Part shown: positions 1 through 58,092 of the stretch, piece after piece | Layout of the letters: the number at the start of each line of letters is the position of its first letter | How positions within the stretch are numbered: position 1 is the first letter of the stretch | IMG/VR virus record: IMGVR_UViG_3300047585_000006 | Location: 1-58,092 of that record | Length of the DNA: 58,092 nucleotides | Strand: one strand, 5' to 3' | DNA from: a virus | Program-made: the position numbers and the translations under genes | Notes under the pieces: generated by a model | Told to the model about the DNA's origin: nothing | The model's input: the letters and a program-made list of their open reading frames with translations, nothing else | Databases searched by the model: none

Positions 1-1
1 C

Positions 2-196
2 GATGCTCAGGTGTCTGGCGATGCTTGGGTGTCTGGCAATGCTCGGGTGTCTGGCAATGCTCAGGTGCGTCCGCTGAAACGTGGCCCGGATGAATGCCAG
101 CATTATGAGCACTACTCGTCAGTTGAGGGACGATATATCCGCCCGGAGAAACGTCCGGCGGATTCTCGCCCCAGCGAAGACGGGCAAGGACTCTAG
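2..196 (+). CDS. C-terminal part of a hexapeptide-repeat-like protein (5' end outside window)
   Basis: The open frame enters from the window edge and ends at a TAG at 194-196. The first 26 codons are tandem copies of a V-S-G-(D/N)-A-x unit (VSGDAW, VSGNAR, VSGNAQ), the pattern of left-handed beta-helix or 'NAxVxGxA' repeat proteins of phages. The remaining 39 residues are basic and not repetitive. It could be a surface or cargo protein; I do not infer an activity. The start lies upstream of the window. Confidence 0.6.
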   Translation, partial: DAQVSGDAWVSGNARVSGNAQVRPLKRGPDECQHYEHYSSVEGRYIRPEKRPADSRPSEDGQGL

Positions 197-349
197 TGCC
201 AGACAATCGGATTACGCGTGTCAGCATCCGCCGGAGTGCTGAACACGGGGAGACTATCGTCCGGGCAGAGGCGGAGCGCTGACTCGCAAGAGCATTTGCT
301 CACTGAAGTGGGTCTCGAACGACTTTCTCAAAAACGACTAGGAGGGTCC

Positions 350-757
350 ATGACTCTGGAGACTTTCAGCCGGGGCGTTTTCGTCGTCATCGCTGTCATG
401 CTGCTTGCCTGTCTGGTGGGGCAAGGGCACTGCACAACAACAGCGAAGCATCATGACAGCATCGGCGTCGTGATGCAGCAGACGAACCCTAACAGCTATC
501 TCGCGGGCAACGTCACCAACGTCGAGTTCGCGGGGAAGCCTGAGAACTACGGAATGGTCGTCCGCGTTCAACCTCTGAAGACGTATACTTTGTACACGGA
601 GGAGTTGTGCTTCTGCGGTGATCCGAGCGAGTTGTTCGCCGGACACCACAACCCGATGGTGCTTGTCTACGAGACGAAGAGCCATCACATGGTCGAAGGA
701 ATCGGCTGTCATGAACTGCAGGGCGTCCGCGACGTGTTACCGGAGAAATTGAAATGA
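350..757 (+). CDS. Small exported or membrane-anchored protein of unknown function
   Basis: The ATG at 350 is preceded by AGGAGG six bases upstream, so it is preferred over an in-frame start at 218. Residues 9-27 form a hydrophobic segment (VFVVIAVMLLACLVG) ending in Gly-His-Cys, like a signal peptide, possibly with a lipobox-type Cys. The rest is a small polar domain with a C-x-C motif. The stop overlaps the endolysin start (ATGA), so the two are translationally coupled. A lysis-related envelope protein is possible from position only. Confidence 0.6.
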   Translation: MTLETFSRGVFVVIAVMLLACLVGQGHCTTTAKHHDSIGVVMQQTNPNSYLAGNVTNVEFAGKPENYGMVVRVQPLKTYTLYTEELCFCGDPSELFAGHHNPMVLVYETKSHHMVEGIGCHELQGVRDVLPEKLK

Positions 758-1215
758 ACCCAACGATGACTTATTCAAAAAGCGGGGCCGCACTGACCGA
801 GAGATTCGAGGGGTGTAGGCTCGTAGCCTACCTGGACTCTGTGGGAGTGCTCACCATCGGATACGGGCATACGTTCGGAGTCACTGAGGGAATGGTCTGC
901 ACACAAGAGCAGGCGACTGCTTGGTTGCTGGAAGACACCGAGGTCGCCCAAGCGGACGTGAACAAGTACGTTACTGCCCCAATCACGCAACTTATTTTTG
1001 ATAGTTTAGTGGATTTTGCATTCAACGTTGGGCGGGGCAACCTAAATAATTCTACACTTCTGAAAGACCTCAACGCCAGAAACTATCTCATTGCCGCTGA
1101 CGAATTTGTAAAATGGGATCACGCGGGCGGGGTAGAAGTGGCGGGGTTACTCAGGAGACGACAGGCAGAAGCAGATGAGTTCAGACAAGGAATACCCTGC
1201 TGTCCAACGCTATAA
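754..1215 (+). CDS. Endolysin, GH24 (T4/P22-type) lysozyme
   Basis: The 153-residue protein has the N-terminal catalytic block of family GH24 muramidases: FEG at 18-20 with Glu19, Asp28, and TIGYGHT at 34-40 with Thr34 (E-x8-D-x5-T). It cleaves the MurNAc-GlcNAc bond of peptidoglycan at the end of infection. The conserved C-terminal helix follows (FDSLVDFAFNVG). No signal-anchor is visible, so release needs a holin; the holin candidate lies about 9 kb away on the other strand. Its start overlaps the upstream gene by four bases. Confidence 0.93.
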   Translation: MNPTMTYSKSGAALTERFEGCRLVAYLDSVGVLTIGYGHTFGVTEGMVCTQEQATAWLLEDTEVAQADVNKYVTAPITQLIFDSLVDFAFNVGRGNLNNSTLLKDLNARNYLIAADEFVKWDHAGGVEVAGLLRRRQAEADEFRQGIPCCPTL

Positions 1216-1248
1216 GATATCTCAGTTCTAGAGAAGGGAGTTCACATC

Positions 1249-1629
1249 ATGAGCGAGGCCGATTACAGGACCGAGTTAGAAAAGATGTTTCCGCTCGATG
1301 GGGTAGGAACGAGGTTCGACCACTACAGTGAACTTCGTGAGGTCTTCGCTGATGGAATCGAGATTATGACCAACATGCGGGCCGAGCATCGCTCCGCTGC
1401 TGATGTCATCAAGCTGGCCGAACTCAAGGCTGCGGAAAAGCTCATAGCGAAGCGACTCGAAGTCTTGTCCGGGTATGAACGCAAGATGGTCTACAACGCC
1501 ACGCTGCCATCGACTATCAGACAAGTCGAGATTGAAAGGCTGCGGGCCAAGCTGTTACTGAAGGGGGATGTCGATGCGGACTCAGGAAGCGTTGCGAAAG
1601 ATAAAGACCTATCGTCCGACATCACTTAA
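1249..1629 (+). CDS. Hypothetical protein, 126 aa
   Basis: A good ribosome site (AAGGGAG) precedes the ATG. The protein is mostly charged and helical in character, with an Arg/Glu/Lys/Leu-rich centre (residues 40-100). I recognise no family. It overlaps the start of the kinase-like gene by 56 bases in another frame. Confidence 0.65.
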   Translation: MSEADYRTELEKMFPLDGVGTRFDHYSELREVFADGIEIMTNMRAEHRSAADVIKLAELKAAEKLIAKRLEVLSGYERKMVYNATLPSTIRQVEIERLRAKLLLKGDVDADSGSVAKDKDLSSDIT

Positions 1630-2071
1630 AGAGTTCAAGACTCTGGGCCTGCTTGGACGTTACGTCGGCTCTGGAGTATTCCGCGAGAGCTTCCGGATTC
1701 GAGGGACCAACCTCATCGTGAAGTTCCCCCTGAACGAATCGAGACATGGTCGCACCCCGGTCTACAAGTCGGGCATCGCTCACTCACGGGCTGAGATGCG
1801 TCGGGTCCACAAGCTCAAGAAGATCAAAGCTCTGCGTGCCCATCTCCCCAAGGTTTGGTACTACGACAAGACCCACGGCATCGTCGTGATGACGCACTAC
1901 ATCAAGTTCGGTGGATACGGCGGCTGGGATAAGATCGAGATGCTGGGCAAAGTCATCAACAAGCTCATGCAGCAATACGCACACACCGCAATGAACGACA
2001 TCCACAGGGACAACACGAGGACCGCCGGAAAGTACAACAAACGGATCGTCTTCGTGGATTTAGGGTACTGA
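1574..2071 (+). CDS. Protein-kinase-fold protein
   Basis: Despite its 165 residues the protein carries the landmarks of the kinase fold in order: a glycine-rich loop GSGVFRESF (32-40), a Lys in a beta strand (IVKFP, Lys50), an HRDN catalytic-loop motif (144-147) and VDLG (161-164) in place of DFG, right at the C-terminus. It lacks most of the C-lobe, so it is either a minimal kinase-like protein or a non-catalytic relative. I choose the second ATG (1574) because AGGGGG lies too close to the ATG at 1568. It is the last gene before the terminator. A phosphatase is encoded at 43350-43871. Confidence 0.7.
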   Translation: MRTQEALRKIKTYRPTSLKEFKTLGLLGRYVGSGVFRESFRIRGTNLIVKFPLNESRHGRTPVYKSGIAHSRAEMRRVHKLKKIKALRAHLPKVWYYDKTHGIVVMTHYIKFGGYGGWDKIEMLGKVINKLMQQYAHTAMNDIHRDNTRTAGKYNKRIVFVDLGY

Positions 2072-2084
2072 CAAAAAAAAAATA

Positions 2085-2135
2085 AGGCCCGCTGTCAGCA
2101 TAGTTCCATCATGGAACTATGCTGACAGCGGGCCT
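2085..2135. terminator. Bidirectional intrinsic terminator, perfect 24-bp stem
   Basis: An uninterrupted inverted repeat (2085-2108 with 2112-2135, loop TCA) is flanked by an A-tract on the left (2072-2082) and a T-tract on the right (2141-2145). It therefore works in both directions between the plus-strand genes ending at 2071 and the minus-strand late genes ending at 2305. Confidence 0.93.
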
Positions 2136-2143
2136 CTGTGTTT

Positions 2144-2230
2144 TTATGCGTGCTTGAAGACTGCGAGGTTGTTGTACCCTCGGTTGAACTGGTTTCCAGA
2201 TACGAGTCCGGTCCACGCCAGACCGCCGCT
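2144..2230 (-). pseudogene. Possible remnant of a tail-gene C-terminus
   Basis: The minus strand reads 28 codons to a TAA with protein-like content (GGLAWTGLVSGNQFNRGYNN and onward to FKHA). There is no start codon and an in-frame TAG lies directly upstream. Lying between two terminators just beyond the tail fibre gene, it may be the decayed 3' end of a former fibre gene. The evidence is only the amino acid pattern. Confidence 0.3.
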
Positions 2231-2270
2231 CTAAGATTGAAAACTGTTCAGTCTACCTTGACAATTAATC

Positions 2271-2297
2271 AAAGGGCGGAATCTGATTCCACCCTTT
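2271..2297 (-). terminator. Terminator hairpin after tail fibre gene
   Basis: A 13-bp stem (2271-2283 with 2285-2297, one G-U pair) lies just downstream of the tail fibre stop at 2305. It is followed on the minus strand by TGATTAATT. It is the end of the leftward late operon, backed up by the stronger hairpin at 2085-2135. Confidence 0.7.
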
Positions 2298-2304
2298 ATT
2301 TTGA

Positions 2305-3774
2305 TTAAAAAGTCGCAAGATAATAGTACACCACTATTTTTACGGTTCCGTTACCCGCTGTTGGATTGGCAGTCGCGGCGACATATACCCCCGCATCAAC
2401 AAGGTTAGGGGAATTATTACTGCCTACGAAAGTCGTACCCGCTCCCAACTGCCACGAAGCAAACCCATTTGTCGAGGTATTTCCGAACCCACCACCAGCG
2501 GTAAAAGCGGCTGCATTGGTGGTCGATGTTCCGGCACAAGAACTAAAGGTTGAAGTAATCGAACCGAGATATTCCAACAAAAATGAAGAATTCGTTGCAT
2601 AATTTATCCCCCCGTTCGTATAGTGAAAGTCAACACGAGTGGGCACAATAATTTTACCCGAGACCGGAGAGACACACATAATAGGAGTTGTCGCTAAAGC
2701 AAGAATTTGAGTCGAGGTCAAGGTAATAGTTGATGAAAGAACCGGGAAGGGGACGGCGGCAGTGACAGCAGAATCAACATAAGCATCCGTTGCCACTTTA
2801 GTATCATTACTCAAAGCCGCTTGTGTGGTCGCAGTCGTGCCGTTCGGCAGAGCAGGAGTGCCTGACAAATTGGCGGCAGTTCCGGTCGTGTTATTACTCA
2901 AGGTTGCCGAAGAAGCATCCACTATTTGTGAGGAACCGTTGGTACCGACAATCGTCTTTGACGCAGGAACCGCTGCACCGTTGACCTGAACAACGCTAGC
3001 TGCGTTCGATCCTGAAGTTGTTACATCTCCGCTTAGTTCGGTACACGCTCCAGTGTTTCGGGCAATACCCACTCCCGTCAACGTTGCCTGTTTAGTAGCT
3101 TCCGCTGTTTCGGCTCTTGATGTTTCAACAGCTACAGCAGCATCAACATAAGCATCAGTCGCAACTTTCGTGTCATTACTCAAAGCGGCTTGCGTCGTCG
3201 CTGTCGTGCTATTTGCAATCGCTCCCGCAGAAATCTGGGTCTGAGTATAATCTCCTGTCGTAGCTACCACTGCCCCGGTGCGAGCGAACACTGATGTTAC
3301 CGCTGACCGTAGGGGAATCTCAGATTCAACAAAAGCGGTAGTTGCAAGTTGCGTTGTGTTCGTTGCCGCCGCAGCCGTCGGAGCCGTGGGCACTCCGGTC
3401 AATGCGGGAGACGCCTTCGGAGCCAAAGAGGACAATAAAGTACCCGAATCCTTAACATTGCCAGAGCCGTCAGCCGTGATAACATCCCCCGCCGGAGCAG
3501 AAGCGACATTCGTATCCGCAGTCGCAGCCGTTGTTGTTGAACCCGATCCCGTAACAGTCACCGTTCCCGTTGTCGTGATTGGACCGCCCGTTGCGATTCC
3601 AGCCGTGGCGACACTCGTAACAGTCCCTCCAGTTCCACCAACTTCAATATTACCTAAAGAACTCCCGATCCATAACTCGCCGGTGTCCTCCTGAAGATAC
3701 AACTGTCCGTCGGCCAAGGTCGGCATATCCGCCGCAGTACCCCGAAAATTCTGAAAAGTAAAAAATAGTGCCAT
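2305..3774 (-). CDS. Tail fibre protein
   Basis: The 489-residue protein is rich in Thr, Ala, Ser, Gly and Val and low in Lys and aromatics, like trimeric phage fibres. The N-terminus resembles fibre attachment domains (LADGQLYLQEDTGELWIG). The block SPALTGVPTAPTA is common in phage fibres. A 26-residue unit around TTQAALSNDTKVATDAYVD occurs twice (near residues 193 and 316), an internal shaft duplication. The C-terminal 130 residues are non-repetitive and are the likely receptor-binding tip. It probably mediates host adsorption. It is the last gene of the leftward operon. Confidence 0.8.
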   Translation of the reverse strand: MALFFTFQNFRGTAADMPTLADGQLYLQEDTGELWIGSSLGNIEVGGTGGTVTSVATAGIATGGPITTTGTVTVTGSGSTTTAATADTNVASAPAGDVITADGSGNVKDSGTLLSSLAPKASPALTGVPTAPTAAAATNTTQLATTAFVESEIPLRSAVTSVFARTGAVVATTGDYTQTQISAGAIANSTTATTQAALSNDTKVATDAYVDAAVAVETSRAETAEATKQATLTGVGIARNTGACTELSGDVTTSGSNAASVVQVNGAAVPASKTIVGTNGSSQIVDASSATLSNNTTGTAANLSGTPALPNGTTATTQAALSNDTKVATDAYVDSAVTAAVPFPVLSSTITLTSTQILALATTPIMCVSPVSGKIIVPTRVDFHYTNGGINYATNSSFLLEYLGSITSTFSSCAGTSTTNAAAFTAGGGFGNTSTNGFASWQLGAGTTFVGSNNSPNLVDAGVYVAATANPTAGNGTVKIVVYYYLATF

Positions 3775-3777
3775 GAT

Positions 3778-3960
3778 TTATTCCTCCCCACAGTCAAGAC
3801 CGCCTTGCAAACCCGTAGATGAATTACAATCTAGGGAAGTAATCAACCCCACACTAGGCGTGTAGTATGCCGAGATGTTACCCCGACCATCACTCTGGAA
3901 CACAACATTAGTCTTCCCCGCCGGGGCCGCCGGGGTTGTCGCACTGTAATTTATAGACAT
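3778..3960 (-). CDS. Short tail-appendage protein with NYSATTPAAPAG module
   Basis: The 60-residue protein starts with a module (YSATTPAAPAGKTNVVFQ, then DGxGNxS) that also begins the product at 17368-17850. This identifies a paralogous N-terminal domain reused in virion appendages. The rest is short and ends in a Cys-containing tail. It lies directly upstream of the fibre gene and is probably an adaptor or short fibre segment. Confidence 0.6.
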   Translation of the reverse strand: MSINYSATTPAAPAGKTNVVFQSDGRGNISAYYTPSVGLITSLDCNSSTGLQGGLDCGEE

Positions 3961-3972
3961 GAGTCTCCTCCC

Positions 3973-4455
3973 TTACGTCACGACAAGATGCAACTGGACA
4001 TACTCAAGGTCCGGTGCGGTCGCGGTGCCCACAATGGTGATCGTGTACTTGCCAGCCGGAACGTCGGACGGTACGGTCACCGTGACCGTGCTAGACGTTG
4101 TATCCGGGTTCGGAGAGAACGAAAGCGTCACTCCCGCAGGTTCACCAAAATAAGTCAATTCTGCGGAATTAGTGCCCAAGAGATTTGTCAGATTGATGTC
4201 ACAACTTCCTGACGAACCGGGTTGAACAATGATGACTGGCGGCACCGTCTGCAAGAGGAACGAAACTTGATTGCCGAAATGAGCCGGACTAGGAATCCAG
4301 TCAACGGGGTTACCCGCCATGCGTGGATTCGATTGTGGCTCCGGGTTGCCGAACGGTTCATTGATCGGGCCTGCTACTGGATTGCCAAACACATGCCCCG
4401 CAGTCATCGGGGTTCCGTTTCTAAATCCTCCGCTTCTTACGAGTCCGCAAGGCAT
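3973..4455 (-). CDS. Virion protein with Ig-like beta domain
   Basis: The N-terminal third is Pro/Gly/Asn-rich with FGNP repeats. The C-terminal part (about residues 75-160) has the strand pattern of an immunoglobulin-like domain (VTLSFSPNPDTTSSTVTVTV, then VPAGKYTITIVGTA). Such domains decorate tails and capsids. The start overlaps the end of the upstream homing endonuclease gene by 19 bases. The native start may have been altered by that insertion; an alternative ATG is at 4407. Confidence 0.6.
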   Translation of the reverse strand: MPCGLVRSGGFRNGTPMTAGHVFGNPVAGPINEPFGNPEPQSNPRMAGNPVDWIPSPAHFGNQVSFLLQTVPPVIIVQPGSSGSCDINLTNLLGTNSAELTYFGEPAGVTLSFSPNPDTTSSTVTVTVPSDVPAGKYTITIVGTATAPDLEYVQLHLVVT

Positions 4456-5030
4456 CTGGTATCTCTTTCTAAGTAAATAGCCAATCGTCGCAAGACGTAG
4501 CCATCATCCTTCACATTTCCTAGAGCGAGGTTACAATATTGTCCTATAACCCCTCGAAAAGTCAATCGTATGTGGTCGTGGTCAAGGCACCAGTACCCAC
4601 AAGAATCTTTTCTACCACATGCTTGACAGAACCCATTAAAGGTTTCTGCGGCGTGTTTCGCTCTCGCCAACTCAGACTCAGACAATCCGGCTTTCCGCAA
4701 TTCATGAATCTGGCGTTCAAGTAAACACTTCGCACACGCCCGCCTTCCTTTGACGAGCGGACGATGTTCAACACAGCACGGGCACTCCCCGCTATTAAGA
4801 TGACGCCGATATCGTTCCTTAGACGCCGCAACATGGGGGGTGTTACACTGTAGGCATCGTACTTTACCCACAGACGGAGGAACTTTTCCGCAACGGGTAC
4901 AAAGCCCTGCGGCTTTGCGTCGTGCGGTACATCGACGAGTAGCATTATTCGCATTCCATCGAGTTGATCGTGCGATGATTTGTTCTTTATGCCCTTGATA
5001 GTATTGTGCGTCGGATTCTTTCTTTGTCAT
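4437..5030 (-). CDS. Free-standing homing endonuclease, endonuclease VII/HNH-like
   Basis: The start at 5030 is chosen because GGGAG lies seven bases upstream. Two CxxC pairs (CTRCGK and CPCC) precede the catalytic block LDHDHIRLTFRGVIG and the conserved tail NLALG...D...LRRLAIYL, the layout of recombination endonuclease VII-type (beta-beta-alpha metal) nucleases. It would cut DNA lacking the insertion and spread by repair. The gene has its own promoter (5051-5079) and ends inside the start of the next virion gene. Confidence 0.88.
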   Translation of the reverse strand: MTKKESDAQYYQGHKEQIIARSTRWNANNATRRCTARRKAAGLCTRCGKVPPSVGKVRCLQCNTPHVAASKERYRRHLNSGECPCCVEHRPLVKGRRACAKCLLERQIHELRKAGLSESELARAKHAAETFNGFCQACGRKDSCGYWCLDHDHIRLTFRGVIGQYCNLALGNVKDDGYVLRRLAIYLERDTRCLADS

Positions 5031-5050
5031 CGGTATTCTCCCAATCTTGT

Positions 5051-5079
5051 AGAATACCACAGTCAACAAGAATTGTCAA
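5051..5079 (-). promoter_or_regulatory. Sigma-70-type promoter for the 4437-5030 endonuclease
   Basis: The minus strand carries TTGACA (5079-5074), a 17-base spacer and TATTCT (5056-5051). It lies between the tRNA gene and the endonuclease start. Transcripts would also read into the tail fibre genes. Confidence 0.75.
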
Positions 5080-5088
5080 AAATTAATT

Positions 5089-5164
5089 TGGTGGACCGTG
5101 CTGGCATCGAACCAGCAACCTCTCGCTTGCAAGGCGAGTGCTCTCCCAATTGAGCTAACGGCCC
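5089..5164 (-). tRNA. tRNA-Ala (anticodon TGC)
   Basis: The minus strand folds as a complete cloverleaf. The acceptor GGGCCGT pairs with ACGGTCC (one G-U), the D arm is GCTC/GAGC, the anticodon stem is CTCGC/GCGAG with loop CTTGCAA, and the T arm is GCTGG/CCAGC with loop TTCGATG. CCA is encoded. It is the only tRNA gene I find in the window. No attachment-site duplication or integrase is visible nearby. Confidence 0.95.
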
Positions 5165-5246
5165 CTTTAAGCCCGCACATGCGGTTTGTTGCACGCCACG
5201 CACGCTGTAGGGCACCCGCAGTCATACCACAACCTCTGCAACAAGG

Positions 5247-5972
5247 TTAGCGTATTGACCGTAGTCCCAACCCGGTTAGCAACCCGGTTAGGAACCAATG
5301 GAATTTTGACTTGCGTGCGTCGGCCTTCAACTGCTTGACCTCCGCAGCGTGTGCAGTGTTGTCCGTCGTAATCTCATCCTGAAGATCAGTTATTGCTTTG
5401 TCCTTCGTCGCCAAGAGTCCGGTGGCCTGTGTGAGTCCAGCGGTCGTTGAGGACAACTGGGTCCGTGTATCTTGTAGATCATCCGTGCAGGTGTCGCCAT
5501 CAATCTTCGTCGCGGTGAACAACTGTAGATCGACGGTTGGAACGTCCGCACCATCGCTCGTCACGGTGATCGGAATCGGAAGAACGTATGCCGACTGGAC
5601 ATCAGTGACGGCTTGCGTCGGCGTCTTTGGAGCTTCGACCGCTTTGACGCGAGTTGCCGAGGCCGCATCTCGGGATGCGATGGCCACGACAAGTGACACC
5701 TCAAACGTTTGCCGAGCTTGTTCAGCTTGGTTAAACGACGCCTGCTGTGCAGCAAGCTGGGCCAACGCGGTGTCGGCTACAGACTTGGACTGTGCAGCGG
5801 CTTGTTCTGCGATATCGGCCTTCGTTGTCGCATCCGTCGCAGACTTGTCGAGCCAATGATTCCAACCATAGATTCCGAAAGACAAGACGAGGAACGTGAT
5901 GACGATTCTCTCATGCTTCTGGAGCCACGTCAACGGCGTGACTGTTGGTGTTACGGGTGCGGGTGTACTCAT
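5247..5972 (-). CDS. Membrane protein with coiled coil, spanin-like
   Basis: The 241-residue protein has an N-terminal Pro/Thr stretch, one transmembrane helix (about residues 24-40, IVITFLVLSFGIYGW), an Ala/Gln-rich coiled coil (about 50-105), and a second heptad-rich part (about 165-220). It ends in a basic-hydrophobic tail (KSKFHWFLTGLLTGLGLRS). This layout resembles inner-membrane spanins, but no partner o-spanin is seen, so the role in lysis is an inference. The next gene upstream is 5990-6346. Confidence 0.6.
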   Translation of the reverse strand: MSTPAPVTPTVTPLTWLQKHERIVITFLVLSFGIYGWNHWLDKSATDATTKADIAEQAAAQSKSVADTALAQLAAQQASFNQAEQARQTFEVSLVVAIASRDAASATRVKAVEAPKTPTQAVTDVQSAYVLPIPITVTSDGADVPTVDLQLFTATKIDGDTCTDDLQDTRTQLSSTTAGLTQATGLLATKDKAITDLQDEITTDNTAHAAEVKQLKADARKSKFHWFLTGLLTGLGLRSIR

Positions 5973-5989
5973 GACTCCTCCTACAGAGT

Positions 5990-6346
5990 TTACTTCTTGA
6001 CGCGGGCTGGTAGATGATCGCCCTTAGATGCACTATCCCATTCTTTCAATCCAGATTTGCCCAGAATTTCAGGATGGCTGTGCATATAACCAGCTTGAGC
6101 TAGGCTGGCAAAGGGGTTTGCGGGTACGAGGCCATTTCCGTTGGGGCCGAGACTAATCTCAACGGATCGTCCCGTCGTACGTGACACGATTTTGTCGTGT
6201 TCCTTGATCCCAGCAGCCGGGTGATTTGCCCGCCCCTGAGCTTGTTTCTCGCATGACCGCGATTCCTTGGCCTGCTTCTCGTTAATCTCAGCGGGCGACA
6301 ACTTCTCGCAACACGCTCCAAAACACTTGCCTTCACAATCGCACAT
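5990..6346 (-). CDS. Cys-rich hypothetical protein, 118 aa
   Basis: The first 35 residues contain six cysteines (MCDCEGKCFGACCEK and a later Cys), which suggests metal binding or disulphides. The remainder is polar. The AAGGAG ribosome site lies inside the last codons of the upstream HNH gene, whose stop is four bases before this ATG. No family is recognised. Confidence 0.6.
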   Translation of the reverse strand: MCDCEGKCFGACCEKLSPAEINEKQAKESRSCEKQAQGRANHPAAGIKEHDKIVSRTTGRSVEISLGPNGNGLVPANPFASLAQAGYMHSHPEILGKSGLKEWDSASKGDHLPARVKK

Positions 6347-6349
6347 GAT

Positions 6350-6733
6350 CTACTCCTTGTAATAGTAATGCTCTTTCGCATGACAATTCGCACAAAGAAC
6401 ATCACACTTCGCAATCTCTGTGACGAGCTTGGCTATATCGAGTCCCTGTGCCATCTTCCCGGACACCTTAAACTCTTTCTTTGATGGGTCTCGGTGATGG
6501 AAAGATAAACACGCCGGATGATTCTCAGGACACCGACCACACTTCAGCGTTTTCTTGTACTCCTGAAACCAAAGACGATTACGCTTTCGTGACTCGTTTC
6601 GTAAGGTATCTCGACATATCTTACAAGTACGATTCTGCTTTCGTCCTGACGCTGCATACTCTGGAGGAGTGTAAGTCGTTTCCGGCGTCCAAGGATGCCC
6701 ACGTTTGCATGTTTCTGATTGAGTCCAAGGCAT
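6350..6733 (-). CDS. Free-standing HNH endonuclease with zinc knuckles
   Basis: The 127-residue protein has three CxxC/CxxH-type metal sites (CKRGH, CKIC, CGRC). The HNH core follows: LSFHHRDPSKKEF, then a linker and CDVLCANCHAKEH at the C-terminus. This is the classical HNH form, distinct from the endonuclease VII-like copies elsewhere in the window. It sits between 6734-6925 and 5990-6346, with its start overlapping the upstream stop (TAGATG). It has no obvious promoter of its own. Confidence 0.85.
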   Translation of the reverse strand: MPWTQSETCKRGHPWTPETTYTPPEYAASGRKQNRTCKICRDTLRNESRKRNRLWFQEYKKTLKCGRCPENHPACLSFHHRDPSKKEFKVSGKMAQGLDIAKLVTEIAKCDVLCANCHAKEHYYYKE

Positions 6734-6925
6734 CTAATTTTCAATTCCCGGATGCGTAATAACCCTCGGGCCGAACTTCGCGTGACGGCTTAGGATCGGA
6801 GTCAAAGGATTCGCTTGAGACTCCGCTTGCACCTTCTCGCCTTGCTCCGCGTTCACTGTGGGACGCTGGAGGGCTACGTCAATCGGCCCGCTATCGTCAG
6901 GACCGAAAGTTGATTGCTGCTTCAT
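6734..6925 (-). CDS. Small hypothetical protein, 63 aa
   Basis: The ATG at 6925 overlaps the stop of the upstream gene (AAATGA), which decides the start. The product is polar and Gln/Pro-rich with no motif I recognise. It is part of the nucleotide-metabolism operon. Confidence 0.55.
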   Translation of the reverse strand: MKQQSTFGPDDSGPIDVALQRPTVNAEQGEKVQAESQANPLTPILSRHAKFGPRVITHPGIEN

Positions 6926-7263
6926 TTTGATCCCCTTGCTTGCGGGACGCCTTCGGCTTCGAGTTCCATCTGAAGGATTGCCAACGCCCGCCAAACCATC
7001 TTGGCTGAGTGCCGCTGTCCGTCTACGTCAATCGTGCCACGCTCCAAGAAGTGCCGGATCATGGTGTCCGAGTGATCGGTTGATTTACCCCGCGACCAGT
7101 GTAACGGTTGACCGGGGTTGTGCTGTTGATTCCCTGCGAACGAAATTTTGGCAACCTCTGCGAGTGCCGCTGGGAAGTAATCCAGCACTCCTGTTGCGAT
7201 AGGTACATTCTTGCGTGCCGCTGCGTCCGTAGGAAGGACGGTCTTGCTCTCGGGCTGGGACAC
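6922..7263 (-). CDS. dATP/dGTP diphosphohydrolase N-terminal-domain-like protein
   Basis: The 113-residue protein matches, from memory, the phage family annotated as dATP/dGTP diphosphohydrolase N-terminal domain. Recognisable blocks are GNQQHNPGQPLHWSRGKSTD, then HSDTMIRHFLERG, DVDGQRHSAKMVWRALA and a terminal helix. The histidines and acidic residues would coordinate metal. The likely role is dNTP-pool control, consistent with the 5'-nucleotidase gene directly upstream, with which it overlaps. Activity is inferred, not shown. Confidence 0.7.
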   Translation of the reverse strand: MSQPESKTVLPTDAAARKNVPIATGVLDYFPAALAEVAKISFAGNQQHNPGQPLHWSRGKSTDHSDTMIRHFLERGTIDVDGQRHSAKMVWRALAILQMELEAEGVPQARGSK

Positions 7264-7889
7264 TAGACCTCCGACAATACCATTTGTGCAAACTCGTTAA
7301 ACCCGGATACCCGGACGATGCCGTGGGGTTCCGCGTCGAACTTCTGGTTGTGGGTTGCCGCCGCGAGGCATACCTTGCACTCGGGCCTCGCTGCTTTGAC
7401 TTCAAGGCAGTTCTTGTCCCTGTCGTCGATGAAGTAGTCGTATTTCAGTGCCGCCGCTAGAGGCCCCTTTTCATTCGAGACCACAACGGTCGGGAAATTG
7501 ACGCGGAACTTTTCGTTGATCCACGCTGCCGATTGGATGGAGACATCAGCACCAATGCTCTGTGCTCGTGCCGTCGGAAAGTACATCTTCGTCTTCCACG
7601 ACAACAACTGAACCAACTGCGGGCTGACACCCTGCAAGATGTCCAGCGACATCCAAAAGTTCTTGGTGTCGTGGAGTTGCTGCCAAAGAGCCGATTCCTG
7701 TTCCTTCGTCCACCCCATGTTGCTCCACGCCCAATCAATAGGACGCAGAGTCTTATCCGTCGGAATGTCGAAGCGTTCGCTGGCCATGTCGATGAACTTC
7801 GCCACGAAGTCTGCGAGAACATCATCAAGATCGCAGCCTACGATTTTCAACCTCTGTTCGGCGGGGCGTGCAGTGTTGGTCTGGCTCAT
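7263..7889 (-). CDS. 5'(3')-deoxyribonucleotidase-like HAD hydrolase
   Basis: Haloacid-dehalogenase-fold motifs are in order: motif I GCDLDDVLADF (nucleophile Asp20, Asp22), motif II at PTARAQ, motif III around VSNEKGPLAAAL (Lys), and motif IV YDYFIDDRDKN. This matches phage and cellular 5'-nucleotidases that dephosphorylate deoxynucleoside monophosphates. It overlaps neighbours on both sides by a few bases, so it belongs to a tight operon with the diphosphohydrolase-like gene. Confidence 0.85.
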   Translation of the reverse strand: MSQTNTARPAEQRLKIVGCDLDDVLADFVAKFIDMASERFDIPTDKTLRPIDWAWSNMGWTKEQESALWQQLHDTKNFWMSLDILQGVSPQLVQLLSWKTKMYFPTARAQSIGADVSIQSAAWINEKFRVNFPTVVVSNEKGPLAAALKYDYFIDDRDKNCLEVKAARPECKVCLAAATHNQKFDAEPHGIVRVSGFNEFAQMVLSEV

Positions 7890-8140
7890 AGGCCAAGCTC
7901 CTTCAGGCCGGGGGGATTCTTCTCACCCTTGACCAGCTTGTAGCCGAGAATCAGATTGGCGTCGTTGAAAAACTGGAGACGCTTGGTGTCGATCATGAAG
8001 TAGGGGACTTGGAACGTTTCTTCCTTTTGTCCCCCGCCTTCGGTTCTTGTGATGATTGTCAACTCCGCGATTGGACCGCCGCCGTAGCTGCCGTCCAACG
8101 GAATCTGAATCACACGTCCTTGCTGTTCGTCTTCGCTCAT
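7886..8140 (-). CDS. Hypothetical protein, 84 aa
   Basis: The start at 8140 is preceded by GGAGGAG. The product looks like a small beta-rich domain (RVIQIPLDGSYGGGPIAELT). It overlaps the nucleotidase start by four bases. Not recognised. Confidence 0.65.
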   Translation of the reverse strand: MSEDEQQGRVIQIPLDGSYGGGPIAELTIITRTEGGGQKEETFQVPYFMIDTKRLQFFNDANLILGYKLVKGEKNPPGLKELGL

Positions 8141-8177
8141 AGTCTCCTCCGAATTATGAATTTGGTCGGACATCACT

Positions 8178-9389
8178 CTACACGTAAATAGGCGTCACCA
8201 CGCCCTTGCAGTTAAATTTCTTGTTGACCAGAAAGAATGTCTGGCTAGGCTTCTCGAAATCCGCCTTGATACGCAGGGCGTACGCGTTATAGCCGATGAG
8301 ACTTCCGTTGGCGATGAAATTTCCACCATCGAACTTCGTATGGAAGTGACCGAAGACATCAAGGTCCGCTTTCACTCCCTTATTCCACTGGTTGATGGCT
8401 TTGTTGACAGGGACGCAAATGCCACCGACGCCGCCGCCATAGTTCATGCCATGCCCGTGATGCAGACGAACAGTGTACTTGTCGTCGAACAATCGGACGT
8501 AACTGTGATAGCCCTCAGCAATCTGGAACTTGACACGCGGCTCGTTCGCCAGAATGTCACGCATGTTGTAGTACATGTATTGTTCGAGACTGTTGCCCGT
8601 CTCAGTGGCTATGCGTTGTTCCTTGGTCGTTCTCCCGTGGTTACCACTATGACAGACAACCAAGAGGTCCGCAGTCGTGTTATCCAACAAGAACCGAATG
8701 CCCGAGAGCAGAAGGTTTTGAACACGATAGATTGCGTCACTGGGTGCGAGCAGATTAGATTCCGCACCATCCTCATGAATGCTGTTCGTGATAAAGTCGC
8801 CAAGTAGCCCGAGGACAATCGTACCTATATGAGTGTCCCGCTTGAAGATGTCGTAAAACCGTTGGCATCCACGCCACGCATTCTCCGCACGCCTCGCACC
8901 AATTTCCAGATTGTGGGCGTTCAACCCACCGACTTGACCGGGGAGAACTTCTTCCTCACTATGCCAGTCGCTCATAATCATGAACGCAATGGATTCGCTA
9001 TCGCCACTCGGCTTTTGCGGCTCAATCGTGGTTAGCTGTGGGGTGCGGTCTCGCAAATCGAGAATCGCATCCTTCTCTTTTTCAAGGGCAGTAATCTTCT
9101 TGACCGCTTCGTCCAGCATCTTCTTGCCATCGCTGGTCTTCGCCGCAATCTCAGCCTGCTTGACCGCGAGCCGTTCTTGCGGGGTGGCCTCGACAATAGT
9201 CTGTTTGAGGTTCGCCGCTATGAGTAATTCTTCAAAGGTTGCGAAGTGCCTCGCTCGCTGTTTGTCGCTATACAGAGAATGTTGTCGAAGGAAATCCCGA
9301 GTCAGAGGTCCGTTTGTTTTTAATGCAACTTGCTGGGCGTCCCGAACAACTTGGGGTTTCGAGGTCACTACTTTTTGGGTCTTAGCCAC
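8178..9389 (-). CDS. Metallophosphoesterase with N-terminal helical region
   Basis: Calcineurin-like phosphoesterase motifs run through residues 135-350: DWH (141-143), GD (197-198), GNHGR (249-253), HHGHG (310-314) and GHFH (347-350). Together these ligate two metal ions. The first 125 residues are helical with a coiled coil (about 75-115). Phage members are often nucleases or phosphodiesterases active in DNA metabolism; the substrate is unknown here. The neighbours are nucleotide-metabolism genes. Confidence 0.85.
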   Translation of the reverse strand: MAKTQKVVTSKPQVVRDAQQVALKTNGPLTRDFLRQHSLYSDKQRARHFATFEELLIAANLKQTIVEATPQERLAVKQAEIAAKTSDGKKMLDEAVKKITALEKEKDAILDLRDRTPQLTTIEPQKPSGDSESIAFMIMSDWHSEEEVLPGQVGGLNAHNLEIGARRAENAWRGCQRFYDIFKRDTHIGTIVLGLLGDFITNSIHEDGAESNLLAPSDAIYRVQNLLLSGIRFLLDNTTADLLVVCHSGNHGRTTKEQRIATETGNSLEQYMYYNMRDILANEPRVKFQIAEGYHSYVRLFDDKYTVRLHHGHGMNYGGGVGGICVPVNKAINQWNKGVKADLDVFGHFHTKFDGGNFIANGSLIGYNAYALRIKADFEKPSQTFFLVNKKFNCKGVVTPIYV

Positions 9390-9399
9390 TGTTCCTCCG

Positions 9400-9726
9400 T
9401 TAAAGTTTACTACGAAGATACCCGAGAACTTCCCGGTTATCGCCCTTGATATCGTTCAAGGCATCTACAGCCTTCTCCAAAAACTCGATCTGTTGGGTGC
9501 CCTGCGATTGGAGAGTCGTCAGGCAATTGCTACGCTGAGTCGTCAGTTCTTTGTGAACGTCGTCCAGCTTCGTTGTCATCGCGTCCCATTTAGCTTTTGC
9601 TTGGCGGAATGGGTACGCGACCGCCGCGAGAAATCCAGTGACCATAAGGGTTACCACAACCTCGTGCTTGAACTCACTGAGGATCGGAAATGCGTAGTTA
9701 CTTGCTAGGGCTATCAGGTGAAGCAT
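9400..9726 (-). CDS. Single-pass membrane protein with coiled coil
   Basis: A transmembrane helix spans about residues 22-40 (HEVVVTLMVTGFLAAVAY). It is followed by a helical coiled-coil tail with one Cys. The first 29 bases overlap the 3' end of an HNH gene. A lysis accessory role is possible because the holin candidate is next upstream. Confidence 0.6.
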   Translation of the reverse strand: MLHLIALASNYAFPILSEFKHEVVVTLMVTGFLAAVAYPFRQAKAKWDAMTTKLDDVHKELTTQRSNCLTTLQSQGTQQIEFLEKAVDALNDIKGDNREVLGYLRSKL

Positions 9727-10261
9727 CGGGGGTTGTACCTTTCAAAAATTCCAGAAGAGCCTCCAACTCTTCGATGGTAGCATCTGGCTTCAGCCGATTT
9801 GCTCGATGGCTAATCACCCAGACATTACCCTTTACATAGCCCAAACTATTATCTTTGCGGTCTAACGAAGGAGAACATCCTGTCGTTGTTAGGCTACCGC
9901 GTTCTCTTTGAAGTGCTGTGCCAAGTATCGGACAGACTTCAGGAATTGATATGTCCGACAATTCAATGTCAAATTCCAATCCCTTTTCTTTCGCTCGCTT
10001 CTTGGCTGCATGCCACATCTGATATTCGGCAGTGTTCCGCAGCCCGTGACGATAATTAGGACTTTCGGAGCCTTTACATCTCCGTAGACATCCGCAACTT
10101 TTCGTATGTCCTGTCGATAACCGAGAAGCCACAAAGTCCTTGGTTCTCCCGCATTCGCAAATACATTTCCACAAATGCTGTCCATGCCTATTAAGTCCCG
10201 CCGTCCTGAGGACCTTGAGTTTGCCGAATACTCTACGACTTAGGTTGAGGGTTCTGGGCAT
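9698..10261 (-). CDS. Free-standing HNH homing endonuclease (DRKDN type)
   Basis: The 187-residue protein has an N-terminal zinc-binding DNA-recognition part (CICEC...SCGC) and the HNH core SLDRKDNSLGYVKGNVWVIS with following RANRLK. This is typical of phage HNH homing enzymes. It starts inside the holin candidate gene and ends 29 bases inside the next gene, so it was inserted at the junction of two lysis-region genes with coupling preserved. Confidence 0.88.
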   Translation of the reverse strand: MPRTLNLSRRVFGKLKVLRTAGLNRHGQHLWKCICECGRTKDFVASRLSTGHTKSCGCLRRCKGSESPNYRHGLRNTAEYQMWHAAKKRAKEKGLEFDIELSDISIPEVCPILGTALQRERGSLTTTGCSPSLDRKDNSLGYVKGNVWVISHRANRLKPDATIEELEALLEFLKGTTPDASPDSPSK

Positions 10262-10457
10262 CGTCCTTGTCTTTCTGGGCAGGACTAAATGCGTGCCCTG
10301 TTATAGCCCCTAGAATCGTCCCCGTGTAGGCAACGAAACTCATATCGAGGTGATGGAACCATTGGAGAACTGAGCCGACAATGAACATCACCACACAAAT
10401 CGGCAGGTGATAGTCCTTCATATTGGTCAGAACTTTATCGACCAACCCCATATTCAT
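10233..10457 (-). CDS. Putative holin, two transmembrane segments
   Basis: The 74-residue protein has two hydrophobic helices (about 18-33, LPICVVMFIVGSVLQWF; and 39-56, FVAYTGTILGAITGHAF) and a short, highly charged C-terminus (KDKDDAQNPQPKS). This is the layout of class II holins, which permeabilise the inner membrane for endolysin release. GGAGAG lies upstream of the ATG. Position next to a hydrolase candidate supports the call, but no family was matched. Confidence 0.55.
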   Translation of the reverse strand: MNMGLVDKVLTNMKDYHLPICVVMFIVGSVLQWFHHLDMSFVAYTGTILGAITGHAFSPAQKDKDDAQNPQPKS

Positions 10458-10470
10458 CTCACTTCTCTCC

Positions 10471-10902
10471 TCATTTCAGAAACACCAATCCATTCATATT
10501 CGCAACGATAGGATGGCGTCGAAGTCCGTCAATACCAACAGAGTCTACCACTTTTTCCTTAAACCGAGGTTTTTCAATGCGACTCAACTCGCACCAGTAC
10601 AACGCACCTTTGCTAAGGTCGGGAATTGATCCATCGTAGATTCCATCCACCGCATGAAGCAGCTTGATGAATCCAGCGTCCCACACTGACGGGTGTTCTA
10701 GCTTGGGCAGTTCATTCTCAGCCATGAACAGAGGCACACGATCAACGATCTGCAACCACGATCCCCATCCGCATCTGACCCGATTAGATAAGGTGTGCAT
10801 AATCATTTGTCCCGCAATATGCCCCGCACCAACATAGCTTTGGCTAAAACGCCAACCAAGTTCTACGAGACGCCCTTGTATATAAAAATCCTGTTTAAGC
10901 AA
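10471..10902 (-). CDS. Possible cell-wall-hydrolase-like protein
   Basis: It starts with TTG behind AGGAGG. The central block (HIAGQMIMHTLSNRVRCGWG, then DGIYDGSIPDLSKGALYW) resembles phage SleB-type cell wall hydrolases in its helix pattern and spacing. I cannot identify the catalytic residues with certainty. The next gene downstream is the holin candidate. Alternatively it is a conserved phage protein of unknown role. Confidence 0.45.
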   Translation of the reverse strand: MLKQDFYIQGRLVELGWRFSQSYVGAGHIAGQMIMHTLSNRVRCGWGSWLQIVDRVPLFMAENELPKLEHPSVWDAGFIKLLHAVDGIYDGSIPDLSKGALYWCELSRIEKPRFKEKVVDSVGIDGLRRHPIVANMNGLVFLK

Positions 10903-11422
10903 AGAGTCCTCCTACCGATCTTGTGCGGGTCGCAGCAAAGTCACGCATTCGTTTAAGTTCTAGAGTAGAAACCTTACGTCCTTTCTTTGCTCGACTCATC
11001 GCCGCCCGTGACTCAGGAGTCCACACCCTTTTCTTGTTGCTCTCAGCAACCGAAGACCGAGCATTCGCGGAATGGGTTCGTCCGAAAAAGTGATTCAGCC
11101 TACCCGTCCGCGACTTTGACAACTTCGCTCGAAGTTCGAGAGACGCCACGAACCCGGAAGAACCCTCACCACCATCCGTAAGATTTCTTAAACAGCCCGT
11201 TCCGAGGTCGAGTCGTTCATAAAACGAAATGAAGAATCTTTCTAAGTCAAAGGCTTCTTGTTCGGATTCGCACTCTTGAAGAATAATCCGAGCCGTATCC
11301 GACGGCGGTCGTTGACGGTGTTTGTTTCGTATAAACGCACGAGTGCCATGACCTTTGCCAACATAGTACGGCGTGCCATCTTGCCGGAGCCACATGTACA
11401 CATAGAACCTGTGTTCTCCCAT
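10895..11422 (-). CDS. GIY-YIG homing endonuclease with NUMOD3-like repeats
   Basis: The GIY-YIG module is at the N-terminus: FYVYMW...YYVGKG, then the catalytic Arg-containing segment and Glu in AFDLERFFISFY. The C-terminal half has repeats of the type R-L-N-H-F-F-G-R-T-H and S-R-A-A-M-S-R-A-K-K-G-R, like NUMOD3 DNA-binding segments. The ATG must be at 11422, because the YVY strand starts at residue 7. No ribosome site precedes it and a promoter lies immediately upstream, so translation may be leaderless. Its end overlaps the next gene by eight bases. Confidence 0.9.
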   Translation of the reverse strand: MGEHRFYVYMWLRQDGTPYYVGKGHGTRAFIRNKHRQRPPSDTARIILQECESEQEAFDLERFFISFYERLDLGTGCLRNLTDGGEGSSGFVASLELRAKLSKSRTGRLNHFFGRTHSANARSSVAESNKKRVWTPESRAAMSRAKKGRKVSTLELKRMRDFAATRTRSVGGLFA

Positions 11423-11428
11423 GAACTA

Positions 11429-11458
11429 AGAATAGCACGAAAGTGTGACGGCTGTCAA
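11429..11458 (-). promoter_or_regulatory. Sigma-70-type promoter for GIY-YIG gene
   Basis: TTGACA (11458-11453), an 18-base spacer and TATTCT (11434-11429) lie on the minus strand. The expected transcription start is about seven bases downstream, at or next to the ATG at 11422. Confidence 0.7.
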
Positions 11459-11468
11459 CATCTTCGTG

Positions 11469-11876
11469 CTATAAGATTTTGCGTGCCGCTGGTACAGCAC
11501 CTTTCGCTTTCTTTACGCCTTTTCGGACGCCTTCGTAGACGCTTTCTGTCGTTGCTGCTCCAGTTCCCGCTGGAATTGCTCCGGTAGTTCGGCTTCCTGC
11601 TCCGCGTCCAGTTTGGCCGGAGGGTTGCCCAGATACGCCCAATGCAGGTAATTCTCCAGCGTTAACGGGGCTTTGGCCCGTTTCATTGCCGCCAGCGTTG
11701 CCGTTTCCTGTGCCATTCGATTCTCCTGTCCTCCACGGGGGCCGAGTAAACCCTCCCGCAGCTTGAACAATCTTAGCACGAGCTTGGTCGATTGTCAAGT
11801 CGCCCGCCACATGCTGCTGCCAGATTCCGGTCACCGCTTTACGAAGTGCCGGAGTCTTCTTTTCATCACCTCTCAC
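11469..11876 (-). CDS. Hypothetical protein, 135 aa, overlapping another gene
   Basis: The frame starts with GTG (AGAGG-rich context) overlapping the stop of the 11866-14091 gene. The first 50 residues look like a genuine helical protein (RKAVTGIWQQHVAGDLTIDQ and on to ...IVQAAGGFTRPPW). The middle is Gly/Asn/Thr low-complexity, where a second gene is encoded in another frame. The end is again protein-like (YEGVRKGVKKAKG). Either both frames are used or a frameshift separates two halves. Confidence 0.45.
   Translation of the reverse strand: MRGDEKKTPALRKAVTGIWQQHVAGDLTIDQARAKIVQAAGGFTRPPWRTGESNGTGNGNAGGNETGQSPVNAGELPALGVSGQPSGQTGRGAGSRTTGAIPAGTGAATTESVYEGVRKGVKKAKGAVPAARKIL
11513..11716 (-). 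CDS. Small phage protein with 'LENYLHWAYLGNPP' motif
   Basis: The ATG at 11716 begins a 67-residue protein whose core (APLTLENYLHWAYLGNPP, then LDAEQEAELPEQF) is a recurrent pattern in small phage proteins encoded near virion genes. The rest is a Gln/Lys/Ala helix. It lies wholly inside the 11469-11876 frame. Function unknown. Confidence 0.6.
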   Translation of the reverse strand: MAQETATLAAMKRAKAPLTLENYLHWAYLGNPPAKLDAEQEAELPEQFQRELEQQRQKASTKASEKA

Positions 11877-14091
11877 GCCACTTATCCATGTCTACGCTGT
11901 ACTGGACTTGACCGCCGGGATATTCTTTCTTGGTGACCGCGTCAGGATTCTCTTTGACGAGTTTCTCCCATGCACCGCGTGCCGCACCCGTTGTCGAGAT
12001 GTCGCTCTTGACGCGGGTTGTGTCATCGCTTACGCTAGACAAGAGATGCCGAAGTTGATCGGGTCCGCGTCCGGCTCCACGCATTGCGGGATCATAGACT
12101 TGGTTAGATCGAACCGTGACTTCTTTCGGGGCAGTGTCTTGTGCCGCGAGTTCACCGATCTTGTTGCCGTTCGCATCAGTCGTGACAACGGAGTGCTGGA
12201 GATTGCTTGCACCGGAGTTGGTGTTGCGATACTCCATGTCCTCGCCGTGTTGATTGGTTCCCTTGACAGGTTCCTCCCAAGGCATCGAGCCGGGAAGACC
12301 CATTTCACCACGTTCGTCTTGCCACAACTGTCGTGCAAATTTCTTAAAACTATCGAGCTTACCGAGAGCGTTAGGATCACCACTCTTGATGGCCTGAGTC
12401 AACTGGCGTGCAGCAGGTTCGGATTGCATCGCTTCACCGAACATCCGAGTCATGATCTTCGAGCCGATCTTCTCAGCCGCAGATTCACCCATCAGCCCCT
12501 CAGCTAGACCGGAGATTCCGTGTCCACCCGAGAGTGCTACAGCAATAGCTTTACCCGCTAGCTTAGTCAATCCACCAAACTTCGGTTCGACTTGTTCTTT
12601 TCGCAGGGTATCCGCGAGTTCCCCGAGTGCGTCGATATGCTCCGGGGTAAGCCCAGCCTTCTCGAAAAGTCCGTCGGGGGTTCGACGGATTCGGTCAATA
12701 GCATTAGCCAACTTCTGGCCATTGACTTCGTATCCGCCGCCCTCTTTAGGCGAGGTTGCGGTGTCGAACTGTTTAGCAATCTTGTTAATCGCTACCTGTT
12801 TGCGGTAATTTCCTTTCATCTCGTCTACATCAAAACCCGCATCCGAAAGTTCATCCCGATGCTGGTCTATGATTTCATCTTGAAGGGCGAGGGCGGTCTT
12901 GTACTTCTCACGCCCCTCTGTCGTGAAATCTTTGGCAGAATTAGATTCTGCCTCTTGAGCATCGCTAAACGCGTTGCCCGACAGACGGTCCAATTCTTGA
13001 AAGGCGGGAACCGACTGACCTTTCAAATCATTTGCGTGTGCCCGAAGTCCGAAACGATCTGTATCACCAACAGCCGTTTCTGCGTTCGATCCAACGGCCT
13101 GTTTGGTAACTTCCCCAACGCCGTGCTGTACCGCCGCTGCTGTTTTGTCCGTAGCTTTGGATAGAGCATCAGGGTCTACCGCTTTAGCAACAGATTCCGC
13201 GAACAGCCCATTCGGACGAACGGGGATTTCTTGTCCCGCGATATTCTTGGTCACTGGACGAACCGCTTCTTGAAGCGAGTTCCCTATATCCGCAGCGGTA
13301 TGTAGAGGAGCCGTAGCTCCTAGAACTGCTTGACCCGCACCGCCAAGAGTTTCTTGCACATTCTCAGGCGTTGCACCTTGCTGTGCCATGTGGTATCCGC
13401 CAATAGCGGCTTGCCCAGCACCTTGCAAACCAAAAGCTGTACCCACGAGAGGGCTAACCGTTCGTGCGATTTTACCAACAGCACCCGGCACCTTACCGAG
13501 TTCACCGAGACTTAGCGTGCCAAGAGCGAGAGGGCTGGTAAAAGATGCCGCCATGTCACTCGTGTCTTTCGCAGCACCTGCGATAAAAGTTTTGATTCCG
13601 TTACGAATAGCGTGCGTTTCAGGCGAAGCGACAAAGGGATGAGAAGTTCCGTTGGATTCTTTCTTTACACCCATCTTGGGTTTCTCGGGCGTGAAGTGCT
13701 CATCGGCTTTCGTGTCAAAATCATTGATGCCCGGAATGTATGCTTGACCGTACATCTTCTCGAACGCGGCTGCTCGAATGATGTCGCTCGTCTTCATTCC
13801 TTCAGGAAGAACATTATCCCCGATGGGGGAATTAACCCAATCCCACGCACGATGCAACAATCCATGCTTCGCATCAGCCGCTTTCTTATCCGCGATTGCT
13901 TGGGCTTTTTGGGCTTGAACATCCACTGGATATGGCGGGGGCGGGGTTGGTTGAGCCTCAGTCGCTACTTGGTCCAACAGCGATGGCCCCTGTGTGACTT
14001 GTGGAGCCGAAGGTTGCGGTGTAGGTTGAGACTCCTGAGTAGGCTGATTGGTTTGCTGTGACTCGTTAGCTACTTCGTCTAGTATTCCCAT
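11866..14091 (-). CDS. Internal virion (ejection) protein candidate, about 741 aa
   Basis: The ATG at 14091 follows AGGAAGG and is preferred over an in-frame start at 14118. The N-terminus (about 1-60) is Gln/Pro/Thr-rich. The middle has Ala/Gly-rich hydrophobic stretches (about 170-260) of the type found in proteins that cross membranes during genome ejection, and long helical regions follow. The last 110 residues form a separate domain. With the 758-residue gene upstream it makes the pair of large internal proteins expected in short-tailed phages. Confidence 0.6.
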   Translation of the reverse strand: MGILDEVANESQQTNQPTQESQPTPQPSAPQVTQGPSLLDQVATEAQPTPPPPYPVDVQAQKAQAIADKKAADAKHGLLHRAWDWVNSPIGDNVLPEGMKTSDIIRAAAFEKMYGQAYIPGINDFDTKADEHFTPEKPKMGVKKESNGTSHPFVASPETHAIRNGIKTFIAGAAKDTSDMAASFTSPLALGTLSLGELGKVPGAVGKIARTVSPLVGTAFGLQGAGQAAIGGYHMAQQGATPENVQETLGGAGQAVLGATAPLHTAADIGNSLQEAVRPVTKNIAGQEIPVRPNGLFAESVAKAVDPDALSKATDKTAAAVQHGVGEVTKQAVGSNAETAVGDTDRFGLRAHANDLKGQSVPAFQELDRLSGNAFSDAQEAESNSAKDFTTEGREKYKTALALQDEIIDQHRDELSDAGFDVDEMKGNYRKQVAINKIAKQFDTATSPKEGGGYEVNGQKLANAIDRIRRTPDGLFEKAGLTPEHIDALGELADTLRKEQVEPKFGGLTKLAGKAIAVALSGGHGISGLAEGLMGESAAEKIGSKIMTRMFGEAMQSEPAARQLTQAIKSGDPNALGKLDSFKKFARQLWQDERGEMGLPGSMPWEEPVKGTNQHGEDMEYRNTNSGASNLQHSVVTTDANGNKIGELAAQDTAPKEVTVRSNQVYDPAMRGAGRGPDQLRHLLSSVSDDTTRVKSDISTTGAARGAWEKLVKENPDAVTKKEYPGGQVQYSVDMDKWRER

Positions 14092-14127
14092 GAATCCCTT
14101 CCTTCGTTCCGACTTCACGCCACTCGC

Positions 14128-16404
14128 CTATTGGAGAATCCAGCCGTTTTTCTTGGCCAGCAAAGTCGCTTGGGCTTTATCTTCCCCTGCGGCTTGGTAA
14201 TACGCCTTTGCGAGATTTTTGTCAACCATCTGTTGTGGTTTGCCCGCTGTCCATCCCTTGGGCAATGGAACCGATACTTTAGCCGATTGGCTGGGGATGC
14301 CGAACTTCTGCATCGTCCCTGCTGCGGCTGGATCGAGCAACCGCTGAGGAGTCGTGCCCACGGTTGAGACGTAGCCCTTGCCAAGTGACGCCAACCGAAA
14401 GTCTGCCGTCTTCGCCAGTTCTTTCAACGCCTCGTTAATTTGAAGGGGAGTTGATTCAGGACTCAAGACCGTTTCCATCTGTTTGATGTCAGCTTCGTGC
14501 TCTGCTCGATTGGCATTCAGGAAGGACATATATTCTTTGGCCGGGGCACCAAGAGCCGCTTGCAGACGAACGAAGTTCGGATCGTCCGCTGCGTTCTTCG
14601 CTATCCACGCCATCGGACGGTTAAGCAGAGGCGAATTCATACGTTGCCATGCGGCATTTGCGTCAGCCGCCTCGGCTTCGTGTCCCATGAAAGTGTTAAA
14701 GGACGAAATCTGTTGACCGACCTTTCCGGCTGCACTGTACGACTTCACAGCGTCAGCTTTCGCCGTCATAGCCGCTGCACTATAATCCGTTGGATCAAGA
14801 CCCCGAGCAGTTGCCATATCTTCAAGGGCGTTCTGGGCGTTCTCACGAGCGTTGCCCCGCATAGAAGCCAGTTTAGTGATGTCGTCCACCGAGCCTTCAA
14901 TAATGTGACTCGCCGTCTTTGCCATCTGGGTTGGATCACCGTCGGCCAAAGCCTTCTTCTCAGCCAAACTCTTGTTACTATTGACGACTGAATCCGTCCG
15001 TGCCGTCAATTTCTCAACTTGGGCCTTGTTCATGTGAACATTGCCATCTTTGTCCGGCGAGGGAACGTCAACTAGCAACGTCTTCTTATCAGATTCCGTC
15101 AAGTCAGGATTGCTCGTAATCGAATCCACCAAGCCTTTGACTTGTGCGGGATCAGCCGGAGACTTCTCACCCTGTCCGCCCTCTTTAGCGAGAGCTTCTG
15201 CACTCGTCTGCTTGAGCGTTTGTTCGGTGACGTAGCGTGCGGCCTTGTCAGGGTTGATACCCATCGCGGTCAGCAGGGTTGCACCGTCAGGAGACCTCTG
15301 GAGACGGTCGAGGACTTGATACATCTCGCCGCCCTGAGCCAGAGCGTTCTCTGCTTCCATCAGGGATTGACGAACCCGAGGATTGCTACGTGACGCCGCT
15401 GCGACATCGACATCCTTGGACTTAATGCCAAGGGCTTCGAGAGCATCGTCGTTACGCTTCATGAAGGCTTCTAGGTTGCCCGCACTGTTTGCGAGGTTGA
15501 GGTCGCTGAGATACTGACCCACGGGGACGCGAATGTTCCCTCCGCTGAGATCGTACGCGTTCTTGTAAGCGGGCTTGAACTTCGCTAGTTCTGCCGCCGA
15601 GCTTTCGCTCATGTTGATCTTGGCATCGGGATTGATGACCGCGTAAGTCGGCTGCACTGAAGTGCGTCCGTCCGCGTCAGTAACATCCTGATAGCCGTCG
15701 ATGACCATGTTCTGCGAAGACATTTTGCCTTTGGTCATCTGCATTGCTTGTTCAAGCGTCAGACCCTTGCCTTTAATCAACTTCTGGGCCGGATCGTCCT
15801 GCTTAGCATCGTAATCGCTGAGGTCTTTCAATATTGTCGCATTATTGCGGTCTGCGATACCCTGAAGTTCCTGATGTTGCTGCTGTGCCAACGCAGCATA
15901 CTGGTGCATCGTGTCAATGTTGTTCTTGACGACCGAGAGCTTCTTAGTCTGCATCTCGTCGCTGGTCGCTTGCAATTTCCCGTTCTGCGCAGTCTGCTGT
16001 TCCTTGCCAGCACCATAAGCCGCCGCTGCCGTCGCGTCACCGGACACAACCGGACCATAAGTTCCTTCACGGTACTTAGTCGGCGTCATCATGCCCGCGA
16101 GGACAGATGCGATGACACTATTACCGAGCGATGCACGGTTACGGACGACTTGCTGCTTACCCGTTGGATCGACGTAAGTCTGACCCGGATTCACCATCCC
16201 TAGTATCTTGGAGAACAGATCAATGTGCTGGGCATGAGGGTCACTCGGCTGGGCTTGAACAGGATTCTGCTGGGTAGGCGTTGGCACGCCGGAAGTAGGC
16301 GGAACAACCGTCTGGGTTATGGGTGGCGTAACCGGAGCGTCGGCCGGAGCCGACGCTCCCGATTGTGTTGAGGGGAGAGCTTGTGGATTATTAGTTTCAG
16401 ACAT
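14128..16404 (-). CDS. Large internal virion protein candidate, 758 aa
   Basis: Residues 1-55 are Pro/Thr/Gln-rich; the rest is almost entirely helical and Ala/Gln/Lys/Asp-rich. It contains heptad-like regions (about 130-200 and 480-600) and no enzyme motif. Size, composition and position between tail-region genes and the 741-residue neighbour suggest an ejection or core protein. It follows a promoter at 16539-16567. Confidence 0.6.
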   Translation of the reverse strand: MSETNNPQALPSTQSGASAPADAPVTPPITQTVVPPTSGVPTPTQQNPVQAQPSDPHAQHIDLFSKILGMVNPGQTYVDPTGKQQVVRNRASLGNSVIASVLAGMMTPTKYREGTYGPVVSGDATAAAAYGAGKEQQTAQNGKLQATSDEMQTKKLSVVKNNIDTMHQYAALAQQQHQELQGIADRNNATILKDLSDYDAKQDDPAQKLIKGKGLTLEQAMQMTKGKMSSQNMVIDGYQDVTDADGRTSVQPTYAVINPDAKINMSESSAAELAKFKPAYKNAYDLSGGNIRVPVGQYLSDLNLANSAGNLEAFMKRNDDALEALGIKSKDVDVAAASRSNPRVRQSLMEAENALAQGGEMYQVLDRLQRSPDGATLLTAMGINPDKAARYVTEQTLKQTSAEALAKEGGQGEKSPADPAQVKGLVDSITSNPDLTESDKKTLLVDVPSPDKDGNVHMNKAQVEKLTARTDSVVNSNKSLAEKKALADGDPTQMAKTASHIIEGSVDDITKLASMRGNARENAQNALEDMATARGLDPTDYSAAAMTAKADAVKSYSAAGKVGQQISSFNTFMGHEAEAADANAAWQRMNSPLLNRPMAWIAKNAADDPNFVRLQAALGAPAKEYMSFLNANRAEHEADIKQMETVLSPESTPLQINEALKELAKTADFRLASLGKGYVSTVGTTPQRLLDPAAAGTMQKFGIPSQSAKVSVPLPKGWTAGKPQQMVDKNLAKAYYQAAGEDKAQATLLAKKNGWILQ

Positions 16405-16424
16405 CTTGCTCCTGTTCTATAAAT

Positions 16425-16490
16425 TTACTTGGACGAGCACTCGTCAAATTCGGCCAGCCACGGATTTACCCACGGTGCCGAGCCGTTCAT
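16425..16490 (-). CDS. Possible 21-aa leader peptide
   Basis: An ATG at 16490 opens a 21-codon frame (MNGSAPWVNPWLAEFDECSS and Lys) ending 20 bases before the 758-aa gene start. It overlaps the stop of a still smaller 14-codon frame. It is located between promoter and gene, so it could be a leader or chance. Confidence 0.25.
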   Translation of the reverse strand: MNGSAPWVNPWLAEFDECSSK

Positions 16491-16538
16491 AATATATGGC
16501 CCCGCTTAAATTGTGTAGCCTTTGAAGACATGATCTAC

Positions 16539-16567
16539 ACAGTACACGACTATCGGACCCCTGTCAA
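16539..16567 (-). promoter_or_regulatory. Sigma-70-type promoter upstream of internal virion genes
   Basis: TTGACA (16567-16562), a 17-base spacer and TACTGT (16544-16539) on the minus strand. It sits in the 170-base gap between 16575 and 16404, one of the few intergenic gaps in the late operon not next to an endonuclease gene. Confidence 0.65.
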
Positions 16568-16574
16568 GTTAAAT

Positions 16575-17354
16575 CTATTCTCCCCACTGTGCTCCGCTGC
16601 CGCCCCCGCCGCTGGTTACACCAGATGAACCGGGGAACGTGCCGTTGTCGGGCATCGGCATTGCGAGTTTCTTGACTGCACCCATACCCGGAAGCGATGC
16701 CGCACCACCGACGCTAGACAAAGCCTTTGAAGCGATGCCGAGTGCCGATGAAGATTTTTCCGCAGCATCAAGAGATGCTTGACTCTTCTGTGCCGCCGTG
16801 TTGGACTGGATGCCAACATCGTTCGCTTGGTTAGAAGTCGAGAAGACGCCGGGAAGTTCTTTCTCTTCACCCGCTGCCTTAAAAAAGTTTTGACGACCCG
16901 CTTCATCGCTCTGGATTGTACCAGACGAGATAGCGTTGGACGTATCAGACTCAGCCTTTTGCTGTGCCGCGAGTCGAGCCGAGGCCGCTTGCCCGCCTGC
17001 GGTAGTGTCGGTCGCTGCTCGTGAAGCCGCAGCCGACCCGAGGTCTCGGGCTTCAGCAGCACCACGCTGCATCGCTTGAGTGTTGTACGCATTCGTTTCG
17101 CTCTGACTCCAGCCTGCTTGCTGGGGTCCGCCCTGCACAATTCGTTGCAGAGGCCCCATGAGGTTCTGGAAGACTGACGTTGCGTCAAAGCCTTCAGTCT
17201 TTGCTTCCGCATTGACGTAGTTATTGAAGTCCTGCATCTGGGCGTTCAACGCCTTCTGTGCAGCCGTGGGCTTGTTATTCAAAGCCCCCAGAGCGCCGCC
17301 TAGAATCCCGGCTCCCATGCCGATTGGCGTCAAACTCATTGGTGATATTCCCAT
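16575..17354 (-). CDS. Virion-associated protein, Ala/Ser/Gln-rich, 259 aa
   Basis: The N-terminus is hydrophobic and Gly-rich (GMGAGILGGALGALN). A long Ala/Gln/Ser helical region (about 25-210) follows, then a Gly/Ser tail. This resembles the smaller internal or neck proteins encoded beside ejection proteins in short-tailed phages. No enzyme motif is visible. Confidence 0.55.
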   Translation of the reverse strand: MGISPMSLTPIGMGAGILGGALGALNNKPTAAQKALNAQMQDFNNYVNAEAKTEGFDATSVFQNLMGPLQRIVQGGPQQAGWSQSETNAYNTQAMQRGAAEARDLGSAAASRAATDTTAGGQAASARLAAQQKAESDTSNAISSGTIQSDEAGRQNFFKAAGEEKELPGVFSTSNQANDVGIQSNTAAQKSQASLDAAEKSSSALGIASKALSSVGGAASLPGMGAVKKLAMPMPDNGTFPGSSGVTSGGGGSGAQWGE

Positions 17355-17367
17355 AATAGGTTATCCT

Positions 17368-17850
17368 TTACAACTCCTCGATGACCACAGCCAAAGCGTA
17401 GGTCATTGTTGCCGGAGTATTCGATGCGTAGCCTGTCGAAGTCACCGTAACGGGGGTACTCCCGTTCGTGTAGATGATCGCGTCCCCATCATACTCGGCG
17501 GTTGTTACGTTCGTCGAATCAGTCGGGACCAAAGTTTTTGTTCGTGCGATGCCGCCGGGATCGCTCCATTCCAGAGTCAAACTTGGCATCGTGCTACTCA
17601 CAGCGTCCACTACTTCGAGGGCCTGCGAGAAGCTGATGCGATAAACCGAAGGTGCCGCCGGAGTGACCAGCGTTTGTGGCGAACCCGCATTGAAGTCCGC
17701 AGTCAGTGTAGGTTCGAGGACGGAGACAGGTAGAACGACTCCGCTCTCAGGAACATAAAATGACATATTGCCCGCACCATCATTTTGCGGAATAACGTTG
17801 ACGCTGCCCGCAGGGGCCGCTGGCGTCGTTGACGAGAAATTTATAGACAC
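17368..17850 (-). CDS. Virion appendage protein with NFSSTTPAAPAG module
   Basis: The GTG start overlaps the upstream stop (TAGTG), and the first residues align with the 3778-3960 protein, which supports the start. Residues 1-35 form the shared module (NFSSTTPAAPAG...NDGAGNMSFY). The remainder is a beta-rich domain, probably an Ig-like or jelly-roll unit. It is likely a tail or capsid decoration. Confidence 0.65.
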   Translation of the reverse strand: MSINFSSTTPAAPAGSVNVIPQNDGAGNMSFYVPESGVVLPVSVLEPTLTADFNAGSPQTLVTPAAPSVYRISFSQALEVVDAVSSTMPSLTLEWSDPGGIARTKTLVPTDSTNVTTAEYDGDAIIYTNGSTPVTVTSTGYASNTPATMTYALAVVIEEL

Positions 17851-18206
17851 TATGTCTCCGTTCCGGGTACGCCTACTCCGTTTTGAAAAACGAAGAACGC
17901 GAAGCCATAAGTCCAACCTACTAGAGAGGCCAGATCAACTCCGTTGGAAAAGAATGCGTAATCATCGCTCACCGGAACGCCGTCGCACAACACTGTGCAT
18001 TCGAGCGGGACCGGAGTCCAGCCGATTCCGGCGATGAAGACCAGAGCGTAAGGTCCGGTGGGTGTGGTAGGACTGCCCGCACTACCGTTGATGACTACCG
18101 GGTTGCCTTGAATGCCGATAACTTTTACGCTTGTCGCTCCCGCCTCAGCCGAGACATCGCCACGCAATGGGAAGAGTGAGGAAGGGAAAACTTGACGGTT
18201 GGCCAT
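17850..18206 (-). CDS. Virion-associated hypothetical protein, 118 aa
   Basis: A beta-rich, Gly/Val/Pro-rich protein with no charged helices, typical of small structural proteins. It overlaps the next gene by one base. Not recognised. Confidence 0.55.
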   Translation of the reverse strand: MANRQVFPSSLFPLRGDVSAEAGATSVKVIGIQGNPVVINGSAGSPTTPTGPYALVFIAGIGWTPVPLECTVLCDGVPVSDDYAFFSNGVDLASLVGWTYGFAFFVFQNGVGVPGTET

Positions 18207-18215
18207 ATATCCTTC

Positions 18216-18803
18216 CTATGTTTCAAGGGGCACGTAACTTATCGTCAGCAGAAGCCCGTTGATTGCAGCGGGGCCAGAGTTGATGACCGTGACATAGACG
18301 TTCTTACTTTGAATAGAATCCGAGTTCGATCCCACGATGTTCTGAGGTTGCCAAACAAACGGGGACGTGTCAAGGACTACGTCAATGATGAGGCCCTGAG
18401 TGGTTTCCGCTGGGGCCGGGGCATCCACACCCCGCCCAGAATCAGCCGTTTGGCCCGCAATGGAACCATACAGCCGAACACAGCATCCTTGGTTTGCCGT
18501 GATTGAGAGAATCTGAAAGGATTGGGACAGTACGACCGTTGTTTGTGCCGAACTGTTGCCCGCGATAGAAACGAATGTGGCAGACGCCGTCTTTGCCACG
18601 AGGTTGATAGAAGAACCAGATGATCCACCGCTGGATGACCCGCTGCTTGCACCACCAAATTCCTTTACCGTTGTGGTTCCCCCGGTTTGGGGGGTCAACG
18701 GCAACACGCGAAACTTGGGAGATTCACTCCCTTCAAATTGTCTGAGGCTGTCAACGTCGGCTCCGACCGGCGGCAAAGGACAGCGAATGTTAGGATTGCT
18801 CAT
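18216..18803 (-). CDS. Virion-associated beta-rich protein, 195 aa
   Basis: The ATG at 18803 is chosen because it begins the phage-like sequence MSNPNIRCPLPPVGADV, and the longer frame would run into the upstream HNH gene. A Gly/Ser linker (GGASSGSSSGGSSGSS, about 50-66) joins a short N-terminal arm to a beta-rich domain of about 125 residues. It is likely a tail decoration. Confidence 0.6.
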   Translation of the reverse strand: MSNPNIRCPLPPVGADVDSLRQFEGSESPKFRVLPLTPQTGGTTTVKEFGGASSGSSSGGSSGSSINLVAKTASATFVSIAGNSSAQTTVVLSQSFQILSITANQGCCVRLYGSIAGQTADSGRGVDAPAPAETTQGLIIDVVLDTSPFVWQPQNIVGSNSDSIQSKNVYVTVINSGPAAINGLLLTISYVPLET

Positions 18804-19203
18804 GAAGAGTTTTCCAGTCTCGAAGATACTTCGCAGCCGCTTCAAGAATGAGAGGATCGTCCATGAAACGACCCAGACCCGTGTTGCAATTCACACACAG
18901 TAAACCTCGGACTTTTTGCGTCTCGTGATTATGGTCAGTATGTGGTGCATCCAGTAAGCGTGAGCAAATCGCACAGCGGTTATTCTGTGCGGCCTTCTTC
19001 GCTTCATGTTCCTCGGGCGTTAACCCGTACGTTTTCTTGATGTAGTTGTCGTGATAAAAAGTCGGATTCAACCTATTGAACTCTTGAGTGCGTATGATGC
19101 AGCACGCCTTACACTCGTTGCGAGAATTCAGGTTATCCGACGTTTGAGCATGACCCCGCTTACAGACCTTTGGGATTTGTAAGCGGGGTTTTCTTTTCGA
19201 CAT
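18790..19203 (-). CDS. Free-standing homing endonuclease, endonuclease VII-like
   Basis: The 137-residue protein has N-terminal metal sites (CKRGH...CKACC), then YGLTPEEHE, the pair CAIC, the catalytic HTDHNHETQKVRGLLC and the family tail CNTGLGRFMDDP...AAKYL. It starts just after the tail tubular-like gene ends (19207) and its stop overlaps the next gene's start by 14 bases. Confidence 0.92.
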   Translation of the reverse strand: MSKRKPRLQIPKVCKRGHAQTSDNLNSRNECKACCIIRTQEFNRLNPTFYHDNYIKKTYGLTPEEHEAKKAAQNNRCAICSRLLDAPHTDHNHETQKVRGLLCVNCNTGLGRFMDDPLILEAAAKYLRDWKTLHEQS

Positions 19204-19206
19204 GGA

Positions 19207-22200
19207 CTAGTCCTCTGGGGTGAAACTACCGTAGATCGTAAAACTTAACAACTCATTTATGGCACTCTCTGGTGCCCACTGGATCATCACTTGGAGATGA
19301 CGAACGCTTTCGCATTCCTCGTGATCTTCGGATACGTAGAATCGCTGTCCATAGATCGACTTGGACGGCTTCAAGTTCGGAGGATCAGACTCCCATCGCT
19401 TGAGGATTCGCATACTGCCCGTGAAGTAAGGCAGAGCTTCGTCTAGCAGAACCCCGAGGATGAGTGGTGTTCCCGTTGCAACTGAGTCAGTCGTCACGAA
19501 CTGGATGTTCGCAACTTGACCGGGTTGAGCACACACGTAAGACCCGAACACCGCGTAAGCGGGGTAAGTCGTCCCGTTGATGAGTGTCGTTCCACCATCA
19601 GTCGTCGCGTTCAGGTTCCGAGCTAGGATACTTCCAACGCCTGAAGTACCGCCACTTGGAGCCGGACCCGTCAACAGAAGGTGATTACCCGGACTAACTT
19701 CAATTGCCTTAATCGCACCGCAACCTTGACCCGTACCCGGAAGGATAGTAGCGAACGGTGACCACGCCAATCCCTGTTCGGGAGCGGGCGTTGCCACGAG
19801 TCGATACCAACCGTTGAGTCCGTCAGATGCGAACCACCCCATATCCTCGCCGTTGGCGTACCAAGCGACGTAGACGCTAGATGGGTTCCAATCCTGACCG
19901 GGATTTCCGTTGTCCAACCGGAACTGGTCTGCGATTGGATGACCGACATGGTCAGCACCATTCGCGGGATTGAAGATCAAGAACTGATGATCGGTTGTGA
20001 ATAACCCCATCAGAGTTCCGTTGACATCCAGAGCGTTATAGCTCGGCAAGCCCACACCGGGAAGGTATGGACGACCGTCTAATATCGTCCCATTATTATC
20101 TGGGATGATATAGACATCCGACAACGTGAATACGAGCAGACCTTGAGACACAGGCACTAGCCGAGTGACACGCGAAATCATTGTGTCGATGTTACCCGGA
20201 GCCGTCCCATTGATCCCGTTGCCCGAAGGGGCGTTTGGACCGGACGTATAGTAGACCGTGTTCCCAATGCTGTACCAAAGTCGGTTCAAGTGGTACGTCA
20301 GATTGACTGCACCCGGAAGGGGTGGAGTGTTCTCCTGTGCGACTGCACCCTGAAGGAGTTCATCAAGCTGGGTGTCGGGCGTGTCATCGACATACCCGTA
20401 CTGCAAATACTGGACGAGAGGAACAGTCCAGATCGTGTTGCCGTCATTGGGGACCAGCAATTCGATAGAGCCGCCATCCGTCGTACGATAAATCGCCACA
20501 TAGTCAGCTTGTGGGTCAATCGTAGCCGGGTCGAGTCCTTCACCCGGCGGGAAGATAACAACGCCGCCGATAACCTGCACACCAACGCCGTTAATCTCGT
20601 TGGTTGGACCCATGTTCGACACCGTGTTGTCAATTGTGTTGACCAACGCGATGCCGTATACGAATCCCTGAGTGCTGGTCGCCGTAATTTTACCCGGCGT
20701 GTTGCTCTGGGTTGGAGCCGTTCCAGTGTTGATCCACCAGAGTGTTGCTCCATCCTGTGCCAAACTGCCGACGGTCGAAGCCGCCGTAAAGTTGGACGCT
20801 GGAATTGTTGAGCTTGAAACGCCCGTGCCATATGGCAGAAACGTCGCTCCGTTGACAACTACGCCCGTACCGGGAAGAGTGTACGGAGTATTCGGAGCGA
20901 ATGAGGCCACATTGAACGTTGACACTGGACCGAGGTTCATCCAAGTGTAAAGGTTTGAGGCTTCTGCTACCCGAGCACCAAATACAATTTCTCCGGCAAA
21001 CGGAGTTGAAGCTGTCGCTGGACCCGCTGCGTAGGATTGGCCCGTCGTTTGAATCGACGATCCTGTCGGCCACGCTGGAGCCGAAGTCCAAGAGATGTCT
21101 TGTCCCACTGCGAGGTTCTGGCCAAGAGGGACAACAGTCCACGAGCCATTCGCGGTCAAGATCATCGCCGCTTGGTTCTCCCAATTGACGTAATCAATCT
21201 CAATCGTGTAGTTGCCCGCTGAAGGAAACGTGAACGTCCCGTTCTCCGTCAGCACACCGCTCTGGGGTGGATGTCCTTCACCACCACCGTCAACGCTGTG
21301 GTTATTGCCCACAAGGTTAGCCAGAGGGATGTTGAGGACGCAAGATGCACCCGTACCCGCGTTGTTACTTGGGTTGGGTCCGCTTCCCGTTGCGTTAAAG
21401 AATCCGAAAAATGCTCCATCATCATGACTGATTGAAAACGTGTAAGTACCGGGAGCCGGGATGTACACCGACGCCAAAAACACCATGCCGTTGTCGCCCG
21501 CGTAACCCGAGTTACCGGGACTTGGTTGCAGAGTTCCGTTTCCACTTACCGCGTAGAAGAAGATGTCCCCACCAGAACCGTCAAAGCCGCCCGGCAGAAC
21601 TGCCACAGGCTGAGTCATCGTGCTACCCGTCTGCTGCCAAAGTGACTGGGCATTAGGCGAGATAGGATTGCTCGTCGGCGGCGGCGAAGGGAACGAGATA
21701 GGGAAGTACCCTTGGAAAAAGTTAAAACCTTTTCCGGGGATTCCGGTGTTCGCGTTATCGAAGCCATACGCCGTCACGGGTTGGGCCGGAGCCGCAAAGC
21801 CCGAGGGCAGGTTAGGACAAGTCGATCCACCCGGAATTGGGTAGAGACTATGAATGAAAGGTTGCACCCCTTTGTAAAGCTGGAAGATGTTCGCAGACTG
21901 GAGTATGTAATCGTCCTCATAGAAATGCGTGTTCGGTGCCCACGTCGTCGAGGCCGCAGTCTGGACCGCAGTCCAAATCTCCGTACCTGACGAGTAAGTC
22001 GTTGCTGGCGCACCCGCGATTTTGTTCAGCGTGATGTAACCTGCGTCACCTACGACGGACGATGCCGCCACAGTCAACGAAGGGTTAGTCGCCGTGATAG
22101 TCGCCGGAGCACCCGGTACGGGACTCGAACTCACGGAAACAACCGTAAAGATCAAACCATTAAGTACCAAGTCTTGGGCTACACGAAGACGATGAACGAC

Positions 22201-23667
22201 AAACGTGTCGCCCGTCGTCAAACCTGCGGGATACGTTTCCGTTCCAAATACAACTTTACCGAGTCCACCAACTACGCCGTCAAGCGTAACCGTGTACACG
22301 TCAAGCTTCTTCTCGAACGTAGTGATCGAAGGCGGCGTGAATGCCGCACCTGTTCGACCAGCGGTCGTGATCTGCCAAACGTTGCCCGATGCGTCGAGAA
22401 TGATAGACGCCGGGGAGTAGTACGTGTTTGGTGACCAATTCCCGGCGGTTGCACCAAAAGTCGAAACAGCCAGGGCCTCATCCGGGGCTGCGAGGCCCCA
22501 ATTCTGAACAGTCGTACCCCGGTTGGCCCAAAGTGCTTGGCCGTCTACCGTGATGCTGCCTTGAAAATTCGTCGCCGCTGAGGGTGCCGTAGTACCCCAA
22601 GTCGGCACACTACTCCCGAGGAGTATAGTGTTCGCCGGGTTCGGAACTCCGTTGATGAGAGATGGTGCCCCATCAACCTGAATGAACGCCGTGTTATTTC
22701 CGGCAGTGATCGTTTCCGACACGTTGCCATGAACGAACGCAGCCTTGATCGTCGTGCTATCCCAGACTTCGGTCAACGTGATCGTCGCACCCTGCAAGAA
22801 TGCGAGGCTGTGCGTCGGACCAAATTGGCCCGCCGTATCCGTGCTCCAAATGACAAACTGAGCACCAACTTGGGGGTATCCAGTGCTGCCGATGTTCGAG
22901 AACGGAGAACCACTGACCGTCAGAGTCAACGTATCGTTTGCGATGACAACGTTCGTGATGTAAATGTTGTTAACACTCGTAGTCGGGGCCGAACCGCTCT
23001 GTGCGATTGCACCGATCAACTGCTCCATGTTGCTATTCCCGTCGATGAGAAAGGTGCTCATGAATGGATACGAGTTCAACGGAAGAGGTTGACTATTACT
23101 TGCAGCCGTACGTTTGAAGAGGGATTGAGTCCATTTCTTGTTATCAACACCATCACCGAAGTACCACTGATTGGCGACTTGCTTACCGTAGCTCTGGCCT
23201 GCACTCGGGGAATTGCTCTCCCAGACAGCCGGAGTCGAACCGGGATCGCCCGGTTGTTTTTGAAACGCAGCATTGATCGCAGACAAGGACGCGTTAGCAT
23301 CTCCAGCCGGACCTTCGCTCACCATCACGTCGATTTGTTCGGTCACTGTGCCAAAGATGTCGCTGAGGGCCTTGCTGATTCGGAACTCGTCGAAAGACAG
23401 AACATTGTCCCACGTATTCACCGTGTCGTAAACCGGGTTACCGGGACGGCGAGATAGCGTGAGACGGTTGGTAACTTCGACGTTCGATCCTGCAATCATG
23501 GCATCGCCATCAGGACCGTAAAACTTTTCTTGGGTTCGGGTAGTCCGAGCATCCCGCAGCGGAGAACGATTGGTGTACAGGCCGTTGAAGTATCGCCCTG
23601 TATACAAAGGAGCCGACTTAGTGGGCTTGGGGGGTTGTGCTCCAGCAGCCTGCATAGCATTAGGCAT
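19207..23667 (-). CDS. Large tail protein: T7 gp12-like start with PA14-like domain
   Basis: The 1486-residue protein opens with the tail tubular protein B-like block TGRYFNGLYTNRSPLRDA (about 23-40) and carries PVSQGLLVFTLSDVYII near residue 1170, as in head-tail or tail tube proteins of short-tailed phages. Between them lie inserted beta modules. These include a PA14-like domain at about 690-845 (YTFSISHDDGAFFGF and TIEIDYVNWENQAAM), a probable carbohydrate-binding unit, and a module WSPNTYY...DASGNVWQITTAGRTGA (about 411-440) seen in other virion proteins here. Its first 17 codons are duplicated at the start of the upstream HNH gene. Confidence 0.78.
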   Translation of the reverse strand: MPNAMQAAGAQPPKPTKSAPLYTGRYFNGLYTNRSPLRDARTTRTQEKFYGPDGDAMIAGSNVEVTNRLTLSRRPGNPVYDTVNTWDNVLSFDEFRISKALSDIFGTVTEQIDVMVSEGPAGDANASLSAINAAFQKQPGDPGSTPAVWESNSPSAGQSYGKQVANQWYFGDGVDNKKWTQSLFKRTAASNSQPLPLNSYPFMSTFLIDGNSNMEQLIGAIAQSGSAPTTSVNNIYITNVVIANDTLTLTVSGSPFSNIGSTGYPQVGAQFVIWSTDTAGQFGPTHSLAFLQGATITLTEVWDSTTIKAAFVHGNVSETITAGNNTAFIQVDGAPSLINGVPNPANTILLGSSVPTWGTTAPSAATNFQGSITVDGQALWANRGTTVQNWGLAAPDEALAVSTFGATAGNWSPNTYYSPASIILDASGNVWQITTAGRTGAAFTPPSITTFEKKLDVYTVTLDGVVGGLGKVVFGTETYPAGLTTGDTFVVHRLRVAQDLVLNGLIFTVVSVSSSPVPGAPATITATNPSLTVAASSVVGDAGYITLNKIAGAPATTYSSGTEIWTAVQTAASTTWAPNTHFYEDDYILQSANIFQLYKGVQPFIHSLYPIPGGSTCPNLPSGFAAPAQPVTAYGFDNANTGIPGKGFNFFQGYFPISFPSPPPTSNPISPNAQSLWQQTGSTMTQPVAVLPGGFDGSGGDIFFYAVSGNGTLQPSPGNSGYAGDNGMVFLASVYIPAPGTYTFSISHDDGAFFGFFNATGSGPNPSNNAGTGASCVLNIPLANLVGNNHSVDGGGEGHPPQSGVLTENGTFTFPSAGNYTIEIDYVNWENQAAMILTANGSWTVVPLGQNLAVGQDISWTSAPAWPTGSSIQTTGQSYAAGPATASTPFAGEIVFGARVAEASNLYTWMNLGPVSTFNVASFAPNTPYTLPGTGVVVNGATFLPYGTGVSSSTIPASNFTAASTVGSLAQDGATLWWINTGTAPTQSNTPGKITATSTQGFVYGIALVNTIDNTVSNMGPTNEINGVGVQVIGGVVIFPPGEGLDPATIDPQADYVAIYRTTDGGSIELLVPNDGNTIWTVPLVQYLQYGYVDDTPDTQLDELLQGAVAQENTPPLPGAVNLTYHLNRLWYSIGNTVYYTSGPNAPSGNGINGTAPGNIDTMISRVTRLVPVSQGLLVFTLSDVYIIPDNNGTILDGRPYLPGVGLPSYNALDVNGTLMGLFTTDHQFLIFNPANGADHVGHPIADQFRLDNGNPGQDWNPSSVYVAWYANGEDMGWFASDGLNGWYRLVATPAPEQGLAWSPFATILPGTGQGCGAIKAIEVSPGNHLLLTGPAPSGGTSGVGSILARNLNATTDGGTTLINGTTYPAYAVFGSYVCAQPGQVANIQFVTTDSVATGTPLILGVLLDEALPYFTGSMRILKRWESDPPNLKPSKSIYGQRFYVSEDHEECESVRHLQVMIQWAPESAINELLSFTIYGSFTPED

Positions 23668-23670
23668 AAT

Positions 23671-24174
23671 CTAGCTCCTAGCAATCTTGCGGACGTGGTC
23701 CAAAAAATTCTCAACCGATAGATCGCACTTCATGTGATTACACAAAAAGCAACAAGGTACGCAATTTTCTAAAGCGTAACCGACGGCGTTGTCACGCCTA
23801 TCCACCCCGCCATAGGGCTTTGATAATGATTGGCAGTAATAGCACTGCCGAGTCACCAGACCTAACAAGTCTTCACGGGTCAACGGGAATTTCAACTTCC
23901 GAACACGAGCATTTCGCTTGTAGGTGTAGTAAAGTTCACATAGCCCCTCTGGATACCCTGAAGTGCAACGACGACATCCTCTTGTACGAGTGCCCCGAAC
24001 CAATTCCCATGAACTAATTAATTTTTCGACTCCGCAAGCACAAACACACTCGTAGGAACCTTTCCCCGCATAAGATTGAACGGTCCATTTACCAAAAGTC
24101 GTTCCCACATCAAAAGGATTAAACTTAGTTGGCTTAGGAGGTTGTGCCCCGTTAGCCTGAAGGGTGTTCGGCAT
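23671..24174 (-). CDS. HNH homing endonuclease carrying a copied tail-gene start
   Basis: The 167-residue protein has a C-terminal HNH core (VDRRDNAVGYALENCVPCC, then CNHMK) and a zinc-binding middle (CVCAC...CRRC). Its first 17 residues (MPNTLQANGAQPPKPTK) are nearly identical to the first 17 of the tail protein that begins four bases after its stop (MPNAMQAAGAQPPKPTK). The endonuclease therefore uses the tail gene's original translation start, while a duplicate start serves the tail gene. The DNA copies differ at several synonymous sites, so the duplication is not recent. Confidence 0.9.
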   Translation of the reverse strand: MPNTLQANGAQPPKPTKFNPFDVGTTFGKWTVQSYAGKGSYECVCACGVEKLISSWELVRGTRTRGCRRCTSGYPEGLCELYYTYKRNARVRKLKFPLTREDLLGLVTRQCYYCQSLSKPYGGVDRRDNAVGYALENCVPCCFLCNHMKCDLSVENFLDHVRKIARS

Positions 24175-24188
24175 GGATCGGACCTTTC

Positions 24189-25250
24189 TTAGACTTGGAA
24201 CATTACCGCGAGAACGGGGACTTCAGTTCCGTACGAAAAGGGTGTGATAGCCCCAAGCGTAGCGGGAAGAGTCGTGCCCGTCGCTGCGTTAGCTGCGGTT
24301 CCAAATCGAACCGGAGCAACGGGTGAAGAGTTCGGGAAACTCCAGTTATTGAGCAAGTCAGACAATGAGGAGTTCAACTCATGTACTAGCATTCCGCCGC
24401 CTGCTGAAGTGCTCGTCCACGCGAACCAGTAAACTCCCGGCTCAAGCGTGATAGGACTCTCAAAGGTGACTTGAGAAACTGCTTGACTATGCGTTGACAT
24501 ATCAAATGCGGACGCCCCGCAGTCGATAAGTTTAGTGTTTCCATCTGCGGAATAGATACCTGCGGTCGCAAACTCTCCGCTGCCTCCTCCTGTGATGCAG
24601 AACGCGGCTGCGGAAGAAATGACCCACTTAGATTCGAGGATCAACTGGACGCAAGCAACCGCACTGTTCAGATTGATCGCGCCCGCAGCGGAAAGACCAA
24701 TAGGGTTATAATCTTGACCGCCGAAGAACCATCCTTGACCGGGAGTATTAAACTCTGTGCCGCCGCCGGATGCCTGAAGATTTATATTACCGCCACCCTC
24801 GTCCGTGATCGTAATGCTGTCGTCCGTGGATTCGAGATTGAGTGTGTTCTGGCTACTGTTGAGTGTGCCGTTATTCTTGAGTGTGATCGCACTCGTTGAA
24901 GGCGTCCACGAGATGATCTGGTTTGGAATCCAACCACCCAAATTAAACGGAGATGATCCCATGACTTGCTGATTGTTTGGCCCCCACGCAGGTTGGCCTT
25001 CAGCCGTGAACCCGGTGACCTTGTAGAACGAGTTCGGTGGAAGAATAACATCATTTCCCCAGATGAACTGGCCTGCTACTGCGTTGCCGTTGGAATCAAG
25101 CTGGATCACAATCTCGATGCCGGAGCAGATGTTGCCCACGCCGGAGACTGAGCCGTCCACGCTCAACAGAAAATGTAGATAACCGTTGGCAAGTACATTG
25201 CCCTCAGCATCCTGAAACGCTCCCCCGGTGAGTTCAACTTTAGATGGCAT
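24189..25250 (-). CDS. Tail appendage protein, 353 aa
   Basis: Residues 1-100 form a domain (VLANGYLHFLLSVD, LDSNGNAVAG, FYKVTGFTAEGQPAWGP) shared with the product of 25310-25609. A strand-rich connector (NNGTLNSSQNTLNLEST) and a C-terminal globular beta domain of about 180 residues follow, perhaps a receptor-binding or decoration head. No enzymatic motif. Confidence 0.65.
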   Translation of the reverse strand: MPSKVELTGGAFQDAEGNVLANGYLHFLLSVDGSVSGVGNICSGIEIVIQLDSNGNAVAGQFIWGNDVILPPNSFYKVTGFTAEGQPAWGPNNQQVMGSSPFNLGGWIPNQIISWTPSTSAITLKNNGTLNSSQNTLNLESTDDSITITDEGGGNINLQASGGGTEFNTPGQGWFFGGQDYNPIGLSAAGAINLNSAVACVQLILESKWVISSAAAFCITGGGSGEFATAGIYSADGNTKLIDCGASAFDMSTHSQAVSQVTFESPITLEPGVYWFAWTSTSAGGGMLVHELNSSLSDLLNNWSFPNSSPVAPVRFGTAANAATGTTLPATLGAITPFSYGTEVPVLAVMFQV

Positions 25251-25309
25251 GATGTTCCTTTACTCCCACAATGGCATCGCTACGCCATCTGGGGTCGTGT
25301 GACTTACCA

Positions 25310-25609
25310 CTACCCCCCGCCGACGGTCAACTGGCCATCCCACGCGGGTTGGCCTTCAGCCGTGAATGCTTGTACAAAATACACGGTGCCTGTGGGGCTC
25401 AGCGTGCTATTCGGCCAAAGATTAACGATGACGATGCCGTTGTCGTCGAGAGTCGCTACAACTGTACGTTGTGCCGTGACTTGTGGCCCGCCTGAAGTTG
25501 CCGTCGAGATGTCTGCACTCAGCGTGATGCGTACCGAGCCGCCCGCCAGCGGGTTGCCGGCGGGATCGAAGAATGTTAGAACGACAGGAATCTGGATGGG
25601 AGTAGTCAT
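25310..25609 (-). CDS. Small tail appendage protein, paralogue of 24189-25250 N-terminus
   Basis: The 99-residue protein is a single domain ending in VYFVQAFTAEGQPAWDG, matching the 353-aa neighbour's first domain. Characteristic parts are AGGSVRITLSAD, LDDNGIVIVNLWPN and the FTAEGQPAW strand. Its stop is 60 bases upstream of the next start. The pair probably arose by tandem duplication. Confidence 0.65.
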   Translation of the reverse strand: MTTPIQIPVVLTFFDPAGNPLAGGSVRITLSADISTATSGGPQVTAQRTVVATLDDNGIVIVNLWPNSTLSPTGTVYFVQAFTAEGQPAWDGQLTVGGG

Positions 25610-26563
25610 TTACGCTCCTCGGGCTTGAACGCCTTGCTGCATCTTGAGCATGTAACCCTCTTGCAGAGCTTCCCAATTGTTCAAGAAAATGTTCTTCTGT
25701 TCCTCAGTCAATCCTTCTGCACGGCCAAGCAACGCAGCTTTGAACTGGCCGTTGGCGTATCCCGCACGCGGATCGTCCGCGAATTGCCACATGAGTGCGA
25801 GGAATCCCCAATCGTAGACATACTGCATGAAGTCAGGCAGCGGTGCCCACGTTTGATTCATACTCGTGATGCCGGGTGCCGCAAGCTGAACATGGACTGA
25901 GACGGGGTAAGGTTTGTCGGGTGCCGCACTCATTCGGAAGGTAACATTTCCGTTACCATCTTCAACGTGCGGTGAGATGAACTCTGGGCGGGCCTTGAAA
26001 GATTCGAGTGCGAGGTTGTTCTTGACCGTCAATTCCCACCACTTCAACGGAGTTCCCGTCGCCGTGAGGTCGAGGACACTTGCGTGTTCGACGTGCGAGA
26101 AAGTCGGTGCTGGGATCGTATAGTCCTGAGTCGTGACGTTCGTGAACGTCCCGGCAGTCGTATCGGGGCCTGCGTCTGCGAACTGGACATTAGCCGTGAA
26201 GCCCGAGCCAGTCGCGGTCTGGATAATCGTGACTTTACCGTTCAACCCGGCGAGTGCTCCGGTGAACCCGCCGATGATGACGATGTTCTGCGAGGCGAAA
26301 GTGTTCGTCGCGGATACGGTCAGTACACCAGATGCGACAGAAGCAGTCGTGCTCGTCGCGGCATTCGGAGTCGGATTACAAGTGAACACCAACTCCAGAT
26401 TGTTCCACCACCATTCAAACGGAGGACTCAAAATTACCTGTTGGACTAAATTCGCCGCAGTTCTCGCGGGTTCGAGGGAATTTCCAATGACGGGATTACG
26501 ATTGAACGATAGTCTCTTCGACCAGTTAATAGTGTCTTGGATCGTCCGTGTTGAGATCGGCAT
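25610..26563 (-). CDS. Tail or neck structural protein, 317 aa
   Basis: The protein has two parts split by a beta-rich insert (about 70-150, VTIIQTATGSGFTANVQFAD). The flanks contain Trp-rich segments (FEWWWNNLELVF, KWWELTVKNNLA) and a conserved-looking C-terminus (ADDPRAGYANGQFKAALLGRAEGLTEEQ) typical of phage adaptor proteins. Context suggests the neck or tail hub. Not confidently assignable. Confidence 0.6.
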   Translation of the reverse strand: MPISTRTIQDTINWSKRLSFNRNPVIGNSLEPARTAANLVQQVILSPPFEWWWNNLELVFTCNPTPNAATSTTASVASGVLTVSATNTFASQNIVIIGGFTGALAGLNGKVTIIQTATGSGFTANVQFADAGPDTTAGTFTNVTTQDYTIPAPTFSHVEHASVLDLTATGTPLKWWELTVKNNLALESFKARPEFISPHVEDGNGNVTFRMSAAPDKPYPVSVHVQLAAPGITSMNQTWAPLPDFMQYVYDWGFLALMWQFADDPRAGYANGQFKAALLGRAEGLTEEQKNIFLNNWEALQEGYMLKMQQGVQARGA

Positions 26564-26578
26564 AAATTCTTGGTGTCC

Positions 26579-26989
26579 TTAGTCCTGCTTGGCAAGTTTG
26601 CGGGTTACGTCGAAAACGAAAACAAACGGGGCGAACACCCAGAGCCAATCTCCCAAAATCAGTCCGAAATCCCCGATGGAATAGATATTTCCAAGATCGA
26701 ATACATCGGCCATCGCATTTAGATGGGTCTTGTGCGTCATCACACAATGAACATCATCAAGCATTACAGTGCCGTCAACGTCTTCCATTGCGGGCTGGGG
26801 CTTCATGATGGGAGAAGCAACAAACTTTTGTTCCGCCGTCGCCGCTTCAGTTTTCTTTTCATTGAGCATGACAGGAAAAGTGTCGTGATTGGCAATCAAT
26901 ACAATTTGGTTAGAAGCCGCACCCAGTACTGTCAGCAACAGGGGCAGGGCAAGGATGTACAGCGAGGTCTTCTTGAGGAACTTCAACAT
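26579..26989 (-). CDS. Membrane protein of unknown function
   Basis: An N-terminal hydrophobic helix (TSLYILALPLLLTVLGAAS) and a C-terminal one (LILGDWLWVFAPFVFVFDV) flank a polar loop of about 75 residues. This pattern matches a phage membrane protein found with tail and lysis genes in several phages. I prefer the ATG at 26989, because the longer form (from 27010) adds seven residues with no ribosome site. Confidence 0.6.
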   Translation of the reverse strand: MLKFLKKTSLYILALPLLLTVLGAASNQIVLIANHDTFPVMLNEKKTEAATAEQKFVASPIMKPQPAMEDVDGTVMLDDVHCVMTHKTHLNAMADVFDLGNIYSIGDFGLILGDWLWVFAPFVFVFDVTRKLAKQD

Positions 26990-27015
26990 GGCTTGTGTCC
27001 GACAGGGCATCCGTA

Positions 27016-27618
27016 TTACGTGGTCTCTTTCGAGTCCCCTGTTCCACGAGCGTATTTGGCGAGATAACTGGTGACTTTATCCCAGAGCGGTTCAATCCGT
27101 CCTAATGCCGTGTTACAAGCACCACACAATACGCCTCTGTGCGTGCCCTCTCGACCATGTTCATGATCAGTATGCCAGACCTTCGTGAATCCTTTACCCC
27201 AAGTCAAACTAGTGATGCCGCAAAGAGCACATGCCCCGCCTTGAGACGCGAGTTGTGCGTCCCTGTCATAATCACGGCCATAGCGGATTCCGTTCTGGGA
27301 TTTAATTCGTCCTCGATACATCACATCGGGGTATTTCTTACGGAAACGTTTGTGCTCATCATGGCTACATTGGATGCACTTTCGCCCGTCCTTCTTACCC
27401 TTCCTGAATCTCTGAAAGGTATTCTCCAGCGTGAGTTCGTGTCCGTGAACGCAATGTATTTTCTTAGGCCAGCGAAGTTCCGGAGGAAGCGAATGCAAGT
27501 TAGCCTTTTGCCATTTAGTACTATTAGTACGACGGCATTCTTTACAATGAATATACTTCCGAAACATGTAACTATTTTCGGGGGTCATCAAATGCCCATT
27601 TTTACAGTGTTCTCTCAT
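27016..27618 (-). CDS. Free-standing homing endonuclease, endonuclease VII-like
   Basis: The 200-residue protein has tandem zinc-ribbon-like repeats (CKNGHLMTPENSY...CKEC and CVHGHELTLENTF...CIQC), then CALCGITS, the catalytic WHTDHEHGREGTHRGVLC and CNTALGRI. It has its own promoter (27625-27653) and ends six bases before the next in-frame ATG. Confidence 0.9.
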   Translation of the reverse strand: MREHCKNGHLMTPENSYMFRKYIHCKECRRTNSTKWQKANLHSLPPELRWPKKIHCVHGHELTLENTFQRFRKGKKDGRKCIQCSHDEHKRFRKKYPDVMYRGRIKSQNGIRYGRDYDRDAQLASQGGACALCGITSLTWGKGFTKVWHTDHEHGREGTHRGVLCGACNTALGRIEPLWDKVTSYLAKYARGTGDSKETT

Positions 27619-27624
27619 CCTTCA

Positions 27625-27653
27625 AGTTTAGCACGAATAAAAGGCAAAGTCAA
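27625..27653 (-). promoter_or_regulatory. Sigma-70-type promoter for the 27016-27618 endonuclease
   Basis: TTGACT (27653-27648), a 17-base spacer and TAAACT (27630-27625) on the minus strand, within the 60-base gap after the tail gene at 27679. Confidence 0.7.
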
Positions 27654-27678
27654 TAGGCGGTAAGTTGTTGATTATAAA

Positions 27679-28767
27679 TCAGTACGCCCAAGGGCCATAC
27701 GGTTGACTTGGCGTACATACGTTGAACCCCCACCCGGTATCCATGACCCCCGGACTCGATGGGACGAAGCCCCAGTCATCTTCCTCCCGCGAGCCTTGAC
27801 GAACGGCATTGTCGAGAGCCATCATCCAGAGCTTCATCTCCGTTTCAAATTTCATTCGGAGTTTTGGATCAGGATGGAATCGGTAGCACTGGGCGAAGAA
27901 CCCCGTCTTGAGATACGTGAAGTAGTCGTCGGGGATTGGTTCAAGGTACTGGCCGAGTGATGTAAATTGGGGTACGCGTGCTTGTGCGACAGGCTGGAGT
28001 TCCCACACGGGACCAGTCTGCGTTGGCATCGGGTTGATGCGGAAGCCTTGACCTTTGGGGTTGATGGCCGTCCACACAACGGAGCCGTCATCAACCGTCG
28101 GTGGAACTGCGGTCGGGTTAAGCAATGTCGGATAGAGATTGTTGGGATTCTGATTGGTGATGAAAGGATTCACGTCACCGCACGTCCCATAAGTCGTCAA
28201 CGCCCACAGATTGCCGAAGGAGTCCTCAACTTGAGTAGTCGGATTCGCTGGGCAGGACATCAGGCCGAGAGGATTCGTGTACACGACGCCGGGACCGGGA
28301 TTGGACAATCCGGTCAACGAATCGTTGACACTCTGTCCCCACTGTCCGTACTGCATCGAGTCGTTCTGAATCCACTGAATCTTGGCGAGGTTGCCCGTCT
28401 GGGCATTGGTCAGGAGTACGTCTCGCTTGACCTCGACAACGCGAAACGGCTTGGGTTGCTGCGTCGAGCTAGTGTTGTAGGCCCCGCAGCTTTCGAGCCA
28501 GCCGATGTAGATGTTGTTTTGTGCGTAGTCTTGCTGGTAACTGTTCACAAAGAACGGCGTGATGTAAACCCGGTTGAACTTGAAGTTGAACGGAGAACCT
28601 TTGGAGCTTCCGGCCAACATCGCAGTCATCGCATCATTGATAGCAGACAGGGCTACGAGTTCGTAACTGCCGCCAGTAGGAAGAGTCGGGGCTAGGTCGC
28701 CCATCGCTCGTGCGATGTCCACGAGGGCCTGCACAGTATATGAACTATTATATGAACTATTTCCCAT
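27679..28767 (-). CDS. Tail/neck structural protein, 362 aa
   Basis: The start at 28767 (MGNSSYNSSYT) is taken because the frame upstream is occupied by an HNH gene. The protein has an N-terminal helical part, a Pro/Asn/Thr-rich insert containing a module with VDDGSVVWTAI (about 230-260) also seen in other virion proteins here, and a conserved-looking C-terminus (PDPKLRMKFETEMKLWMMAL). It probably belongs to the head-tail connector or tail. Confidence 0.6.
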   Translation of the reverse strand: MGNSSYNSSYTVQALVDIARAMGDLAPTLPTGGSYELVALSAINDAMTAMLAGSSKGSPFNFKFNRVYITPFFVNSYQQDYAQNNIYIGWLESCGAYNTSSTQQPKPFRVVEVKRDVLLTNAQTGNLAKIQWIQNDSMQYGQWGQSVNDSLTGLSNPGPGVVYTNPLGLMSCPANPTTQVEDSFGNLWALTTYGTCGDVNPFITNQNPNNLYPTLLNPTAVPPTVDDGSVVWTAINPKGQGFRINPMPTQTGPVWELQPVAQARVPQFTSLGQYLEPIPDDYFTYLKTGFFAQCYRFHPDPKLRMKFETEMKLWMMALDNAVRQGSREEDDWGFVPSSPGVMDTGWGFNVCTPSQPYGPWAY

Positions 28768-29218
28768 AGAAGTTCTCCAGATAATCAGCGGCTTCACGAA
28801 GTAAGTTCGGGTTATCCGAAAAGAAGCCAAGACCCCTATTATGAGTATCACACATGAGTCCACGAACTTTCTGGGTAGTGTGACAGTGGTCTATAACTTC
28901 AATTGAACGTCCGCACGACGGAAGAATACACACGCCATTTTGCTTCTTATACATCTCATCATACCGCTCTTGAGTGATACGATATTTGCATTTCAGCCGA
29001 TGACGATGCCCGCTTTCACGATTTCTCTTCCGATACTCTATGAGATTCTTTTCTCGGTATCCTTTTTGTTGTATAGCCACGTGATGCCTATTAACCGAGT
29101 ACCGAAGTCTGTCACAAGCCTTACAACAAATTTGACCCGTCGCCTTCATATAGACGTTTTCTGAAGTTAACTCATGCCCCTTACGACAATGCGTAGGAAC
29201 TCCACGTTTGTGATACAT
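28757..29218 (-). CDS. Free-standing homing endonuclease, endonuclease VII-like
   Basis: The start at 29218 has AGGAG seven bases upstream; the longer frame would begin inside a terminator hairpin. Motifs: CRKGHELTSENVY...CKACD, CILPSC, VIDHCHTTQKVRGLMC and the tail NRGLGFFSDNP...AADYL. The stop overlaps the next gene's start by 11 bases. Confidence 0.92.
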   Translation of the reverse strand: MYHKRGVPTHCRKGHELTSENVYMKATGQICCKACDRLRYSVNRHHVAIQQKGYREKNLIEYRKRNRESGHRHRLKCKYRITQERYDEMYKKQNGVCILPSCGRSIEVIDHCHTTQKVRGLMCDTHNRGLGFFSDNPNLLREAADYLENFYGK

Positions 29219-29240
29219 ATTTCTCCTATGAAAAGAAAAT

Positions 29241-29265
29241 GGGGTGGTGTTCATAGCACCACCCC
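29241..29265 (-). terminator. Terminator between 29300-29965 and the endonuclease
   Basis: A 9-bp stem (GGGGTGGTG with CACCACCCC) is followed on the minus strand by ATTTTCTTTT. A second hairpin (29268-29290, CTTGTGG/CCACAAG around a GTAATTAAT loop) stands just before it. The same double-hairpin order occurs at 43307-43352. Confidence 0.8.
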
Positions 29266-29299
29266 GACTTGTGGGTAATTAATCCACAAGCTATGATGG

Positions 29300-29965
29300 T
29301 CATCTTAGGGTCGTCGATGCGATATTCTCACGGTAGATTCCAGCGGCGTCATACTCACGCCCGTCTTCATCTGCCTTGAAGAATCGGCACTGCACTGACG
29401 TAGACATCGAGTTGTTGGTCTCGAACATCGTCGCCCGCTTGTAGTCCTCAATGGCCGCTTGGAAGCGAACCTTATCGAACTGGCCATCCACGGGAGCAAC
29501 TGCACGGCCCCTCGCGTCGAAGAAGTAATTCTTCTCGACCGGGGGTGCCCATGTGCGACCGCAACGGAGACAGCGGACCCAGATGTCGCCGTTAATCATC
29601 TGGTGTTTAATCACGGCGTACTGGTTAGAATTTCCACCAGTGGACAGTACACGCACGTCGCGTGCTGAAGCCATTCCGCCCTTGCGGTGCGAGCAACGAT
29701 TGAACCGATAGTTATCGGTCGCTTCCTGCTGTCGGATCGAGAGACCTTGCTGTTCCCGATCTTCCTGAATCTGTTTGTCGCGGATTTCGCGGTCGGCAAG
29801 TTTCGCCTTCAGGTCTTTAATGTGATACTTACGCTCCTCAATTTCGAGCGTCTTGGCTTCGAGTTCCTGCTTCTTCAACCGAAGCTCCATCAGTTTCGCT
29901 TCGAGTTCCGCCTGTTTGATCTGCTCCTCGACAGACTGAACCACTTCCTTGGTTTCTTCTTTCAC
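29300..29965 (-). CDS. Coiled-coil and zinc-ribbon phage protein
   Basis: Translation starts with GTG behind AGGAGG. Residues 1-85 are a long Lys/Glu/Gln coiled coil. Residues about 90-140 contain CSHRKGG and CLRCGRTW, a split four-ligand zinc site. The remainder is a small mixed domain. Proteins of this layout occur near tail genes in many phages without known function. Confidence 0.65.
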   Translation of the reverse strand: MKEETKEVVQSVEEQIKQAELEAKLMELRLKKQELEAKTLEIEERKYHIKDLKAKLADREIRDKQIQEDREQQGLSIRQQEATDNYRFNRCSHRKGGMASARDVRVLSTGGNSNQYAVIKHQMINGDIWVRCLRCGRTWAPPVEKNYFFDARGRAVAPVDGQFDKVRFQAAIEDYKRATMFETNNSMSTSVQCRFFKADEDGREYDAAGIYRENIASTTLR

Positions 29966-29973
29966 AACTCCTC

Positions 29974-30408
29974 CTATAGGATTTCGATCACGTCTGAAGG
30001 CTGTAAATATTCCACAGCTTTCATCAGCACCGCAATGTTGTCCTTACAACATCCCAACATGCGATTGCATGGTTTACACAAAACTCCGCGAAACTTCTCC
30101 GTTACGTGGTCGTGATCAGTATCCCACATAACGCCGTCGCCCGAACCCCCACAGATCGCACATTGCTTTCCTTGGGCTTCAAATAAAACACGACGTTGTT
30201 CAAGAGTAATTCCACACAGCCTCATCAATGCTTGAGACTGTTGTACTTCTTTCGTCTTGTCATAGTTCGCCCTCGTAACTTCACGATGACAAATTTTGCA
30301 ATAACTCGACATCTTTTTCGGAGTAAAGTGATACTTCGCAACGGGCTTGTTTTCTCCGCATTTCGGACAGATTTTACAACCATCGACTACAAAATTCTTA
30401 GTCTTCAA
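29974..30408 (-). CDS. Free-standing homing endonuclease, endonuclease VII-like
   Basis: Motifs: CPKCGEN...CKIC, YDKTKE linker, CAICGGSG, MWDTDHDHVTEKFRGVLC and CNRMLGCCKDN...AVEYL. The start is uncertain. The frame stays open further upstream but overlaps the preceding gene, so I take a TTG at 30408 behind AAGG; GTG at 30417 is an alternative. The stop lies inside the ribosome site of the next gene. Confidence 0.85.
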   Translation of the reverse strand: MKTKNFVVDGCKICPKCGENKPVAKYHFTPKKMSSYCKICHREVTRANYDKTKEVQQSQALMRLCGITLEQRRVLFEAQGKQCAICGGSGDGVMWDTDHDHVTEKFRGVLCKPCNRMLGCCKDNIAVLMKAVEYLQPSDVIEIL

Positions 30409-31072
30409 GACGTCCACCTTGATTTCTAAACGCTTGAAGAGTTCGATTGTACCTATCGAATGCTGGAGTCGTACTAGGTTTTCCAAACACTTCAATAGCT
30501 TTTTTCTCAGATATGATTCCGTGAAGAATAATCTGGAGAAGAGGCGTTCGCCAACCCCTGAATTTTTCGTCGAGGGGAACCCCGTGTTCATCAAACCGAA
30601 GAGTGGAAAGTTCCGGCATGAAGCCTGCTTGGACCCAACAAGCAACTCTTGGTTCTTGATTAAGGTGCTGAACTACCAACGTCAGTTTTCCAGCTTGAGG
30701 ATGTCTGCGATACCAACAGTTCACTCCGGCTTGTTTCAGCTTATGAAGAAACACGATAGAGTGCATGATATGACCAATGCGGTCAGGTTCATTGGCATAT
30801 TCTTTCGGGTGTGCCCATTGATATTCCTTGGCCTGTTCGGCGGCCCCTTCTTTAAGGCGGGCCAATTCTTCCTTCGTCTGGTTGCTGGCCTCGGCGTCAC
30901 TTCGGCGGCTGGCGTATTCCGCCATCGCCTCGATCATTGCTGGATCAGTTTCGACAGGCGTCAACTCTTCGTCATAACTCTTAGTTGAGCGTCGAGCAAC
31001 TGCGGGTTCACCCTGAATTGCTTCGGGGGCCGCGTCTTCCCATCGTTGCATGTACTCTTCGTTTGTCGGCAA
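30398..31072 (-). CDS. Hypothetical protein, about 224 aa
   Basis: I place the start at TTG 31072, behind AGGAGGAG and just after the stop of the 46-aa gene; an in-frame TTG at 31132 has no ribosome site. The N-terminus is acidic and helical. The C-terminal half has a mixed fold (HIMHSIVFLHKLKQ, then TLVVQHLNQEPRVACWVQ). Not recognised. It lies between capsid-region and tail genes. Confidence 0.6.
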   Translation of the reverse strand: MPTNEEYMQRWEDAAPEAIQGEPAVARRSTKSYDEELTPVETDPAMIEAMAEYASRRSDAEASNQTKEELARLKEGAAEQAKEYQWAHPKEYANEPDRIGHIMHSIVFLHKLKQAGVNCWYRRHPQAGKLTLVVQHLNQEPRVACWVQAGFMPELSTLRFDEHGVPLDEKFRGWRTPLLQIILHGIISEKKAIEVFGKPSTTPAFDRYNRTLQAFRNQGGRLED

Positions 31073-31080
31073 ATCTCCTC

Positions 31081-31221
31081 CTAGAATGTGAGACACTTCG
31101 TCCAGAACCCGAACGTGATTGTTATAATCCAACGATACAATCCAGCAGGGTCTTGAACACTAGGGCTTTTACTAAAGTAAATGCCAAACCCAAAACAACT
31201 TCTTGATTTCGTAAAACTCAT
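31081..31221 (-). CDS. Small hydrophobic protein, 46 aa
   Basis: The ATG at 31221 has a perfect GGAGGAG six bases upstream and follows a terminator hairpin. The product starts MSFTKSRSCFGFGIYF and has an aromatic hydrophobic C-terminus (WIITITFGFW), perhaps membrane-inserted. Its stop is positioned so that CTAGGAGGAG provides the ribosome site of the next gene. Confidence 0.55.
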   Translation of the reverse strand: MSFTKSRSCFGFGIYFSKSPSVQDPAGLYRWIITITFGFWTKCLTF

Positions 31222-31245
31222 TTCTCCTCCAAGATGTAAAATTGA

Positions 31246-31281
31246 CGGACGCCTCGGTAGGCGTCATTCACAAGGCGTCCG
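31246..31281 (-). terminator. Terminator-like hairpin
   Basis: An inverted repeat CGGACGCCT/AGGCGTCCG is followed on the minus strand by TCAATTTTACA. It separates the coiled-coil gene 31371-31628 from the 46-aa gene. Confidence 0.6.
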
Positions 31282-31370
31282 ACCTTTGATGTTGTAGACC
31301 AACCTGTGGTGAAGGGATCAGCCCCACTCGGTATTGGCGTTTCACCCGCGTGTTAACCCGCTGGTTCCAC

Positions 31371-31628
31371 CTATGTCCCCGGTTCGAGCAATCCGCTCTC
31401 GCTCGGGTCCGTGCCCTTGACATCAAACTCGCCGTTACAGAACGCTTTGAATACGTCGTCGTTCTCCTTCGCAAGTTCAACTTGCGTACGTAGCGTCGTG
31501 GCCGTGGCACGAAGTACCCGAACCACCTGACGCAAAACTCGGTTGCTGTTTCGTAGCCGATCATTCTCTTCCCGCAGAATCTCATTCGATTCCACGACGG
31601 CTTCCAGCGTGAATGTCTCCTCCGACAT
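31371..31628 (-). CDS. Small coiled-coil protein, 85 aa
   Basis: The ATG at 31628 follows AGGAGGGG. Residues 8-58 form a leucine/valine/arginine coiled coil (EENDRLRNSNRVLRQVVRVL). The tail is acidic. No family. Confidence 0.6.
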   Translation of the reverse strand: MSEETFTLEAVVESNEILREENDRLRNSNRVLRQVVRVLRATATTLRTQVELAKENDDVFKAFCNGEFDVKGTDPSESGLLEPGT

Positions 31629-31651
31629 AACCCCTCCTATGAACAGAAAGC

Positions 31652-31690
31652 GGCCAACTCGATGCACCTTTGGAGTGAATTGAGTTGGCC
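31652..31690 (-). terminator. Terminator-like hairpin after Ig-like virion gene
   Basis: The 9-bp stem GGCCAACTC/GAGTTGGCC has a 21-base loop and is followed on the minus strand by GCTTTCTGTTC. It lies between 31748 and 31628. Confidence 0.6.
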
Positions 31691-31747
31691 TGCCTCCTAG
31701 ATATTATCCATGCCTCTCAAGATAAGCCACGGATTTTTGCGTACCGA

Positions 31748-32359
31748 CTAAGGCACGACGGTGACAACAACCTGCACGTAAATTTTCATCACGGGCTGGT
31801 CTGCTGGTGGCTGTGCCGTGTTACCCAGCGTGTTATCGAAAGTAGCGAACGCCACTTCGATGATAGCTTGACCGGGGTTCAACGCGGTAATGGTGATACC
31901 TGCCGTGCTGCCGCTGATTCCCGCTGCCGCGACAGAAGCAACGTCGGCGGAATAACCCGCAAAATTGCTGGGTCGATACCACGACGGGCTGCCTGCCGAG
32001 GGGTTGTTGTACGAGACTGCCGTAAACTGGTCGAGATCGCTAGGATCGTACGGGTTGTTCTGTACGTCAACTAGCCCTGCGGTCAGAGCCGCTGAGGTCT
32101 CGTAAGTGCCCGCACCGCTCACAGACAGCGTGATCGCGTACTGAGCATTCGGGTAACCGGGAGCCGTTGCGACGGAACTAGACCCGCCCTCAGTTGCACC
32201 GATACCTTGACCGTTGCCGCCGTTGGAGCCGGGGTGACCCAGACTCCCGCCTGAATGATTCGACAGAGCCGAGGCCCCGGTTCCACCAGACAGTACGACG
32301 TATGCTGCTACACCCAAGCCGTCCGTGGGGACATGCTGGGGGTTTGGATTTCCACTCAT
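31748..32359 (-). CDS. Virion protein with bacterial Ig-like (BIG2-type) domain
   Basis: After a Gly/Asn/Ser-rich N-terminus (about 1-65), the C-terminal 130 residues match bacterial Ig-like domains: ITLSVSGAGTYETSAALTAG, then VASVAAAGISGSTAGITITA and GQAIIEVAFATFD. It is the first gene after the capsid gene apart from an inserted HNH. It is likely a capsid decoration or head protein. Confidence 0.7.
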   Translation of the reverse strand: MSGNPNPQHVPTDGLGVAAYVVLSGGTGASALSNHSGGSLGHPGSNGGNGQGIGATEGGSSSVATAPGYPNAQYAITLSVSGAGTYETSAALTAGLVDVQNNPYDPSDLDQFTAVSYNNPSAGSPSWYRPSNFAGYSADVASVAAAGISGSTAGITITALNPGQAIIEVAFATFDNTLGNTAQPPADQPVMKIYVQVVVTVVP

Positions 32360-32360
32360 T

Positions 32361-32984
32361 TTAATTTCTCTTTTCTGCGAGAGCCTTAGCCCTCGTCAAG
32401 ATTTCTGTAATTCTCATGTCCACAATCAGAGATGGAATCTGGTGCCCATAAGCCCTAGTCAATGCCATTTCTAACCAAGCCCTTAACGAAAACTTTGACT
32501 TGCTAGCTTGACATGACAACTGCGAACTTTCAGGATGTGAACCGCAGCACGGGACTAGGTTTCCGGGTTGATGACCGAGCGATGAATCGATTCGGTCTAG
32601 CCCCCAGACTTTACCTTCTTCGGGAACTCTCCCACAATAAGTACATGGTCGAGCATTTCCATTCTCGTCGAGGTAGTAATGAATCGCCTCAGTCGGGTTT
32701 GAAAATCCAAAATTTCGTCCTGCTACTTTGTCTGTCCACCGCATTCCAAGATATCGTTTCCGAATAATCTTGTAATAACCGTTAGACATACTTTTGGCAC
32801 GGTTTGTAAACTCTTGCCCTGCTCTCGTGTAACTCTTGAGCGTTCCATCTTTTCTCCACTCAGCAGCCCAGTCATCTACCGCTCCGATTGAGAGATTCAA
32901 TCGTTGAGAGATTTCTTGGGGTCCTCGCTGTTGGAGCAATAATTCAAGCGTCTTTCGACGCACGTCTTCAGAATGTGCTTTCAT
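32361..32984 (-). CDS. HNH-type homing endonuclease with N-terminal helix-turn-helix
   Basis: Residues 8-45 form a helix-turn-helix (KTLELLLQQRGPQEISQRLN, LSIGAVDDW). The HNH part contains CTYCGRVPEEGKVWGLDRID and GNLVPCC. The final CxxCNxxK zinc-knuckle is altered (GSHPESSQLSC), so the enzyme may be degenerate or a variant. AAGGAG precedes the ATG, and a terminator stands between it and the capsid gene. Its stop is one base before the next ATG. Confidence 0.8.
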   Translation of the reverse strand: MKAHSEDVRRKTLELLLQQRGPQEISQRLNLSIGAVDDWAAEWRKDGTLKSYTRAGQEFTNRAKSMSNGYYKIIRKRYLGMRWTDKVAGRNFGFSNPTEAIHYYLDENGNARPCTYCGRVPEEGKVWGLDRIDSSLGHQPGNLVPCCGSHPESSQLSCQASKSKFSLRAWLEMALTRAYGHQIPSLIVDMRITEILTRAKALAEKRN

Positions 32985-33013
32985 CTTCTCTCCTTAATAG
33001 AGAATATGAAAAC

Positions 33014-33036
33014 GGAGGGTGATTAAGGCACCCTCC
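33014..33036 (-). terminator. Terminator after the major capsid gene
   Basis: The 8-bp stem GGAGGGTG/CACCCTCC is followed on the minus strand by GTTTTCATATTCT. It lies 38 bases past the last capsid exon and just before the ribosome site of the HNH gene. Confidence 0.8.
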
Positions 33037-33073
33037 ATCTTCATGACACAACCTAGCTAATAGCTGCAATTTG

Positions 33074-35912
33074 TTACTCGCCTTGCGGCGGGATAAGACA
33101 TTTCTGCTTACCTCTCATAGTTTATCATTTCCTATGAGATCAGACTATCGCATCACACTTTCGTGTGTTCTCTCGCTTAGTCGTTCAGGCTGCCTTGCGG
33201 CTTGCCCCTTGTTGGCATTTCAGCGTCCAAGTCAATCAGAGAGAATTTATACCGCCCCATTGTATTAAGGCGGCGTCAATCTGTCGCATACGGATGGTGG
33301 TATCAGGACCAAGAGAGGTCGTGAAATGCACCCGATACGATGTCCCACAAATTCAGATCAACAACCCGGACAGACGATTATCCGGGGATCAGCCCTTCAG
33401 GATCAGCAACAGTCGGTTCAGCATTCTGCGGGTGTTACCTAGACTGTTAGTAAGGGTTAGTCATTTCTGCTAACCTCTCATACTTACTTTTCGTATGAGA
33501 TCGGACTATTGCATCGCCTTACGGCGTCTTCTCGCTTAGTCTCTCAGCGTACCTTTCGGCTTCGCCCTCGTTGGCATTTCAGCGTTCGAGTCAATCAGAG
33601 AAGATTTTACATCGTCCAGTTTGTTAAACGATGTTGCACTTGATGTTTCGCCAATCGCCGTCACCGTAGGTGGTGTCGTTCTGGGCACCCAGATTGATTG
33701 AGAAGATTCCGTCCTTACCGAAAATGTAAGTGCGGAGTGCCGTCAGACCAGTGACGCCCTTGTAGTTCGAGGTCTTCGTTACAAGGTTCGTCTGGAAGAA
33801 ATGAACTCCGGTTGAAGGCAGTTCAATCACTTCCTCAAGGTCAACGCTGACCAGTTCGTCCATCTTGGCTTGGCCCACCGGAGTGTGCTTCAAGATGTCG
33901 ATTGGAGAGTCGTTGCTGTTATCAGCAAGCACGTCACCCAGAGCGAACGGGTGTATGTAATTGTGTTTGGGTTAAATCGGAAGATTTCCGAACCCTACAT
34001 CACTGTAGGTACGCTCTCATTGTCACCAATGAGTTCAGACTCTATCTTGACTTCTTGCGAAGTCTCTTGCGTATTAGTCGTTAGAGATGACCCACGTTTG
34101 TTCAGTGTTTGCATTTTCCCCAGCAATTCTTTTCGTTTCGCTGCGAGAGTTTCGTCAAAACCGTTGTTGTGCGGAAGCCTGATATACTGAAGGGCTATAT
34201 TCGCCTGCTCTTGTTTGATTACCAGATACGGTAGAATCCCCAAGAGCAACTGCTCACTGTTGGTTCGTCCTTTTGGACGCCAGCCATAAGCAATCTTGTG
34301 TTTCAGATTTGCACGACGGTGATGATAGTATTGTCCACCAAAGTGCTGTACGAGCCACTCCATCAAATCGAGATTCGTATTTGTGACTTCGATACGAATC
34401 GCAGTTGAATCATAAGGACTGCCGTTACTCGACAACCCCTTATGGTGGTAGATACTGAAAGTGCCTTCACCATCAAACATTCCGGCCAGATACGACCAAT
34501 ACACCTTGTCAGGTGTTTTCATAGGTTCTTTCCTCGGTATTTTCTGCTTCGATTCTAATCTAACAGATGTTCACCGATATAGCAAGATTTTTTAACGTTG
34601 GAGCCATACTCTACGCATGTGCTGCGTAGGCTTTGGTGTTAACCCCAACGAATGCTTTGGATGCTTCGTCAAACGGACGGATCGAGCGACCTGCCATCGA
34701 CTGGACAGAGTTACGAATCTGGCTCAGAGACAGTGCAGTGAAGCTGGCCGTGGTCGAAGCAGCAAGCTGCACGAGCACGGAAGCGTCAATGCTGGACGCA
34801 CCGTCGGCGGTTGCACGCACAAGTGCGGACAGGGACTCGCCCAGACGGTAAGACATTTCCTTCGCAACGTTCTCGACGGTGTTGTCAATCGTGGTAGCGA
34901 GAGACAGAGACGAGAAGTTCGCGTAATCTGCGTACTCACCAATGGTCGCGGTGGTAGTCAGAACGCTGATGGACAGAGACGATCCCACAGTCCCTTCCGT
35001 AGTCGGGTTCGTGTTCTGGGCCAGAGGGACGTACATAAACCAATTGTGTTTTGGGTTTAAGGCAGAAAGCCCCCTAGTTCACACTAGGGTCGCTCTACAT
35101 ATCACTATGCAGTTCAGACTCTATCTTTACGACACTGGCGTGTCGATGTTTGACGTATTAGTCGTTGGGGATTCCACATCTTCATCGTACTGGTGGAGAC
35201 TTTTCATTTTCTCCCACAGTTGATAACGTCGTTCAGGATTTTCAACACCTGTCATACGAACGTATTCAAGAGCCGTCACTGCCTGCTCTTGTTTAATTAA
35301 CAGGTATGGTAGGATTCCAAGAAGAAAGGCTTCTACCTTCTTGTGACCCCCTAGGCAAGACCATTTGAAGCATTGTCTTTTCCCTAGTTTTCCGAGAGAG
35401 ACTTCATAGAAATCTCCACCGAAATACCGAACCATCCATCGCATCAACCGCTGAGACGTATTGATTACTGAAATCTTAAGATTGTAATTGTAGTAAGGCG
35501 TGCCTATTTTAGTTTCAGCACAAACCCTACTGATACAAATACATCCTTCGCAATCAACCGCCATCGCTGCCATAGCGAGTTTGGTTTTATCCTGTGTCAT
35601 TATCATGATGTGGTCTTTCCTCCGTCTTGTCTACATTATAGATATTAACGGATATAGTCAAATTTATTTTTAAGTACGGGACTATCATGTAATCTCGTAC
35701 TGGTTACCAGACTTCATGGGGAGGTCGAGGCGTTCCGAACAACGTACGAACGGAGTGTTAGCCTTCAAATTCTCCCTGAATCGCTTATCGTAGTACTTCC
35801 ACCACGATGATTCTTCTGCGGAAATCGAACTTCTCCCAACGTCTGTTTACGGCAAAGTAACCGTGGATTGGGGGAGGTTGGACAACTGATTGCCCGCAGG
35901 CGAAAATGACAT
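33074..35912 (-). CDS. Major capsid protein (N4 gp56-like), split into five exons by four group I introns
   Basis: Join on the minus strand: 35912-35692, 35040-34641, 33956-33627, 33429-33267, 33098-33074. The joined protein is about 350-366 residues. It reads MSFSPAGNQLSNLPQSTV (exon 1), KYYDKRFRENLKANTPF, then across junction 1 SGNQYE-M-FMYVPLAQNT, ATIGEYADYANFSSLSL, across junction 2 KAFVGV-IHPFALGD, across junction 3 IKCNIV-QNAEPTVADPEG, then TSYRVHFTTSLGPDTTIRMR, and across junction 4 QIDAAF-LIPPQGE. This corresponds, from memory, to the N4-gp56-type capsid family. GAAAGG precedes the ATG. Two interruptions remain: TAA at 35849-35847 (codon 22) and a 38-nt stretch 33381-33344 starting with TAA. 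The scaffold-position gene lies directly upstream. Confidence 0.82.
33099..33266 (-). ncRNA. Group I intron 4 in capsid gene, ORF-less
   Basis: The intron is 168 nt. The P1 helix pairs exon CCGCCUU with intron GGGGCGG and puts U-G at the 5' splice site; the intron ends in G. Core elements are visible: a P3/P7 segment CGACUAAGCGAG, a GAAA-capped P8 hairpin (CACAC/GUGUG), GAUAGUCUG for P7 3', and a P9 hairpin (CUCAUAG/CUAUGAG). The sequence is closely related to intron 3 (same blocks GCTGAAATGCCAAC, ACTAAGCGAGA, GAGAGGTxAGCAGAAATG). Confidence 0.8.
33430..33626 (-). ncRNA. Group I intron 3 in capsid gene, ORF-less
   Basis: The intron is 197 nt. P1 pairs exon ACAUCGUU with GACGAUGU (eight pairs, U-G last) and the intron ends in G before CAGAATGCT. 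The core contains GCTGAAATGCCAACGAGG, GAGACUAAGCGAG, a GUAA-capped P8 (CGCC/GGCG), AAUAGUCC and a P9 stem (CUCAUAC/GUAUGAG). Relative to intron 4 it has about 30 extra bases after the P9 region. Confidence 0.8.
33995..34522 (-). CDS. LAGLIDADG homing endonuclease in intron 2
   Basis: A single LAGLIDADG motif lies near the N-terminus (YLAGMFDGEGTFSI, about residues 12-25), so the enzyme should act as a homodimer. Further family signals are VTNTNLDLMEWLVQHFGG and ILPYLVIKQEQANIAL. The 3' end of the gene overlaps intron core structure. It has its own promoter (34557-34585) and a good ribosome site (GAGGAAAG). It presumably targets the intronless capsid allele. Confidence 0.92.
   Translation of the reverse strand: MKTPDKVYWSYLAGMFDGEGTFSIYHHKGLSSNGSPYDSTAIRIEVTNTNLDLMEWLVQHFGGQYYHHRRANLKHKIAYGWRPKGRTNSEQLLLGILPYLVIKQEQANIALQYIRLPHNNGFDETLAAKRKELLGKMQTLNKRGSSLTTNTQETSQEVKIESELIGDNESVPTVM
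34557..34585 (-). promoter_or_regulatory. Promoter for intron 2 endonuclease
   Basis: TTGCTA (34585-34580), a 17-base spacer and TAGATT (34562-34557) lie inside the intron, just ahead of the endonuclease ribosome site. Confidence 0.5.
35127..35606 (-). CDS. LAGLIDADG homing endonuclease in intron 1
   Basis: The 159-residue protein has one LAGLIDADG-type motif (LAMAAMAVDCEGCICI, about residues 10-25). It also has the conserved blocks ISVINTSQRLMRWMVRYFGG and LLGILPYLLIKQEQAVTALE, closely parallel to the intron 2 enzyme. GGAGG lies 11 bases before the ATG, and a promoter is inside the intron. Confidence 0.92.
   Translation of the reverse strand: MIMTQDKTKLAMAAMAVDCEGCICISRVCAETKIGTPYYNYNLKISVINTSQRLMRWMVRYFGGDFYEVSLGKLGKRQCFKWSCLGGHKKVEAFLLGILPYLLIKQEQAVTALEYVRMTGVENPERRYQLWEKMKSLHQYDEDVESPTTNTSNIDTPVS
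35635..35661 (-). promoter_or_regulatory. Promoter for intron 1 endonuclease
   Basis: TTGACT (35661-35656) and a perfect TATAAT (35640-35635) are separated by 15 bases, slightly short. It lies inside intron 1 directly upstream of the endonuclease. Confidence 0.55.
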
Positions 35913-35935
35913 TGTATTAACCTTTCAAATCATGA

Positions 35936-37096
35936 CTATCGACGGATGCCCATCTCCGCACGTTTGTGTGCGGCCTCAGACTCTAGTCGGTTGACGAGAG
36001 CAACGAATTTCGGGTCTTTCAATTTGGCCCGATAAACGTCAGAGGGGAGCTTGTCGATGTCAGCAAGAGTCACAGAATGGCCATCGACCGGAACGTTAGG
36101 TCCGGCGGCTGATGCGACTGAGGCATTCAGACCAGATGGTACGTGACTATGTCGCTTTACTTGCGGCGGCTCTACCGTGCCCAATCCGGGGGCGGCGGCT
36201 GCTGGAGTCTGCGATTTCGACTCCGGTTCCACGGTAACGACTGGCAGTTCCACTACAGGAACTTTAGGCGTTACAGATGCCTGTTGCACTACAGGGATGA
36301 CCTCAAGCAATCCAGCTTGGGCCAACGTGTCAAACGCGGTCTTGAAATTTGCAATGGTGGGAGCGTAATTACGCTTCGCCATCCACCGAGTTACTGCATC
36401 TCGGTTCGCCGGAGAGTCGTAGTACCCATCGGCTAGATTTACAAACTCAACATAATTCTCAACGGCACGTTGCTGGGCGATGAACTTACTCGTATCGTTC
36501 AGCGTACGGGCCAGAACTTCTGGCTTCACTCCGAAGGCCGACTCAACAATCAAGTCGCGGGCTTCAGCAGCAGTCTCGGGATTAGTCAACTTCTGAGACA
36601 GTGCGAAGCGTTCTTCGGATGTTAGATCGCGGGATTTGAACTCCGCGATGTTCTGGAACTTCTCGGCATCGTCCTTCGGTTCGTCGGAACCAAACGCCTT
36701 CTCGCGGGACATCTTCCGCATCTGGCGAACGGCCTGTTCCTGATTCTTAATCAGCTTTTCGAGCTTCTCAGCTTCCGTGCGATAGACAATGACTTGCTTG
36801 CCGCCCATAGGACGACCGTCTTCATCGCAAAGCTGGTACTCGTAACGCTGCTCCGGCAATTCTGCGGGAGCCGCTGGGGGTGTCGGCGGAACGACTGCGG
36901 CCACTGGAGCATTCTTGGCAACGAGTCCTGTGGGATCGTTCTCAAGTGCGGGTGCGTCGGGATCGGTCCCGGCGAGAACTGCGGCAATCTTGTCTTCGAC
37001 CAACTTCAATTCTGCGGCGATGCGGGCCTTCTCTGCGGCCACGGCTTCGTCATTCAGACCTTTGGCAGTCTGTGGTACTGCGGTAGTGGTGCTCAT
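35936..37096 (-). CDS. Scaffolding-position protein, 386 aa
   Basis: The protein is Ala/Glu/Lys-rich and mostly helical. It has an N-terminal coiled segment (about 15-45), a Pro/Ala linker (about 65-85) and further charged helices (about 105-160), and no enzyme motif. Its position immediately upstream of the capsid gene and after the portal gene, together with its composition, fits a capsid assembly scaffold. The call rests on context. Confidence 0.65.
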   Translation of the reverse strand: MSTTTAVPQTAKGLNDEAVAAEKARIAAELKLVEDKIAAVLAGTDPDAPALENDPTGLVAKNAPVAAVVPPTPPAAPAELPEQRYEYQLCDEDGRPMGGKQVIVYRTEAEKLEKLIKNQEQAVRQMRKMSREKAFGSDEPKDDAEKFQNIAEFKSRDLTSEERFALSQKLTNPETAAEARDLIVESAFGVKPEVLARTLNDTSKFIAQQRAVENYVEFVNLADGYYDSPANRDAVTRWMAKRNYAPTIANFKTAFDTLAQAGLLEVIPVVQQASVTPKVPVVELPVVTVEPESKSQTPAAAAPGLGTVEPPQVKRHSHVPSGLNASVASAAGPNVPVDGHSVTLADIDKLPSDVYRAKLKDPKFVALVNRLESEAAHKRAEMGIRR

Positions 37097-37114
37097 AATC
37101 TATCCTCCTAGATT

Positions 37115-37462
37115 TTATGATACTTCGTCCATGTACATCGGGACTTCCGGGTTCGCCGGAGTACCAACATTCGAGCCAAACGTGGACTCGATTTGCAGAA
37201 TCTCTTGAAGACGCTGCATCAACCCTGCGTAAAACATCCCGGCACCCTTCGCTAACGCGTGGTTCGCCAGAATCTCTTGCGGGCTTGCTGAATCTGAATT
37301 GAGCAGTTTGATGTTCATTAACCGAACTTCTTGCTCCATCAAATCCTGAAGGATATGAAACGCTTCAGTCTTGACATACGAACACAGCAACGCTTGCTGC
37401 GTCTGCGTCAACTTGAAGGACATCTCCAAACCCTTGATATTGTCCTCGGTAATCTTCAGCAT
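37115..37462 (-). CDS. Hypothetical head-region protein, 115 aa
   Basis: It starts behind GGAGGGG. A helical protein (LTQTQQALLCSYVKTEAFHI, then LMEQEVRLMNIKLLN), located between portal and scaffold genes. No match recognised. Confidence 0.6.
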   Translation of the reverse strand: MLKITEDNIKGLEMSFKLTQTQQALLCSYVKTEAFHILQDLMEQEVRLMNIKLLNSDSASPQEILANHALAKGAGMFYAGLMQRLQEILQIESTFGSNVGTPANPEVPMYMDEVS

Positions 37463-37485
37463 TTCCCCTCCGAAATGTTTGCCCT

Positions 37486-37509
37486 GCCCGTCCAGTTTCC
37501 CAGACGGGC
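37486..37509 (-). terminator. Hairpin after portal gene
   Basis: The 7-bp stem GCCCGTC/GACGGGC has a 10-base loop and lies between the portal stop (37536) and the next start. It is followed by only a weak T-run, so it may attenuate rather than terminate. Confidence 0.45.
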
Positions 37510-37535
37510 TTGCTTGTGCGGGACCACACCATGAA

Positions 37536-39671
37536 CTAAACTACACTCGGCAATTGGCCCTGAAGCCCTTGCTGTGACGGCTCACCGTTGACGGCTTCAC
37601 TCAGCCCGCTGGCTTTTGCAGCTTCACGCGTGATGTCACGCTTGATGCGATTGTCAGACGCCTGATCTTCCAACTGTTGCTTCTGTTGGAATTTCTGTTG
37701 GTCGCCTTGCTGCTTGGCCTGCATTGCTTGAGCTTGCAGGGCGGCTTTTGAGTTCGCCTGCTTCTTAGCAATCATGTCCGGCGTCATCTTCTTGATGATG
37801 TCGTTCTTGTTCTTCCATTCCGATGCTTCGAGCCACATGCTGATGATCGGCTTGAAGTCGATGTACTCCTCATTGATTTCGGCAAGTGACTGCTGAATCT
37901 GAGGATTGTCGAGAATCTGCGTCAGCATTACCATGCTTTGTGCCATCGTACGTTTCGCGGCCAGTGAAGACCCAGCGAGAACTTCGTACTCGATTTGAGC
38001 GTCGTGATATTCCTGAATGTTGAACTTGTTCAGGAAGTCTTCGCCCATCTCGCGTCCGAGAATGTGAACGATTGCGGCATCGCTCATGACGTTGAATACT
38101 AGCTCGTCGATGATGCCGAGGAACGGTTTGAATACCTGTTCGATGAAGTTGTCGAGCGGACCATCCAGCCGGGTCGCACTTGCACCCGCCATGATGTTCG
38201 CACCCGCTGCTGACCGCCCCATACCGGAACGCGGACCAGCGGACGATCCCTGCACGAGCGTTTGGTCTGCACCAGAAGAGGACTCAGTCGCCTGTTCACT
38301 CTCCTTCAATGCCGCCCAGATGTCGCCGGGTACTTTCGGTGTCTCCATCAGCTTGTACGACTTCTCCGTGTCAGTGACGCTCAGGATTTTGCCTAGACCC
38401 GTACGAATGACTTGGGTCGGTGCATTGTCCTCGCGGTTGCGGAGATAAATCGGGTTGACGCCGTAGCTCAAAATCTTGAGGATGGCGTTGATCGTTCCTT
38501 GATCGACTCGTTGGTTCTGGCCGACAATGAGGCCGAGACCCATGCCATAGAATGCCCGTGGGCGGTTCCACCAGTTCGAGGATAGGAACGGAATCTGTTT
38601 GAACTCGTTGTCGCTTTTGCAGATGACGTGTTCTTGGTTGAGCACGAGAATCTTTCGATCCTTGTCCCAATACTCCAAGATTTCGATCTTCGTGCGAAGC
38701 GGGTCCGGCGAGGACGACTCGTTCATCTTCTGGGCGTGGGCTACAACGCCTTCGATGTAAGTCGCTTGCTCAGTCTCCAGAGTTTGTGCCTTGATGTTAC
38801 CCGGCGTGCTCCACAACGCTTTCAATTCTGCTTCAGATGGAATCATCCAGCCCTTGATGGCTTCACCCGACTCGCCGTCTGCGATGGCATTTTCAATCGC
38901 CTTACGCAGATCGTTAAGCTGGTAGAAGTCCATGTATTGGACATCGACAACCCATGCTGCTTGACGAATGTCGCTGACCCACAACTGCGGATCGACGAGC
39001 ACTTTGTCAATCGGACGCCATTGGAAGAACGGCATCGGAACGGTCTTGGTTGACCGTGTAATGTTTGGTGGTTCATCCGTCGGCAACGAAACCGTTGCAG
39101 CGGAGTTATTCGGATCATCGGCTGGAATATCCAGCTTGGTTGCCTTGCGGCGAACGCTGATGATGTCTTTCCACTCGTATCCCCACTTGAAAATTCCCGT
39201 TCCGAGAAACGCCATCTGCTCAAGCCCCCACTTCGTCTGGGTCTTAAACTGGCACTCGTCGAGAATGAAGGAGAACAATGCAGTCTTCGCATCGACCACG
39301 CTCTGTGGTGTGCCGGGGCGAGGACGCATTAGCATCGGAGGATCGTCGTAGAACAATCCTTTATAAAGCTGAGGGACTACCGCGTTGCAGACCTTCGCAA
39401 CGGTGAAACGAACTACGTTCGGTTCTAGGACGTACGTGTTCTCGTACACCGTCATTGGGCGAGGCGATTGGAACAGAAGGTCCGCATCCCGCCATAAAAG
39501 CGTCCACTGGCGATTCGCAATATAAGCCTTGGCCATCGCAGCGGACTGGACAACTAACGTAAGGTCAACGCTTTTCGATTTTGTTTCTCCGCTCTGGGTA
39601 AAATCCGCACCTGTTAAAGTTGCGTTTGCATTTCCGTCCGATTGGGGAGGAGCAACTTGTGTTTCAGCCAT
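37536..39671 (-). CDS. Portal protein, 711 aa
   Basis: The long protein has the features of portals of the N4/T7-like type: an N-terminal clip/stem region with WRDADLLFQSPRPMT and KGLFYDDPPMLMRPRPG, the central block YGMGLGLIVGQNQRVDQGTI, and a Gln/Ala/Lys-rich helical C-terminus (about 620-700). It forms the dodecameric ring at the packaging vertex. It follows the terminase gene with 12 bases between them, the usual order. Confidence 0.85.
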   Translation of the reverse strand: MAETQVAPPQSDGNANATLTGADFTQSGETKSKSVDLTLVVQSAAMAKAYIANRQWTLLWRDADLLFQSPRPMTVYENTYVLEPNVVRFTVAKVCNAVVPQLYKGLFYDDPPMLMRPRPGTPQSVVDAKTALFSFILDECQFKTQTKWGLEQMAFLGTGIFKWGYEWKDIISVRRKATKLDIPADDPNNSAATVSLPTDEPPNITRSTKTVPMPFFQWRPIDKVLVDPQLWVSDIRQAAWVVDVQYMDFYQLNDLRKAIENAIADGESGEAIKGWMIPSEAELKALWSTPGNIKAQTLETEQATYIEGVVAHAQKMNESSSPDPLRTKIEILEYWDKDRKILVLNQEHVICKSDNEFKQIPFLSSNWWNRPRAFYGMGLGLIVGQNQRVDQGTINAILKILSYGVNPIYLRNREDNAPTQVIRTGLGKILSVTDTEKSYKLMETPKVPGDIWAALKESEQATESSSGADQTLVQGSSAGPRSGMGRSAAGANIMAGASATRLDGPLDNFIEQVFKPFLGIIDELVFNVMSDAAIVHILGREMGEDFLNKFNIQEYHDAQIEYEVLAGSSLAAKRTMAQSMVMLTQILDNPQIQQSLAEINEEYIDFKPIISMWLEASEWKNKNDIIKKMTPDMIAKKQANSKAALQAQAMQAKQQGDQQKFQQKQQLEDQASDNRIKRDITREAAKASGLSEAVNGEPSQQGLQGQLPSVV

Positions 39672-39683
39672 TACTCATCCTTT

Positions 39684-41684
39684 CTAGCCGAACAAATCCT
39701 GCAAGGGGTCGTTCGCCGCGTACGCCGCGTCTTGAGCAGCTTGTTTTACTATAGTGCTTGGGTCCATCTCAGGAAACTCAAGGGCAACATTTTTGATGTT
39801 GAACTTTGAATATTGTCCCAACCCATAGACTTGGTCGTAGAACGACGTGCCCTTCGGGTCCGGCTGGTAGTCGGTACTCGCCGCTGTCATCTTCGCTTCG
39901 ATGTCTGCGTAACTTCCAAACTCTTGAACGAGAATCGCCAGCGAATCGACAATGTCGTCGTGCGTGGCAGAGGCCGTTCCGAACTTCGACAACTCATCAT
40001 AGAGTTCATCGAGGCCGGGGCAGGAGTTCACAAACTTGAGACGATCATCTCCGAGGAACCGTAGAACGGGGCCAGCCTTGGTGATCTTCGACTTGGTCTT
40101 GTTTCCTTGACCGAGTCCAACCAACCGTACAGGAACTCGCACCTTGAGCTTATCCATCTCGCGGTACGTCTCACGCTGAACATACTTCTCAGCCTTGCCC
40201 GTGTCCTCAATGCAAATCGTCTTCGGCTTCCATTGGAGAGCCGTCGCCGCAATCATCGCCGGGAGCGTGTATTCGTCGTAACGACCACGCTTCATGTCGA
40301 TGATGTAAAATCGTCCGCCGTAGATCAATGCCGTAAGGATGACTGTGTAGTCGGCCCACGACTTAGTCGAATACGCGGTGTCGATTACTGTGACGATCAT
40401 CCCGGTGCCGGGAACGTCAACGGCGTTCACAGTCTTGCGAATCAGAAGCTCCCGAGGGAACTTGATGACGTGCATCTGTGTCGGATCGTTGAGGTACTTG
40501 ATCGCAAAGTAAGGATCAGTTTTTCGCTTGGTGTTTAAGAATTTGAAAGTGAGGGCGTGCGGGTTATCGGGATCGTTGAACCAGTATCCATAATCCTGTT
40601 CCAACATCTCCTCAGTAATCTTACCCGCTTGACGGGCAGCCTCCGTCATCCACCAAGCTGCACGGATATAAATCTTTGTCGGAAAGTCTTCCCCATCTTC
40701 CGCGAACTTTTTCTGGTTCTTTATAATCTGGCCGTAAACATCTTCTTGGTCGTACCAAGTACCGATCAGATCGTAGAATCCGTAGGGGTGAAGCATAGCT
40801 TGGTTGATACTAACCTGCTTGTTAATGTTCTTCATGCGGTCAGTTGTTTGAGAATTTTCGTTGGTTACCACGTCGTCGAGTTTCAGAACCCCTACGTGCC
40901 ATCCAGTAAGGTTTTGTTCAATAGACGCAGCGAATACTGTCGGTTCTTTTTCTTTAACCGAAACGGCAGGAGTCTGGTATTCAGAACTCTTACCATCGTC
41001 GGGAGCGATACAGTGCTCAGGAAATAAAACTTGAAACATACTCACAGAGCCGTCAGCCATCGTGCGGGGGCGTAGCGGCTTCTTACCAAATAGGGTAGAG
41101 TCTCCACCTTCTTCGAGAGTAAAATGTCCTTTGATTTCTCCGACGAAGTCATTCGCCAGAGCAAGAACGCCAGTCAACACGAGGATGGTAACTTCGGGCC
41201 AGCACGCAATGTACTGTACGCAGTCAGCCATATCCATAGAACTCTTAAACCCGCCGCGAGGGACGAGCAGAAGTCGTTCTTTTTTGTCGATATATTGAGT
41301 CGCAAATTCTTTGAAGGATTTTCGGGTAGGGTCTTTTCTTACGAAAAATTCGTTGCAGATGCTCTCGTGAACCGTGTGCGTCGTGCCATCTGTCCAGACA
41401 TACTCACGGTCGGACATATCTTTATAAGTCTCAAGCAATTTGCATAGAGCGAAAAGGTTTGTCTGGGCTAAGAAGCGATATTGAAGAACTAAGTCTAGCT
41501 CCTCTACCTTAAATCCCCCAAACTTAACCGCTGTAAGGCCAATTTTCTCAGTGTGTCCGTGTAGTACTCGATCCCAACTTTTTTCAGCAGCATCTTTGAA
41601 GGCTGTATCCGTCAGGTTGCGGTACTGATAATTCTTGTCCGTCCGATGTTTCGTAAACCAAATCGCCAGTTGTTCCTTCGTCAT
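39684..41684 (-). CDS. terL: Terminase large subunit
   Basis: The 666-residue packaging motor has a Walker A variant VPRGGFKSS (141-149), Walker B VGVLKLDD (264-271), and a C-terminal RNase H-like nuclease with VIDTAYS (Asp435), CIEDT (Glu493) and HDDIVDSLA (575-583, Asp580). It translocates DNA through the portal and cuts concatemers. No small subunit is recognisable in this window. Its first 101 bases overlap the 3' end of an inserted endonuclease gene in a different frame. Confidence 0.95.
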   Translation of the reverse strand: MTKEQLAIWFTKHRTDKNYQYRNLTDTAFKDAAEKSWDRVLHGHTEKIGLTAVKFGGFKVEELDLVLQYRFLAQTNLFALCKLLETYKDMSDREYVWTDGTTHTVHESICNEFFVRKDPTRKSFKEFATQYIDKKERLLLVPRGGFKSSMDMADCVQYIACWPEVTILVLTGVLALANDFVGEIKGHFTLEEGGDSTLFGKKPLRPRTMADGSVSMFQVLFPEHCIAPDDGKSSEYQTPAVSVKEKEPTVFAASIEQNLTGWHVGVLKLDDVVTNENSQTTDRMKNINKQVSINQAMLHPYGFYDLIGTWYDQEDVYGQIIKNQKKFAEDGEDFPTKIYIRAAWWMTEAARQAGKITEEMLEQDYGYWFNDPDNPHALTFKFLNTKRKTDPYFAIKYLNDPTQMHVIKFPRELLIRKTVNAVDVPGTGMIVTVIDTAYSTKSWADYTVILTALIYGGRFYIIDMKRGRYDEYTLPAMIAATALQWKPKTICIEDTGKAEKYVQRETYREMDKLKVRVPVRLVGLGQGNKTKSKITKAGPVLRFLGDDRLKFVNSCPGLDELYDELSKFGTASATHDDIVDSLAILVQEFGSYADIEAKMTAASTDYQPDPKGTSFYDQVYGLGQYSKFNIKNVALEFPEMDPSTIVKQAAQDAAYAANDPLQDLFG

Positions 41685-41910
41685 GCAGCCTCTTCCACGC
41701 TTCCACGTAGGCGGCTGCTTTGCGAAGCAGTTCAGGAGAATCTTTCAAGCATCCAACGCCCGCATTACACAAAGGACAAAGAATGCTACGAGTTCGATTC
41801 GTCTCGTGGTCATGATCCGTAGACCATCCACGACCTCCGGGTTCAGTTACGCCGCATAGACCACAACAGCGACCTTGGGCTTCAAACTTCAACTCCCATT
41901 CCGTTTTCAT
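41584..41910 (-). CDS. Free-standing homing endonuclease, endonuclease VII-like
   Basis: The compact 108-residue protein has CGLCGVTEPG, GWSTDHDHETNRTRSILC, CNAGVGCLKDSPELLRKAAAYV and a C-terminal tail that overlaps the terminase gene by 101 bases. AGGAG precedes the ATG and a promoter lies at 41928-41956. Confidence 0.9.
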   Translation of the reverse strand: MKTEWELKFEAQGRCCGLCGVTEPGGRGWSTDHDHETNRTRSILCPLCNAGVGCLKDSPELLRKAAAYVEAWKRLHDEGTTGDLVYETSDGQELSVPQPDGYSLQRCC

Positions 41911-41927
41911 ATTATTCTCCTAAGTTT

Positions 41928-41956
41928 ATAATACTACAAAGGCGAACAAAATGCAA
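41928..41956 (-). promoter_or_regulatory. Sigma-70-type promoter for endonuclease and terminase
   Basis: TTGCAT (41956-41951), a 17-base spacer and TATTAT (41933-41928) on the minus strand. Transcripts would cover the endonuclease and then terminase, portal and capsid genes. Confidence 0.65.
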
Positions 41957-41959
41957 ACC

Positions 41960-42577
41960 TTATTTTTTAACGTGTTTATGCGACCAGTGGGCCATGCTCA
42001 AAGCAAGGTGCCCCATTGCACTAGTATGTGGGTTGTCCGAATTTGCCGCTTCCTGTTTCTTTTCCATCGGAATTGGCTGGTCTTCGGGGATACCGAAATG
42101 TCTATGAAGTGCTCCACCATGTAGCTTCGCCATCGAGCGGTGGAAGTGCTGCTTCTCTGAGTCTGAATGGTTCATGTCATCTCCGTCCACGGCCTGCTCA
42201 ACCGCGTTCTTGTTATCTGGATTGTCCGGGTTGTCCTCAGCCTTGATGATCTTCTCGCCCTTCTTGACAACGGCGAGTCCTGTTTTAGGGACGCTGGCGG
42301 TTCCAGTGTGGTACTTCGGAATTTCGTTACCCTCGGAGTCGAGACGTTTCTCATCAGGTCTGTCGCCATAGCGTTTACCCGAATCACCCTTGGGTGCAGC
42401 CGCCGCCGGAGCCTTCTCATCAGTCGAGTTGCCCTTGAGTGCTGCTTCACCTTGGCGGTTCATCTGTGAACGTGCCGCGAGTTCCGCACCAAGCCCAGAC
42501 GTTTCCGACTGGCCTGCGTTGTACTTGTCCTGAAGGCTCTTAGTAACTGCCTTGATCTTGTTATAAGTCGATTCCAT
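41960..42577 (-). CDS. Hypothetical protein, 205 aa, with PKYHTGTASVPKTG motif
   Basis: A polar protein with a central block IPKYHTGTASVPKTGLAVVKKGEKI (about 87-111, written here in part: PKYHTGTASVPKTG) that recurs in phage structural proteins. The His-rich helical C-terminus (HFHRSMAKLHGGALHRHFG) may bind metal. It overlaps the gene upstream by one base. Function unknown. Confidence 0.6.
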   Translation of the reverse strand: MESTYNKIKAVTKSLQDKYNAGQSETSGLGAELAARSQMNRQGEAALKGNSTDEKAPAAAAPKGDSGKRYGDRPDEKRLDSEGNEIPKYHTGTASVPKTGLAVVKKGEKIIKAEDNPDNPDNKNAVEQAVDGDDMNHSDSEKQHFHRSMAKLHGGALHRHFGIPEDQPIPMEKKQEAANSDNPHTSAMGHLALSMAHWSHKHVKK

Positions 42578-42876
42578 TACGCCCCCGGCATCGGTGAAGG
42601 AGCCGCAGTCATCTGTGCGGGCCCGCCCGCATCAGGAGCCGCTGGAGCCGCTTCGCCCTCATTCGGCGTGCCCGCGTGCATCTCGTTGTGGGCAGAGACA
42701 TCCGCGAGATTGTCCATGACATGCGTCTCATCCGGGTGTTCTTCAGGATGGTGGTGCTTGTGGGTCATGATGTGCTTACCATTATGACTTTTTGTGTGGC
42801 TTATCTCCTTGATTTCTTTTTTATGTTTCGGTCGTGGGGATATTTTCGCCATTGCTTCAGCTGGAGAAAACGACAT
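42577..42876 (-). CDS. His/Pro-rich hypothetical protein, 99 aa
   Basis: The ATG at 42876 follows AAAGGA; the longer frame would overlap the HNH gene entirely. The product has a His-rich centre (HIMTHKHHHPEEHPDETH) and an Ala/Pro-rich C-terminus. Metal binding is possible. No family. Confidence 0.55.
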   Translation of the reverse strand: MSFSPAEAMAKISPRPKHKKEIKEISHTKSHNGKHIMTHKHHHPEEHPDETHVMDNLADVSAHNEMHAGTPNEGEAAPAAPDAGGPAQMTAAPSPMPGA

Positions 42877-43282
42877 TGGATTCCTTTCTTTTCCGCTCAA
42901 CATATTCGGCGGCTTTACGAAGAAGCTCCGGGGAATCCCTGAAACTTCCGAGGGCCGTGTTACACCGATGACACAGAAGTCCTCGGATACACTTGCCACA
43001 ACTCTTCGTTCCTGAACAGCAAGAGTGGTCGTGGTCAATAGCGGGCGTTACGTCAAACACGTCTTCGCATAGAGCACATGAATTATTTTGAGTTACGGAC
43101 ATCTCCACAAATCTCTGAAACGTAATGTTAAAGTTCTGTTGAAGATGATACGTACGACGATACGCGTCTTTTTCCGTGCGGTGCGTACTCCGATAGTTCT
43201 TGTCGTACTCAGACTTTTCGTCCCGCTTTTGTTCCACACGGGCGTGATCGTACGCAGCCTTCTTTTCTTTCGACATCGGCAT
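42857..43282 (-). CDS. Free-standing homing endonuclease, endonuclease VII-like
   Basis: The start at 43282 has AAGGAG upstream and lies after a terminator. Motifs: CALCEDVF, AIDHDHSCCSGTKSCGKCIR (with a Cys-rich insert), GLLCHRCNTALGSF and RDSPELLRKAAEYVE. The stop lies 20 bases inside the next gene. Confidence 0.9.
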   Translation of the reverse strand: MPMSKEKKAAYDHARVEQKRDEKSEYDKNYRSTHRTEKDAYRRTYHLQQNFNITFQRFVEMSVTQNNSCALCEDVFDVTPAIDHDHSCCSGTKSCGKCIRGLLCHRCNTALGSFRDSPELLRKAAEYVERKRKESNVVFSS

Positions 43283-43306
43283 AGCGGTTCTCCTTAGCAT
43301 AGAATT

Positions 43307-43329
43307 GGGCGGTGTGCTAAGCACCGCCC
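43307..43329 (-). terminator. Terminator after phosphatase gene
   Basis: The 8-bp stem GGGCGGTG/CACCGCCC is followed on the minus strand by AATTCTATG. Immediately before it is a second hairpin, 43330-43352 (TAGATGG/CCATCTA, loop containing TTAATTA), which includes the phosphatase stop codon. Confidence 0.7.
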
Positions 43330-43349
43330 TAGATGGGTAATTAAGCCAT

Positions 43350-43871
43350 CTATTTATCGAAAAATCGGGGTAGTTCTCTCCACCGAGTCCTTGCATGAGC
43401 ACGCATACCGACACCGGGATCATAAGGCGGATACAGAGTACGAAATTTCTTTTCAGCGGCAATGAAGCCTTCTGGCATTTCCCCAATAGTTCGGAGAAAC
43501 ATCAGCATCATAGTCGGGCCGCGAGTGTGGCCTGCGACACAGTGCGAGAGAACCGTCTTGCCCGCGTCATATCTGTCTTTCAAAAATCTCAATCCAGCGT
43601 CTACCACTTTGGCCGGAATCATCTCGGGATCATCCACGTCGATGAGGTTCAACGCCATGTGATCTTTATCACTCTGGACGAAATAGTAGTCATCACCGTC
43701 TTTTGGTGCCCCGAGAGTCGTATAACCGAGAACTGTTCTATGGCAATCCGATGTGCCGTCCTTACAAGCAGCGAGTACCGAGTAACCGCGTCTGTTAGCT
43801 TCTGGAACGCCTTCCTTGTCGCCCACCCACAATCGGTCGATGATCTCGTGGAGAATTTTCTTGTATAACAT
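43350..43871 (-). CDS. Dual-specificity/tyrosine phosphatase-like protein
   Basis: The 173-residue protein contains the Cys-x5-Arg signature HCVAGHTR (110-117; Cys111, Arg117) in the standard context TVLSHCVAGHTRGPT. An upstream acidic loop (LIDVDDPEM, about 77-85) could provide the general acid. The size matches small dual-specificity phosphatases. Targets could be host proteins or phosphorylated sugars or nucleotides. It overlaps the upstream gene by 77 bases. Confidence 0.85.
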   Translation of the reverse strand: MLYKKILHEIIDRLWVGDKEGVPEANRRGYSVLAACKDGTSDCHRTVLGYTTLGAPKDGDDYYFVQSDKDHMALNLIDVDDPEMIPAKVVDAGLRFLKDRYDAGKTVLSHCVAGHTRGPTMMLMFLRTIGEMPEGFIAAEKKFRTLYPPYDPGVGMRAHARTRWRELPRFFDK

Positions 43872-44205
43872 TCACTCCTCCGACTTGTAAACCCAAGGAC
43901 TCGAACGCCGCTGCGACATGCTCCCGAAAATGATTAAAGTCTTGTTTTCCTTCAAACATCTTTTGCCGACGCCCTGCCAGTTCGGGAGTGTCGTTGCGTG
44001 CGAAAATACTTCGTTCGAGACAGGGTTGCTTGGGAAAAGCCGCAGACCGAATCAACACTGTCGTCGCGTTCTTGATTTTTCGATCTCTAGAATCTGGGCC
44101 GCGAAGTGCGACAAGTACATCCCAGAGGTCCGCACTATACGCCGTCCCGTCAAGCATGTCCTGAATCTGGTCAAGTGCTTGGCGAAGAGTTTTAGGTTTC
44201 GCCAT
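43795..44205 (-). CDS. Hypothetical protein, 136 aa
   Basis: Residues 1-95 look like a real alpha-helical domain (RQALDQIQDMLDGTAYSADL, then ALRGPDSRDRKIKNATTVLI). The last 25 residues overlap the phosphatase start in another frame. Not recognised. Confidence 0.55.
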   Translation of the reverse strand: MAKPKTLRQALDQIQDMLDGTAYSADLWDVLVALRGPDSRDRKIKNATTVLIRSAAFPKQPCLERSIFARNDTPELAGRRQKMFEGKQDFNHFREHVAAAFESLGLQVGGVNVIQENSPRDHRPIVGGRQGRRSRS

Positions 44206-44216
44206 GCACCCTCCAG

Positions 44217-44309
44217 TTATTTCGATTTTGCTTGCTTACGTCGTAACAGTGTGAACGCCCGACGAGGTTGAAGATTCTCAGATTTCCCGTTCTTGAGTGT
44301 GATTTTCAT
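44217..44309 (-). CDS. Possible small basic protein, 30 aa
   Basis: The ATG at 44309 overlaps the stop of the appendage gene upstream (TAATG). The 30-residue product (MKITLKNGKSENLQPRRAFT and a Lys/Arg-rich tail) is strongly basic. Start-stop coupling is the main support. Confidence 0.4.
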   Translation of the reverse strand: MKITLKNGKSENLQPRRAFTLLRRKQAKSK

Positions 44310-44989
44310 TAGTCATGTACCGCCATTACATTCAAGATAAACGGAGTCGAATCTAGGTTATTCGCGTCGTACGCACCGCATTCCGCAATGAACCCCGCCG
44401 CCGTCTTTGACTTCGCCCCGTTATAAAAGAAGAAATCTCCGATGGTGTAGACCGTCCATGTCACCGTGCCATCAGTCGTCGCACCGCTGTAAGCTGGACC
44501 CGTCGTCCACGTTGGTTGAGTCGCTCCGGTAGTTCCCGCAGTCGTAACCTGCTGGATCATACCATTAGAATCAACTATCGTGTATCCGAGAGCGAAAGCG
44601 GTGTTCGCCGACCACGCAGGGTATTGACTCGCTTCTAGCTCAACGGAAACACTGATGCTGTAATTTGTGTCCGCAAACGCCGTCGAAAAAGTAATCGGAA
44701 CGTTTGCGTAATAGTTATTCTGGTCGGCTGTCGATGACGTGTAAGGGACACGGAGCGTTTGAATCGCCCGCGTAATTCCCGACGGACCCTGCGGACCTTG
44801 AGGCCCTGCTGGGCCGACCGGACCGGGAGAACCGCCCCCGCCGAGAGAATTGAGTTGAACACCCGAACCCGCAACATTGCCGAAACCATCAGCCACTAAA
44901 ACAACTCCCGCAGGCTGAATTTTTAAGTTCCAGTCTGCGGTTGCTGCTAATGGATTATCGCCAGAACCTTGTCCATTAAGGGTAGACAT
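44309..44989 (-). CDS. Tail/capsid appendage with short collagen-like segment
   Basis: An N-terminal module (LKIQPAGVVLVADGFGNVAG) is related in pattern to the DGxGN modules of the other appendage proteins. It is followed by a short Gly-x-y collagen-like stretch (GPVGPAGPQGPQGPSG) that would trimerise, and a beta-rich C-terminal domain. The C-terminal domain contains a module with TTAGTTGATQPTWTTGP and TTDGTVTWTVY shared with the neighbouring 466-aa protein. Confidence 0.68.
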   Translation of the reverse strand: MSTLNGQGSGDNPLAATADWNLKIQPAGVVLVADGFGNVAGSGVQLNSLGGGGSPGPVGPAGPQGPQGPSGITRAIQTLRVPYTSSTADQNNYYANVPITFSTAFADTNYSISVSVELEASQYPAWSANTAFALGYTIVDSNGMIQQVTTAGTTGATQPTWTTGPAYSGATTDGTVTWTVYTIGDFFFYNGAKSKTAAGFIAECGAYDANNLDSTPFILNVMAVHD

Positions 44990-44998
44990 AGTCCGTCC

Positions 44999-46399
44999 TT
45001 AACTTTCAAGCACTATCGCCAAACCCGTCGGGGCGGTCGGCGGTGCCGGAGGAACATTAGGCGGCGATGGCGGAAGTGCAAGACAAATCAATGCACTCGC
45101 CGGAGAAACGTTGAGCCATGTAACCGAACCATCGGTCGTAGTCCCATTAACAGTGCCGTTGAAAGTCGGTCGCGTTGCACCTGAGGTACCCGCAATCACG
45201 ACTTCTTGGAAACTATTTGTGGCGTCGTCAAAAGTAACTTCACCCGCAGAATACTCAGTATTCGCTTGCCAGTTTCCCGCGAAGGGGAGCATGTTGAACA
45301 ACACGACGTTATTGCCCGCGAGGGTAATCGCCCCCGTCAGTGCAAGCAGCCGTCCGTTCACCGTAGCACTCGTATTGACCGTGATGCTGGCTTGGGCTAC
45401 GATAGTCCCGACAAAAGTCGTATCGGTTCCGATTGTGGCGGAACTGCCCACCTGCCAGAACACATTAGCCGCTTGAGCACCGTTGACGAGCAGAATAGCA
45501 CTATCCGATGCCGCAGTTGTCAAGGCACTTCCAATTTGGAATACCCAGACTGCGTTTGGATCGCCTTGAGCGTCCAGAGTCAGAATTCCAGTCACGCCGA
45601 TGGTTGAAGACGAAGTGTAAACACCCGGAGTCAGAGTTTGACCCCCGAGGTCACCCGATATAGTCTGTGTGCTTGTCATCAACATCAGAGCGTTATAGAG
45701 TTGCTGTGCCGCCGCTTCACCATTAGCCGCAACGTAGTCGGCTGCGTGGAACACACCGCTGATAACGCCCGGAGGGAATCCCGTAATAGAAGTACCCGGA
45801 TACGTCCCCACATCGCCTGAGAGATTAGTTGCTCCCGTGCTAGTGACCGTAGTCGCCGCAAGAACGATAAAACTGTCAAGTCCAACAGCGATAGCAGGAG
45901 AGTCTGGAGTTGGTCCGTAAGGGACTGGTGTGGACTCGATGCCGAGGGAATCAGCACTCTCAACGCCACCACTCACTGCCGTGATTTCGTAACTGTACGA
46001 AACGCCGGGATAGACGTTTGAGTCGGTGTATTGAGGAATCTGGTTAGCGAGAGCAACATGAGTTTCTGCAACACCACTAGTATTATCCAGAGTCAAACTC
46101 GTCGCGGTCGAAGCCGTGCAAGCGAAAGTTCCGTTGTTAGAAGCATTACCGAAACCCGCAATCTTGAAAGAAAATCCCGCCCAAGCGTTTCCTGCACCAC
46201 CCGAGAAACTTCCGGCATACGTAGTAGACCCGGATACCGCAGCCGCAACCGAAGAGATACTCCCCGGCGAAAACACTGTCACCAAAGTGGCGTTGATAGG
46301 TGCCACACCTTCGTTACCGGGCAGGGTTCCTCGGTAAACATTGTAACCCGAAACCGGAGTTGCACTCGGGTTCCACTGTAAAACAATTTCATTAGTCAT
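44999..46399 (-). CDS. Virion protein with fibronectin-III-like and ice-binding-like (DUF3494) domains
   Basis: The 466-residue protein has four parts. Residues about 1-160 form a fibronectin-III-like domain with an inserted beta unit. Residues about 172-372 match the DUF3494 ice-binding beta-helix family (LSGDVGTYPGTSITGFPPG, VWVFQIGSALTTAA, NVFWQVGSSATIGTDTTF, NGRLLALTGAITL). A module follows (NTEYSAGEV...GTTTDGSVTWLNV), then a Pro-rich end. It is presumably displayed on the virion. In bacteria this fold binds ice or other surfaces; the ligand here is unknown. Confidence 0.78.
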   Translation of the reverse strand: MTNEIVLQWNPSATPVSGYNVYRGTLPGNEGVAPINATLVTVFSPGSISSVAAAVSGSTTYAGSFSGGAGNAWAGFSFKIAGFGNASNNGTFACTASTATSLTLDNTSGVAETHVALANQIPQYTDSNVYPGVSYSYEITAVSGGVESADSLGIESTPVPYGPTPDSPAIAVGLDSFIVLAATTVTSTGATNLSGDVGTYPGTSITGFPPGVISGVFHAADYVAANGEAAAQQLYNALMLMTSTQTISGDLGGQTLTPGVYTSSSTIGVTGILTLDAQGDPNAVWVFQIGSALTTAASDSAILLVNGAQAANVFWQVGSSATIGTDTTFVGTIVAQASITVNTSATVNGRLLALTGAITLAGNNVVLFNMLPFAGNWQANTEYSAGEVTFDDATNSFQEVVIAGTSGATRPTFNGTVNGTTTDGSVTWLNVSPASALICLALPPSPPNVPPAPPTAPTGLAIVLES

Positions 46400-46596
46400 G
46401 AAAGGCTCCTTTGTTTTTTTTTTTTTATGTCCCCGGACCTAAAATATCCTCAACTAACCAACAACGGGAACAACAAAGGGCAATATGTCACCATACTACG
46501 ATTTGTGGTTTGTGTCCTCCACCACGCTTACATTCTGTGAACGATCAAGTCGTCACCCGCCCACTCCGGGGCTGCTTACCCAAATTAAAAAAAAAA
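46400..46596. other. 197-base gap with homopolymer run
   Basis: No gene is visible. It contains a 13-base T-run on the plus strand (46414-46426), which on the minus strand is an A-run just upstream of the AAAGGAG ribosome site of the 466-aa gene. The T-rich terminator of the preceding small gene is at its other end. Confidence 0.5.
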
Positions 46597-46615
46597 TTAA
46601 CGTGGACGCCAGTCC
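46589..46615 (-). terminator. Intrinsic terminator overlapping the end of 46597-46815
   Basis: On the minus strand, the short stem TGGAC/GTCCA (loop TGGC) within the last codons is followed by a run of about ten T. It separates the small-protein group from the appendage genes downstream. Confidence 0.65.
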
Positions 46616-46815
46616 AACGTCAAACCATCTTCGGCGTACTTCTGTCCATATACGGCCAGCCCTGTTTTTCTCACGGGAGCCGCGACTGTCGCAACTTTAG
46701 AAACTTCAAACTCTACATGTGTTACTTTCACAACGGGTTCCTCAGTAATTTCAACTTGTCGAGGTTCGTGTCGCACTGAGGGGGTCTTTACACTGACAAC
46801 ACCGGGGATGTTCAT
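46597..46815 (-). CDS. Small protein with C-terminal DGLTLDW peptide, 72 aa
   Basis: The protein is Val/Pro/Glu/Thr-rich without an obvious fold and ends KYAEDGLTLDWRPR. This terminal peptide is shared with the proteins at 48096, 48416 and 49499 (YA-DGLT-DW), always within about ten residues of the C-terminus. Function unknown; the peptide may be a docking signal. Confidence 0.6.
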   Translation of the reverse strand: MNIPGVVSVKTPSVRHEPRQVEITEEPVVKVTHVEFEVSKVATVAAPVRKTGLAVYGQKYAEDGLTLDWRPR

Positions 46816-46825
46816 AGTTTTTCCT

Positions 46826-47137
46826 TTACATATCTGTCAGAGTGATAAGACTCTTCTGCGGAGCCGCCGGGGGTACTGGAATCGCCGCGACCGCGTCGGT
46901 CGGGGCCGCTTGTCCTTGTCCGGCTTGTGCTTGCTTCTCGATCATGGCTTTCTTAGCCGCCATCAGCTTCATCGCCTGCTCTTGCAGATCGGTGACGTAG
47001 GAGCGAAGCACCACATTGGCAAAATTCATCATTGCATCTTTTGATTTTTCATCAAACAGCAACCAGAGTCCGCCTTGATTGTACACTTTCAGAAACCCGT
47101 CAACTGCTTGACGATTAACTGTCGGGTGATTGGGCAT
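46826..47137 (-). CDS. Hypothetical protein, 103 aa
   Basis: The ATG at 47137 follows GGGGGA. Helical protein with an Ala/Gln/Lys-rich coiled region (about 45-80) and a Pro/Ala end. It overlaps the 3' end of the upstream gene. Not recognised. Confidence 0.6.
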   Translation of the reverse strand: MPNHPTVNRQAVDGFLKVYNQGGLWLLFDEKSKDAMMNFANVVLRSYVTDLQEQAMKLMAAKKAMIEKQAQAGQGQAAPTDAVAAIPVPPAAPQKSLITLTDM

Positions 47138-47381
47138 CGTATCCCCCATTTTTTATTCGCTTCAACTTTGCTGCGACTTCGTCGTCGATGTTTGGCATCG
47201 GCACTTCGTTGGCCAACGCGGGCTTTGCCGACGTGTCGTCCATGATCTCGACATCGATGAGTCCGGTCAAAACGAGAAAGATATTCATCCAACGTCGTTT
47301 TTCAGTGTCGGTTTTCGCCTTCTTGACCATGAACTTTGCGACGTTTGTCGCCCACACTTTGTGCTCTGAATGTCTTGGCAC
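47115..47381 (-). CDS. Hypothetical protein, 88 aa
   Basis: The GTG start follows GGAGGAG. The first 45 residues are a basic helix (VWATNVAKFMVKKAKTDTEK), the rest acidic. The gene order suggests a virion- or assembly-associated protein. Not recognised. Confidence 0.6.
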   Translation of the reverse strand: MPRHSEHKVWATNVAKFMVKKAKTDTEKRRWMNIFLVLTGLIDVEIMDDTSAKPALANEVPMPNIDDEVAAKLKRIKNGGYDAQSPDS

Positions 47382-47481
47382 GGCTCCTCCGAAATGTCAT
47401 TAGCTCTTGTGGGGTTAACGCGGACTCGCAGTAATCCGCAAAATGATAAGGGTCCGTAAGCACATCATAAATCCGATGCAC
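47302..47481 (-). CDS. Possible small protein, 59 aa, overlapping 47115-47381
   Basis: In the otherwise empty stretch 47382-47595 the minus strand has a GTG-started frame with protein-like content (VHRIYDVLTDPYHFADYCES, then ALTPQELMTF) that continues 80 bases into the next gene. Codon choice is similar to the neighbours, but the ribosome site is weak. Confidence 0.35.
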   Translation of the reverse strand: MHRIYDVLTDPYHFADYCESALTPQELMTFRRSRAKTFRAQSVGDKRRKVHGQEGENRH

Positions 47482-47509
47482 AGCGACACGCTTTCTGTCG
47501 TAACGCGTT

Positions 47510-47545
47510 GGACGCTTCTGGATATTTCTACACAGAAGCGTCCCT
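47510..47545 (-). terminator. Hairpin downstream of 47596-47736
   Basis: An 11-bp stem GGACGCTTCTG/CAGAAGCGTCC lies about 50 bases past the small membrane protein gene. There is no strong T-run, so it may be an attenuator or an RNA-processing structure. Confidence 0.45.
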
Positions 47546-47595
47546 CAAGCAGCCCGTCGGCTGCACGACTTCGCGGTTTGCGAATTCGATAGAGA

Positions 47596-47736
47596 TTACA
47601 ACTTCTTAACGTCCGCTTTGGCGTCCGCTTCAACCTTGGCCCCTTCTTTCGAGAACCAAGACTTGACTTCACGCGAAACCGAAGGAGTAAAAACTCCTAC
47701 AAGATACGCGGCGGCTGCAAATAGAATTGTGTGCAT
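47596..47736 (-). CDS. Small membrane protein, 46 aa
   Basis: The ATG at 47736 has AAGGAG upstream. The N-terminus is hydrophobic (ILFAAAAYLVGVFTP); the rest is charged (EVKSWFSKEGAKVEADAKAD). It resembles small phage inner-membrane proteins. No family is assigned. Confidence 0.6.
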   Translation of the reverse strand: MHTILFAAAAYLVGVFTPSVSREVKSWFSKEGAKVEADAKADVKKL

Positions 47737-47746
47737 GTTTTTCTCC

Positions 47747-48091
47747 TTATTCGTGTTCTGGTGCTTGCGACAGACCATCGCTTGCATGACTTCCCGCCGG
47801 AGGAACCGGATCGGTGTTTAGAGTCGAATAGGTGGAGACCAGTGCGTTGCCTACTGCACCGGGAGTTCCGTCCGCGACAATCTGGGCCGCACGTTGAACC
47901 GTCCCGTTGACCAGCTTCAAGCCAGCCTTGCCGGGAGGAACAGTGCCTAGAATTGTACCGCTGTCGTACGGCGTGATGCCCGTCGAAGTATCGACGTTGC
48001 TATTAGTCGCCGCCAATTGATATTGCTGTACGATGCCTGCGGGTTGCTGACCGGATGCCGCCGCACCATTGGGTTCTAAAATTGCCGCCAT
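47747..48091 (-). CDS. Hypothetical virion-associated protein, 114 aa
   Basis: A low-charge, Ala/Gly/Thr-rich beta-type protein (TGITPYDSGTILGTVPPG). It ends ASDGLSQAPEHE, faintly like the DGLT terminal peptide of its neighbours. It starts 4 bases after the upstream stop. Confidence 0.55.
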   Translation of the reverse strand: MAAILEPNGAAASGQQPAGIVQQYQLAATNSNVDTSTGITPYDSGTILGTVPPGKAGLKLVNGTVQRAAQIVADGTPGAVGNALVSTYSTLNTDPVPPAGSHASDGLSQAPEHE

Positions 48092-48095
48092 GAGA

Positions 48096-48413
48096 TTAAC
48101 CTTTCCATTCCTGCGTTAGCCCATCGGCCTGATATAACTGGCCTGCGATACGCAAACTTCCACCGCGTGCAGCAGGCTTAAAAGCTACCTTCGCGGGAAC
48201 CGCTGCCGGAGCCGGAGTCACTGCGGGTGCAGGTGCGACTGGTGCGACTGGTGCGGGTACTTCCTCGGCCTTGACTTCGGCCTCAACCTTTTCTGCTTCT
48301 TTTTCGGTGGACGTAAAAGCATCGACTACGGCCTGTTTAACGCCAGCTTCAACTTTTTCTGCCTCAGCCAGCAACTTTGCGGCTTCGGCTTTCAAATCAT
48401 CAACGATGCTCAT
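48096..48413 (-). CDS. Coiled-coil protein with C-terminal DGLTQEW peptide, 105 aa
   Basis: Residues 1-50 are an Ala/Glu/Lys coiled coil, 50-80 a Pro/Ala/Val linker, and the C-terminus ends GQLYQADGLTQEWKG, the neighbourhood-wide terminal peptide. The layout (oligomerising helix, flexible linker, terminal tag) suggests a scaffold or decoration molecule. Function unknown. Confidence 0.6.
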   Translation of the reverse strand: MSIVDDLKAEAAKLLAEAEKVEAGVKQAVVDAFTSTEKEAEKVEAEVKAEEVPAPVAPVAPAPAVTPAPAAVPAKVAFKPAARGGSLRIAGQLYQADGLTQEWKG

Positions 48414-48415
48414 GA

Positions 48416-49087
48416 TTATCCCCTGTTGTTCCAGTCTATAGTTAATCCGTCCTTCGCATACTTTATGCGTTGTGGTTGGTTCGCTATACGCTGGTTAATT
48501 TCATCTTGCGTCATGCCGTGATTCGCCATCGGGTAAATCACGAGTGGCCGAACTTTCGGCAGAGCTTGGTACGGATACAACTTCTTCAGAGCTTCGACAA
48601 CTTGACCGTCTGCTGAATAGTCACAATTGTCAGGGAACTTGATGCCCGTGTCCCGGCGATAGATGAACATTGCAGACCCGGTCAAACCAATGCCGGGAGG
48701 ATCACGATGTTCCCTCTTGCCCCGAGCGAGTACCGGATAAATTGCCCATACCCAGGTAACACACTCCAGCGTTCTGAGAACATCTGCGTCTGCATAGTAA
48801 TCGTCGTCATCAATCTGGCAGATGAACTCGCCGGATGTCAGATCGAACGCTTCGCGTCTTGCGAAGTTACCAAAATCTTTTGGGTGTTTCGTGCGTGAGC
48901 AAGCAACGATCTTACGTCGCGGGTCTTTCTTAATCGAATCGAGAACGGCCTGCTCTTTGCGGGTGATGACACAGTCGGTGACGATTATGTGCTCCCACGA
49001 GTCGGAACTCTGACTGTCGATAGAGTCGCACAAACGTTTGAGTGTCGGTCGGCAGAGTGTAGGAGTGATAATCGAATATCTAGGCAT
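48416..49087 (-). CDS. Glycosyltransferase, GT-A (family 2-like), with terminal DGLTIDW peptide
   Basis: The start at 49087 follows AAGAGG. The N-terminal nucleotide-sugar domain is clear: YSIITPTLCRPTLKRLCDSI, then ICQIDDDDYYADADVL with the DxD-type metal motif (about 95-100), and an acceptor-side segment. The C-terminus ends KYAKDGLTIDWNNRG. It would transfer sugars onto DNA, virion proteins or host glycans; the acceptor is unknown. Two further glycosyltransferase-like genes lie upstream. Confidence 0.82.
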   Translation of the reverse strand: MPRYSIITPTLCRPTLKRLCDSIDSQSSDSWEHIIVTDCVITRKEQAVLDSIKKDPRRKIVACSRTKHPKDFGNFARREAFDLTSGEFICQIDDDDYYADADVLRTLECVTWVWAIYPVLARGKREHRDPPGIGLTGSAMFIYRRDTGIKFPDNCDYSADGQVVEALKKLYPYQALPKVRPLVIYPMANHGMTQDEINQRIANQPQRIKYAKDGLTIDWNNRG

Positions 49088-49487
49088 TGGAATGCCTCTT
49101 AACGTATTCGATTGCACGCTGCATCAACTCGATATCATCACCAAACATGCCCAGCCCACTGTTGCACGCACGACACAACATTTCACGAACTTTCTTAGTC
49201 GTATGATCGTGGTCAACAAACAACTTTTCGCACGGGCGTTTACAGAGGCTACAACGACCATCTGCGTCCTTCAACATTTTCTCATATTGTTGAGGGGTTA
49301 ATCCGTAACGGATGCGAAGGTGCCAATTCTTGATCCCCTCCGCAATTTTGATTTTCGCAACCGTCGTATTTTGAGTTGCCTTCTTACAAGTCTTACAATA
49401 CCTTTGTCCCGTTGCGGGACGTTGATAAGTGTTCTCGGGCGTAAGTTCGTGTCCCTTGAAACAGTGGGTACGTCGTTTTCCTGCCAT
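49080..49487 (-). CDS. Free-standing homing endonuclease, endonuclease VII-like
   Basis: Motifs: CFKGHELTPENTY...CKTCK, YGLTPQQYEKML, CSLCKRP, FVDHDHTTKKVREMLC and CNSGLGMFGDDI...AIEYV. AGGAG precedes the ATG. It is inserted between two glycosyltransferase genes, its stop overlapping the next start by eight bases. Confidence 0.92.
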   Translation of the reverse strand: MAGKRRTHCFKGHELTPENTYQRPATGQRYCKTCKKATQNTTVAKIKIAEGIKNWHLRIRYGLTPQQYEKMLKDADGRCSLCKRPCEKLFVDHDHTTKKVREMLCRACNSGLGMFGDDIELMQRAIEYVKRHSNA

Positions 49488-49498
49488 ATAGGTTTCTC

Positions 49499-50452
49499 CT
49501 AACCTACATTATGCATTTCAAACCAATCTAAAGTCAACCCATCAGCAGCATACTTTGTAAGGTTTCCCCTCTTAGATTTTCTTGAGGGCTTGACTTCAGC
49601 CGCGTCGTTCTCGACAGGCCACGGTAGCGTCCAGCGGTCGCTAATCTTGGATCGCCACGCGTTGCCGCGTTCATACTGATGGACGACGCAATAAGGCGTG
49701 TCGCTTCCGAACGGGTACGCGATACCGTCGCGTAGTTCCGGCGGCGTAGGAACGAGGTTGGAATTTCTTCCGATGGGTTGGTCCGGGTTGCCGTTGCAAT
49801 TCCCGATCAACCACCAACCGGAGGTCATGATGAACCCTTCGTCTGCACGAGGGATTCTCATTTCGTCCTTGAACTCCGTTCGCAAGAGAACGTTGAGTGC
49901 TGCTTGGTCGTCACCGAATCGGTCGGTCGATGATTCGTAGATGCGGGAGACGATGCGGTGTACCGCGTCGGCCTCTCCCGCGATAGTGCCAGCACAAACG
50001 ACTTCTTCGTTCTGAAGCGTGTCGAGAGTCTGCTGGCCGTAGAGTTTGACGATCCACGCGGGGTTACAGAACTCGTTGCGGTAAAGAATGAACTCGCTGG
50101 CACCGAAGAGTTTCGCGGTCTGCTGTTCCATCCACGGAGACGGATCACGTTGGAACACGACATCGCGTACATCACAGTGTATAATGTACCGAATGTCTTT
50201 CTTGTTCACCGCTAGCCAGTCACGGAAGATTCTGAATCGCTCGATGACGGTGTTGTTTCCGGTGCTGACGTAATCGACAAGTTCAAATCCGAGGCGGGTG
50301 AGGGTTTCTCGGGCTGTTCGGGTGATGTCACAGACAAAGAGGATTTTTCGTCCACGGAAGCCGGACTCGCTGAGGGAGACGGCGTAGTTTTTGAAACTGG
50401 CCCATCCGTATCCTTTGGCTGTTCCAATGACGACATCGTTCGTAGCGTCCAT
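49499..50452 (-). CDS. Glycosyltransferase-like protein with terminal DGLTLDW peptide
   Basis: The ATG at 50452 opens a nucleotide-diphospho-sugar-transferase-type fold: VVIGTAKGYGWASFKNYAVS, then YIIHCDVRDVVFQRDP with a DxxD metal motif (about 94-105), and GDDQAALNVLL typical of such enzymes. The protein ends LTKYAADGLTLDWFEMHNVG. The first 240 bases overlap the previous gene in another frame. Acceptor unknown. Confidence 0.75.
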   Translation of the reverse strand: MDATNDVVIGTAKGYGWASFKNYAVSLSESGFRGRKILFVCDITRTARETLTRLGFELVDYVSTGNNTVIERFRIFRDWLAVNKKDIRYIIHCDVRDVVFQRDPSPWMEQQTAKLFGASEFILYRNEFCNPAWIVKLYGQQTLDTLQNEEVVCAGTIAGEADAVHRIVSRIYESSTDRFGDDQAALNVLLRTEFKDEMRIPRADEGFIMTSGWWLIGNCNGNPDQPIGRNSNLVPTPPELRDGIAYPFGSDTPYCVVHQYERGNAWRSKISDRWTLPWPVENDAAEVKPSRKSKRGNLTKYAADGLTLDWFEMHNVG

Positions 50453-51129
50453 AGGCTCCTCATAATGCTGGGCGTACAAGAGTGAATCGAAGCGTATTTC
50501 GCATCAGCAAGAGTCGCACGATATTCATCATTAAAGCCATGCCGAATGCTGTCGATGCAGTGACGAGAAATACCGTTCGTCTTCATCGCATCGCCGATCC
50601 ACAAGTCGTCAGCGACAGAGGTAATCTGGGCCGACACGAGAATTCCCATTGCTCTGCTGCTCAGAAAGACACATGAGCCCGGTGCGAATGATCCCTGTAG
50701 TCCGCCAGAATAATCATGGCCTGTGAAGTCAGTCGCAAATAGTCGGTCGGGATATATGAAGGTGTCGTCATCCACGAGGCAGACGTAATCGTACTCGTGT
50801 GCGAGTGCGTACTTGCAAATCGCTTTGACCTTCTGCGAGTTCGCAGTGTACTGGTCGCTGCACGGCAAGAACACTTCGTCTGCGGAGGGTTCACGCATGA
50901 CGTTGAGGTTCGGGTTGACTCGACGCTCAGGATTCGAGCGGAGCCGGGAGCCGTAGAAGAACTTGTAGTCGATGTCGCCAAGGCCGCTGATGAACGTCTC
51001 ACGCTGGGCTGCGACACGCTCAGGCTGGTTTGTGTGGCGAAGGCCACGCTGATTCAACCAGTCGATTGTTTGATCGTCGAAAAAATAATCCAGACGATGA
51101 CACGTCTTCACTGCGACAAGAATCTTCAT
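50212..51129 (-). CDS. Fringe/galactosyltransferase-like glycosyltransferase with overlapping tail
   Basis: GGAGGAG precedes the ATG at 51129. The catalytic part covers about residues 1-225: ILVAVKTCHRL, YDYVCLVDDDTFIYPDRLF with a DDD metal motif, and WIGDAMKTNG, as in beta-3-glycosyltransferases. After that the frame continues for 80 codons as a Ser/Pro/Thr-rich tail. There the same DNA encodes the next gene's N-terminus. Either the tail is real (dual coding) or the stop was lost. Confidence 0.72.
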   Translation of the reverse strand: MKILVAVKTCHRLDYFFDDQTIDWLNQRGLRHTNQPERVAAQRETFISGLGDIDYKFFYGSRLRSNPERRVNPNLNVMREPSADEVFLPCSDQYTANSQKVKAICKYALAHEYDYVCLVDDDTFIYPDRLFATDFTGHDYSGGLQGSFAPGSCVFLSSRAMGILVSAQITSVADDLWIGDAMKTNGISRHCIDSIRHGFNDEYRATLADAKYASIHSCTPSIMRSLWTLRTMSSLEQPKDTDGPVSKTTPSPSASPASVDEKSSLSVTSPEQPEKPSPASDLNLSITSAPETTPSSSDSESSVTG

Positions 51130-51168
51130 TGCTCCTCCAGAAAAGTCAAAGGGCTTGCTCAACACTTA

Positions 51169-51582
51169 TTATACCCGTCCCTCTGCTTTTCGTCGTGCCA
51201 TCAACCACACCATTTCATCGAACGTAAGCGTATCCCGTTTGATATCATTGCATTCTGCACAACAGGGAGCGGAGTTTTCAAGGGTATATCCGAGAGTGTT
51301 ATCTTTGCGGTCAACGCCATGTCCAAAATCGGGTAGTATCCGGGAACAGTAACTGCAGATACCTGTCGATATGATGGCTGAATATTCATCAAGAGTTATG
51401 GAAACCTCAAGACTTCGTCGCAACGCTCCTTGAATTAGAATTTTGAATCGGGTTTTGAGTGAGGGTTTGTAACCTGATTTGCGACAGTTACTCGGCCACG
51501 AAGCCCGGAGGACCTTGTATCGCTCTGTTTGACGATATTTTCTACCGTGTTGTATCGCATCATCATGGTTTTTATAGGCCAT
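51169..51582 (-). CDS. Free-standing HNH homing endonuclease (DRKDN type)
   Basis: The 137-residue protein has an N-terminal basic helical part, CSYCSRILPDFGHGVDRKDN, TLGYTLENSAPCCAECNDIK and a C-terminal helix (LTFDEMVWLMARRK). It starts just after a long hairpin (51603-51636) and ends about 40 bases before the glycosyltransferase start. Confidence 0.9.
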   Translation of the reverse strand: MAYKNHDDAIQHGRKYRQTERYKVLRASWPSNCRKSGYKPSLKTRFKILIQGALRRSLEVSITLDEYSAIISTGICSYCSRILPDFGHGVDRKDNTLGYTLENSAPCCAECNDIKRDTLTFDEMVWLMARRKAEGRV

Positions 51583-51602
51583 AGGACTCTCCCTAAAGAG
51601 TC

Positions 51603-51636
51603 AGAGCGGCAGCATATTAGGGTATGCTGCCGCTCT
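51603..51636. terminator. Long hairpin before the HNH gene
   Basis: A perfect 14-bp stem (AGAGCGGCAGCATA with its complement, loop of six) is preceded on the minus strand by a smaller hairpin (51641-51655, TGGGCT/AGCCCA). The flanks are not T-rich, so termination is only probable. The double-hairpin layout matches 29241-29290 and 43307-43352. Confidence 0.55.
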
Positions 51637-51805
51637 TGGGTGGGCTAGAAGCCCAATCTCGGTGGTGTGCCGACCGTGAGGCCGACAGGAGGAGTTCACC
51701 ACCGTTTCGCGTTAGAATTTTGACCGTTTTACTGTGTTTGACCCAACTTCCGTTATCGTCAATCCGAGGGCACGGCCAGCCAAAAATAAATATCGTGATT
51801 TTCAC
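51617..51805 (-). CDS. Possible small protein, 62 aa
   Basis: In the 357-base stretch between 51582 and 51940 the only protein-like frame starts with GTG overlapping the stop of a shorter frame. It reads MKITIFIFGWPCPRIDDNGS near its N-terminus, and its end runs into the hairpin. No ribosome site is evident, so it may be spurious. Confidence 0.25.
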   Translation of the reverse strand: MKITIFIFGWPCPRIDDNGSWVKHSKTVKILTRNGGELLLSASRSAHHRDWASSPPKSGSIP

Positions 51806-51939
51806 AGAGTTTCAGCCACAAGGTCGTAATTCTCAAACTGAGACACTTCGCCTATGACTGCTAACCTGTTGAAAGGAAAGATAGTTGACTCTTATTCGGA
51901 GCACTCCTCTTTTTCTTCCCTCTCTCTCCTTCTTTACGC

Positions 51940-52152
51940 TCAGTCGCATTGATCCTTGGGTTCCGTCCGCCCTGTCTCATTTTGAGAACGGGCTTCCTGA
52001 ATCTTGTCAAGTTGTTGAGAATCACCAACATAGACCACCTTGTCGGCGTTCAATCCTCGACTCATTGATAGCCCTTCCTCGACCAACAGCCTGTTCCAGT
52101 ATTCTGTTGATCCGTAGTCTAATTCCTTTAGAGCCTTACGTTTACGAGCCAC
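51940..52152 (-). CDS. Hypothetical protein, 70 aa
   Basis: A basic N-terminus (MARKRKALKELDYGS) is followed by a short helical part and a polar end. It is the second gene of the leftward operon that starts at the divergent promoter. Not recognised. Confidence 0.6.
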   Translation of the reverse strand: MARKRKALKELDYGSTEYWNRLLVEEGLSMSRGLNADKVVYVGDSQQLDKIQEARSQNETGRTEPKDQCD

Positions 52153-52171
52153 TTCGCCTCATCTCTGCCGA

Positions 52172-52369
52172 CTATTCGTCGAGCGGATTCAACTTTCTGA
52201 CTTCCCACACCTTCTCGCCCAGTGTTGGGTTGTCGAAGATCACCGCCTGATATCCCGTGATCGAGACTTTGCCCGATTCATCCTTGTCTTCGGTTTTGGT
52301 CAATTCACCAGTGATGGTGCCCGCCCCAGTGAAACTAGATGTCACACGCTGCCCTATGTCAAATGCCAT
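52172..52369 (-). CDS. Small beta-barrel-like protein, 65 aa
   Basis: The ATG at 52369 follows GGAGGG, and the longer frame would include the promoter. The sequence MAFDIGQRVTSSFTGAGTIT and the spacing of Gly/Val strands resemble an SH3/KOW-like barrel (a 'DRV.h..G.G.I' pattern common in small phage proteins). It is the first gene of the leftward transcript. Confidence 0.6.
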   Translation of the reverse strand: MAFDIGQRVTSSFTGAGTITGELTKTEDKDESGKVSITGYQAVIFDNPTLGEKVWEVRKLNPLDE

Positions 52370-52388
52370 GTGTCCCTCCACTGAAACC

Positions 52389-52417
52389 AGAGTAACACGT
52401 CCACTACTGGATTGCAA
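52389..52417 (-). promoter_or_regulatory. Leftward promoter for 52369 and following genes
   Basis: TTGCAA (52417-52412), a 17-base spacer and TACTCT (52394-52389) on the minus strand, 20 bases before the ATG of the first leftward gene. Back-to-back with the rightward promoter. Confidence 0.65.
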
Positions 52418-52441
52418 GCAAAAGTTTTTCTGAGAAAAAAC

Positions 52442-52470
52442 TTGACAAGCGTGCGGCACTAGGGTAATCT
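52442..52470 (+). promoter_or_regulatory. Rightward promoter for replication genes
   Basis: TTGACA (52442-52447), a 17-base spacer and TAATCT (52465-52470) on the plus strand, 72 bases before the first replication gene. With the leftward promoter it forms a divergent control region of about 170 bases, the likely early switch point. Confidence 0.8.
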
Positions 52471-52541
52471 GGTTATGTGGACGAGCAGTAGTGTGTCCGC
52501 TGTAGTACCCATTCGCCTATTGAGGCAGAAAAGAGAATCAG

Positions 52542-52952
52542 ATGAGCAAAGTTGTAATCAAGGATAAGATTTATGAACAAATGTCCGAAGGTCTGCACAA
52601 CGTGATTATCACGAAGTACGATGACCTCGGCCTGCAAGACACGCAGTTTGGCACCAAGGACCGCGTCCGCATCGTGTTCCAAGCTCAGGATCAAAAGGAC
52701 AGCAAGACCGGAGAGCCGATCAACGTCTTCATGACCGCGACCAAGTCCCTCCATTCCAAATCCCAGCTTGGCAAGTTGCTGGCGACCCTGAAGATTCCCG
52801 CCGGGGCCGAGTTCGACATGGATGACCTCGTTGGCGTCAAGTGCCAAGTCGTGATCCAGCATAAGGAGAGCGAGGGCAAGACGTACGCCAACATCGCTAC
52901 CGTGCTGCCCCGCACTGCTGCGGCTCCCGCCAAGGTTGCAGAGAACTTCTAA
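52542..52952 (+). CDS. OB-fold/ssDNA-binding-like replication protein
   Basis: The 136-residue protein has the strand order and tail of small phage single-stranded DNA-binding-like proteins: EGLHNVIITKYDDLGLQDTQ, RVRIVFQAQDQ, SLHSKSQLGKLLATL and DDLVGVKCQVVIQHKESEGK, with an Ala/Pro C-terminus. It is the first gene of the replication operon, before primase-helicase and polymerase, which supports the role. Binding is inferred. Confidence 0.6.
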   Translation: MSKVVIKDKIYEQMSEGLHNVIITKYDDLGLQDTQFGTKDRVRIVFQAQDQKDSKTGEPINVFMTATKSLHSKSQLGKLLATLKIPAGAEFDMDDLVGVKCQVVIQHKESEGKTYANIATVLPRTAAAPAKVAENF

Positions 52953-52975
52953 CCGTCAAGCCCACCGTGTACTAA

Positions 52976-53008
52976 ATAGACGCCTTCGGTGCCAATCGAG
53001 GCGTCTAT
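52976..53008 (+). terminator. Terminator-like hairpin before the endonuclease
   Basis: A 10-bp stem ATAGACGCCT/AGGCGTCTAT is followed by GTTTATTGTT on the plus strand. It would reduce read-through from the first replication gene into the endonuclease and primase. Confidence 0.7.
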
Positions 53009-53028
53009 GTTTATTGTTCGGAGGTTGG

Positions 53029-53517
53029 ATGACGGCGAAAGAACGAACCCGCTTATGGAGATTAGCCAACCCTAAGCGTGCGAGGGAATCGTGCAAAAAC
53101 TGGCAAAAGAAAAATCGGGAACGAGTTGCTGCGGCGAATAAAATTTGGCGTACCCGAAACGCTGCAAAAATTAAACGACGCCGCCAATTAGATGCTCCTC
53201 GACAAAGACAAAACAAAAAGATGTGGGCACTCAATAATCCTTTCAAATTGAAGATGGGCTACGTTCGTCGAATGTTACGACGTGCAGGATGTCCCGAGAT
53301 TGAGATCACAAAGGCGATGCTTGCATGGGCGGCATTCGCAGGAATATGTCACGCATGTAACACCGCGTGTTCCCGAGTTTGGGTAACCGATCACGATCAC
53401 ACAAAATTAACCTTTCGGGGAATAGTCGGAAATGGTTGTAATCATGCCTTGGGTAAAGTGCAATACGATCCCAATAGGCTTCGTGCGTTAGCATCGTATC
53501 TAGAAAGCCACTCATGA
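53029..53517 (+). CDS. Free-standing homing endonuclease, endonuclease VII-like
   Basis: The ATG at 53029 follows GGAGG; the longer frame starts before the terminator. A basic N-terminus (MTAKERTRLWRLANPKRARE) leads to CHACNTACSRVWVTDHDHTK, LTFRGIVGNGCNHALGKV and RLRALASYLES. It resembles the 4437-5030 enzyme in its catalytic block (RGVIG/RGIVG instead of RGLLC). The stop overlaps the primase start (ATGA). Confidence 0.9.
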   Translation: MTAKERTRLWRLANPKRARESCKNWQKKNRERVAAANKIWRTRNAAKIKRRRQLDAPRQRQNKKMWALNNPFKLKMGYVRRMLRRAGCPEIEITKAMLAWAAFAGICHACNTACSRVWVTDHDHTKLTFRGIVGNGCNHALGKVQYDPNRLRALASYLESHS

Positions 53518-55607
53518 GCGATCCTCTTCTGATTTCTAAACTAAAAGCGAGTGCCGAAGACGCCTTGGCCCGAGGATTCAGTATTCTCGCATGTGAACCA
53601 CACGAGAAAAATCCTTTCGTAAAATATAGTCCACATGCTGTCAATTCCGCGACCAACGATCCATCCATCGCCCTCCGTCCGTGGTTAGACGGTTTTGAGT
53701 CGAATTATGGGGTGGCCTGTGGAAAGAGTAATCTAACCGTCATTGACTGCGATAGTGGATTAGCTGATGAACAGGCTCTATTCGCATGGATGCAAAAACT
53801 GGGGTTGCCCGAAACCTTTATCGTCCGTTCTGGGCGAAAAACTGCGGCGGGGTTCCACCTTTATTATTCGGGAGCCGTAGCCACAACTGGCTATCAAATT
53901 GATGGCGTCGTGGGAGAACTGCGTGGGCACGGGGCTTACGTTGTAGGTCCGGGTTCCCTCCATCCGTCAGATGATTTCTACACGATCATCAAAAACATTC
54001 CGTGTGCATCGCTCCCCGAGAACATGGTTCAACTCGCGGCGATGAAGCACAAGACGATGGCTGACTTTAAGCCGGGTGACGGCAATCTCATTCCCGAAGG
54101 CAATCGGTGGAATCACCTTCAATCGAAAGCTGGCAAGCTCAAAAACCTCGGCCTCGGTGAAGAAGCGATCTACGTTGCACTGAAAGATTTTTGTTCCAAC
54201 CATTGCGAGAATGGCGACAGTTATCCCGAAGAGAAGATTCGCAACCTCGCAGAGTGGGCCGCGAGTGACGAGTGCGAAGCCTCGCCAACAGTGGGGATTA
54301 TCACTTGCGGTTCGCCTGATCCTGAAGCGTCATCGGGTATTCCTGACATCCCGCTCGAAACTATCGACGGGGATTATGTCGGAGATTTATCCACCGCGAT
54401 CACTGAAGGGACGTTCGTTCCCGTTTCGTTTGCTCGTGCCGATCTGAAGACCATCATGGGAGCGATGCTCGATGGCAACATTGTATTCCCCGGCGAAGAA
54501 ACGCTTCACATGCGACACTGGACAGGCATCATCTCGACTCGACCCGAATCAGGTAAGAGCGTCTGCTGGAATCGTTGCGTGATCTTACTTGCCGACTTGA
54601 TGGCCAAGCACGATGTCAAGTTTCCTCCGGCGGGATTCTTTTCATCCGGCGAACATGCAATCAAAGTTTTGTCGGAGAATGACAACAAGAGTCACGTTCT
54701 CTACTTCGACGAGATGAAAACGCTCTTTGAAAAGGGCAACGGTGCAGGCTCGACTCTGTTTCCGAAATTGCTTGAGCTATATGAGCAAAAGGCGTCAGCC
54801 GTTGGCAGTTTGACACACAATTCGTCGTCATTTTCCAACGTATCGCTCTCGATGGCCGGGAACTTTACGCGTGCAGGATACGACCGTGCTGTCGCAGGCA
54901 AAGGTGCTGGCGGTGACGGGTTCTTGTCACGCATGGTGCTCGACTTTAGTGAAGGTGTGAACTACCAAGGCGATTGGGCCGTGATGGACACGCACAAAGT
55001 AAATGCTGCGGTGAACAACATCGCGGAAGCCTTGAAGTGGCTCTTGCAATTCAAGGGCGATCACAATGGTCTGCCTTACGTCGCTCCCGAGGATGACGAC
55101 GCGAAAGACGCACGCATGTCTTTCCAAAAGTGGCTCGTCGCGGAGAAGTCACGCATTCAGCAAGACTCTCCCGATGCGAGTTACGCGTCACGTCTCGAAG
55201 CTCACTTCAAACGTGACTTGCTCATCCGTGTTGCATTCACGCCAGAGCGAAGAATCACCAAAGCTCTTGTCGAGAAGTCGTGGGCGTGGGCGAAACATCA
55301 ACTCATGTTGCGTGAGGAGCTATGGCCTGTGGATCAAGGCGGGGCAATCGAGAAATGCGAACAGAGAATCATCAAAGCGATCACCAAACAGGGTCCGCTC
55401 ACCAAGGCGGGCGTCCAAGCATTCAGCAATGCCGCGAAGTGCGACGGCGGGTTCATGGCGTGGAATCAGGCGTGGCGGAACCTCCTCCAAGCCGACAAAC
55501 TCACCGTCCTCAACCTCAAGAGCAACAGGGGCAAAGAGAAGTTCGGTTTCGACGATGCCATCTGGTCAAAGGACAAGAAAAAATGGCTTTTCGGGAGTGC
55601 GAATTGA
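53514..55607 (+). CDS. Primase-polymerase/helicase fusion
   Basis: The 697-residue protein has four parts. An N-terminal archaeo-eukaryotic-type prim-pol domain includes VIDCDS with Asp78 and Asp80 (76-81), IVRSGRKTAAGFHLYY with His115, and GELRGHGAYVVGPGS. A primase C-terminal-like helical unit spans about 190-252. A P-loop ATPase follows with a Walker A-like RPESGKS (343-349) and Walker B VLYFDE (395-400). The C-terminus is basic and could bind DNA. It would prime and unwind at the fork for the polymerase encoded next. The 5' end overlaps the homing endonuclease stop. Confidence 0.83.
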   Translation: MSDPLLISKLKASAEDALARGFSILACEPHEKNPFVKYSPHAVNSATNDPSIALRPWLDGFESNYGVACGKSNLTVIDCDSGLADEQALFAWMQKLGLPETFIVRSGRKTAAGFHLYYSGAVATTGYQIDGVVGELRGHGAYVVGPGSLHPSDDFYTIIKNIPCASLPENMVQLAAMKHKTMADFKPGDGNLIPEGNRWNHLQSKAGKLKNLGLGEEAIYVALKDFCSNHCENGDSYPEEKIRNLAEWAASDECEASPTVGIITCGSPDPEASSGIPDIPLETIDGDYVGDLSTAITEGTFVPVSFARADLKTIMGAMLDGNIVFPGEETLHMRHWTGIISTRPESGKSVCWNRCVILLADLMAKHDVKFPPAGFFSSGEHAIKVLSENDNKSHVLYFDEMKTLFEKGNGAGSTLFPKLLELYEQKASAVGSLTHNSSSFSNVSLSMAGNFTRAGYDRAVAGKGAGGDGFLSRMVLDFSEGVNYQGDWAVMDTHKVNAAVNNIAEALKWLLQFKGDHNGLPYVAPEDDDAKDARMSFQKWLVAEKSRIQQDSPDASYASRLEAHFKRDLLIRVAFTPERRITKALVEKSWAWAKHQLMLREELWPVDQGGAIEKCEQRIIKAITKQGPLTKAGVQAFSNAAKCDGGFMAWNQAWRNLLQADKLTVLNLKSNRGKEKFGFDDAIWSKDKKKWLFGSAN

Positions 55608-55770
55608 ACGTAGTAGTTTAATAGCCCTTAGCCCCCTATACGCGAAAGAACTTTTTTTCAACAGGTTACAGACGGGGTGGTGGGCATACTACTTACTAGA
55701 TTCGTTTTTCGGGGCCTAAGTTGTTGATTCTAAAGGGCAACGAACGTAGTAAACTGATTCTAAAGGACTT
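55608..55770 (+). other. 163-base gap with short direct repeats before the polymerase gene
   Basis: TGATTCTAAAGG occurs twice, 30 bases apart (55725-55736 and 55755-55766), the second copy providing the ribosome site. GAACGTAGTA occurs at both ends of the gap (55606 and 55742). No gene or terminator is clear. Confidence 0.5.
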
Positions 55771-57855
55771 ATGAGAAAACTCTGGCTTGATTTTGAAACA
55801 CGGAGCTACGTCAATCTGAAGGACTGCGGACTTGACAGGTACGCCAAGGACGAAACTACGGAAGTCCTCATGCTGGCGTGGGCGTTCGATGAAGACGAGG
55901 TCAAGCTGTGGCTTCCCATCCTAGGCGAACCCATGCCGGAAGAACTCCAGGCCGGACTCGCGGACGAAGATGTCATGTTGATGGCGTGGAACTACAACTT
56001 CGAGAAAGCGATCTTCGCCTACAAGCTCAAAATGGCATTGGCCCAGAAGCGTTGGTTCGATCCGAGTGTCCTCTGTGCGTACATGGCGTTGCCAATCGGT
56101 TTGGATCGTGCCGCGGACGCGTGCAACATCGACATCGAGATGAAGAAGACGGTCATCACGGGCAAGAACAAGCCTGTGAAACTTTTCTCCGAGCCGTCGA
56201 AGAGAAAGAAAAATGAACTCAAGAAAAACCCGGACCTCACTCCGACGTTTTTCATAGATTGGAACACGGACCCGGAGAAGTGGGCCGAGTTTTGCGAGTA
56301 TTGTAAGCAGGACGTTCGTGCGGAGCGTGCTGTCTGGTATGCGGCTGTTGATTTTAACTGCCCGATGCCACAGAGTGAGATTCAGGCTTGGTTGCTCGAC
56401 CAGCGAATGAATGACGCGGGCGTTTGGATTGATCGTCCGTTCGTCGAGAACGCGAAGCACTACGCTGAAGTCGAAGCAGCAGGCATCATTGAAGAAATGA
56501 AGTCGGTCACTGGCTGCGAAAATCCGAACTCGCCCAAACAGTTGAAAGACTGGATGGCATCGCAGGGTGCGTCTATGCCTTCGATGGACAAAGCTCATGT
56601 CGCGGAGTGGCTGAAGGAACAGAAACGGTTCAACCTCAGTCCGGCGGTCGTGAAGCTCCTCGAATTGAAACAGAAACTCGGCGGCTCCGCGTATAAGAAA
56701 CTCGAATCCATTTTGTTGCGTGTTGGCCCCGACGGTCGGCTTAGAAACCAGTTCATGTATCACGGTGCTCACACCGGACGATGGAGCGGACGTGGTGTGC
56801 AGTTGCAGAACTTGTTCAAAGCGATCAAGACCGTCTCGACAGTTCTCGACCCGGTCACAGTGTCGATTCGCAACGGCAATCTGGACATCCACAAGATCGT
56901 CACGGAGTTCAACGTCAAGATTGATGAATGGAACTTCCTTAACCCGGACAAGGAGCCGAAGAAACATCTCAAGCTGTTCACGATGATGGAAGCTGTCGCG
57001 GGAACGATCAGAAGTTCCTTCGCAGCGACACCGGGAAACAAACTTTCCGTCGGTGACTTGGCACAGATCGAGTCTCGCGTACTCGCGGGACTCGCTGGTT
57101 GCCGGACGATGATTGATGCGTACGCCTCTGGGCTGGACTTGTACAAGGACATCATGTCCTTCCTGCTTGAGAAACCGTACGATCAAATCACGAGTGCGGA
57201 ACGTGCGAACGGCAAGGTCATCATCCTCGGCTGCGGCTTTTCAATGGGCTGGGAAAAGTTCATCGAGTACGCAGCGACGTTTGGCGTCACGCTGGACGAA
57301 GCGACTGCGAAAAGATACGTCAACGCATTCCGAGATAAGTACACTGAGATACCTTCGTTCTGGAAAGAATTGAACGCGGCCTGTGTCAAGGCAGTCAAAC
57401 TCAACATCTGCGTCTACGTTCGCGGCCTTGTGGTCGATGGACGCAATCCACAGATGCTCAAGATCAAGTTGCCCAGCGGTCGGTACTTGCACTATCTCCG
57501 TCCGGTTGCGACTGAGGAAGTCACGGATTGGGGAGCGACACGCGAGGGCGTGAGCTACGAAAGCTGGGATGAGATGGGCCTCAACATGAAGAGGCTCTAC
57601 GGCGGGTTGCTCTGTGAGAACGTCGTACAGGCCGTTGCGAGAGACATTCTGCTGAACGGGATGATGGAAGCTGAGAAGATGGGCTTCCTTATCATCATGA
57701 CGATCCACGATGAAGTTGTCGGTGAATCTCCACTTGACAGCAAGCTGGATCATAAGGCATTATTGAAGGCGTTGACCATGACGCCCGAGTGGGCCGAAGG
57801 CTTAGGCTTCGTCCTCGCGGCAGAAGGGTACGATTGCCCATACTACAAGAAGTAG
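55771..57855 (+). CDS. DNA polymerase I (family A) with 3'-5' exonuclease
   Basis: The 694-residue polymerase has an N-terminal proofreading domain (Exo I LDFET at 6-10, Exo III around YCKQD at 177-181). The polymerase motifs are A, SVGDLAQIESR (426-436, Asp429); B, RANGKVIILGCGFSMG (478-493, Arg478, Lys482, with an unusual GCGFSMG ending); and C, TIHDEVVGE (644-652, His646-Asp647-Glu648). There is no 5'-3' exonuclease domain, as in T7-type enzymes. It is the main replicative enzyme of the phage. Confidence 0.96.
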   Translation: MRKLWLDFETRSYVNLKDCGLDRYAKDETTEVLMLAWAFDEDEVKLWLPILGEPMPEELQAGLADEDVMLMAWNYNFEKAIFAYKLKMALAQKRWFDPSVLCAYMALPIGLDRAADACNIDIEMKKTVITGKNKPVKLFSEPSKRKKNELKKNPDLTPTFFIDWNTDPEKWAEFCEYCKQDVRAERAVWYAAVDFNCPMPQSEIQAWLLDQRMNDAGVWIDRPFVENAKHYAEVEAAGIIEEMKSVTGCENPNSPKQLKDWMASQGASMPSMDKAHVAEWLKEQKRFNLSPAVVKLLELKQKLGGSAYKKLESILLRVGPDGRLRNQFMYHGAHTGRWSGRGVQLQNLFKAIKTVSTVLDPVTVSIRNGNLDIHKIVTEFNVKIDEWNFLNPDKEPKKHLKLFTMMEAVAGTIRSSFAATPGNKLSVGDLAQIESRVLAGLAGCRTMIDAYASGLDLYKDIMSFLLEKPYDQITSAERANGKVIILGCGFSMGWEKFIEYAATFGVTLDEATAKRYVNAFRDKYTEIPSFWKELNAACVKAVKLNICVYVRGLVVDGRNPQMLKIKLPSGRYLHYLRPVATEEVTDWGATREGVSYESWDEMGLNMKRLYGGLLCENVVQAVARDILLNGMMEAEKMGFLIIMTIHDEVVGESPLDSKLDHKALLKALTMTPEWAEGLGFVLAAEGYDCPYYKK

Positions 57856-57863
57856 GAGGACAC

Positions 57864-58092
57864 ATGAAACAAGAAAATGGAGTTGGACCGAATTACGATT
57901 GGGCTGGCATCGTCGCACCTGAGCCGAAGCCCGAGGGTTTGAATCCCTCAATCCATTGCAGCTTGTATGACGACCAAGCTGTCTATTGGGTGCCTGATGC
58001 ATCGAAAGGGTTGTTGACCCGAGAAGTGTTCACTGACATCGACGCGGTGACGAGCACTGTGCGAGTGGATGCAGATTGTCACGAAGGCGAGA
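57864..58092 (+). CDS. Hypothetical protein, 5' part only
   Basis: GGAGGA lies upstream of the ATG, eight bases after the polymerase stop. The visible 76 codons (starting MKQENGVGPNYDWAG) have no motif I recognise. The frame is open to the window edge. Confidence 0.6.
   Translation, partial: MKQENGVGPNYDWAGIVAPEPKPEGLNPSIHCSLYDDQAVYWVPDASKGLLTREVFTDIDAVTSTVRVDADCHEGE

What the first reader, a model, noticed from the sequence alone, without database searches (positions are those of the whole stretch)
4437..53517. Seventeen homing endonucleases of at least four types
I find nine endonuclease VII-like, four DR.DN-type HNH, one other HNH, one GIY-YIG and two LAGLIDADG genes, roughly one per 3.4 kb. 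They hit terminase, capsid, tail, lysis, glycosyltransferase and replication regions. This is comparable to the most heavily invaded T4-like genomes but in a smaller genome.
Basis: partly seen in the sequence, partly recalled or inferred. Interest (0 to 1): 0.8.

Follow-up and report, generated by a model that had tools for sequence, protein, structure and literature searches.

The report
Endonuclease-riddled phage; coreless introns in capsid gene
This soil-phage DNA really does carry 17 DNA-cutting "homing" genes, and its main shell-protein gene is broken by six self-splicing-type inserts, two of them far too short to cut themselves out and apparently removed by the catalytic RNA of the intron next door, an arrangement I could not find described in nature.

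Summary
All 17 endonuclease genes are there: 9 EndoVII (Pfam PF02945, all above cut-off), 5 HNH, 1 GIY-YIG and 2 LAGLIDADG, 15.1% of the window. Twelve of the 15 genes outside introns have empty counterparts in relatives. The two LAGLIDADG genes lie in group I introns inside the major capsid gene (35912-33053, minus strand), which is intact in relatives. Removing six inserts (60, 651, 684, 198, 34 and 201 nt) restores a perfect 343-aa protein. Four are full group I introns. The 60- and 34-nt inserts cannot hold a catalytic core, yet have the exon-guide helix P1, helix P10 and a terminal G. In 26 such "mini-introns" across relatives, every one lies directly upstream of a full intron (p=1e-6). 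Their 3' segments tend to pair next to that intron's 5' splice site, and mini, middle exon and full intron move together as one cassette. Best reading: non-autonomous group I introns spliced in cis by the neighbouring ribozyme, a natural counterpart of the engineered "spliceozyme". There is no RNA evidence yet.

The parts
33053..35912 (-). Major capsid protein gene in seven exons: 35912-35860, 35799-35692, 35040-34642, 33957-33627, 33428-33380, 33345-33268, 33066-33053
   Evidence: Spliced alignment restores a 343-aa protein without stops, matching the intact capsid gene of relative L002
35800..35859 (-). Coreless mini-intron 1 (60 nt, in-frame stop): P1 5 bp, P10 6 bp, terminal G
35041..35691 (-). 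Full group I intron 1 (651 nt) carrying a LAGLIDADG gene; partner of mini-intron 1
   Evidence: Rfam RF00028, 26.6 bits, E=5e-4 in a 3-kb search, below gathering score; covarying core in alignment of 24 such introns
33958..34641 (-). Full group I intron 2 (684 nt) carrying a LAGLIDADG gene; last nucleotide A instead of G
   Evidence: Rfam RF00028, 28.9 bits, E=1e-4; P1 9 bp, P10 5 bp; core
33429..33626 (-). Full group I intron 3 (198 nt, no ORF)
   Evidence: Covariance model R1, 203.6 bits, but a member of its training set; covarying core P3-P9
33346..33379 (-). Coreless mini-intron 2 (34 nt, in-frame stop, length not a multiple of 3): P1 7 bp, P10 4 bp, terminal G; 3' segment pairs next to the partner's 5' splice site
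33067..33267 (-). Full group I intron 4 (201 nt, no ORF); partner of mini-intron 2
   Evidence: Model R1, 200.5 bits, training-set member
35127..35606 (-). LAGLIDADG endonuclease gene (in intron 1)
   Evidence: PHROG_5046 2e-13; 91-92% identical copies at another capsid intron site in L006 and L022
33995..34522 (-). LAGLIDADG endonuclease gene (in intron 2)
   Evidence: PF00961 1e-5; PHROG_5046 6e-24
4437..5069 (-). EndoVII-type endonuclease, downstream of tRNA-Ala
   Evidence: PF02945; empty site not testable
6350..6733 (-). HNH endonuclease
   Evidence: PHROG_2255 8e-25; empty in L200
9698..10261 (-). HNH endonuclease, DR.DN motif
   Evidence: PHROG_3322 2e-34; empty site not testable
10895..11422 (-). 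GIY-YIG endonuclease with NUMOD3 motifs
   Evidence: empty in L191
18790..19203 (-). EndoVII-type endonuclease
   Evidence: PF02945 6e-20; empty in 5 loci
23671..24174 (-). HNH endonuclease, DR.DN motif; its 5' end resembles the 5' end of the next gene
   Evidence: PHROG_1035 2e-11
27016..27618 (-). EndoVII-type endonuclease
   Evidence: PF02945; empty in 14 loci
28757..29254 (-). EndoVII-type endonuclease
   Evidence: PF02945 2e-18; empty in 60 loci, homologue in 11
29974..30645 (-). EndoVII-type endonuclease
   Evidence: PF02945 70 bits; empty in 89 loci
32361..32984 (-). HNH endonuclease, DR.DS motif, with N-terminal HTH, just downstream of the capsid gene
   Evidence: PHROG_1035 7e-6, HTH_23; empty in 37 loci
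41584..41910 (-). EndoVII-type endonuclease overlapping the annotated start of the terminase gene
   Evidence: PF02945 60 bits; empty in 17 loci
42857..43486 (-). EndoVII-type endonuclease (true start probably downstream)
   Evidence: PF02945 8e-18; empty in 19 loci
49080..49487 (-). EndoVII-type endonuclease between two glycosyltransferase genes
   Evidence: PF02945 5e-22; empty in L015 and L189, GIY-YIG in L008 at the same junction
51169..51582 (-). HNH endonuclease, DR.DN motif
   Evidence: PHROG_1035 5e-12; empty site not resolved
52936..53517 (+). EndoVII-type endonuclease between a DUF669-like gene and the primase gene
   Evidence: PF02945 6e-10; empty in 8 loci; EndoVII in L194, HNH in L189

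Best explanation
The window is part of a soil phage related to acidobacterial phage Tunturi_3 and heavily invaded by homing endonuclease genes: 15 outside introns and two inside introns. Its capsid gene carries four complete group I introns and two coreless mini-introns. A mini-intron keeps only what a group I ribozyme needs as substrate: a 5' exon ending in U, a guide strand that pairs with that exon (P1) and with the start of the next exon (P10), a 3' segment that in many cases pairs with the exon beside the next intron's 5' splice site, and a final G. The complete intron 20-215 nt downstream supplies the catalytic core: it first removes the mini-intron in cis, then itself. Mini-intron, middle exon and full intron spread together by homing. 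Shown by sequence: the anatomy, the pairings, the strict order and the cassette transfer. Inferred: excision at the RNA level, use of the neighbour's core, and the order of the reactions.
For: Exact restoration of the 343-aa protein. 26 distinct minis of 32-98 nt in capsid genes of relatives; 25 contain an in-frame stop and the other shifts the frame. All end in G, with P1 5-9 bp and P10 4-8 bp; each p<=0.008 by shuffling, most at the 5e-4 floor. The full introns have covarying cores: 42 pairs including P7, 99.3% paired, 29 with two-sided changes. Every mini is directly followed by a full intron (19 distinct patterns, p=1.4e-6); L212, found later by a pattern search, obeys the rule twice and has a mini at a new site. 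Full introns behind a mini have weak P10 (median 1 against 5; p=2e-7, site-collapsed p=0.012), as expected if they must wait. Mini 3' segments pair next to the partner's 5' splice site (positional KS p=1e-9; collapsed by site, Fisher p=6e-5). L133 and L041 are about 99.5% identical and differ by these introns; the middle exon has 17 differences in 107 nt while the 95-nt exon just upstream has at most one, so mini + exon + full moved as one unit. Middle exons are under coding constraint: 710 of 756 residues identical to L002, differences by codon position 92/49/388.
Against: No RNA data; splicing is unproved. Relatives share ancestry, so cells and sites are not independent; site-collapsed tests are weaker. 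The P10 contrast and the tether were noticed and tested on the same data, and several minis (e.g. L148, L147, L022 at aa 313, window mini-1) show no clear tether. Window intron 2 lacks the terminal G. No mini was found in the portal or terminase genes. A search for a spliced-junction contig found none.
Confidence: 0.75

Rival explanations
1. The mini-introns are removed in trans by any group I ribozyme in the infected cell, not by the neighbour in cis.
For: Chemistry allows it: engineered group I ribozymes remove 64-100 nt introns in trans in E. coli (PMC4094466). Mini-carrying genes hold other full introns too.
Against: Strict mini-then-full order (p=1.4e-6), short spacing, weak P10 in the direct partner, pairing beside the partner's splice site and transfer as one cassette all point to the adjacent intron.
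Confidence: 0.12
2. The short inserts are translational bypass elements like T4 gene 60: the ribosome hops over them.
For: Similar size (30-100 nt); in the window mini-2 the codon GGA is followed at once by a stop, as in gene 60 (sequence; gene 60 from general knowledge).
Against: Most junctions split a codon, and only joining the RNA restores conserved residues (W at the aa 313 junction, M54). P1, P10 and terminal G have no role in bypassing. Every mini sits before a group I intron.
Confidence: 0.04
3. Mini, middle exon and full intron act as one long intron, and the middle exon is skipped (as in exon skipping in Twort orf142).
For: Exon skipping by paired group I introns is known in Twort and Coxiella (PMC10136302).
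Against: Middle exons are conserved as protein (94% of residues identical, changes mainly at third codon positions); mini P10 pairs with the start of the middle exon, not with the later exon.
Confidence: 0.05
4. The capsid gene is a decaying pseudogene or an assembly error.
For: The window is a single metagenomic contig with no near-identical twin.
Against: The inserts recur in many contigs from different samples, at nine or more sites, with an intact reading frame after removal and paired helices.
Confidence: 0.03

Closest known systems
Spliceozyme (engineered Tetrahymena group I ribozyme, PMC4094466, PMC4509937)
   Same: A group I ribozyme removes a short intron that has no core, using short guide duplexes at both splice sites; longer substrate duplexes improved it.
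   Different: Engineered and acting in trans; there the guide strand is on the ribozyme and the 3' site is bound by P9.2. Here it is natural, in cis, and the mini carries its own guide with P10.
Group I introns of phages (T4 td, Twort orf142, Bastillevirinae)
   Same: Core P3-P9, U.G pair at the 5' splice site, terminal G, endonuclease gene inside some; several introns in one gene known in Twort orf142 (three, cited in PMC10136302).
   Different: Four full introns in one 1-kb gene plus two inserts with no core; some LAGLIDADG-bearing full introns end in A.
Intron in the major capsid gene of mycobacteriophage LittleE (PMC3706429)
   Same: A group I-like intron with a putative LAGLIDADG reading frame in a major capsid gene, spliced out efficiently (RT-PCR).
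   Different: One intron, no coreless inserts; unrelated phage.
T4 homing endonuclease set (PMC2988022)
   Same: Many endonuclease genes between conserved genes, plus some in introns.
   Different: T4 has GIY-YIG and HNH only, 15 genes, about 11% of coding capacity; here EndoVII-type predominates and density is 15.1% of the contig.
Exon skipping by tandem group I introns (Twort, Coxiella; PMC10136302)
   Same: Two neighbouring group I elements cooperate across a short exon.
   Different: There both introns have cores and the exon is lost; here one has no core and the exon must be kept.

Membership tests
Group I intron (the four full introns) | Conserved core P3-P4-P6-P7-P8-P9 with G-binding site in P7 | tested here: met
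   ORF-less type: 42 pairs, 99.3% paired, 29 covarying, P7 included. LAGLIDADG type: 28 of 38 pairs covary. Rfam RF00028 matches the LAGLIDADG introns only below its gathering score.
Group I intron (the four full introns) | U before the 5' splice site pairing with G in P1; intron ends in G | tested here: inconclusive
   Met for window introns 1, 3 and 4; window intron 2 has P1 and P10 but ends in A
Group I intron (the mini-introns) | Own catalytic core | tested here: not met
   32-98 nt long; model R1 and Rfam find nothing there. So not complete group I introns; they look like substrates of one.
Group I intron (the mini-introns) | P1 with U.G, P10, terminal G | tested here: met
   26 of 26; shuffling p<=0.008 each
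Self-splicing intron | Removal from RNA | not testable with these tools
   No transcript data; no spliced-junction contig found
T4 gene 60-type bypass | Matching take-off and landing codons that preserve the protein | tested here: not met
   Most junctions split codons; only RNA joining restores W and M
Homing endonuclease, EndoVII (PF02945) | Profile match above cut-off with DH.H and zinc cysteines | tested here: met
   9 of 9
Homing endonuclease, HNH (five genes) | Match to HNH/endonuclease families | tested here: met
   PHROG only, 2e-34 to 7e-6; no Pfam match
Homing endonuclease (mobility) | Presence/absence at the same site in relatives | tested here: met
   12 of 15 genes outside introns; not testable for 4437, 9698, 51169
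Homing endonuclease (activity) | Cuts the empty site | not testable with these tools
   Needs biochemistry

The most novel reading that the evidence does not exclude
These phages hold a natural class of non-autonomous (satellite) group I introns: 32-98 nt elements with guide and splice sites but no ribozyme, excised in cis by the next intron's ribozyme, whose own removal is delayed, and spreading with it as a homing cassette.
Probability: 0.72. Interest if true: 0.92.

Novelty: new variant of a known kind. Interest (0 to 1): 0.84.

Why it matters
If true, one ribozyme serves two introns: a guide-carrying coreless intron relying on a shared catalytic RNA, the division of labour proposed for the origin of the spliceosome and of degenerate group II/III introns, but not found here for group I in nature. 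It would be short, abundant and testable in vitro. It also means that capsid genes of such phages are broken in standard annotation, because Rfam's default threshold finds none of these introns.

Tried and rejected
Rfam at gathering threshold: no intron. Whole-window Rfam at relaxed threshold: only weak hits to the two LAGLIDADG introns. Viral scans with the glycosyltransferase and the 1,486-aa protein: no relatives, so empty sites there rest on loci fetched otherwise. Spliced alignment of portal and terminase: full introns in some portals, no minis; several low-quality 'introns' at gene ends are alignment artefacts. Exact spliced-junction search for L018: none. The L150 aa-2 insert and the L135 capsid were excluded (poor alignment or degenerate); 21-nt inserts in L088/L106 are ordinary in-frame indels. 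The first CDS comparison was out of register and was redone with alignments. An association of the HNH gene 32361 with introns at the capsid 3' end is weak (4 of 10 against 6 of 64) and not claimed. The covariance model R1 was trained on the two ORF-less window introns, so its window scores are not independent support.
Full report
THE OBSERVATION. The window is a 58,092-base linear IMG/VR virus record with no close match among cultured phages at DNA level (first 25 kb searched). That is 17, exactly as reported. They occupy 8,793 bp, 15.1% of the window. T4 is the reference case with 15 genes and 11% of coding capacity (PMC2988022).

CONTEXT. The capsid protein is 81% identical to that of Tunturiibacter phage Tunturi_3 (97.6 kb, circular, from acidobacterial host X5P2), whose annotation lists one EndoVII and one HNH gene. 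Uncultured relatives reach 97-99 kb and carry 0-14 EndoVII genes. The window is therefore probably a fragment from a strongly invaded member of a variably invaded family.

ARE THE GENES MOBILE? For each of the 15 genes outside introns I compared the junction of its two neighbour genes in relatives. Empty junctions exist for 12; for 4437, 9698 and 51169 the comparison was not possible. Some junctions hold different endonuclease types in different phages: between the glycosyltransferase genes the window has EndoVII, L008 a GIY-YIG, L015 and L189 nothing; between the DUF669-like gene and the primase gene there is EndoVII in the window and L194, HNH in L189, nothing in eight loci. Activity is inferred, not shown.

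THE CAPSID GENE. The two LAGLIDADG genes sit among fragments of the capsid gene, which is a single open frame in relative L002. A purpose-built spliced protein-to-DNA alignment removes six inserts and restores 343 residues without a stop. Inserts of 651, 684, 198 and 201 nt are group I introns: the two ORF-less ones belong to an alignment of 16 whose core, including the P7 pseudoknot, is 99.3% paired with 29 covarying pairs, and the LAGLIDADG-bearing ones belong to an alignment of 24 with 28 of 38 pairs covarying. Rfam reports the latter only below its threshold.

THE MINI-INTRONS. The other two inserts are 60 and 34 nt. Of 98 distinct capsid genes aligned, 42 had inserts by this method, a few of them artefacts. 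After exclusions there are 26 distinct minis of 32-98 nt. All end in G; all show a P1 of 5-9 bp with U.G at the splice site and a P10 of 4-8 bp in the standard register; shuffled minis rarely match (p<=0.008 each). 25 contain in-frame stops and the other shifts the frame. At several sites (aa 20, 22, 52, 53) a mini in one phage corresponds to a full intron in another, which suggests that minis are full introns that lost their core.

LINK TO THE NEXT INTRON. In 19 distinct insertion patterns each mini is immediately followed by a full intron (label permutation p=1.4e-6), usually after 41-60 or 95-112 nt of exon. L212, retrieved later with a sequence pattern for one mini site, has the same order as the window (mini-full-full-full-mini-full), including a mini at a site not seen before with P1 and P10 readable in the sequence. 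The full intron behind a mini has a weak P10 (median 1 bp) compared with other full introns (median 5; p=2e-7; p=0.012 after collapsing to sites). The 3' segment of many minis pairs with the exon abutting the partner's P1; along the whole capsid mRNA this position ranks unusually high (KS p=1e-9; site-collapsed Fisher p=6e-5). In the aa 313 to 330 family the pairing changes on both sides in L130. Some minis show no clear pairing.

ONE CASSETTE. L133 and L041 are about 99.5% identical over several kb, but L133 has three capsid inserts that L041 lacks. Between the mini and the full intron, L133 differs from L041 at 17 of 107 exon positions; in the 95 nt of exon just upstream of the mini it differs at one at most, and beyond the full intron at 7 of 761. 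The middle exon therefore arrived with the mini and the full intron. L018 against L051 shows the same kind of tract. Middle exons are under coding constraint, so they must stay in the mRNA.

MECHANISM. The most economical account is that the downstream ribozyme docks the mini's P1 and P10 and splices it out before removing itself. Strong P10 in the mini compensates for a 3' splice site that is not tied to the core, and weak P10 in the partner delays its own departure. Engineered group I ribozymes do the analogous job in E. coli, and longer duplexes improved them (PMC4094466, PMC4509937). A 2017 review describes natural group I ribozymes as cis-splicing and presents the trans designs as engineered (PMC6155759). 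I found no report of coreless natural group I introns in the open-access library, which does not cover subscription journals.

LIMITS. There is no RNA evidence. Relatedness inflates per-sequence statistics. The P10 and tether tests were devised on the data they test. The novelty claim rests on an incomplete library. Minis were seen only in capsid genes, and only relatives of this phage were searched.

Noticed in passing
34641-33958 (window intron 2); L012, L018, L095, L148, L150, L154, L164, L171: A subset of LAGLIDADG-type group I introns ends in A, not the near-universal G, although P1 and P10 (usually 4-9 bp) fix the junction and the P7 G-binding pair looks unchanged.
   Followed up: partly
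24174-24100 and 23667-23590: The HNH gene 23671-24174 begins with a diverged copy of the start of the next gene (MPNTLQANGAQPPKPTK against MPNAMQAAGAQPPKPTK), as if it had captured the host gene's start.
   Followed up: partly
L006:3093-3289, L006:3354-3579, L022:4184-4382, L026:12800-13005: Portal genes of several relatives also contain ORF-less group I introns of about 190-230 nt.
   Followed up: partly
35127-35606; L006:8127-8600; L022:8460-8927: A 91-92% identical LAGLIDADG gene sits in introns at two different capsid sites (aa 53 here, aa 89 in L006 and L022), which implies transfer of the gene or intron between sites.
   Followed up: partly
L091 against L058: Two contigs 99.6-99.97% identical differ by one 567-nt intron in the capsid gene, a recent gain or loss.
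   Followed up: yes
5089-5164: Single tRNA-Ala(TGC) gene directly upstream of an EndoVII gene.
   Followed up: no
41584-41910 and 39684-41684: The EndoVII frame overlaps the first-ATG start of the terminase gene by about 100 nt; one of the two starts is probably misplaced.
   Followed up: no
L188 (PSRA01000113.1): A contig binned as a Bacteroidetes MAG encodes a 91% identical capsid protein; probably a co-binned phage contig.
   Followed up: no
43350-43871: Dual-specificity-phosphatase-like gene conserved upstream of the terminase gene in relatives and in Tunturi_3.
   Followed up: no

Follow-up and report, generated by a model that had tools for sequence, protein, structure and literature searches.

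In the 58,092-nucleotide viral sequence analysed here (IMG/VR record IMGVR_UViG_3300047585_000006, positions 1 to 58,092; hereafter the window), a structural gene has probably been invaded within its opening codons by a free-standing, PacI-like HNH mobile gene, which brought along a diverged version of the structural gene's start. A native gene terminus fused to the nuclease, with a replacement on the working gene, is seen directly in a relative of the window (L137), in the Acinetobacter phage Liucustia and at locus L197, and is proposed for the window from its ribosome-site context and by analogy with these cases. The features of the region, listed in the direction of transcription, are as follows.

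24189..25250, minus strand: upstream gene of 353 aa, a homologue of which directly precedes the structural gene in empty-site relatives
24183..24187, minus strand: AAAGG, the likely ribosome site of the native start, now serving the HNH gene; context as in the empty relatives L119 and L121
24174..23671, minus strand: HNH ORF, 167 aa
24124..24174, minus strand: probable native start of the structural gene (17 codons), now the N-terminus of the HNH protein; likeness runs to about codon 20 (24115)
23671..24123, minus strand: HNH (PacI-like) body and stop, from PHROG 1035/3322/3118, the PacI match and the structural model
23675..23679, minus strand: AGGAG, a putative ribosome site newly serving the structural gene, within the HNH 3' end
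23667..19207, minus strand: structural gene, 1486 aa, tail or head decoration protein and target of the insertion, identified through Tunturi_3 gp19 and IMG/VR relatives
23617..23667, minus strand: probable replacement start of the structural gene, codon-diverged by sequence comparison

Both ORFs were confirmed as an earlier note on this DNA had given them; on the minus strand, the stop of the 353-aa gene is followed by 14 nt, the HNH ORF, a further 3 nt and the 1486-aa gene. That note had described the first 17 residues of the two proteins as near-identical, and they are: 14 of 17 residues are equal between the HNH protein (MPNTLQANGAQPPKPTK) and the structural protein (MPNAMQAAGAQPPKPTK), as are 38 of 51 nucleotides, and alignment of 24174-24124 with 23667-23617 confirms that the two starts are homologous. 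The synonymous differences that it reported are likewise present, at 6 of 13 changeable same-residue codons, a moderate divergence that falls below the maximum. When the structural-gene start was compared with all 3,524 start codons of the two strands, its self-score was 91, the HNH start reached 78 and no other exceeded 23; a tblastn search of its own genome with the whole structural protein returned, besides the self-match, the HNH start alone (E 2e-4). Since the next-best likeness is 23 against 78, both chance and a general leader are excluded as the source of the resemblance. The earlier note had named such a leader, shared among many genes, as the outcome that would speak against its reading, and an N-terminus in common, together with the frequent location of HNH genes within introns, might have suggested either a general leader peptide or a spliced intron or intein. 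We find this hardly credible, however, since the shared N-terminus is carried by only two window genes, since each ORF has its own start and stop, and since Rfam returned no intron match in the window region, L137, L030, L197, L094 or L081. The general leader was rejected because no other window start or tblastn match is comparable, and a group I intron or intein homing gene because Rfam recognised no intron RNA structure.

The likeness between the two starts probably extends to codon 20. Residues F18 and P20 of the HNH protein are those that relatives most often have natively at these two positions, which would place the junction between codons 17 and 20. The nuclease proper appears to start past the captured peptide, because alignments with HNH homologues begin mostly at residue 22-24 and because an AlphaFold2 model (mean pLDDT 84.6) is of low confidence over the first 20 residues and becomes confident from about residue 21. 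The protein matches PHROG 1035, 3322 and 3118, and its best match by both profile and fold is PacI (3ldy), with which it has the zinc-bound HNH fold in common. On the strength of these PacI matches we assign it, by prediction, to the HNH (beta-beta-alpha-Me) endonucleases with zinc cysteines; residues C111, C114, D125, R126, N137, C142, C145, N146 and K149 are invariant. Pfam recognised no family in the window protein even at E 1, and the homologues also remained below threshold. PacI is a restriction enzyme, whereas the window protein has an additional, cysteine-rich N-terminal part before the matched core.

To whom the duplicated start belongs is indicated by the relatives of the structural gene. 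Single-protein scans of viral contigs and genome contigs, with the HNH and structural proteins as queries, gave no matches and an alignment query was needed; alignment-based scans then yielded 26 and subsequently 76 loci. In the Tunturiibacter phage Tunturi_3, gp19, which is annotated as a head decoration protein and is 43% identical to the structural protein, starts with MPNLLGLAGAQPQKQVRFAPIYNGRW directly after its upstream gene. Because the starts of gp19 and of about 70 IMG/VR relatives agree on the consensus M?N?LQ??GAQ??KQTRFAPIYTGR, the duplicated start is, by sequence, native to the structural gene. Many relatives carry an empty site, with no HNH gene before the structural gene. Together, the native starts and empty sites support the earlier proposal that the HNH gene inserted after codon 17 and that a duplicated start restored the structural gene; we refine this to a junction at codon 17-20, with the HNH-side copy probably native and the replacement on the working gene.

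The refinement draws on the context of the two starts. The HNH start is preceded by TAAGAAAGGTCC, and a comparable context stands before the structural-gene ATG in empty-site relatives (L121, TAGAAAGGTCC; L119, TAAGAAAGGTTC), while the working structural gene draws its putative ribosome site, AGGAG, from the HNH 3' end. Because the ribosome-site context matches that of empty relatives, the nuclease probably uses the native start and the structural gene the new one. The codon affinities of the two window copies are mixed, each leaning to different relatives with no clear winner. None of the empty-site relatives is near-identical to the window, the closest being about 70-78% identical in the first 100-200 residues, and the polarity in the window therefore rests on the ribosome-site context and on the sister cases. 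Separately, the nearest relatives differ along the region, the upstream genes (24189-26563) grouping with L128/L130/L176 and residues 1-117 of the structural protein with L177/L118/L117. This suggests a mosaic boundary near the HNH gene, to which, given general phage mosaicism, we attach little weight.

Polarity is directly evident in L137, where a homologous HNH gene occupies the same slot and is fused to that locus's own structural-gene start (MSQIAANGGQPQ followed by VGDVFGKW). The working gene, with its ATG located within the 3' end of the HNH gene, starts with MSQIAANGGQPQ followed by KSPRYAPIY, such that the two copies are equal at 12 of 12 residues and differ at 9 of 11 changeable codons. 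Compared with five empty relatives (L128, L130, L131, L169 and L176), the HNH-side copy agrees in 35 of 55 codon cells and the working copy in 4 of 55, against 15.9 for random synonymous codons (P 5e-5 and 0.006). From codon 13 on, the same gene has 203 of 412 same-residue codons (about half) in common with these relatives; recoding is confined to the duplicated stretch. The significance of the recoding comes from this comparison with empty relatives, because the codon sharing between the two copies alone (2 of 11) is not below a random synonymous draw (P 0.21).

Mirror images of this arrangement occur at gene 3' ends. In the Acinetobacter phages Liucustia and phi1_092033, a tail-fibre gene has an HNH gene at its 3' end; the Liucustia endonuclease is QQV88753. 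Liucustia was compared with the empty-site phage CP14 and further empty-site isolates; the preceding 300 of 300 nt are identical to CP14, yet in the gene end, F I W T R T A stop, all 7 of 7 changeable codons are altered, the stop included, and the protein is unchanged (TTC ATT TGG ACT AGA ACA GCA TAG in CP14; TTT ATC TGG ACG AGG ACT GCC TGA in Liucustia). It is the HNH gene that closes, in frame, with the native spelling and the downstream spacer. In L197/L362, 4098 bp of flank are 99.9% identical to the empty locus L363, after which 868 bp, comprising a foreign gene end and the HNH gene, replace 39 bp of L363 before native sequence resumes. The C-terminus of the L197 HNH protein is the native gene end, nucleotide for nucleotide, fused in frame, and the replacement terminus (..NYTPQTGERLVVETSINNPIVLTVG) differs in protein too, as that of a homologous donor would; no donor genome for this terminus was found. 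Junctions are sharp in both L197 and Liucustia. The earlier note had attributed the divergence of the window copies either to selection on both peptides or to a diverged donor. The divergence expected of a donor is directly visible in L197, and in Liucustia donor origin and selection for recoding are inseparable because only synonymous changes are present.

These comparisons bear on whether the start was duplicated in place, that is, whether the HNH gene inserted, the start was duplicated in tandem within the genome and the copies then drifted under selection on both peptides. Both window copies have the motif PPKPTK, which is rare in relatives, and about half of their codons agree, as such a history would predict. 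We nonetheless consider it unlikely: the flanks of Liucustia and L197 are 99.5-100% identical to empty relatives beside a fully diverged terminus, such that the difference did not accumulate in place, and the working copy in L137 is further from its relatives than random codons would be.

The frequency of such duplications was surveyed by comparing the regions before and after the nuclease at 142 distinct HNH loci, with 741 control ORFs and 77 GIY-YIG loci. Duplicated gene termini were found at 6 of 142 HNH loci and about 4 of 741 controls (Fisher P 0.002), a P value that is indicative only, since the control count was judged by eye after the fact, with low-complexity matches and one unrecognised nuclease removed; the other 136 HNH loci have no such duplication. 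The six convincing cases are the window, L137, L094 (start of a cytosine methyltransferase), L081 (start of an RNA ligase) and, at gene ends, L090 and L197; Liucustia, being too short for the test, is left out of this count. Polarity was assigned in L137, Liucustia and L197; L094, L081 and L090 have no close empty relatives. Only one GIY-YIG locus qualifies (1/77), namely L299, at the start of a methyltransferase-like gene. Two loci that also score, L257 and L304, prove to be tandem zinc ribbons or tandem nuclease genes, and the matches at L068, L220, L361 and in most high-scoring controls are of low complexity or out of frame. In its own right, the GIY-YIG gene of L299 (2788-3810) is accompanied by a truncated first copy of the gene start (IDKDTGIWSID / IDKETGIWSIE). 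At L212, a nuclease gene (651-1253) is flanked by the peptide near-copies EMATRRKRKHRERLSEKTPKR and EMATRRKPKRCRERLSEKTPKR and is possibly a further case, and in L090 (2482-4919) the motif FADELEKI occurs in two proteins of the phage contig.

Occupancy of the slot before the structural gene varies among relatives: it is empty in L117-L133 and others and occupied in the window, L116, L137, L149 and others, which is the sporadic presence expected of a free-standing homing endonuclease. In L116, a 44-residue remnant of the same HNH protein lies directly before the structural-gene ATG (L004 5865-5999, same contig), a decayed insertion. Because further relatives hold HNH or endonuclease VII-like genes (L134, L149, L159 and L164) or GIY-YIG genes (L146, L170 and L189, with no captured start seen), the slot is a nuclease hot spot. 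By eye, cupin-like or glycosyltransferase-like genes occupy the same slot in other relatives (L015, L017, L022, L026 / L016, L023, L025, L027), and it thus accepts non-nuclease cargo too. A passive scar, left when ordinary phage recombination brought a dead nuclease gene to the vicinity of a gene boundary with neither homing nor rescue, is suggested by the commonness of phage mosaicism and by the switch in the window's nearest relatives at this point. It appears quite improbable, given that the HNH reading frame and conserved residues are intact, that different genes repeat the pattern, polarity included, and that the slot is a nuclease hot spot. A benefit of the captured peptide to the HNH protein itself, through stability, expression or virion packaging, with selection for that benefit, strikes us as very unlikely. 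In both the window and L137 the peptide remains in frame, and it supplies a strong start context, but it is modelled as unstructured and with low confidence, the C-terminal peptides in the 3'-end cases are unrelated, no fusion exists in L081 or L094, and L149 lacks the peptide in the same slot.

Entry of the HNH gene together with a diverged terminus thus being our preferred reading, we propose that the nuclease would cut genomes lacking the element at their native terminus. Repair would then copy the HNH gene and the diverged terminus out of the donor, using as its two homology arms the gene body and the native terminus fused to the HNH. The replacement terminus would keep the gene alive and, because its DNA differs, would probably not be cut. 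It may also be too diverged to recombine with the native copy, such that the nuclease would not be deleted and excision would be suppressed. The arm model predicts that the fused piece is of each phage's own gene type, which is what we observe. We see an even chance that these loci represent a natural phage class of 'recoded-rescue' homing drives, in which endonuclease genes invade conserved coding termini, a synonymously recoded terminus restores the gene, is immune to the nuclease and blocks excision, and the native terminus is taken up in the reading frame of the nuclease and acts as a homology arm.

The usual locations of phage homing endonucleases are introns and inteins, gaps between genes, and gene splits that are tolerated. 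The closest natural parallel is in fungal mitochondria, where mobile ORFs bring a foreign C-terminus to atp6 in Allomyces macrogynus and to atp6, atp9, cox2 and nad3 in Glomus, the inserted termini having 64-81% DNA identity to the relative's and being closer in protein (PMC3630166); N-terminal duplications through intron mobility in Tremella are cited in PMC8393795. As in the fungal ORFs, the copies have high protein and low DNA identity, and a diverged terminus serves the gene beside the endonuclease with the native terminus beyond, an order seen directly in L197, Liucustia and L137. The fungal enzymes, however, are LAGLIDADG or GIY-YIG proteins, mitochondrial and mostly at 3' ends, whereas the phage cases involve HNH proteins in DNA phages, at 5' and 3' ends, with the native terminus in frame with the nuclease, and the recoding in Liucustia is purely synonymous. 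The free-standing homing endonucleases of T-even phages also lie next to or inside essential genes, as with mobE, which splits nrdA in Aeh1, and involve co-conversion of flanks, but in the part of that account available the gene is split or left whole and no replacement terminus is described (PMC2988022). Similarly, the available part of a survey of nucleases at phage exchange boundaries contains no replacement terminus (PMC10448857). The ShiLan-type HNH hidden in a phage methylase likewise sits within a phage gene with no intron or intein around it, but the host gene reads through it, with no duplicated terminus in the available part of the description (PMC11855218). HomeR home-and-rescue drives, in which a re-coded 3' end of 22-27 codons restores an essential target and prevents conversion (PMC7968924), resemble the phage cases in logic, not kinship, by setting a nuclease against an essential gene with a re-coded end, and differ in being synthetic, Cas9-based and built in insects. 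In the open-access literature, which was the scope of our search, we found no phage description of terminus-carrying endonucleases, and this recurrent phage arrangement is apparently undescribed.

If our reading is true, a nuclease gene that brings its own spare gene end could target any conserved coding terminus, combining a conserved cutting site with no cost to the phage. Chimeric nucleases with the N- or C-terminus of a neighbouring gene would be explained, as would abrupt synonymous divergence where genes end in otherwise identical phages. Recoding for immunity, which is relevant to the Liucustia/CP14 pair, is the principle of engineered home-and-rescue drives.

Other features of the window deserve mention. 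Directly behind the structural gene lies a clear endonuclease VII gene (18790-19203, minus strand; PF02945, 6e-20), and an endonuclease VII/HNH-like gene lies upstream (27016-27618, minus strand); by eye, no captured terminus was seen at either. A direct repeat of 28 nt, 96% identical, links positions 24983-25010 and 25339-25366, between the 353-aa gene and a 99-aa ORF upstream of it. The two genes are likely paralogues, because relatives carry the same related gene pair (GGxFQDxxGNxLxxG).

What the first reader, a model, noticed from the sequence alone, without database searches (positions are those of the whole stretch)
33074..35912. Major capsid gene in five exons with four group I introns
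The capsid protein is encoded in pieces that join in frame only if four insertions of 651, 684, 197 and 168 nt are removed. Each has a P1 helix of 7-10 bp that places U-G at the 5' splice site, and the joined protein restores expected segments (SGNQYE-M-FMY, FVGV-IHPF, CNIV-QNAE, IDAAF-LIPP). Four introns in one structural gene of 350-odd codons is exceptional for a phage and makes capsid production depend on ribozyme splicing.
Basis: partly seen in the sequence, partly recalled or inferred. Interest (0 to 1): 0.92.

Follow-up and report, generated by a model that had tools for sequence, protein, structure and literature searches.

The report
Capsid gene with core-less mini-introns
A soil-phage capsid gene is cut into seven pieces by four self-splicing (group I) introns and two tiny inserts that carry splice-site guides but no ribozyme, and in dozens of related phages such tiny inserts always lie just upstream of a complete intron, as if one ribozyme removed both.

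Summary
The interrupted capsid gene is real, but it has six insertions, not four. On the minus strand, 35912-33053, removing 60, 651, 684, 198, 34 and 201 nt leaves exactly 1032 nt, a 343-aa protein 98.5% identical to an uninterrupted relative. The four long inserts are group I introns; the ~200-nt ones show strong covariation, the two longest carry homing-endonuclease ORFs. The short inserts are the discovery. In relatives, 31 distinct inserts of 32-98 nt each hold a group I-type guide matching the 5' exon end (P1, U.G) and, contiguously, the 3' exon start (P10), and end in G, but are too short for a ribozyme core. Every one lies immediately upstream of a complete intron (30 architectures; one contig truncated); no uninterrupted relative has one. 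Translational bypass fits 0 of 32. Best reading: core-less, non-autonomous group I mini-introns spliced by the neighbouring ribozyme, a natural counterpart of engineered spliceozymes. Splicing itself is inferred; no RNA data were available.

The parts
33053..35912 (-). Major capsid gene, seven exons: 35912-35860, 35799-35692, 35040-34642, 33957-33627, 33428-33380, 33345-33268, 33066-33053 (1032 nt, 343 aa + stop)
   Evidence: joined CDS equals uninterrupted homologues in length and is 98.5% identical to L081; PHROG 1357 major head protein
35800..35859 (-). Mini-intron 1 (60 nt, codon 18, contains in-frame TAA): guide GCCGU pairs with ACGGU| (P1, U.G), UACUUU pairs with |GAAGUA (P10), ends in G; no core
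   Evidence: fold
35041..35691 (-). Complete group I intron, 651 nt, codon 54
   Evidence: Rfam Intron_gpI E 5e-4 at 35095-35421; P1 10 bp, ends in G; absent from homologues
35127..35606 (-). Endonuclease-like ORF (159 aa) in the codon-54 intron, same PHROG family as the ORF in the codon-187 intron
   Evidence: PHROG 5046 E 2e-13; no Pfam match
33958..34641 (-). Complete group I intron, 684 nt, codon 187; ends in A instead of G
   Evidence: Rfam E 1e-4, model R1 E 1.6e-5 at 33992-34152; P1 9 bp, P10 5 bp
33995..34522 (-). LAGLIDADG homing endonuclease ORF (175 aa), overlapping the 3' part of the ribozyme core
   Evidence: Pfam LAGLIDADG_1 E 1.3e-5, PHROG 5046 E 6e-24
33429..33626 (-). Complete ORF-less group I intron, 198 nt, codon 297
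   Evidence: Covariation alignment A1; model R1 match at 33454-33608 (training member)
33346..33379 (-). Mini-intron 2 (34 nt, codon 314): guide GUCCGGG pairs with CCCGGAU| (P1, U.G), GUCU pairs with |GGAC (P10), ends in G; no core
   Evidence: codon-314 covariation in relatives; P1 hairpin is the predicted fold, z -3.1
33067..33267 (-). Complete ORF-less group I intron, 201 nt, codon 336; presumed partner core of mini-intron 2
   Evidence: model R1 match at 33091-33249 (training member)

Best explanation
The capsid gene is interrupted by four complete group I introns and two core-less mini-introns. A mini-intron keeps only what a group I ribozyme must see at its splice sites: a guide forming P1 with the 5' exon (U.G at the cut) and, directly next to it, P10 with the 3' exon, plus a terminal G. 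It has no P3-P9 core. The complete intron just downstream (codon 54 for mini 1, codon 336 for mini 2) most likely supplies the catalytic core in cis, docking the mini-intron's P1 hairpin, cutting after the U and joining the exons aligned by P10, and then removes itself. Shown from sequence: the exact insertions, the covarying group I cores, the P1/P10 guides and their covariation, and the invariable downstream core. Inferred: that the RNA is spliced, that the neighbour's core is the catalyst, and that mini-introns arose from complete introns by loss of the core.
For: Removing the six inserts gives exactly the 343-aa protein of uninterrupted relatives. Long inserts: 35 of 43 core pairs change on both sides, 201 such cells against 52.7 in shuffles. 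Mini-introns: all 31 distinct ones have U at the 5' exon end, G opposite it and G as last base; guide score against their own junction averages 24.7 (minimum 18) while 790 pairings with other sites reach at most 17. U/G ends were partly used to choose boundaries, but a test letting boundaries shift in real and shuffled inserts alike still gives 27 of 32 at p<=0.01. Pooled mini-intron P1/P10: 96% of cells paired, P10 100%. At codon 314 synonymous Gly codons GGA/GGU/GGC are matched by guide U/A/G. P10 is stronger in mini-introns than in complete introns (p 1.7e-4), as expected if the guide alone places the 3' site. 43 mini-introns in 30 architectures are each immediately upstream of a complete intron except on one truncated contig; random order within genes P about 5e-13; L251 alternates mini-complete three times. 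No uninterrupted homologue has a mini-intron. At codons 20, 22, 31, 52, 54 and 327 some phages have a complete intron and others a mini-intron. In L095 the mini-intron, the exon between and the complete intron appear to have been transferred together: 17 differences from L093 in that 108-nt exon against 18 in the other 921 nt. Engineered spliceozymes show a group I ribozyme can remove 64-100-nt introns in trans (PMC4094466).
Against: No RNA evidence of splicing. No base-pairing between mini-intron tails and partner cores beyond chance, so recruitment would rest on tertiary docking of P1, for which there is no direct evidence. Mini-intron tails share no common motif. The downstream association could partly reflect shared descent and hitch-hiking with a homing neighbour; the random-order probability ignores relatedness.
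Confidence: 0.7

Rival explanations
1. The mini-introns are spliced, but not by the adjacent intron: a group I ribozyme or splicing factor acting in trans (another intron of the phage or host, or an excised intron RNA) removes them, and their place next to complete introns reflects co-transfer during homing.
For: Mini-intron and neighbour moved together in L095; excised group I introns can act in trans; no pairing between mini-intron and neighbouring core was found.
Against: Does not explain why mini-introns are always upstream of, and never without, a complete intron, nor why no gene without complete introns has one.
Confidence: 0.18
2. The short inserts are not spliced but skipped by the ribosome (programmed translational bypass as in T4 gene 60 or mitochondrial byps).
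For: Similar size (32-98 nt); some begin with a stop codon near the insertion point (e.g. GGA TAA at window codon 314); hairpin at the 5' edge.
Against: Matching take-off and landing codons that keep the conserved protein occur in 0 of 32; the covarying guide to the 3' exon (P10) and terminal G are group I splice features.
Confidence: 0.04
3. The mini-introns are decayed remnants and these capsid alleles are dying or make a truncated capsid.
For: In-frame stops and frame breaks in each insert; some read-through products end in degron-like tails.
Against: Exons remain under purifying selection (94 synonymous to 15 non-synonymous), the guides track synonymous exon changes, and many independent contigs carry them.
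Confidence: 0.05
4. The complete intron uses the mini-intron's 5' splice site to skip the exon between, giving a shortened capsid variant.
For: Exon skipping between adjacent group I introns is known (Twort orf142, Coxiella; PMC10136302).
Against: Mini-intron P10 pairs with the exon between in 26 of 26 distinct guides; skipping would remove conserved capsid residues.
Confidence: 0.03

Closest known systems
Phage group I introns with homing endonucleases (T4 td/nrdB/nrdD; Twort orf142 with three introns; cluster J mycobacteriophage capsid and tail introns, PMC3706429)
   Same: Group I cores, P1 with U.G, P10, endonuclease ORFs, structural gene as host; Twort orf142 has several introns and a very short exon
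   Different: In the described cases each intron has its own core; here there are six insertions in one capsid gene, two of them without a core
Group I spliceozymes (engineered Tetrahymena ribozymes that remove 64-100-nt introns in trans, PMC4094466)
   Same: One group I ribozyme removes a core-less short intron bounded by two recognised splice sites
   Different: Engineered, trans-acting, with the guide in the ribozyme; here it would be natural, in cis, with the guide in the short intron
Group III introns of Euglena chloroplasts (from memory)
   Same: Short introns reduced from self-splicing ones and dependent on outside catalytic parts
   Different: Derived from group II, not group I; helpers are not tied to an adjacent downstream intron
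T4 gene 60 bypass element and mitochondrial byps (from memory)
   Same: Short non-coding gaps inside phage or organelle genes
   Different: Take-off/landing rule met in 0 of 32; guides to both exons and U/G ends point to RNA splicing
Coxiella burnetii 23S rRNA introns (34-nt exon: PMC10136302; missing omega-G from memory)
   Same: Two group I introns around a very short exon; one lacks the usual terminal G, like the window intron 34641-33958
   Different: rRNA gene; both introns complete

Membership tests
Group I intron (the four long inserts) | Conserved core P3-P8 and P4-P6 with P7 | tested here: met
   Covariation on 24 ORF-less introns including both ~200-nt window introns; Rfam E 1e-4 and 5e-4 for the two ORF-bearing ones, below gathering score; R1 E 1.6e-5 for the 684-nt one
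Group I intron (the four long inserts) | U.G wobble at the 5' splice site in P1 | tested here: met
   P1 of 8-10 bp at codons 54, 187 and 297; about 7 bp at codon 336, read from the sequence
Group I intron (the four long inserts) | Last intron nucleotide is G (omega-G) | tested here: inconclusive
   Met for the 651-, 198- and 201-nt introns; the 684-nt intron ends in A, as do 15 of 77 complete introns of relatives
Group I intron (the four long inserts) | Guanosine-initiated self-splicing | not testable with these tools
   Needs in-vitro transcription and splicing assay
Group I intron (the 60- and 34-nt inserts) | P1 with U.G, P10, terminal G | tested here: met
Group I intron (the 60- and 34-nt inserts) | Own catalytic core | tested here: not met
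   34-60 nt cannot hold the ~150-nt core; no R1 or Rfam match there. They work like group I introns at the splice sites but are not autonomous members
Translational bypass element | Matching take-off and landing codons that preserve the protein | tested here: not met
   0 of 32
Homing-endonuclease intron (651 and 684 nt) | Encoded homing endonuclease | tested here: met
   684 nt: LAGLIDADG_1 E 1.3e-5; both ORFs match PHROG 5046. Cleavage activity not tested

The most novel reading that the evidence does not exclude
A natural non-autonomous class of group I introns: 32-98-nt introns consisting only of a double guide (P1+P10) and a terminal G, each spliced by the catalytic core of the complete group I intron immediately downstream, so that one ribozyme performs successive splicing events in one mRNA. 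This would be a natural spliceozyme and a group I parallel to the proposed route from self-splicing to spliceosomal introns.
Probability: 0.6. Interest if true: 0.96.

Novelty: new variant of a known kind. Interest (0 to 1): 0.9.

Why it matters
Group I introns are regarded as carrying their own catalyst. If core-less mini-introns borrow a neighbour's core, self-splicing introns have natural dependents, and the step from a cis-acting ribozyme to a catalyst serving other introns exists in nature, where so far it has been engineered. It is a small, directly testable system: one capsid gene with natural alleles carrying none to three mini/complete pairs. It also matters for annotation: 32-nt introns are invisible to current intron models and break capsid gene calls in metagenomic phages.

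Tried and rejected
Pairing between mini-intron tails and partner cores: no more than chance. Pairing of tails with the upstream exon: not significant overall (3 of 32 at about p 0.05), although the predicted fold of both window mini-introns closes P1 with an outer helix (the fold of mini 1 is no stabler than shuffles). Translational bypass: 0 of 32. Mini-introns in other genes: a de novo search upstream of 79 group I cores, mostly on other viral contigs found with a core motif, gave one further capsid case (L357) and one non-capsid candidate (L321), against 4 in 341 control positions, so no evidence outside this capsid family. Rfam at gathering thresholds finds none of the introns. Spliced-cDNA-like contigs: near-identical uninterrupted alleles exist (L201 vs L209 99.6%, L093 vs L095 97%), but nothing marks them as RNA-derived. 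Open-access literature searches found no description of core-less group I introns; subscription papers were not covered.

Full report
What is there. The gene is on the minus strand. A protein-to-DNA alignment that allows free insertions, with an uninterrupted homologue as template, found insertions of 60, 651, 684, 198 and 34 nt. The sixth follows from the C-terminus: the full-length uninterrupted homologues at hand end ..ID(A)ASAIS or close variants, and the window has GACGCCGCCT|TAATAC...AACAAATTG|CAGCTATTAGCTAG, a 201-nt insertion. Removing all six leaves 1032 nt encoding 343 aa, the length of the Tunturiibacter phage Tunturi_3 capsid CDS, 98.5% identical to the uninterrupted IMG/VR gene L081/L001, with 94 synonymous and 15 non-synonymous differences. 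The record is a 58-kb viral contig; its nearest named relative infects Tunturiibacter, an acidobacterium. In the window the terminase and portal genes are uninterrupted.

The long inserts are group I introns. Rfam gives E 1e-4 and 5e-4 for the two ORF-bearing introns and only weak hits for the two ~200-nt ones, none at gathering score. An alignment of 24 ORF-less introns from this capsid family shows P3, P4, P5, P6, P7, P8 and two P9 hairpins: 94.5% of cells paired, 35 of 43 pairs with changes on both sides, covariation 0.56 against 0.19 in shuffles and at most 0.14 in slid versions. P7 itself hardly varies, so it rests on conservation. A covariance model of this alignment finds both ~200-nt introns (which are in the training set) and, independently, the 684-nt intron at E 1.6e-5. 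The ORFs are LAGLIDADG-type or of the same PHROG family. The 684-nt intron ends in A; 15 of 77 complete introns in the family do so.

The family. About 300 loci were fetched. Capsid genes range from uninterrupted to six insertions, at some twenty sites. Insertions fall into two size classes: 177-1202 nt, and 32-98 nt. Of 56 distinct architectures with insertions, 30 contain short ones, 43 in all.

The short inserts carry double guides. Each starts with 4-15 nt, then a stretch that pairs with the 5' exon end, with a G opposite the terminal U; the bases directly before that G pair with the first bases of the 3' exon. This is the P1/P10 arrangement of a group I internal guide sequence. All 31 distinct short inserts have it; their last base is G and the exon before them ends in U. 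The U and G ends were rewarded when choosing among equivalent boundaries, so they are not independent evidence, but the guide is: in a test in which real and shuffled inserts could both shift boundaries, 27 of 32 reach p<=0.01, and no insert pairs with another site's junction as well as with its own (own minimum 18, other-site maximum 17 in 790 pairings). In the pooled duplex table U.G is invariant in 26 of 26, P10 is 100% paired and P1 94%. At codon 314, Gly codons GGA, GGU and GGC are matched by U, A and G in the guide, and Pro CCC/CCU by G/A. The protein stays the same while the guide follows synonymous changes, as selection on splicing predicts.

The short inserts have no core and always have a core downstream. 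32-98 nt cannot hold the ~150-nt core. In every architecture the next insertion downstream is a complete intron, 20-215 nt away; the single exception is a contig that ends before that point and whose twin (L049) has the intron. L251 alternates short and complete three times. If the order of insertions within each gene were random, the chance would be about 5e-13, ignoring relatedness. More than forty distinct uninterrupted capsid genes contain no short insert. Short and complete introns share sites (codons 20, 22, 31, 52, 54, 327), as expected if one is a reduced form of the other. P10 is longer in short inserts than in complete introns (p 1.7e-4) while P1 is the same, as expected if the 3' splice site must be placed by the guide alone. 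In L095, compared with the 97% identical uninterrupted L093, 17 of 35 differences sit in the 108-nt exon between mini-intron and complete intron, and only 1-2 in similar stretches on either side: the pair appears to have moved together.

Mechanism. Most likely the P1 hairpin of the mini-intron docks into the core of the next intron, guanosine cuts after the U, the terminal G of the mini-intron takes the G site, and P10 aligns the exons for ligation; the complete intron then splices itself. Precedent in the laboratory: spliceozymes (PMC4094466). No extra pairing between mini-intron and core was found. Whether it acts in cis before, or in trans after, the complete intron leaves is open. A possible selective reason, inferred only: a mini-intron occupies and so protects a homing site at minimal length.

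Rivals. Ribosomal bypass fails the codon test in all 32 cases. A trans-acting catalyst with hitch-hiking remains possible (0.18). Exon skipping, known for adjacent group I introns (PMC10136302), would delete conserved residues and is contradicted by P10 pairing to the exon between.

Limits. There are no RNA data. Boundaries rest on protein conservation plus guide pairing. Relatedness inflates counts. The literature search covered open-access papers only, so the claim that core-less group I introns are undescribed is provisional.

Noticed in passing
window 34641-34611 (start of the codon-187 intron); L021, L033, L121, L131, L048: Read-through of unspliced introns often ends in a recurrent peptide: KAFAAAA*, KAMAAAA*, KAYAAHA*, KAMAAVAGR*, at five insertion sites (codons 52, 91, 187, 294, 314) with different codons. 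It resembles alanine-tail or ssrA-type degrons and may mark truncated capsid for proteolysis.
   Followed up: partly
window 33958; 15 of 77 complete introns in relatives: The intron 3' end is A instead of the near-universal G, without an obvious change in P7.
   Followed up: partly
window 30255-30001, 29020-28775, 49340-49098, 19050-18805, 43144-42896, 41904-41701, 53296-53508, 4613-4467: About eight regions similar to one endonuclease VII of Tunturi_3 are scattered through the 58-kb window.
   Followed up: no
L365, L341, L319, L346, L366: Distantly related capsid genes also appear to be interrupted by group I introns, several with two or three; the capsid gene may be an intron hot spot beyond this family.
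   Followed up: partly
L321:10500-10832: Possible 46-nt mini-intron 33 nt upstream of a group I core in a non-capsid ORF; about as many are expected by chance.
   Followed up: partly
L298 (PSRA01000113.1): A contig with an uninterrupted capsid gene of this phage group is binned in a MAG labelled Bacteroidetes, while the isolated relative infects an acidobacterium; possibly mis-binning.
   Followed up: no
L140:114-271 and L025:197-354: Group I cores of the same family lie about 4 kb upstream of the capsid gene, outside it.
   Followed up: no

Follow-up and report, generated by a model that had tools for sequence, protein, structure and literature searches.

Four neighbouring genes of an uncultured phage (IMG/VR record IMGVR_UViG_3300047585_000006, positions 1 to 58,092; this whole stretch of 58,092 nt is referred to as the window) encode proteins with closely similar last residues, which raises the question of what purpose a terminal peptide common to glycosyltransferases and small proteins may serve. 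All four genes are located on the minus strand, and their products end in Y-x-x-D-G-L-T-x-[DE]-W (Table 1), as an earlier note on this DNA had described: four occurrences of Y..DGLT.[DE]W were found in the window proteome versus about 2e-5 expected from its amino-acid composition. The tag tryptophan is followed by two to seven residues (RPR in 46597, KG in 48096, NNRG in 48416, and FEMHNVG in 49499). The codons at common tag residues differ among the four genes, also as reported: Gly is encoded by GGT, GGG, GGA, and GGG, Leu by TTG, CTA, TTA, and TTG, and Thr by ACG, ACG, ACT, and ACT. Recent copying of the tag is unlikely because synonymous codons differ, and the codon divergence rules out DNA-level conservation or gene conversion.

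The description of the four proteins as unrelated holds for their families, but two of them are glycosyltransferase-like: 48416, a GT2 enzyme by Pfam, and 49499, whose family (GT-A) had no Pfam match and only a weak match with a PHROG glycosyltransferase family (E=4e-4). Aligned GT-A relatives begin at MDATND, near position 50452. The neighbouring GT3 is GT31-like; a fusion protein of G002 that contains its homolog matched B3GNT2/CHSY3 in Foldseek. Both small proteins have homologs that are also tagged, in G008 for 46597 (57%) and in G003 for 48096 (43%); the 46597 gene is preceded by AAGGA. The suspected weaker copy at the end of 47747 did not stand up, as this protein has a family-specific ending, [DN]GLS..P..E, without Tyr and Trp.

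Table 1. Tagged genes of the window and their neighbours.
Feature	Position	Strand	Remarks
Small tagged protein, Pro/Val-rich, no enzyme domain	46597..46815	-	Beside ice-binding-like protein gene (44999)
Tag KYAEDGLTLDW	46609..46641	-	C-terminus of 72-aa protein 46597; tagged homolog in G008/L016 with YASDGLTIEW
47747, 114-aa Ser/Thr/Gly/Ala-rich protein	47747..48091	-	Directly downstream of tagged gene in 25/28 loci; possible partner of the tag or acceptor of the glycan
Small tagged protein	48096..48413	-	N-terminal part charged and rich in Ala/Lys/Glu, then Pro/Ala-rich linker and tag; 47747 lies directly downstream
Tag LYQADGLTQEW	48105..48137	-	C-terminus of 105-aa protein 48096; tagged homolog in G003 with YAADGLTIEW
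GT2-B, Glycos_transf_2 glycosyltransferase	48416..49117	-	Pfam PF00535 E=1.8e-8; alignment
Tag KYAKDGLTIDW	48431..48463	-	C-terminus of GT2 enzyme (48416)
GT-A, putative glycosyltransferase	49499..50479	-	PHROG 1579 glycosyltransferase E=4e-4; alignment
Tag KYAADGLTLDW	49523..49555	-	C-terminus of GT-A (49499)
GT3, GT31-like glycosyltransferase (weak Galactosyl_T)	50212..51165	-	No terminal tag
Tag-like internal segment YFFDDQTIDW in GT3	51058..51087	-	Loop after first strand; meaning uncertain

The exact 36-bit DNA pattern matched 11 stretches in viral_contigs (2.9 million viral contigs), all from relatives of this phage, and three stretches in genome_contigs: one relative's contig inside a Bacteroidetes MAG and two chance matches within unrelated proteins. 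At terminal positions, the exact DGLT pattern was absent from the genomes of ~85,000 bacterial and archaeal species except for the phage contig in one MAG, which excludes a conserved host motif; a chance origin is excluded by the low expectation and by the outcome of the two database scans. Among isolated phages (INPHARED, tblastn), no match was found for GT3, the GT31 enzyme of L206, or the 48096 protein, and GT-A gave one remote match. In agreement with the statement that no described phage signal of such a sequence is known, our searches of the open literature returned none.

The carriers of the tag form a group of uncultured soil-type phages. When further phages sharing these head genes were included, the tagged ORFs numbered 41, of which 36 encode glycosyltransferases of several families (GT-A, GT2, GT31-like, GT32-like/GT2, and methyltransferase-GT31 enzymes) and 5 encode small proteins, confirming that both enzymes and small proteins carry the tag. 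A Pfam domain above the curated cut-off was present in 48416 (PF00535) and in tagged enzymes of L172, L204, L206, L212, L218, L238, and L241; none of the structural proteins scored as tagged. The tag is C-terminal in 35 of the 41 ORFs, N-terminal in 5, and located between two fused glycosyltransferase domains in 1. The motif search in relatives proposed in the earlier note thus found the tag both at the C-terminus and elsewhere, and its C-terminal character applies to the four window proteins but not to all relatives.

The tag peptides of these phages include KYAADGLTLDWFEMHNVG and KYDKSGLVTNWWDRHRK as well as variants such as YDxSGLVTNWWDRH and NDLVxDWFDTHP; the overall pattern is approximately Y-x-x-x-[GDN]-L-[TV]-x-[DN]-W, and in many cases [WF]-D-x-H-P-[RK] comes next. 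Variants have Val, Ala, Ile, or Cys instead of Thr, and the fixed core is small because some of them are devoid of Tyr (RNDLCRDWF, RQDLVVDWF); roughly Leu-x-x-[DNE]-Trp is retained over the whole set. Strict tracking of phage lineage by the tag sequence was ruled out: DGMAVNWW and NDLxxDWF types break up the DGLT type in the terminase tree, and both DGLT and NDLV tags occur in L204. Most loci of the wider lineage showed a single tagged protein; therefore, a multi-enzyme assembly is not general.

In the GT-A alignment, the Y, A, D, G, L, T, D, and W of the tag were invariant between clades only 37–39% identical overall, whereas the preceding linker had no invariant column; GT2-B behaved in the same way. 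GT-A homologs in other viruses end at or near ..HQYDR, before the tag position. L092 encodes a GT-A, an RmlD-like enzyme, and a GT2 with 54–68% identity to those of G005, without either tag, and lacks the portal protein of the tagged lineage. In the AlphaFold2 model (14-sequence alignment), the tag in linker position fell within a stretch with pLDDT<50. The peptide is short, conserved, located outside folded domains, independent of position, and found on unrelated proteins, as is characteristic of short linear docking motifs. No folded domain common to all four window proteins contains it, and relatives do have it; the earlier note had named the opposite of either as evidence against its own proposal. 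The comparisons of sequences thus speak for part of that proposal, a functional add-on peptide under selection with a probable docking character. The ends of the L092 enzymes that lack the tag display RFLRR and RFSRR, which is too weak to be claimed as a replacement tag.

The gene directly upstream of the 47747 family was tagged in 25 of the 28 loci tested, regardless of the enzyme family encoded. Homologs of 47747 were present in all nine tagged genomes compared, absent from the tagless G018, Tunturi_3, and G011, and diverged (~42–44% identity) in the tagless G016. The association may, however, reflect operon order or lineage because G016 and L243 combine diverged 47747 homologs with untagged glycosyltransferases, and two further small genes (31748, 37115) have the same presence pattern. 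G012 also weakens it, as the tag is kept there alongside a 47747 homolog with only 33% identity to the window's protein. The 47747 product had no Pfam or PHROG family and no related solved structure was found; its AlphaFold2 model was too poor for use (mean pLDDT of 43).

We lean towards a reading of the peptide as a docking motif that functions in any position and would bring the glycosyltransferases to one shared partner, also encoded by the phage. The tag, attached through a flexible linker at either terminus of the enzyme or located between two fused catalytic domains, would recruit the enzyme to this partner, so that different transferases, and different enzymes across phages, would share a single site of action and a single acceptor, with the tag as a constant plug and the catalytic domain as the exchangeable part. 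Judging from gene order, the likeliest partner is perhaps the 47747 product, small and Ser/Thr-rich, which could be either a scaffold or the protein that is glycosylated. Small tagged proteins without an enzyme domain may link some other component to that site or fill it themselves. A bolder version, which we regard as possible but doubtful, is a plug-in glycosylation system in which a single docking code and a single receptor, for which the 47747 product would serve, are kept and the attached glycosyltransferases are exchanged, so that the particle glycan would change while the assembly of the complex would stay constant. As for other targets, glycosylation of DNA via a thymidylate-synthase-like enzyme was rejected: Thymidylat_synt was not detected in 11 records, several of which are fragments.

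Alternatively, the peptide could bind the prohead or capsid and thereby deliver whatever bears it, enzymes and small proteins alike, to the inside or the surface of the particle. The cassette is indeed located among head and tail genes, near those of the terminase, portal, and major head protein; small tagged proteins without an enzyme domain occur, and the tag accompanies the head-gene lineage and is not present on the corresponding enzymes of L092. Such targeting is nevertheless unlikely, as the cargo consists almost only of glycosyltransferases, which require the nucleotide sugars of a living cell. Moreover, the tag is not required by the head alone, because in Tunturi_3 the head is homologous (portal 59%) and yet no protein is tagged, and G016 has head genes together with untagged glycosyltransferases. 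Docking to a partner in glycosylation explains the distribution of the tag, almost exclusively on glycosyltransferases and next to 47747, no less well than packaging does. That the tag itself is the substrate, an acceptor or primer sequon glycosylated on its Tyr or Thr in a manner resembling glycogenin self-glycosylation, would agree with the tagging of non-enzymatic small proteins and with the invariance of both residues within the GT-A and GT2-B sets; it is quite improbable given the variants that replace Thr and lose Tyr, and the retained core residues are not usual O-glycan acceptors.

GT3 suggests still another origin. Its domain contains a segment Y[YF][IF]DDLT.DW (YTNDTSGLVRDWFQRP in L204), and in a scoring of 708 ORF N-termini the GT3 segments ranked just under the true tags. 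The peptide might then belong to the glycosyltransferase fold as a lid that covers the active site from the C-terminus, and tags might be copied from or swapped with the GT3 element. We consider this very improbable, since tags also occur at N-termini, between domains, and on proteins without a glycosyltransferase domain, tagless homologs are otherwise full length, and the GT3s of L128 and L131 have only degenerate forms of the segment. The nearly constant tagging of the slot upstream of 47747 while the enzyme family varies could also be left by a recombination site or end-of-gene module that persists through the exchange of glycosyltransferase genes, the peptide itself having no role. We give this very little credence: most of the codons shared by the tags show synonymous differences, tags also occur N-terminally and on more distant upstream genes, and the protein pattern is conserved over deeply diverged phages.

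Phages often have glycosyltransferases with unknown targets. Because the binding partner of the peptide is probably either scaffold or substrate, a common docking tag would lead straight to that target. The docking model, if true, would explain the free swapping of sugar-building enzymes within one phage lineage and would provide a plug, encoded in the gene, with which enzymes could be assembled; the tag is also a sequence signature for locating glycosylation modules in uncultured phages.

The tag would belong to a known general kind, short docking tags, although this particular one was not described in the literature searched. Encapsulin cargo-loading peptides are short, conserved, and usually C-terminal, follow a flexible linker, and mark otherwise unrelated enzymes for one partner. 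The phage tag is likewise terminal, preceded by a linker, and found on diverse cargo; unlike them, it is found almost solely on glycosyltransferases and can also be N-terminal or lie between domains. The partner of encapsulin cargo is the shell; here, nothing but the major head protein of the phage itself (phrog_1357) was seen. The capsid-targeting sequence (CTS) of phage T4, an N-terminal peptide of internal head proteins that a prohead protease cleaves off, also delivers different proteins to one structure, but most tags here (35/41) are C-terminal. Glycogenin binds glycogen synthase by a short conserved C-terminal motif via a flexible linker and so resembles the tagged enzymes in carrying such a peptide on a sugar-transferring enzyme; its motif is confined to one enzyme family and, to our knowledge, is unrelated in sequence to the phage tag.

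A very close resemblance in sequence was found in phage ribonucleotide reductase R2 proteins from four viral contigs (two of the four confirmed by Pfam), which end in YS[SA]DGLTG[ED]W. The C-terminal tail of R2 is a peptide that docks on R1; therefore, this class of sequence can serve as a docking peptide. R1 (Ribonuc_red_lgC) was not detected in the glycosyltransferase phages G000, G001, G002, G005, and G007, and the tagged proteins here are glycosyltransferases or small proteins rather than R2. The resemblance between the R2 tail and the glycosyltransferase tag is most likely a result of convergence.

The four ORFs ending in the approximately 10-residue peptide Y-x-x-D-G-L-T-x-[DE]-W, hereafter the tag, were present on the minus strand (46597, 48096, 48416, and 49499), with C-termini as read in the earlier note. 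The shared residues were indeed encoded by differing codons: 9 of 33 bases differed between the tags of 49499 and 48416, mostly at third positions. Y..DGLT.[DE]W occurred four times in the window proteome against about 2e-5 occurrences predicted from composition. The carriers had been described as four unrelated proteins; they comprised two transferases, namely 48416 (GT2-B), a GT2 enzyme according to Pfam, and 49499 (GT-A), with only a weak PHROG glycosyltransferase match, and two small proteins without known domains. A weaker copy suspected at the end of 47747, the 114-aa product of the gene directly downstream of 48096, was not a tag copy because Tyr and Trp were absent; its ending, [DN]GLS..P..E, is conserved within the 47747 family.

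A search of 2.9 million viral contigs with the exact DNA pattern TAYGCNNNNGAYGGNYTNACNNNNGAYTGG gave 11 matching stretches, which were examined as whole contigs. All matching contigs had terminase, portal, or other head genes in common with the window, and each encoded tagged proteins. In these relatives, GT-A and GT2-B carried the tag C-terminally, another GT2 enzyme carried it at the N-terminus (L006, L007, L008, L011), and a GT31-GT2 fusion (L003) between its domains; small tagged proteins were encoded in L002, L005, and L016. The genome collection contained TAYGCNNNNGAYGGNYTNACNNNNGAYTGG in a Bacteroidetes MAG, on a contig that belongs to a relative, and gave two further, unrelated internal matches. 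Among isolated phages, a related portal was found solely in Tunturiibacter phage Tunturi_3 (portal 59%, terminase 46%), whose host belongs to Acidobacteriota (PMC11924767); the glycosyltransferase cassette, a 47747 homolog, and the tag were all not detected in it.

Terminase- and 47747-based scans gathered further phages of the lineage with variant tags: YDRTGLVVDWWDLHPEG, YDSTGLITNWWDRHPR, YAPGGLVTNWWDRH, YDKSGLVTNWWDRHRK, YDHSGLVTNWWDRHNRR, YASDGMAVNWWSTH, YADNTNLVQNWWDTH, RNDLCRDWFDTHPRK, and NDLVRDWFDTHPH. Among the enzymes that bear them are GT2 double enzymes, GT31-like enzymes, a methyltransferase-GT31 fusion (L218), and, at 812 residues, a GT32-like/GT2 enzyme (L241). A weight matrix, which was trained on the same tags and so measures spread, not discovery, gave 41 tagged ORFs (counted from the matrix list; a few of the contigs overlap in kind): 36 glycosyltransferases and 5 small proteins, with the tag C-terminal in 35, N-terminal in 5, and inter-domain in 1. 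None of the head or tail proteins scored as tagged; the remaining matches were low-scoring or outside the lineage, the strongest being an internal match in L019. Tag types were intermixed on the terminase tree, so that DGLT and GLV.NWW seem to be interchangeable forms not bound to one lineage.

Alignment of two GT-A clades (37–39% identity overall) showed 8 of 10 tag residues to be invariant and no invariant columns in the preceding linker. GT-A homologs from unrelated viruses terminate where the catalytic domain ends, or close to that point. In contig L092 (109.7 kb), where no portal homolog was found, GT-A, an RmlD-like enzyme, and GT2 were 68%, 60%, and 54% identical to those of the tagged relative G005, respectively; both tags of the G005 enzymes were absent, with Arg/Pro-rich tails in their place. 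An AlphaFold2 model built for the naturally occurring GT31-tag-GT2 fusion from a 14-sequence alignment (mean pLDDT 61) had the tag within a stretch of pLDDT <50. Foldseek matched this model to chondroitin synthase CHSY3-CHPF, B3GNT2, and GT2 enzymes, supporting the family assignment.

In 25 of 28 evaluable loci, a tagged ORF lay immediately upstream of the 47747 homolog; the loci include near-identical contigs, so that the independent number is lower. This slot encodes a GT-A, GT2-B, GT31-like, or GT32-like/GT2 enzyme, or else an N-terminally tagged GT2 enzyme or the small protein 48096. Among the exceptions, L225 has the tag one gene further upstream, and L242 and L243 have untagged glycosyltransferases and diverged 47747 homologs. 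In a whole-genome comparison, all nine tagged genomes had 47747; three tagless genomes lacked it, and a fourth had a diverged form. Because two other small genes have the same presence pattern, the association of 47747 with the tag gives a lead but does not amount to proof. Ser, Thr, Gly, and Ala are abundant in the 47747 product; no known family was found for this protein, and structure prediction gave no usable model.

The tag is short, lies outside folded domains, is independent of position, occurs on unrelated enzymes, and is absent from the same enzymes of another phage. Such an add-on resembles a docking motif, and from this pattern we infer a binding step. Virion targeting, the second option of the earlier note, is possible as well. 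Known examples of short peptides that serve in docking or targeting include encapsulin cargo peptides, the capsid-targeting sequences of T4, and the tail of ribonucleotide reductase R2, a docking tag that reads YSSDGLTGEW in some phages. No tag of this sequence common to many phage glycosyltransferases was found in those open-access papers that were searched. The phage ribonucleotide reductase small subunits of L015, L029, L031, and L036 end in YS[SA]DGLTG[ED]W, strikingly like the glycosyltransferase tag. Enzymes that act on sugar nucleotides or modify sugars are encoded in several cassettes as well (an RmlD-like one in G005; those of other cassettes assigned by sequence resemblance alone) and would suit the building of a glycan on an acceptor. 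The acceptor could be DNA, the host surface, or the virion; a thymidylate-synthase-like enzyme, which would point to DNA glycosylation, was not found in 11 records, several of which are fragmentary.

GT3, a GT31-like enzyme encoded by all lineage members compared, contains an internal segment Y[YF][IF]DDLT.DW directly after the first strand (YTNDTSGLVRDWFQRP in L204). GT3 segments rank just under true tags by score among 708 ORF N-termini. GT3 of L092 is without the segment, and the segments in GT3 of L128 and L131 are degenerate. The segment may be the tag motif built into a loop or an unrelated feature of this glycosyltransferase family.

Additional features of the window and of contig L092
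Feature	Coordinates	Strand	Observation
HNH-endonuclease-like ORFs	6350, 18790, 27016, 28757, 41584, 42857, 49080, 51169, 52936		HNH-like by sequence look; mutually similar, scattered between genes, also throughout relatives
Major head protein gene	33624-35060	-	Apparently interrupted; C-terminal 102 codons 83-96% identical to relatives
LAGLIDADG-like ORF	33995-34522		Upstream of these 102 codons, as in tagged relative G008
Ice-binding-like protein	44999-46399	-	PF11999 (E=8e-60), weak fn3 match; adjoins 44309, a collagen-like, tail-fibre-like protein; G008 copy 91% identical, with tagged 46597 homolog beside it there too
Helical-looking protein	46826-47149	-	Lineage-conserved; family C-terminus [SR]-[IL]-x-L-T-D
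Small protein	47596-47787	-	Adjoins 47747; also beside it in L131, L140, L223
GT3 C-terminal extension	50212-50452	-	Ser/Pro-rich; overlaps GT-A gene start in other frame; also in G003, absent from other aligned relatives
Tagless GT2 and GT-A of L092	8179-10897 (L092)		Arg-rich RFLRR / RFSRR stretches at tag places

The interruption of the major head protein gene is likely an intron or a similar insertion. The ending of the helical-looking family is possibly a second terminal peptide signal, and the Arg-rich stretches of L092 hint, weakly, at a possible other tag. Small proteins of the type adjoining 47747, including that of tagless L140, are hydrophobic at the N-terminus, have a tail rich in Lys/Ala/Glu, and resemble the charged part of 48096.
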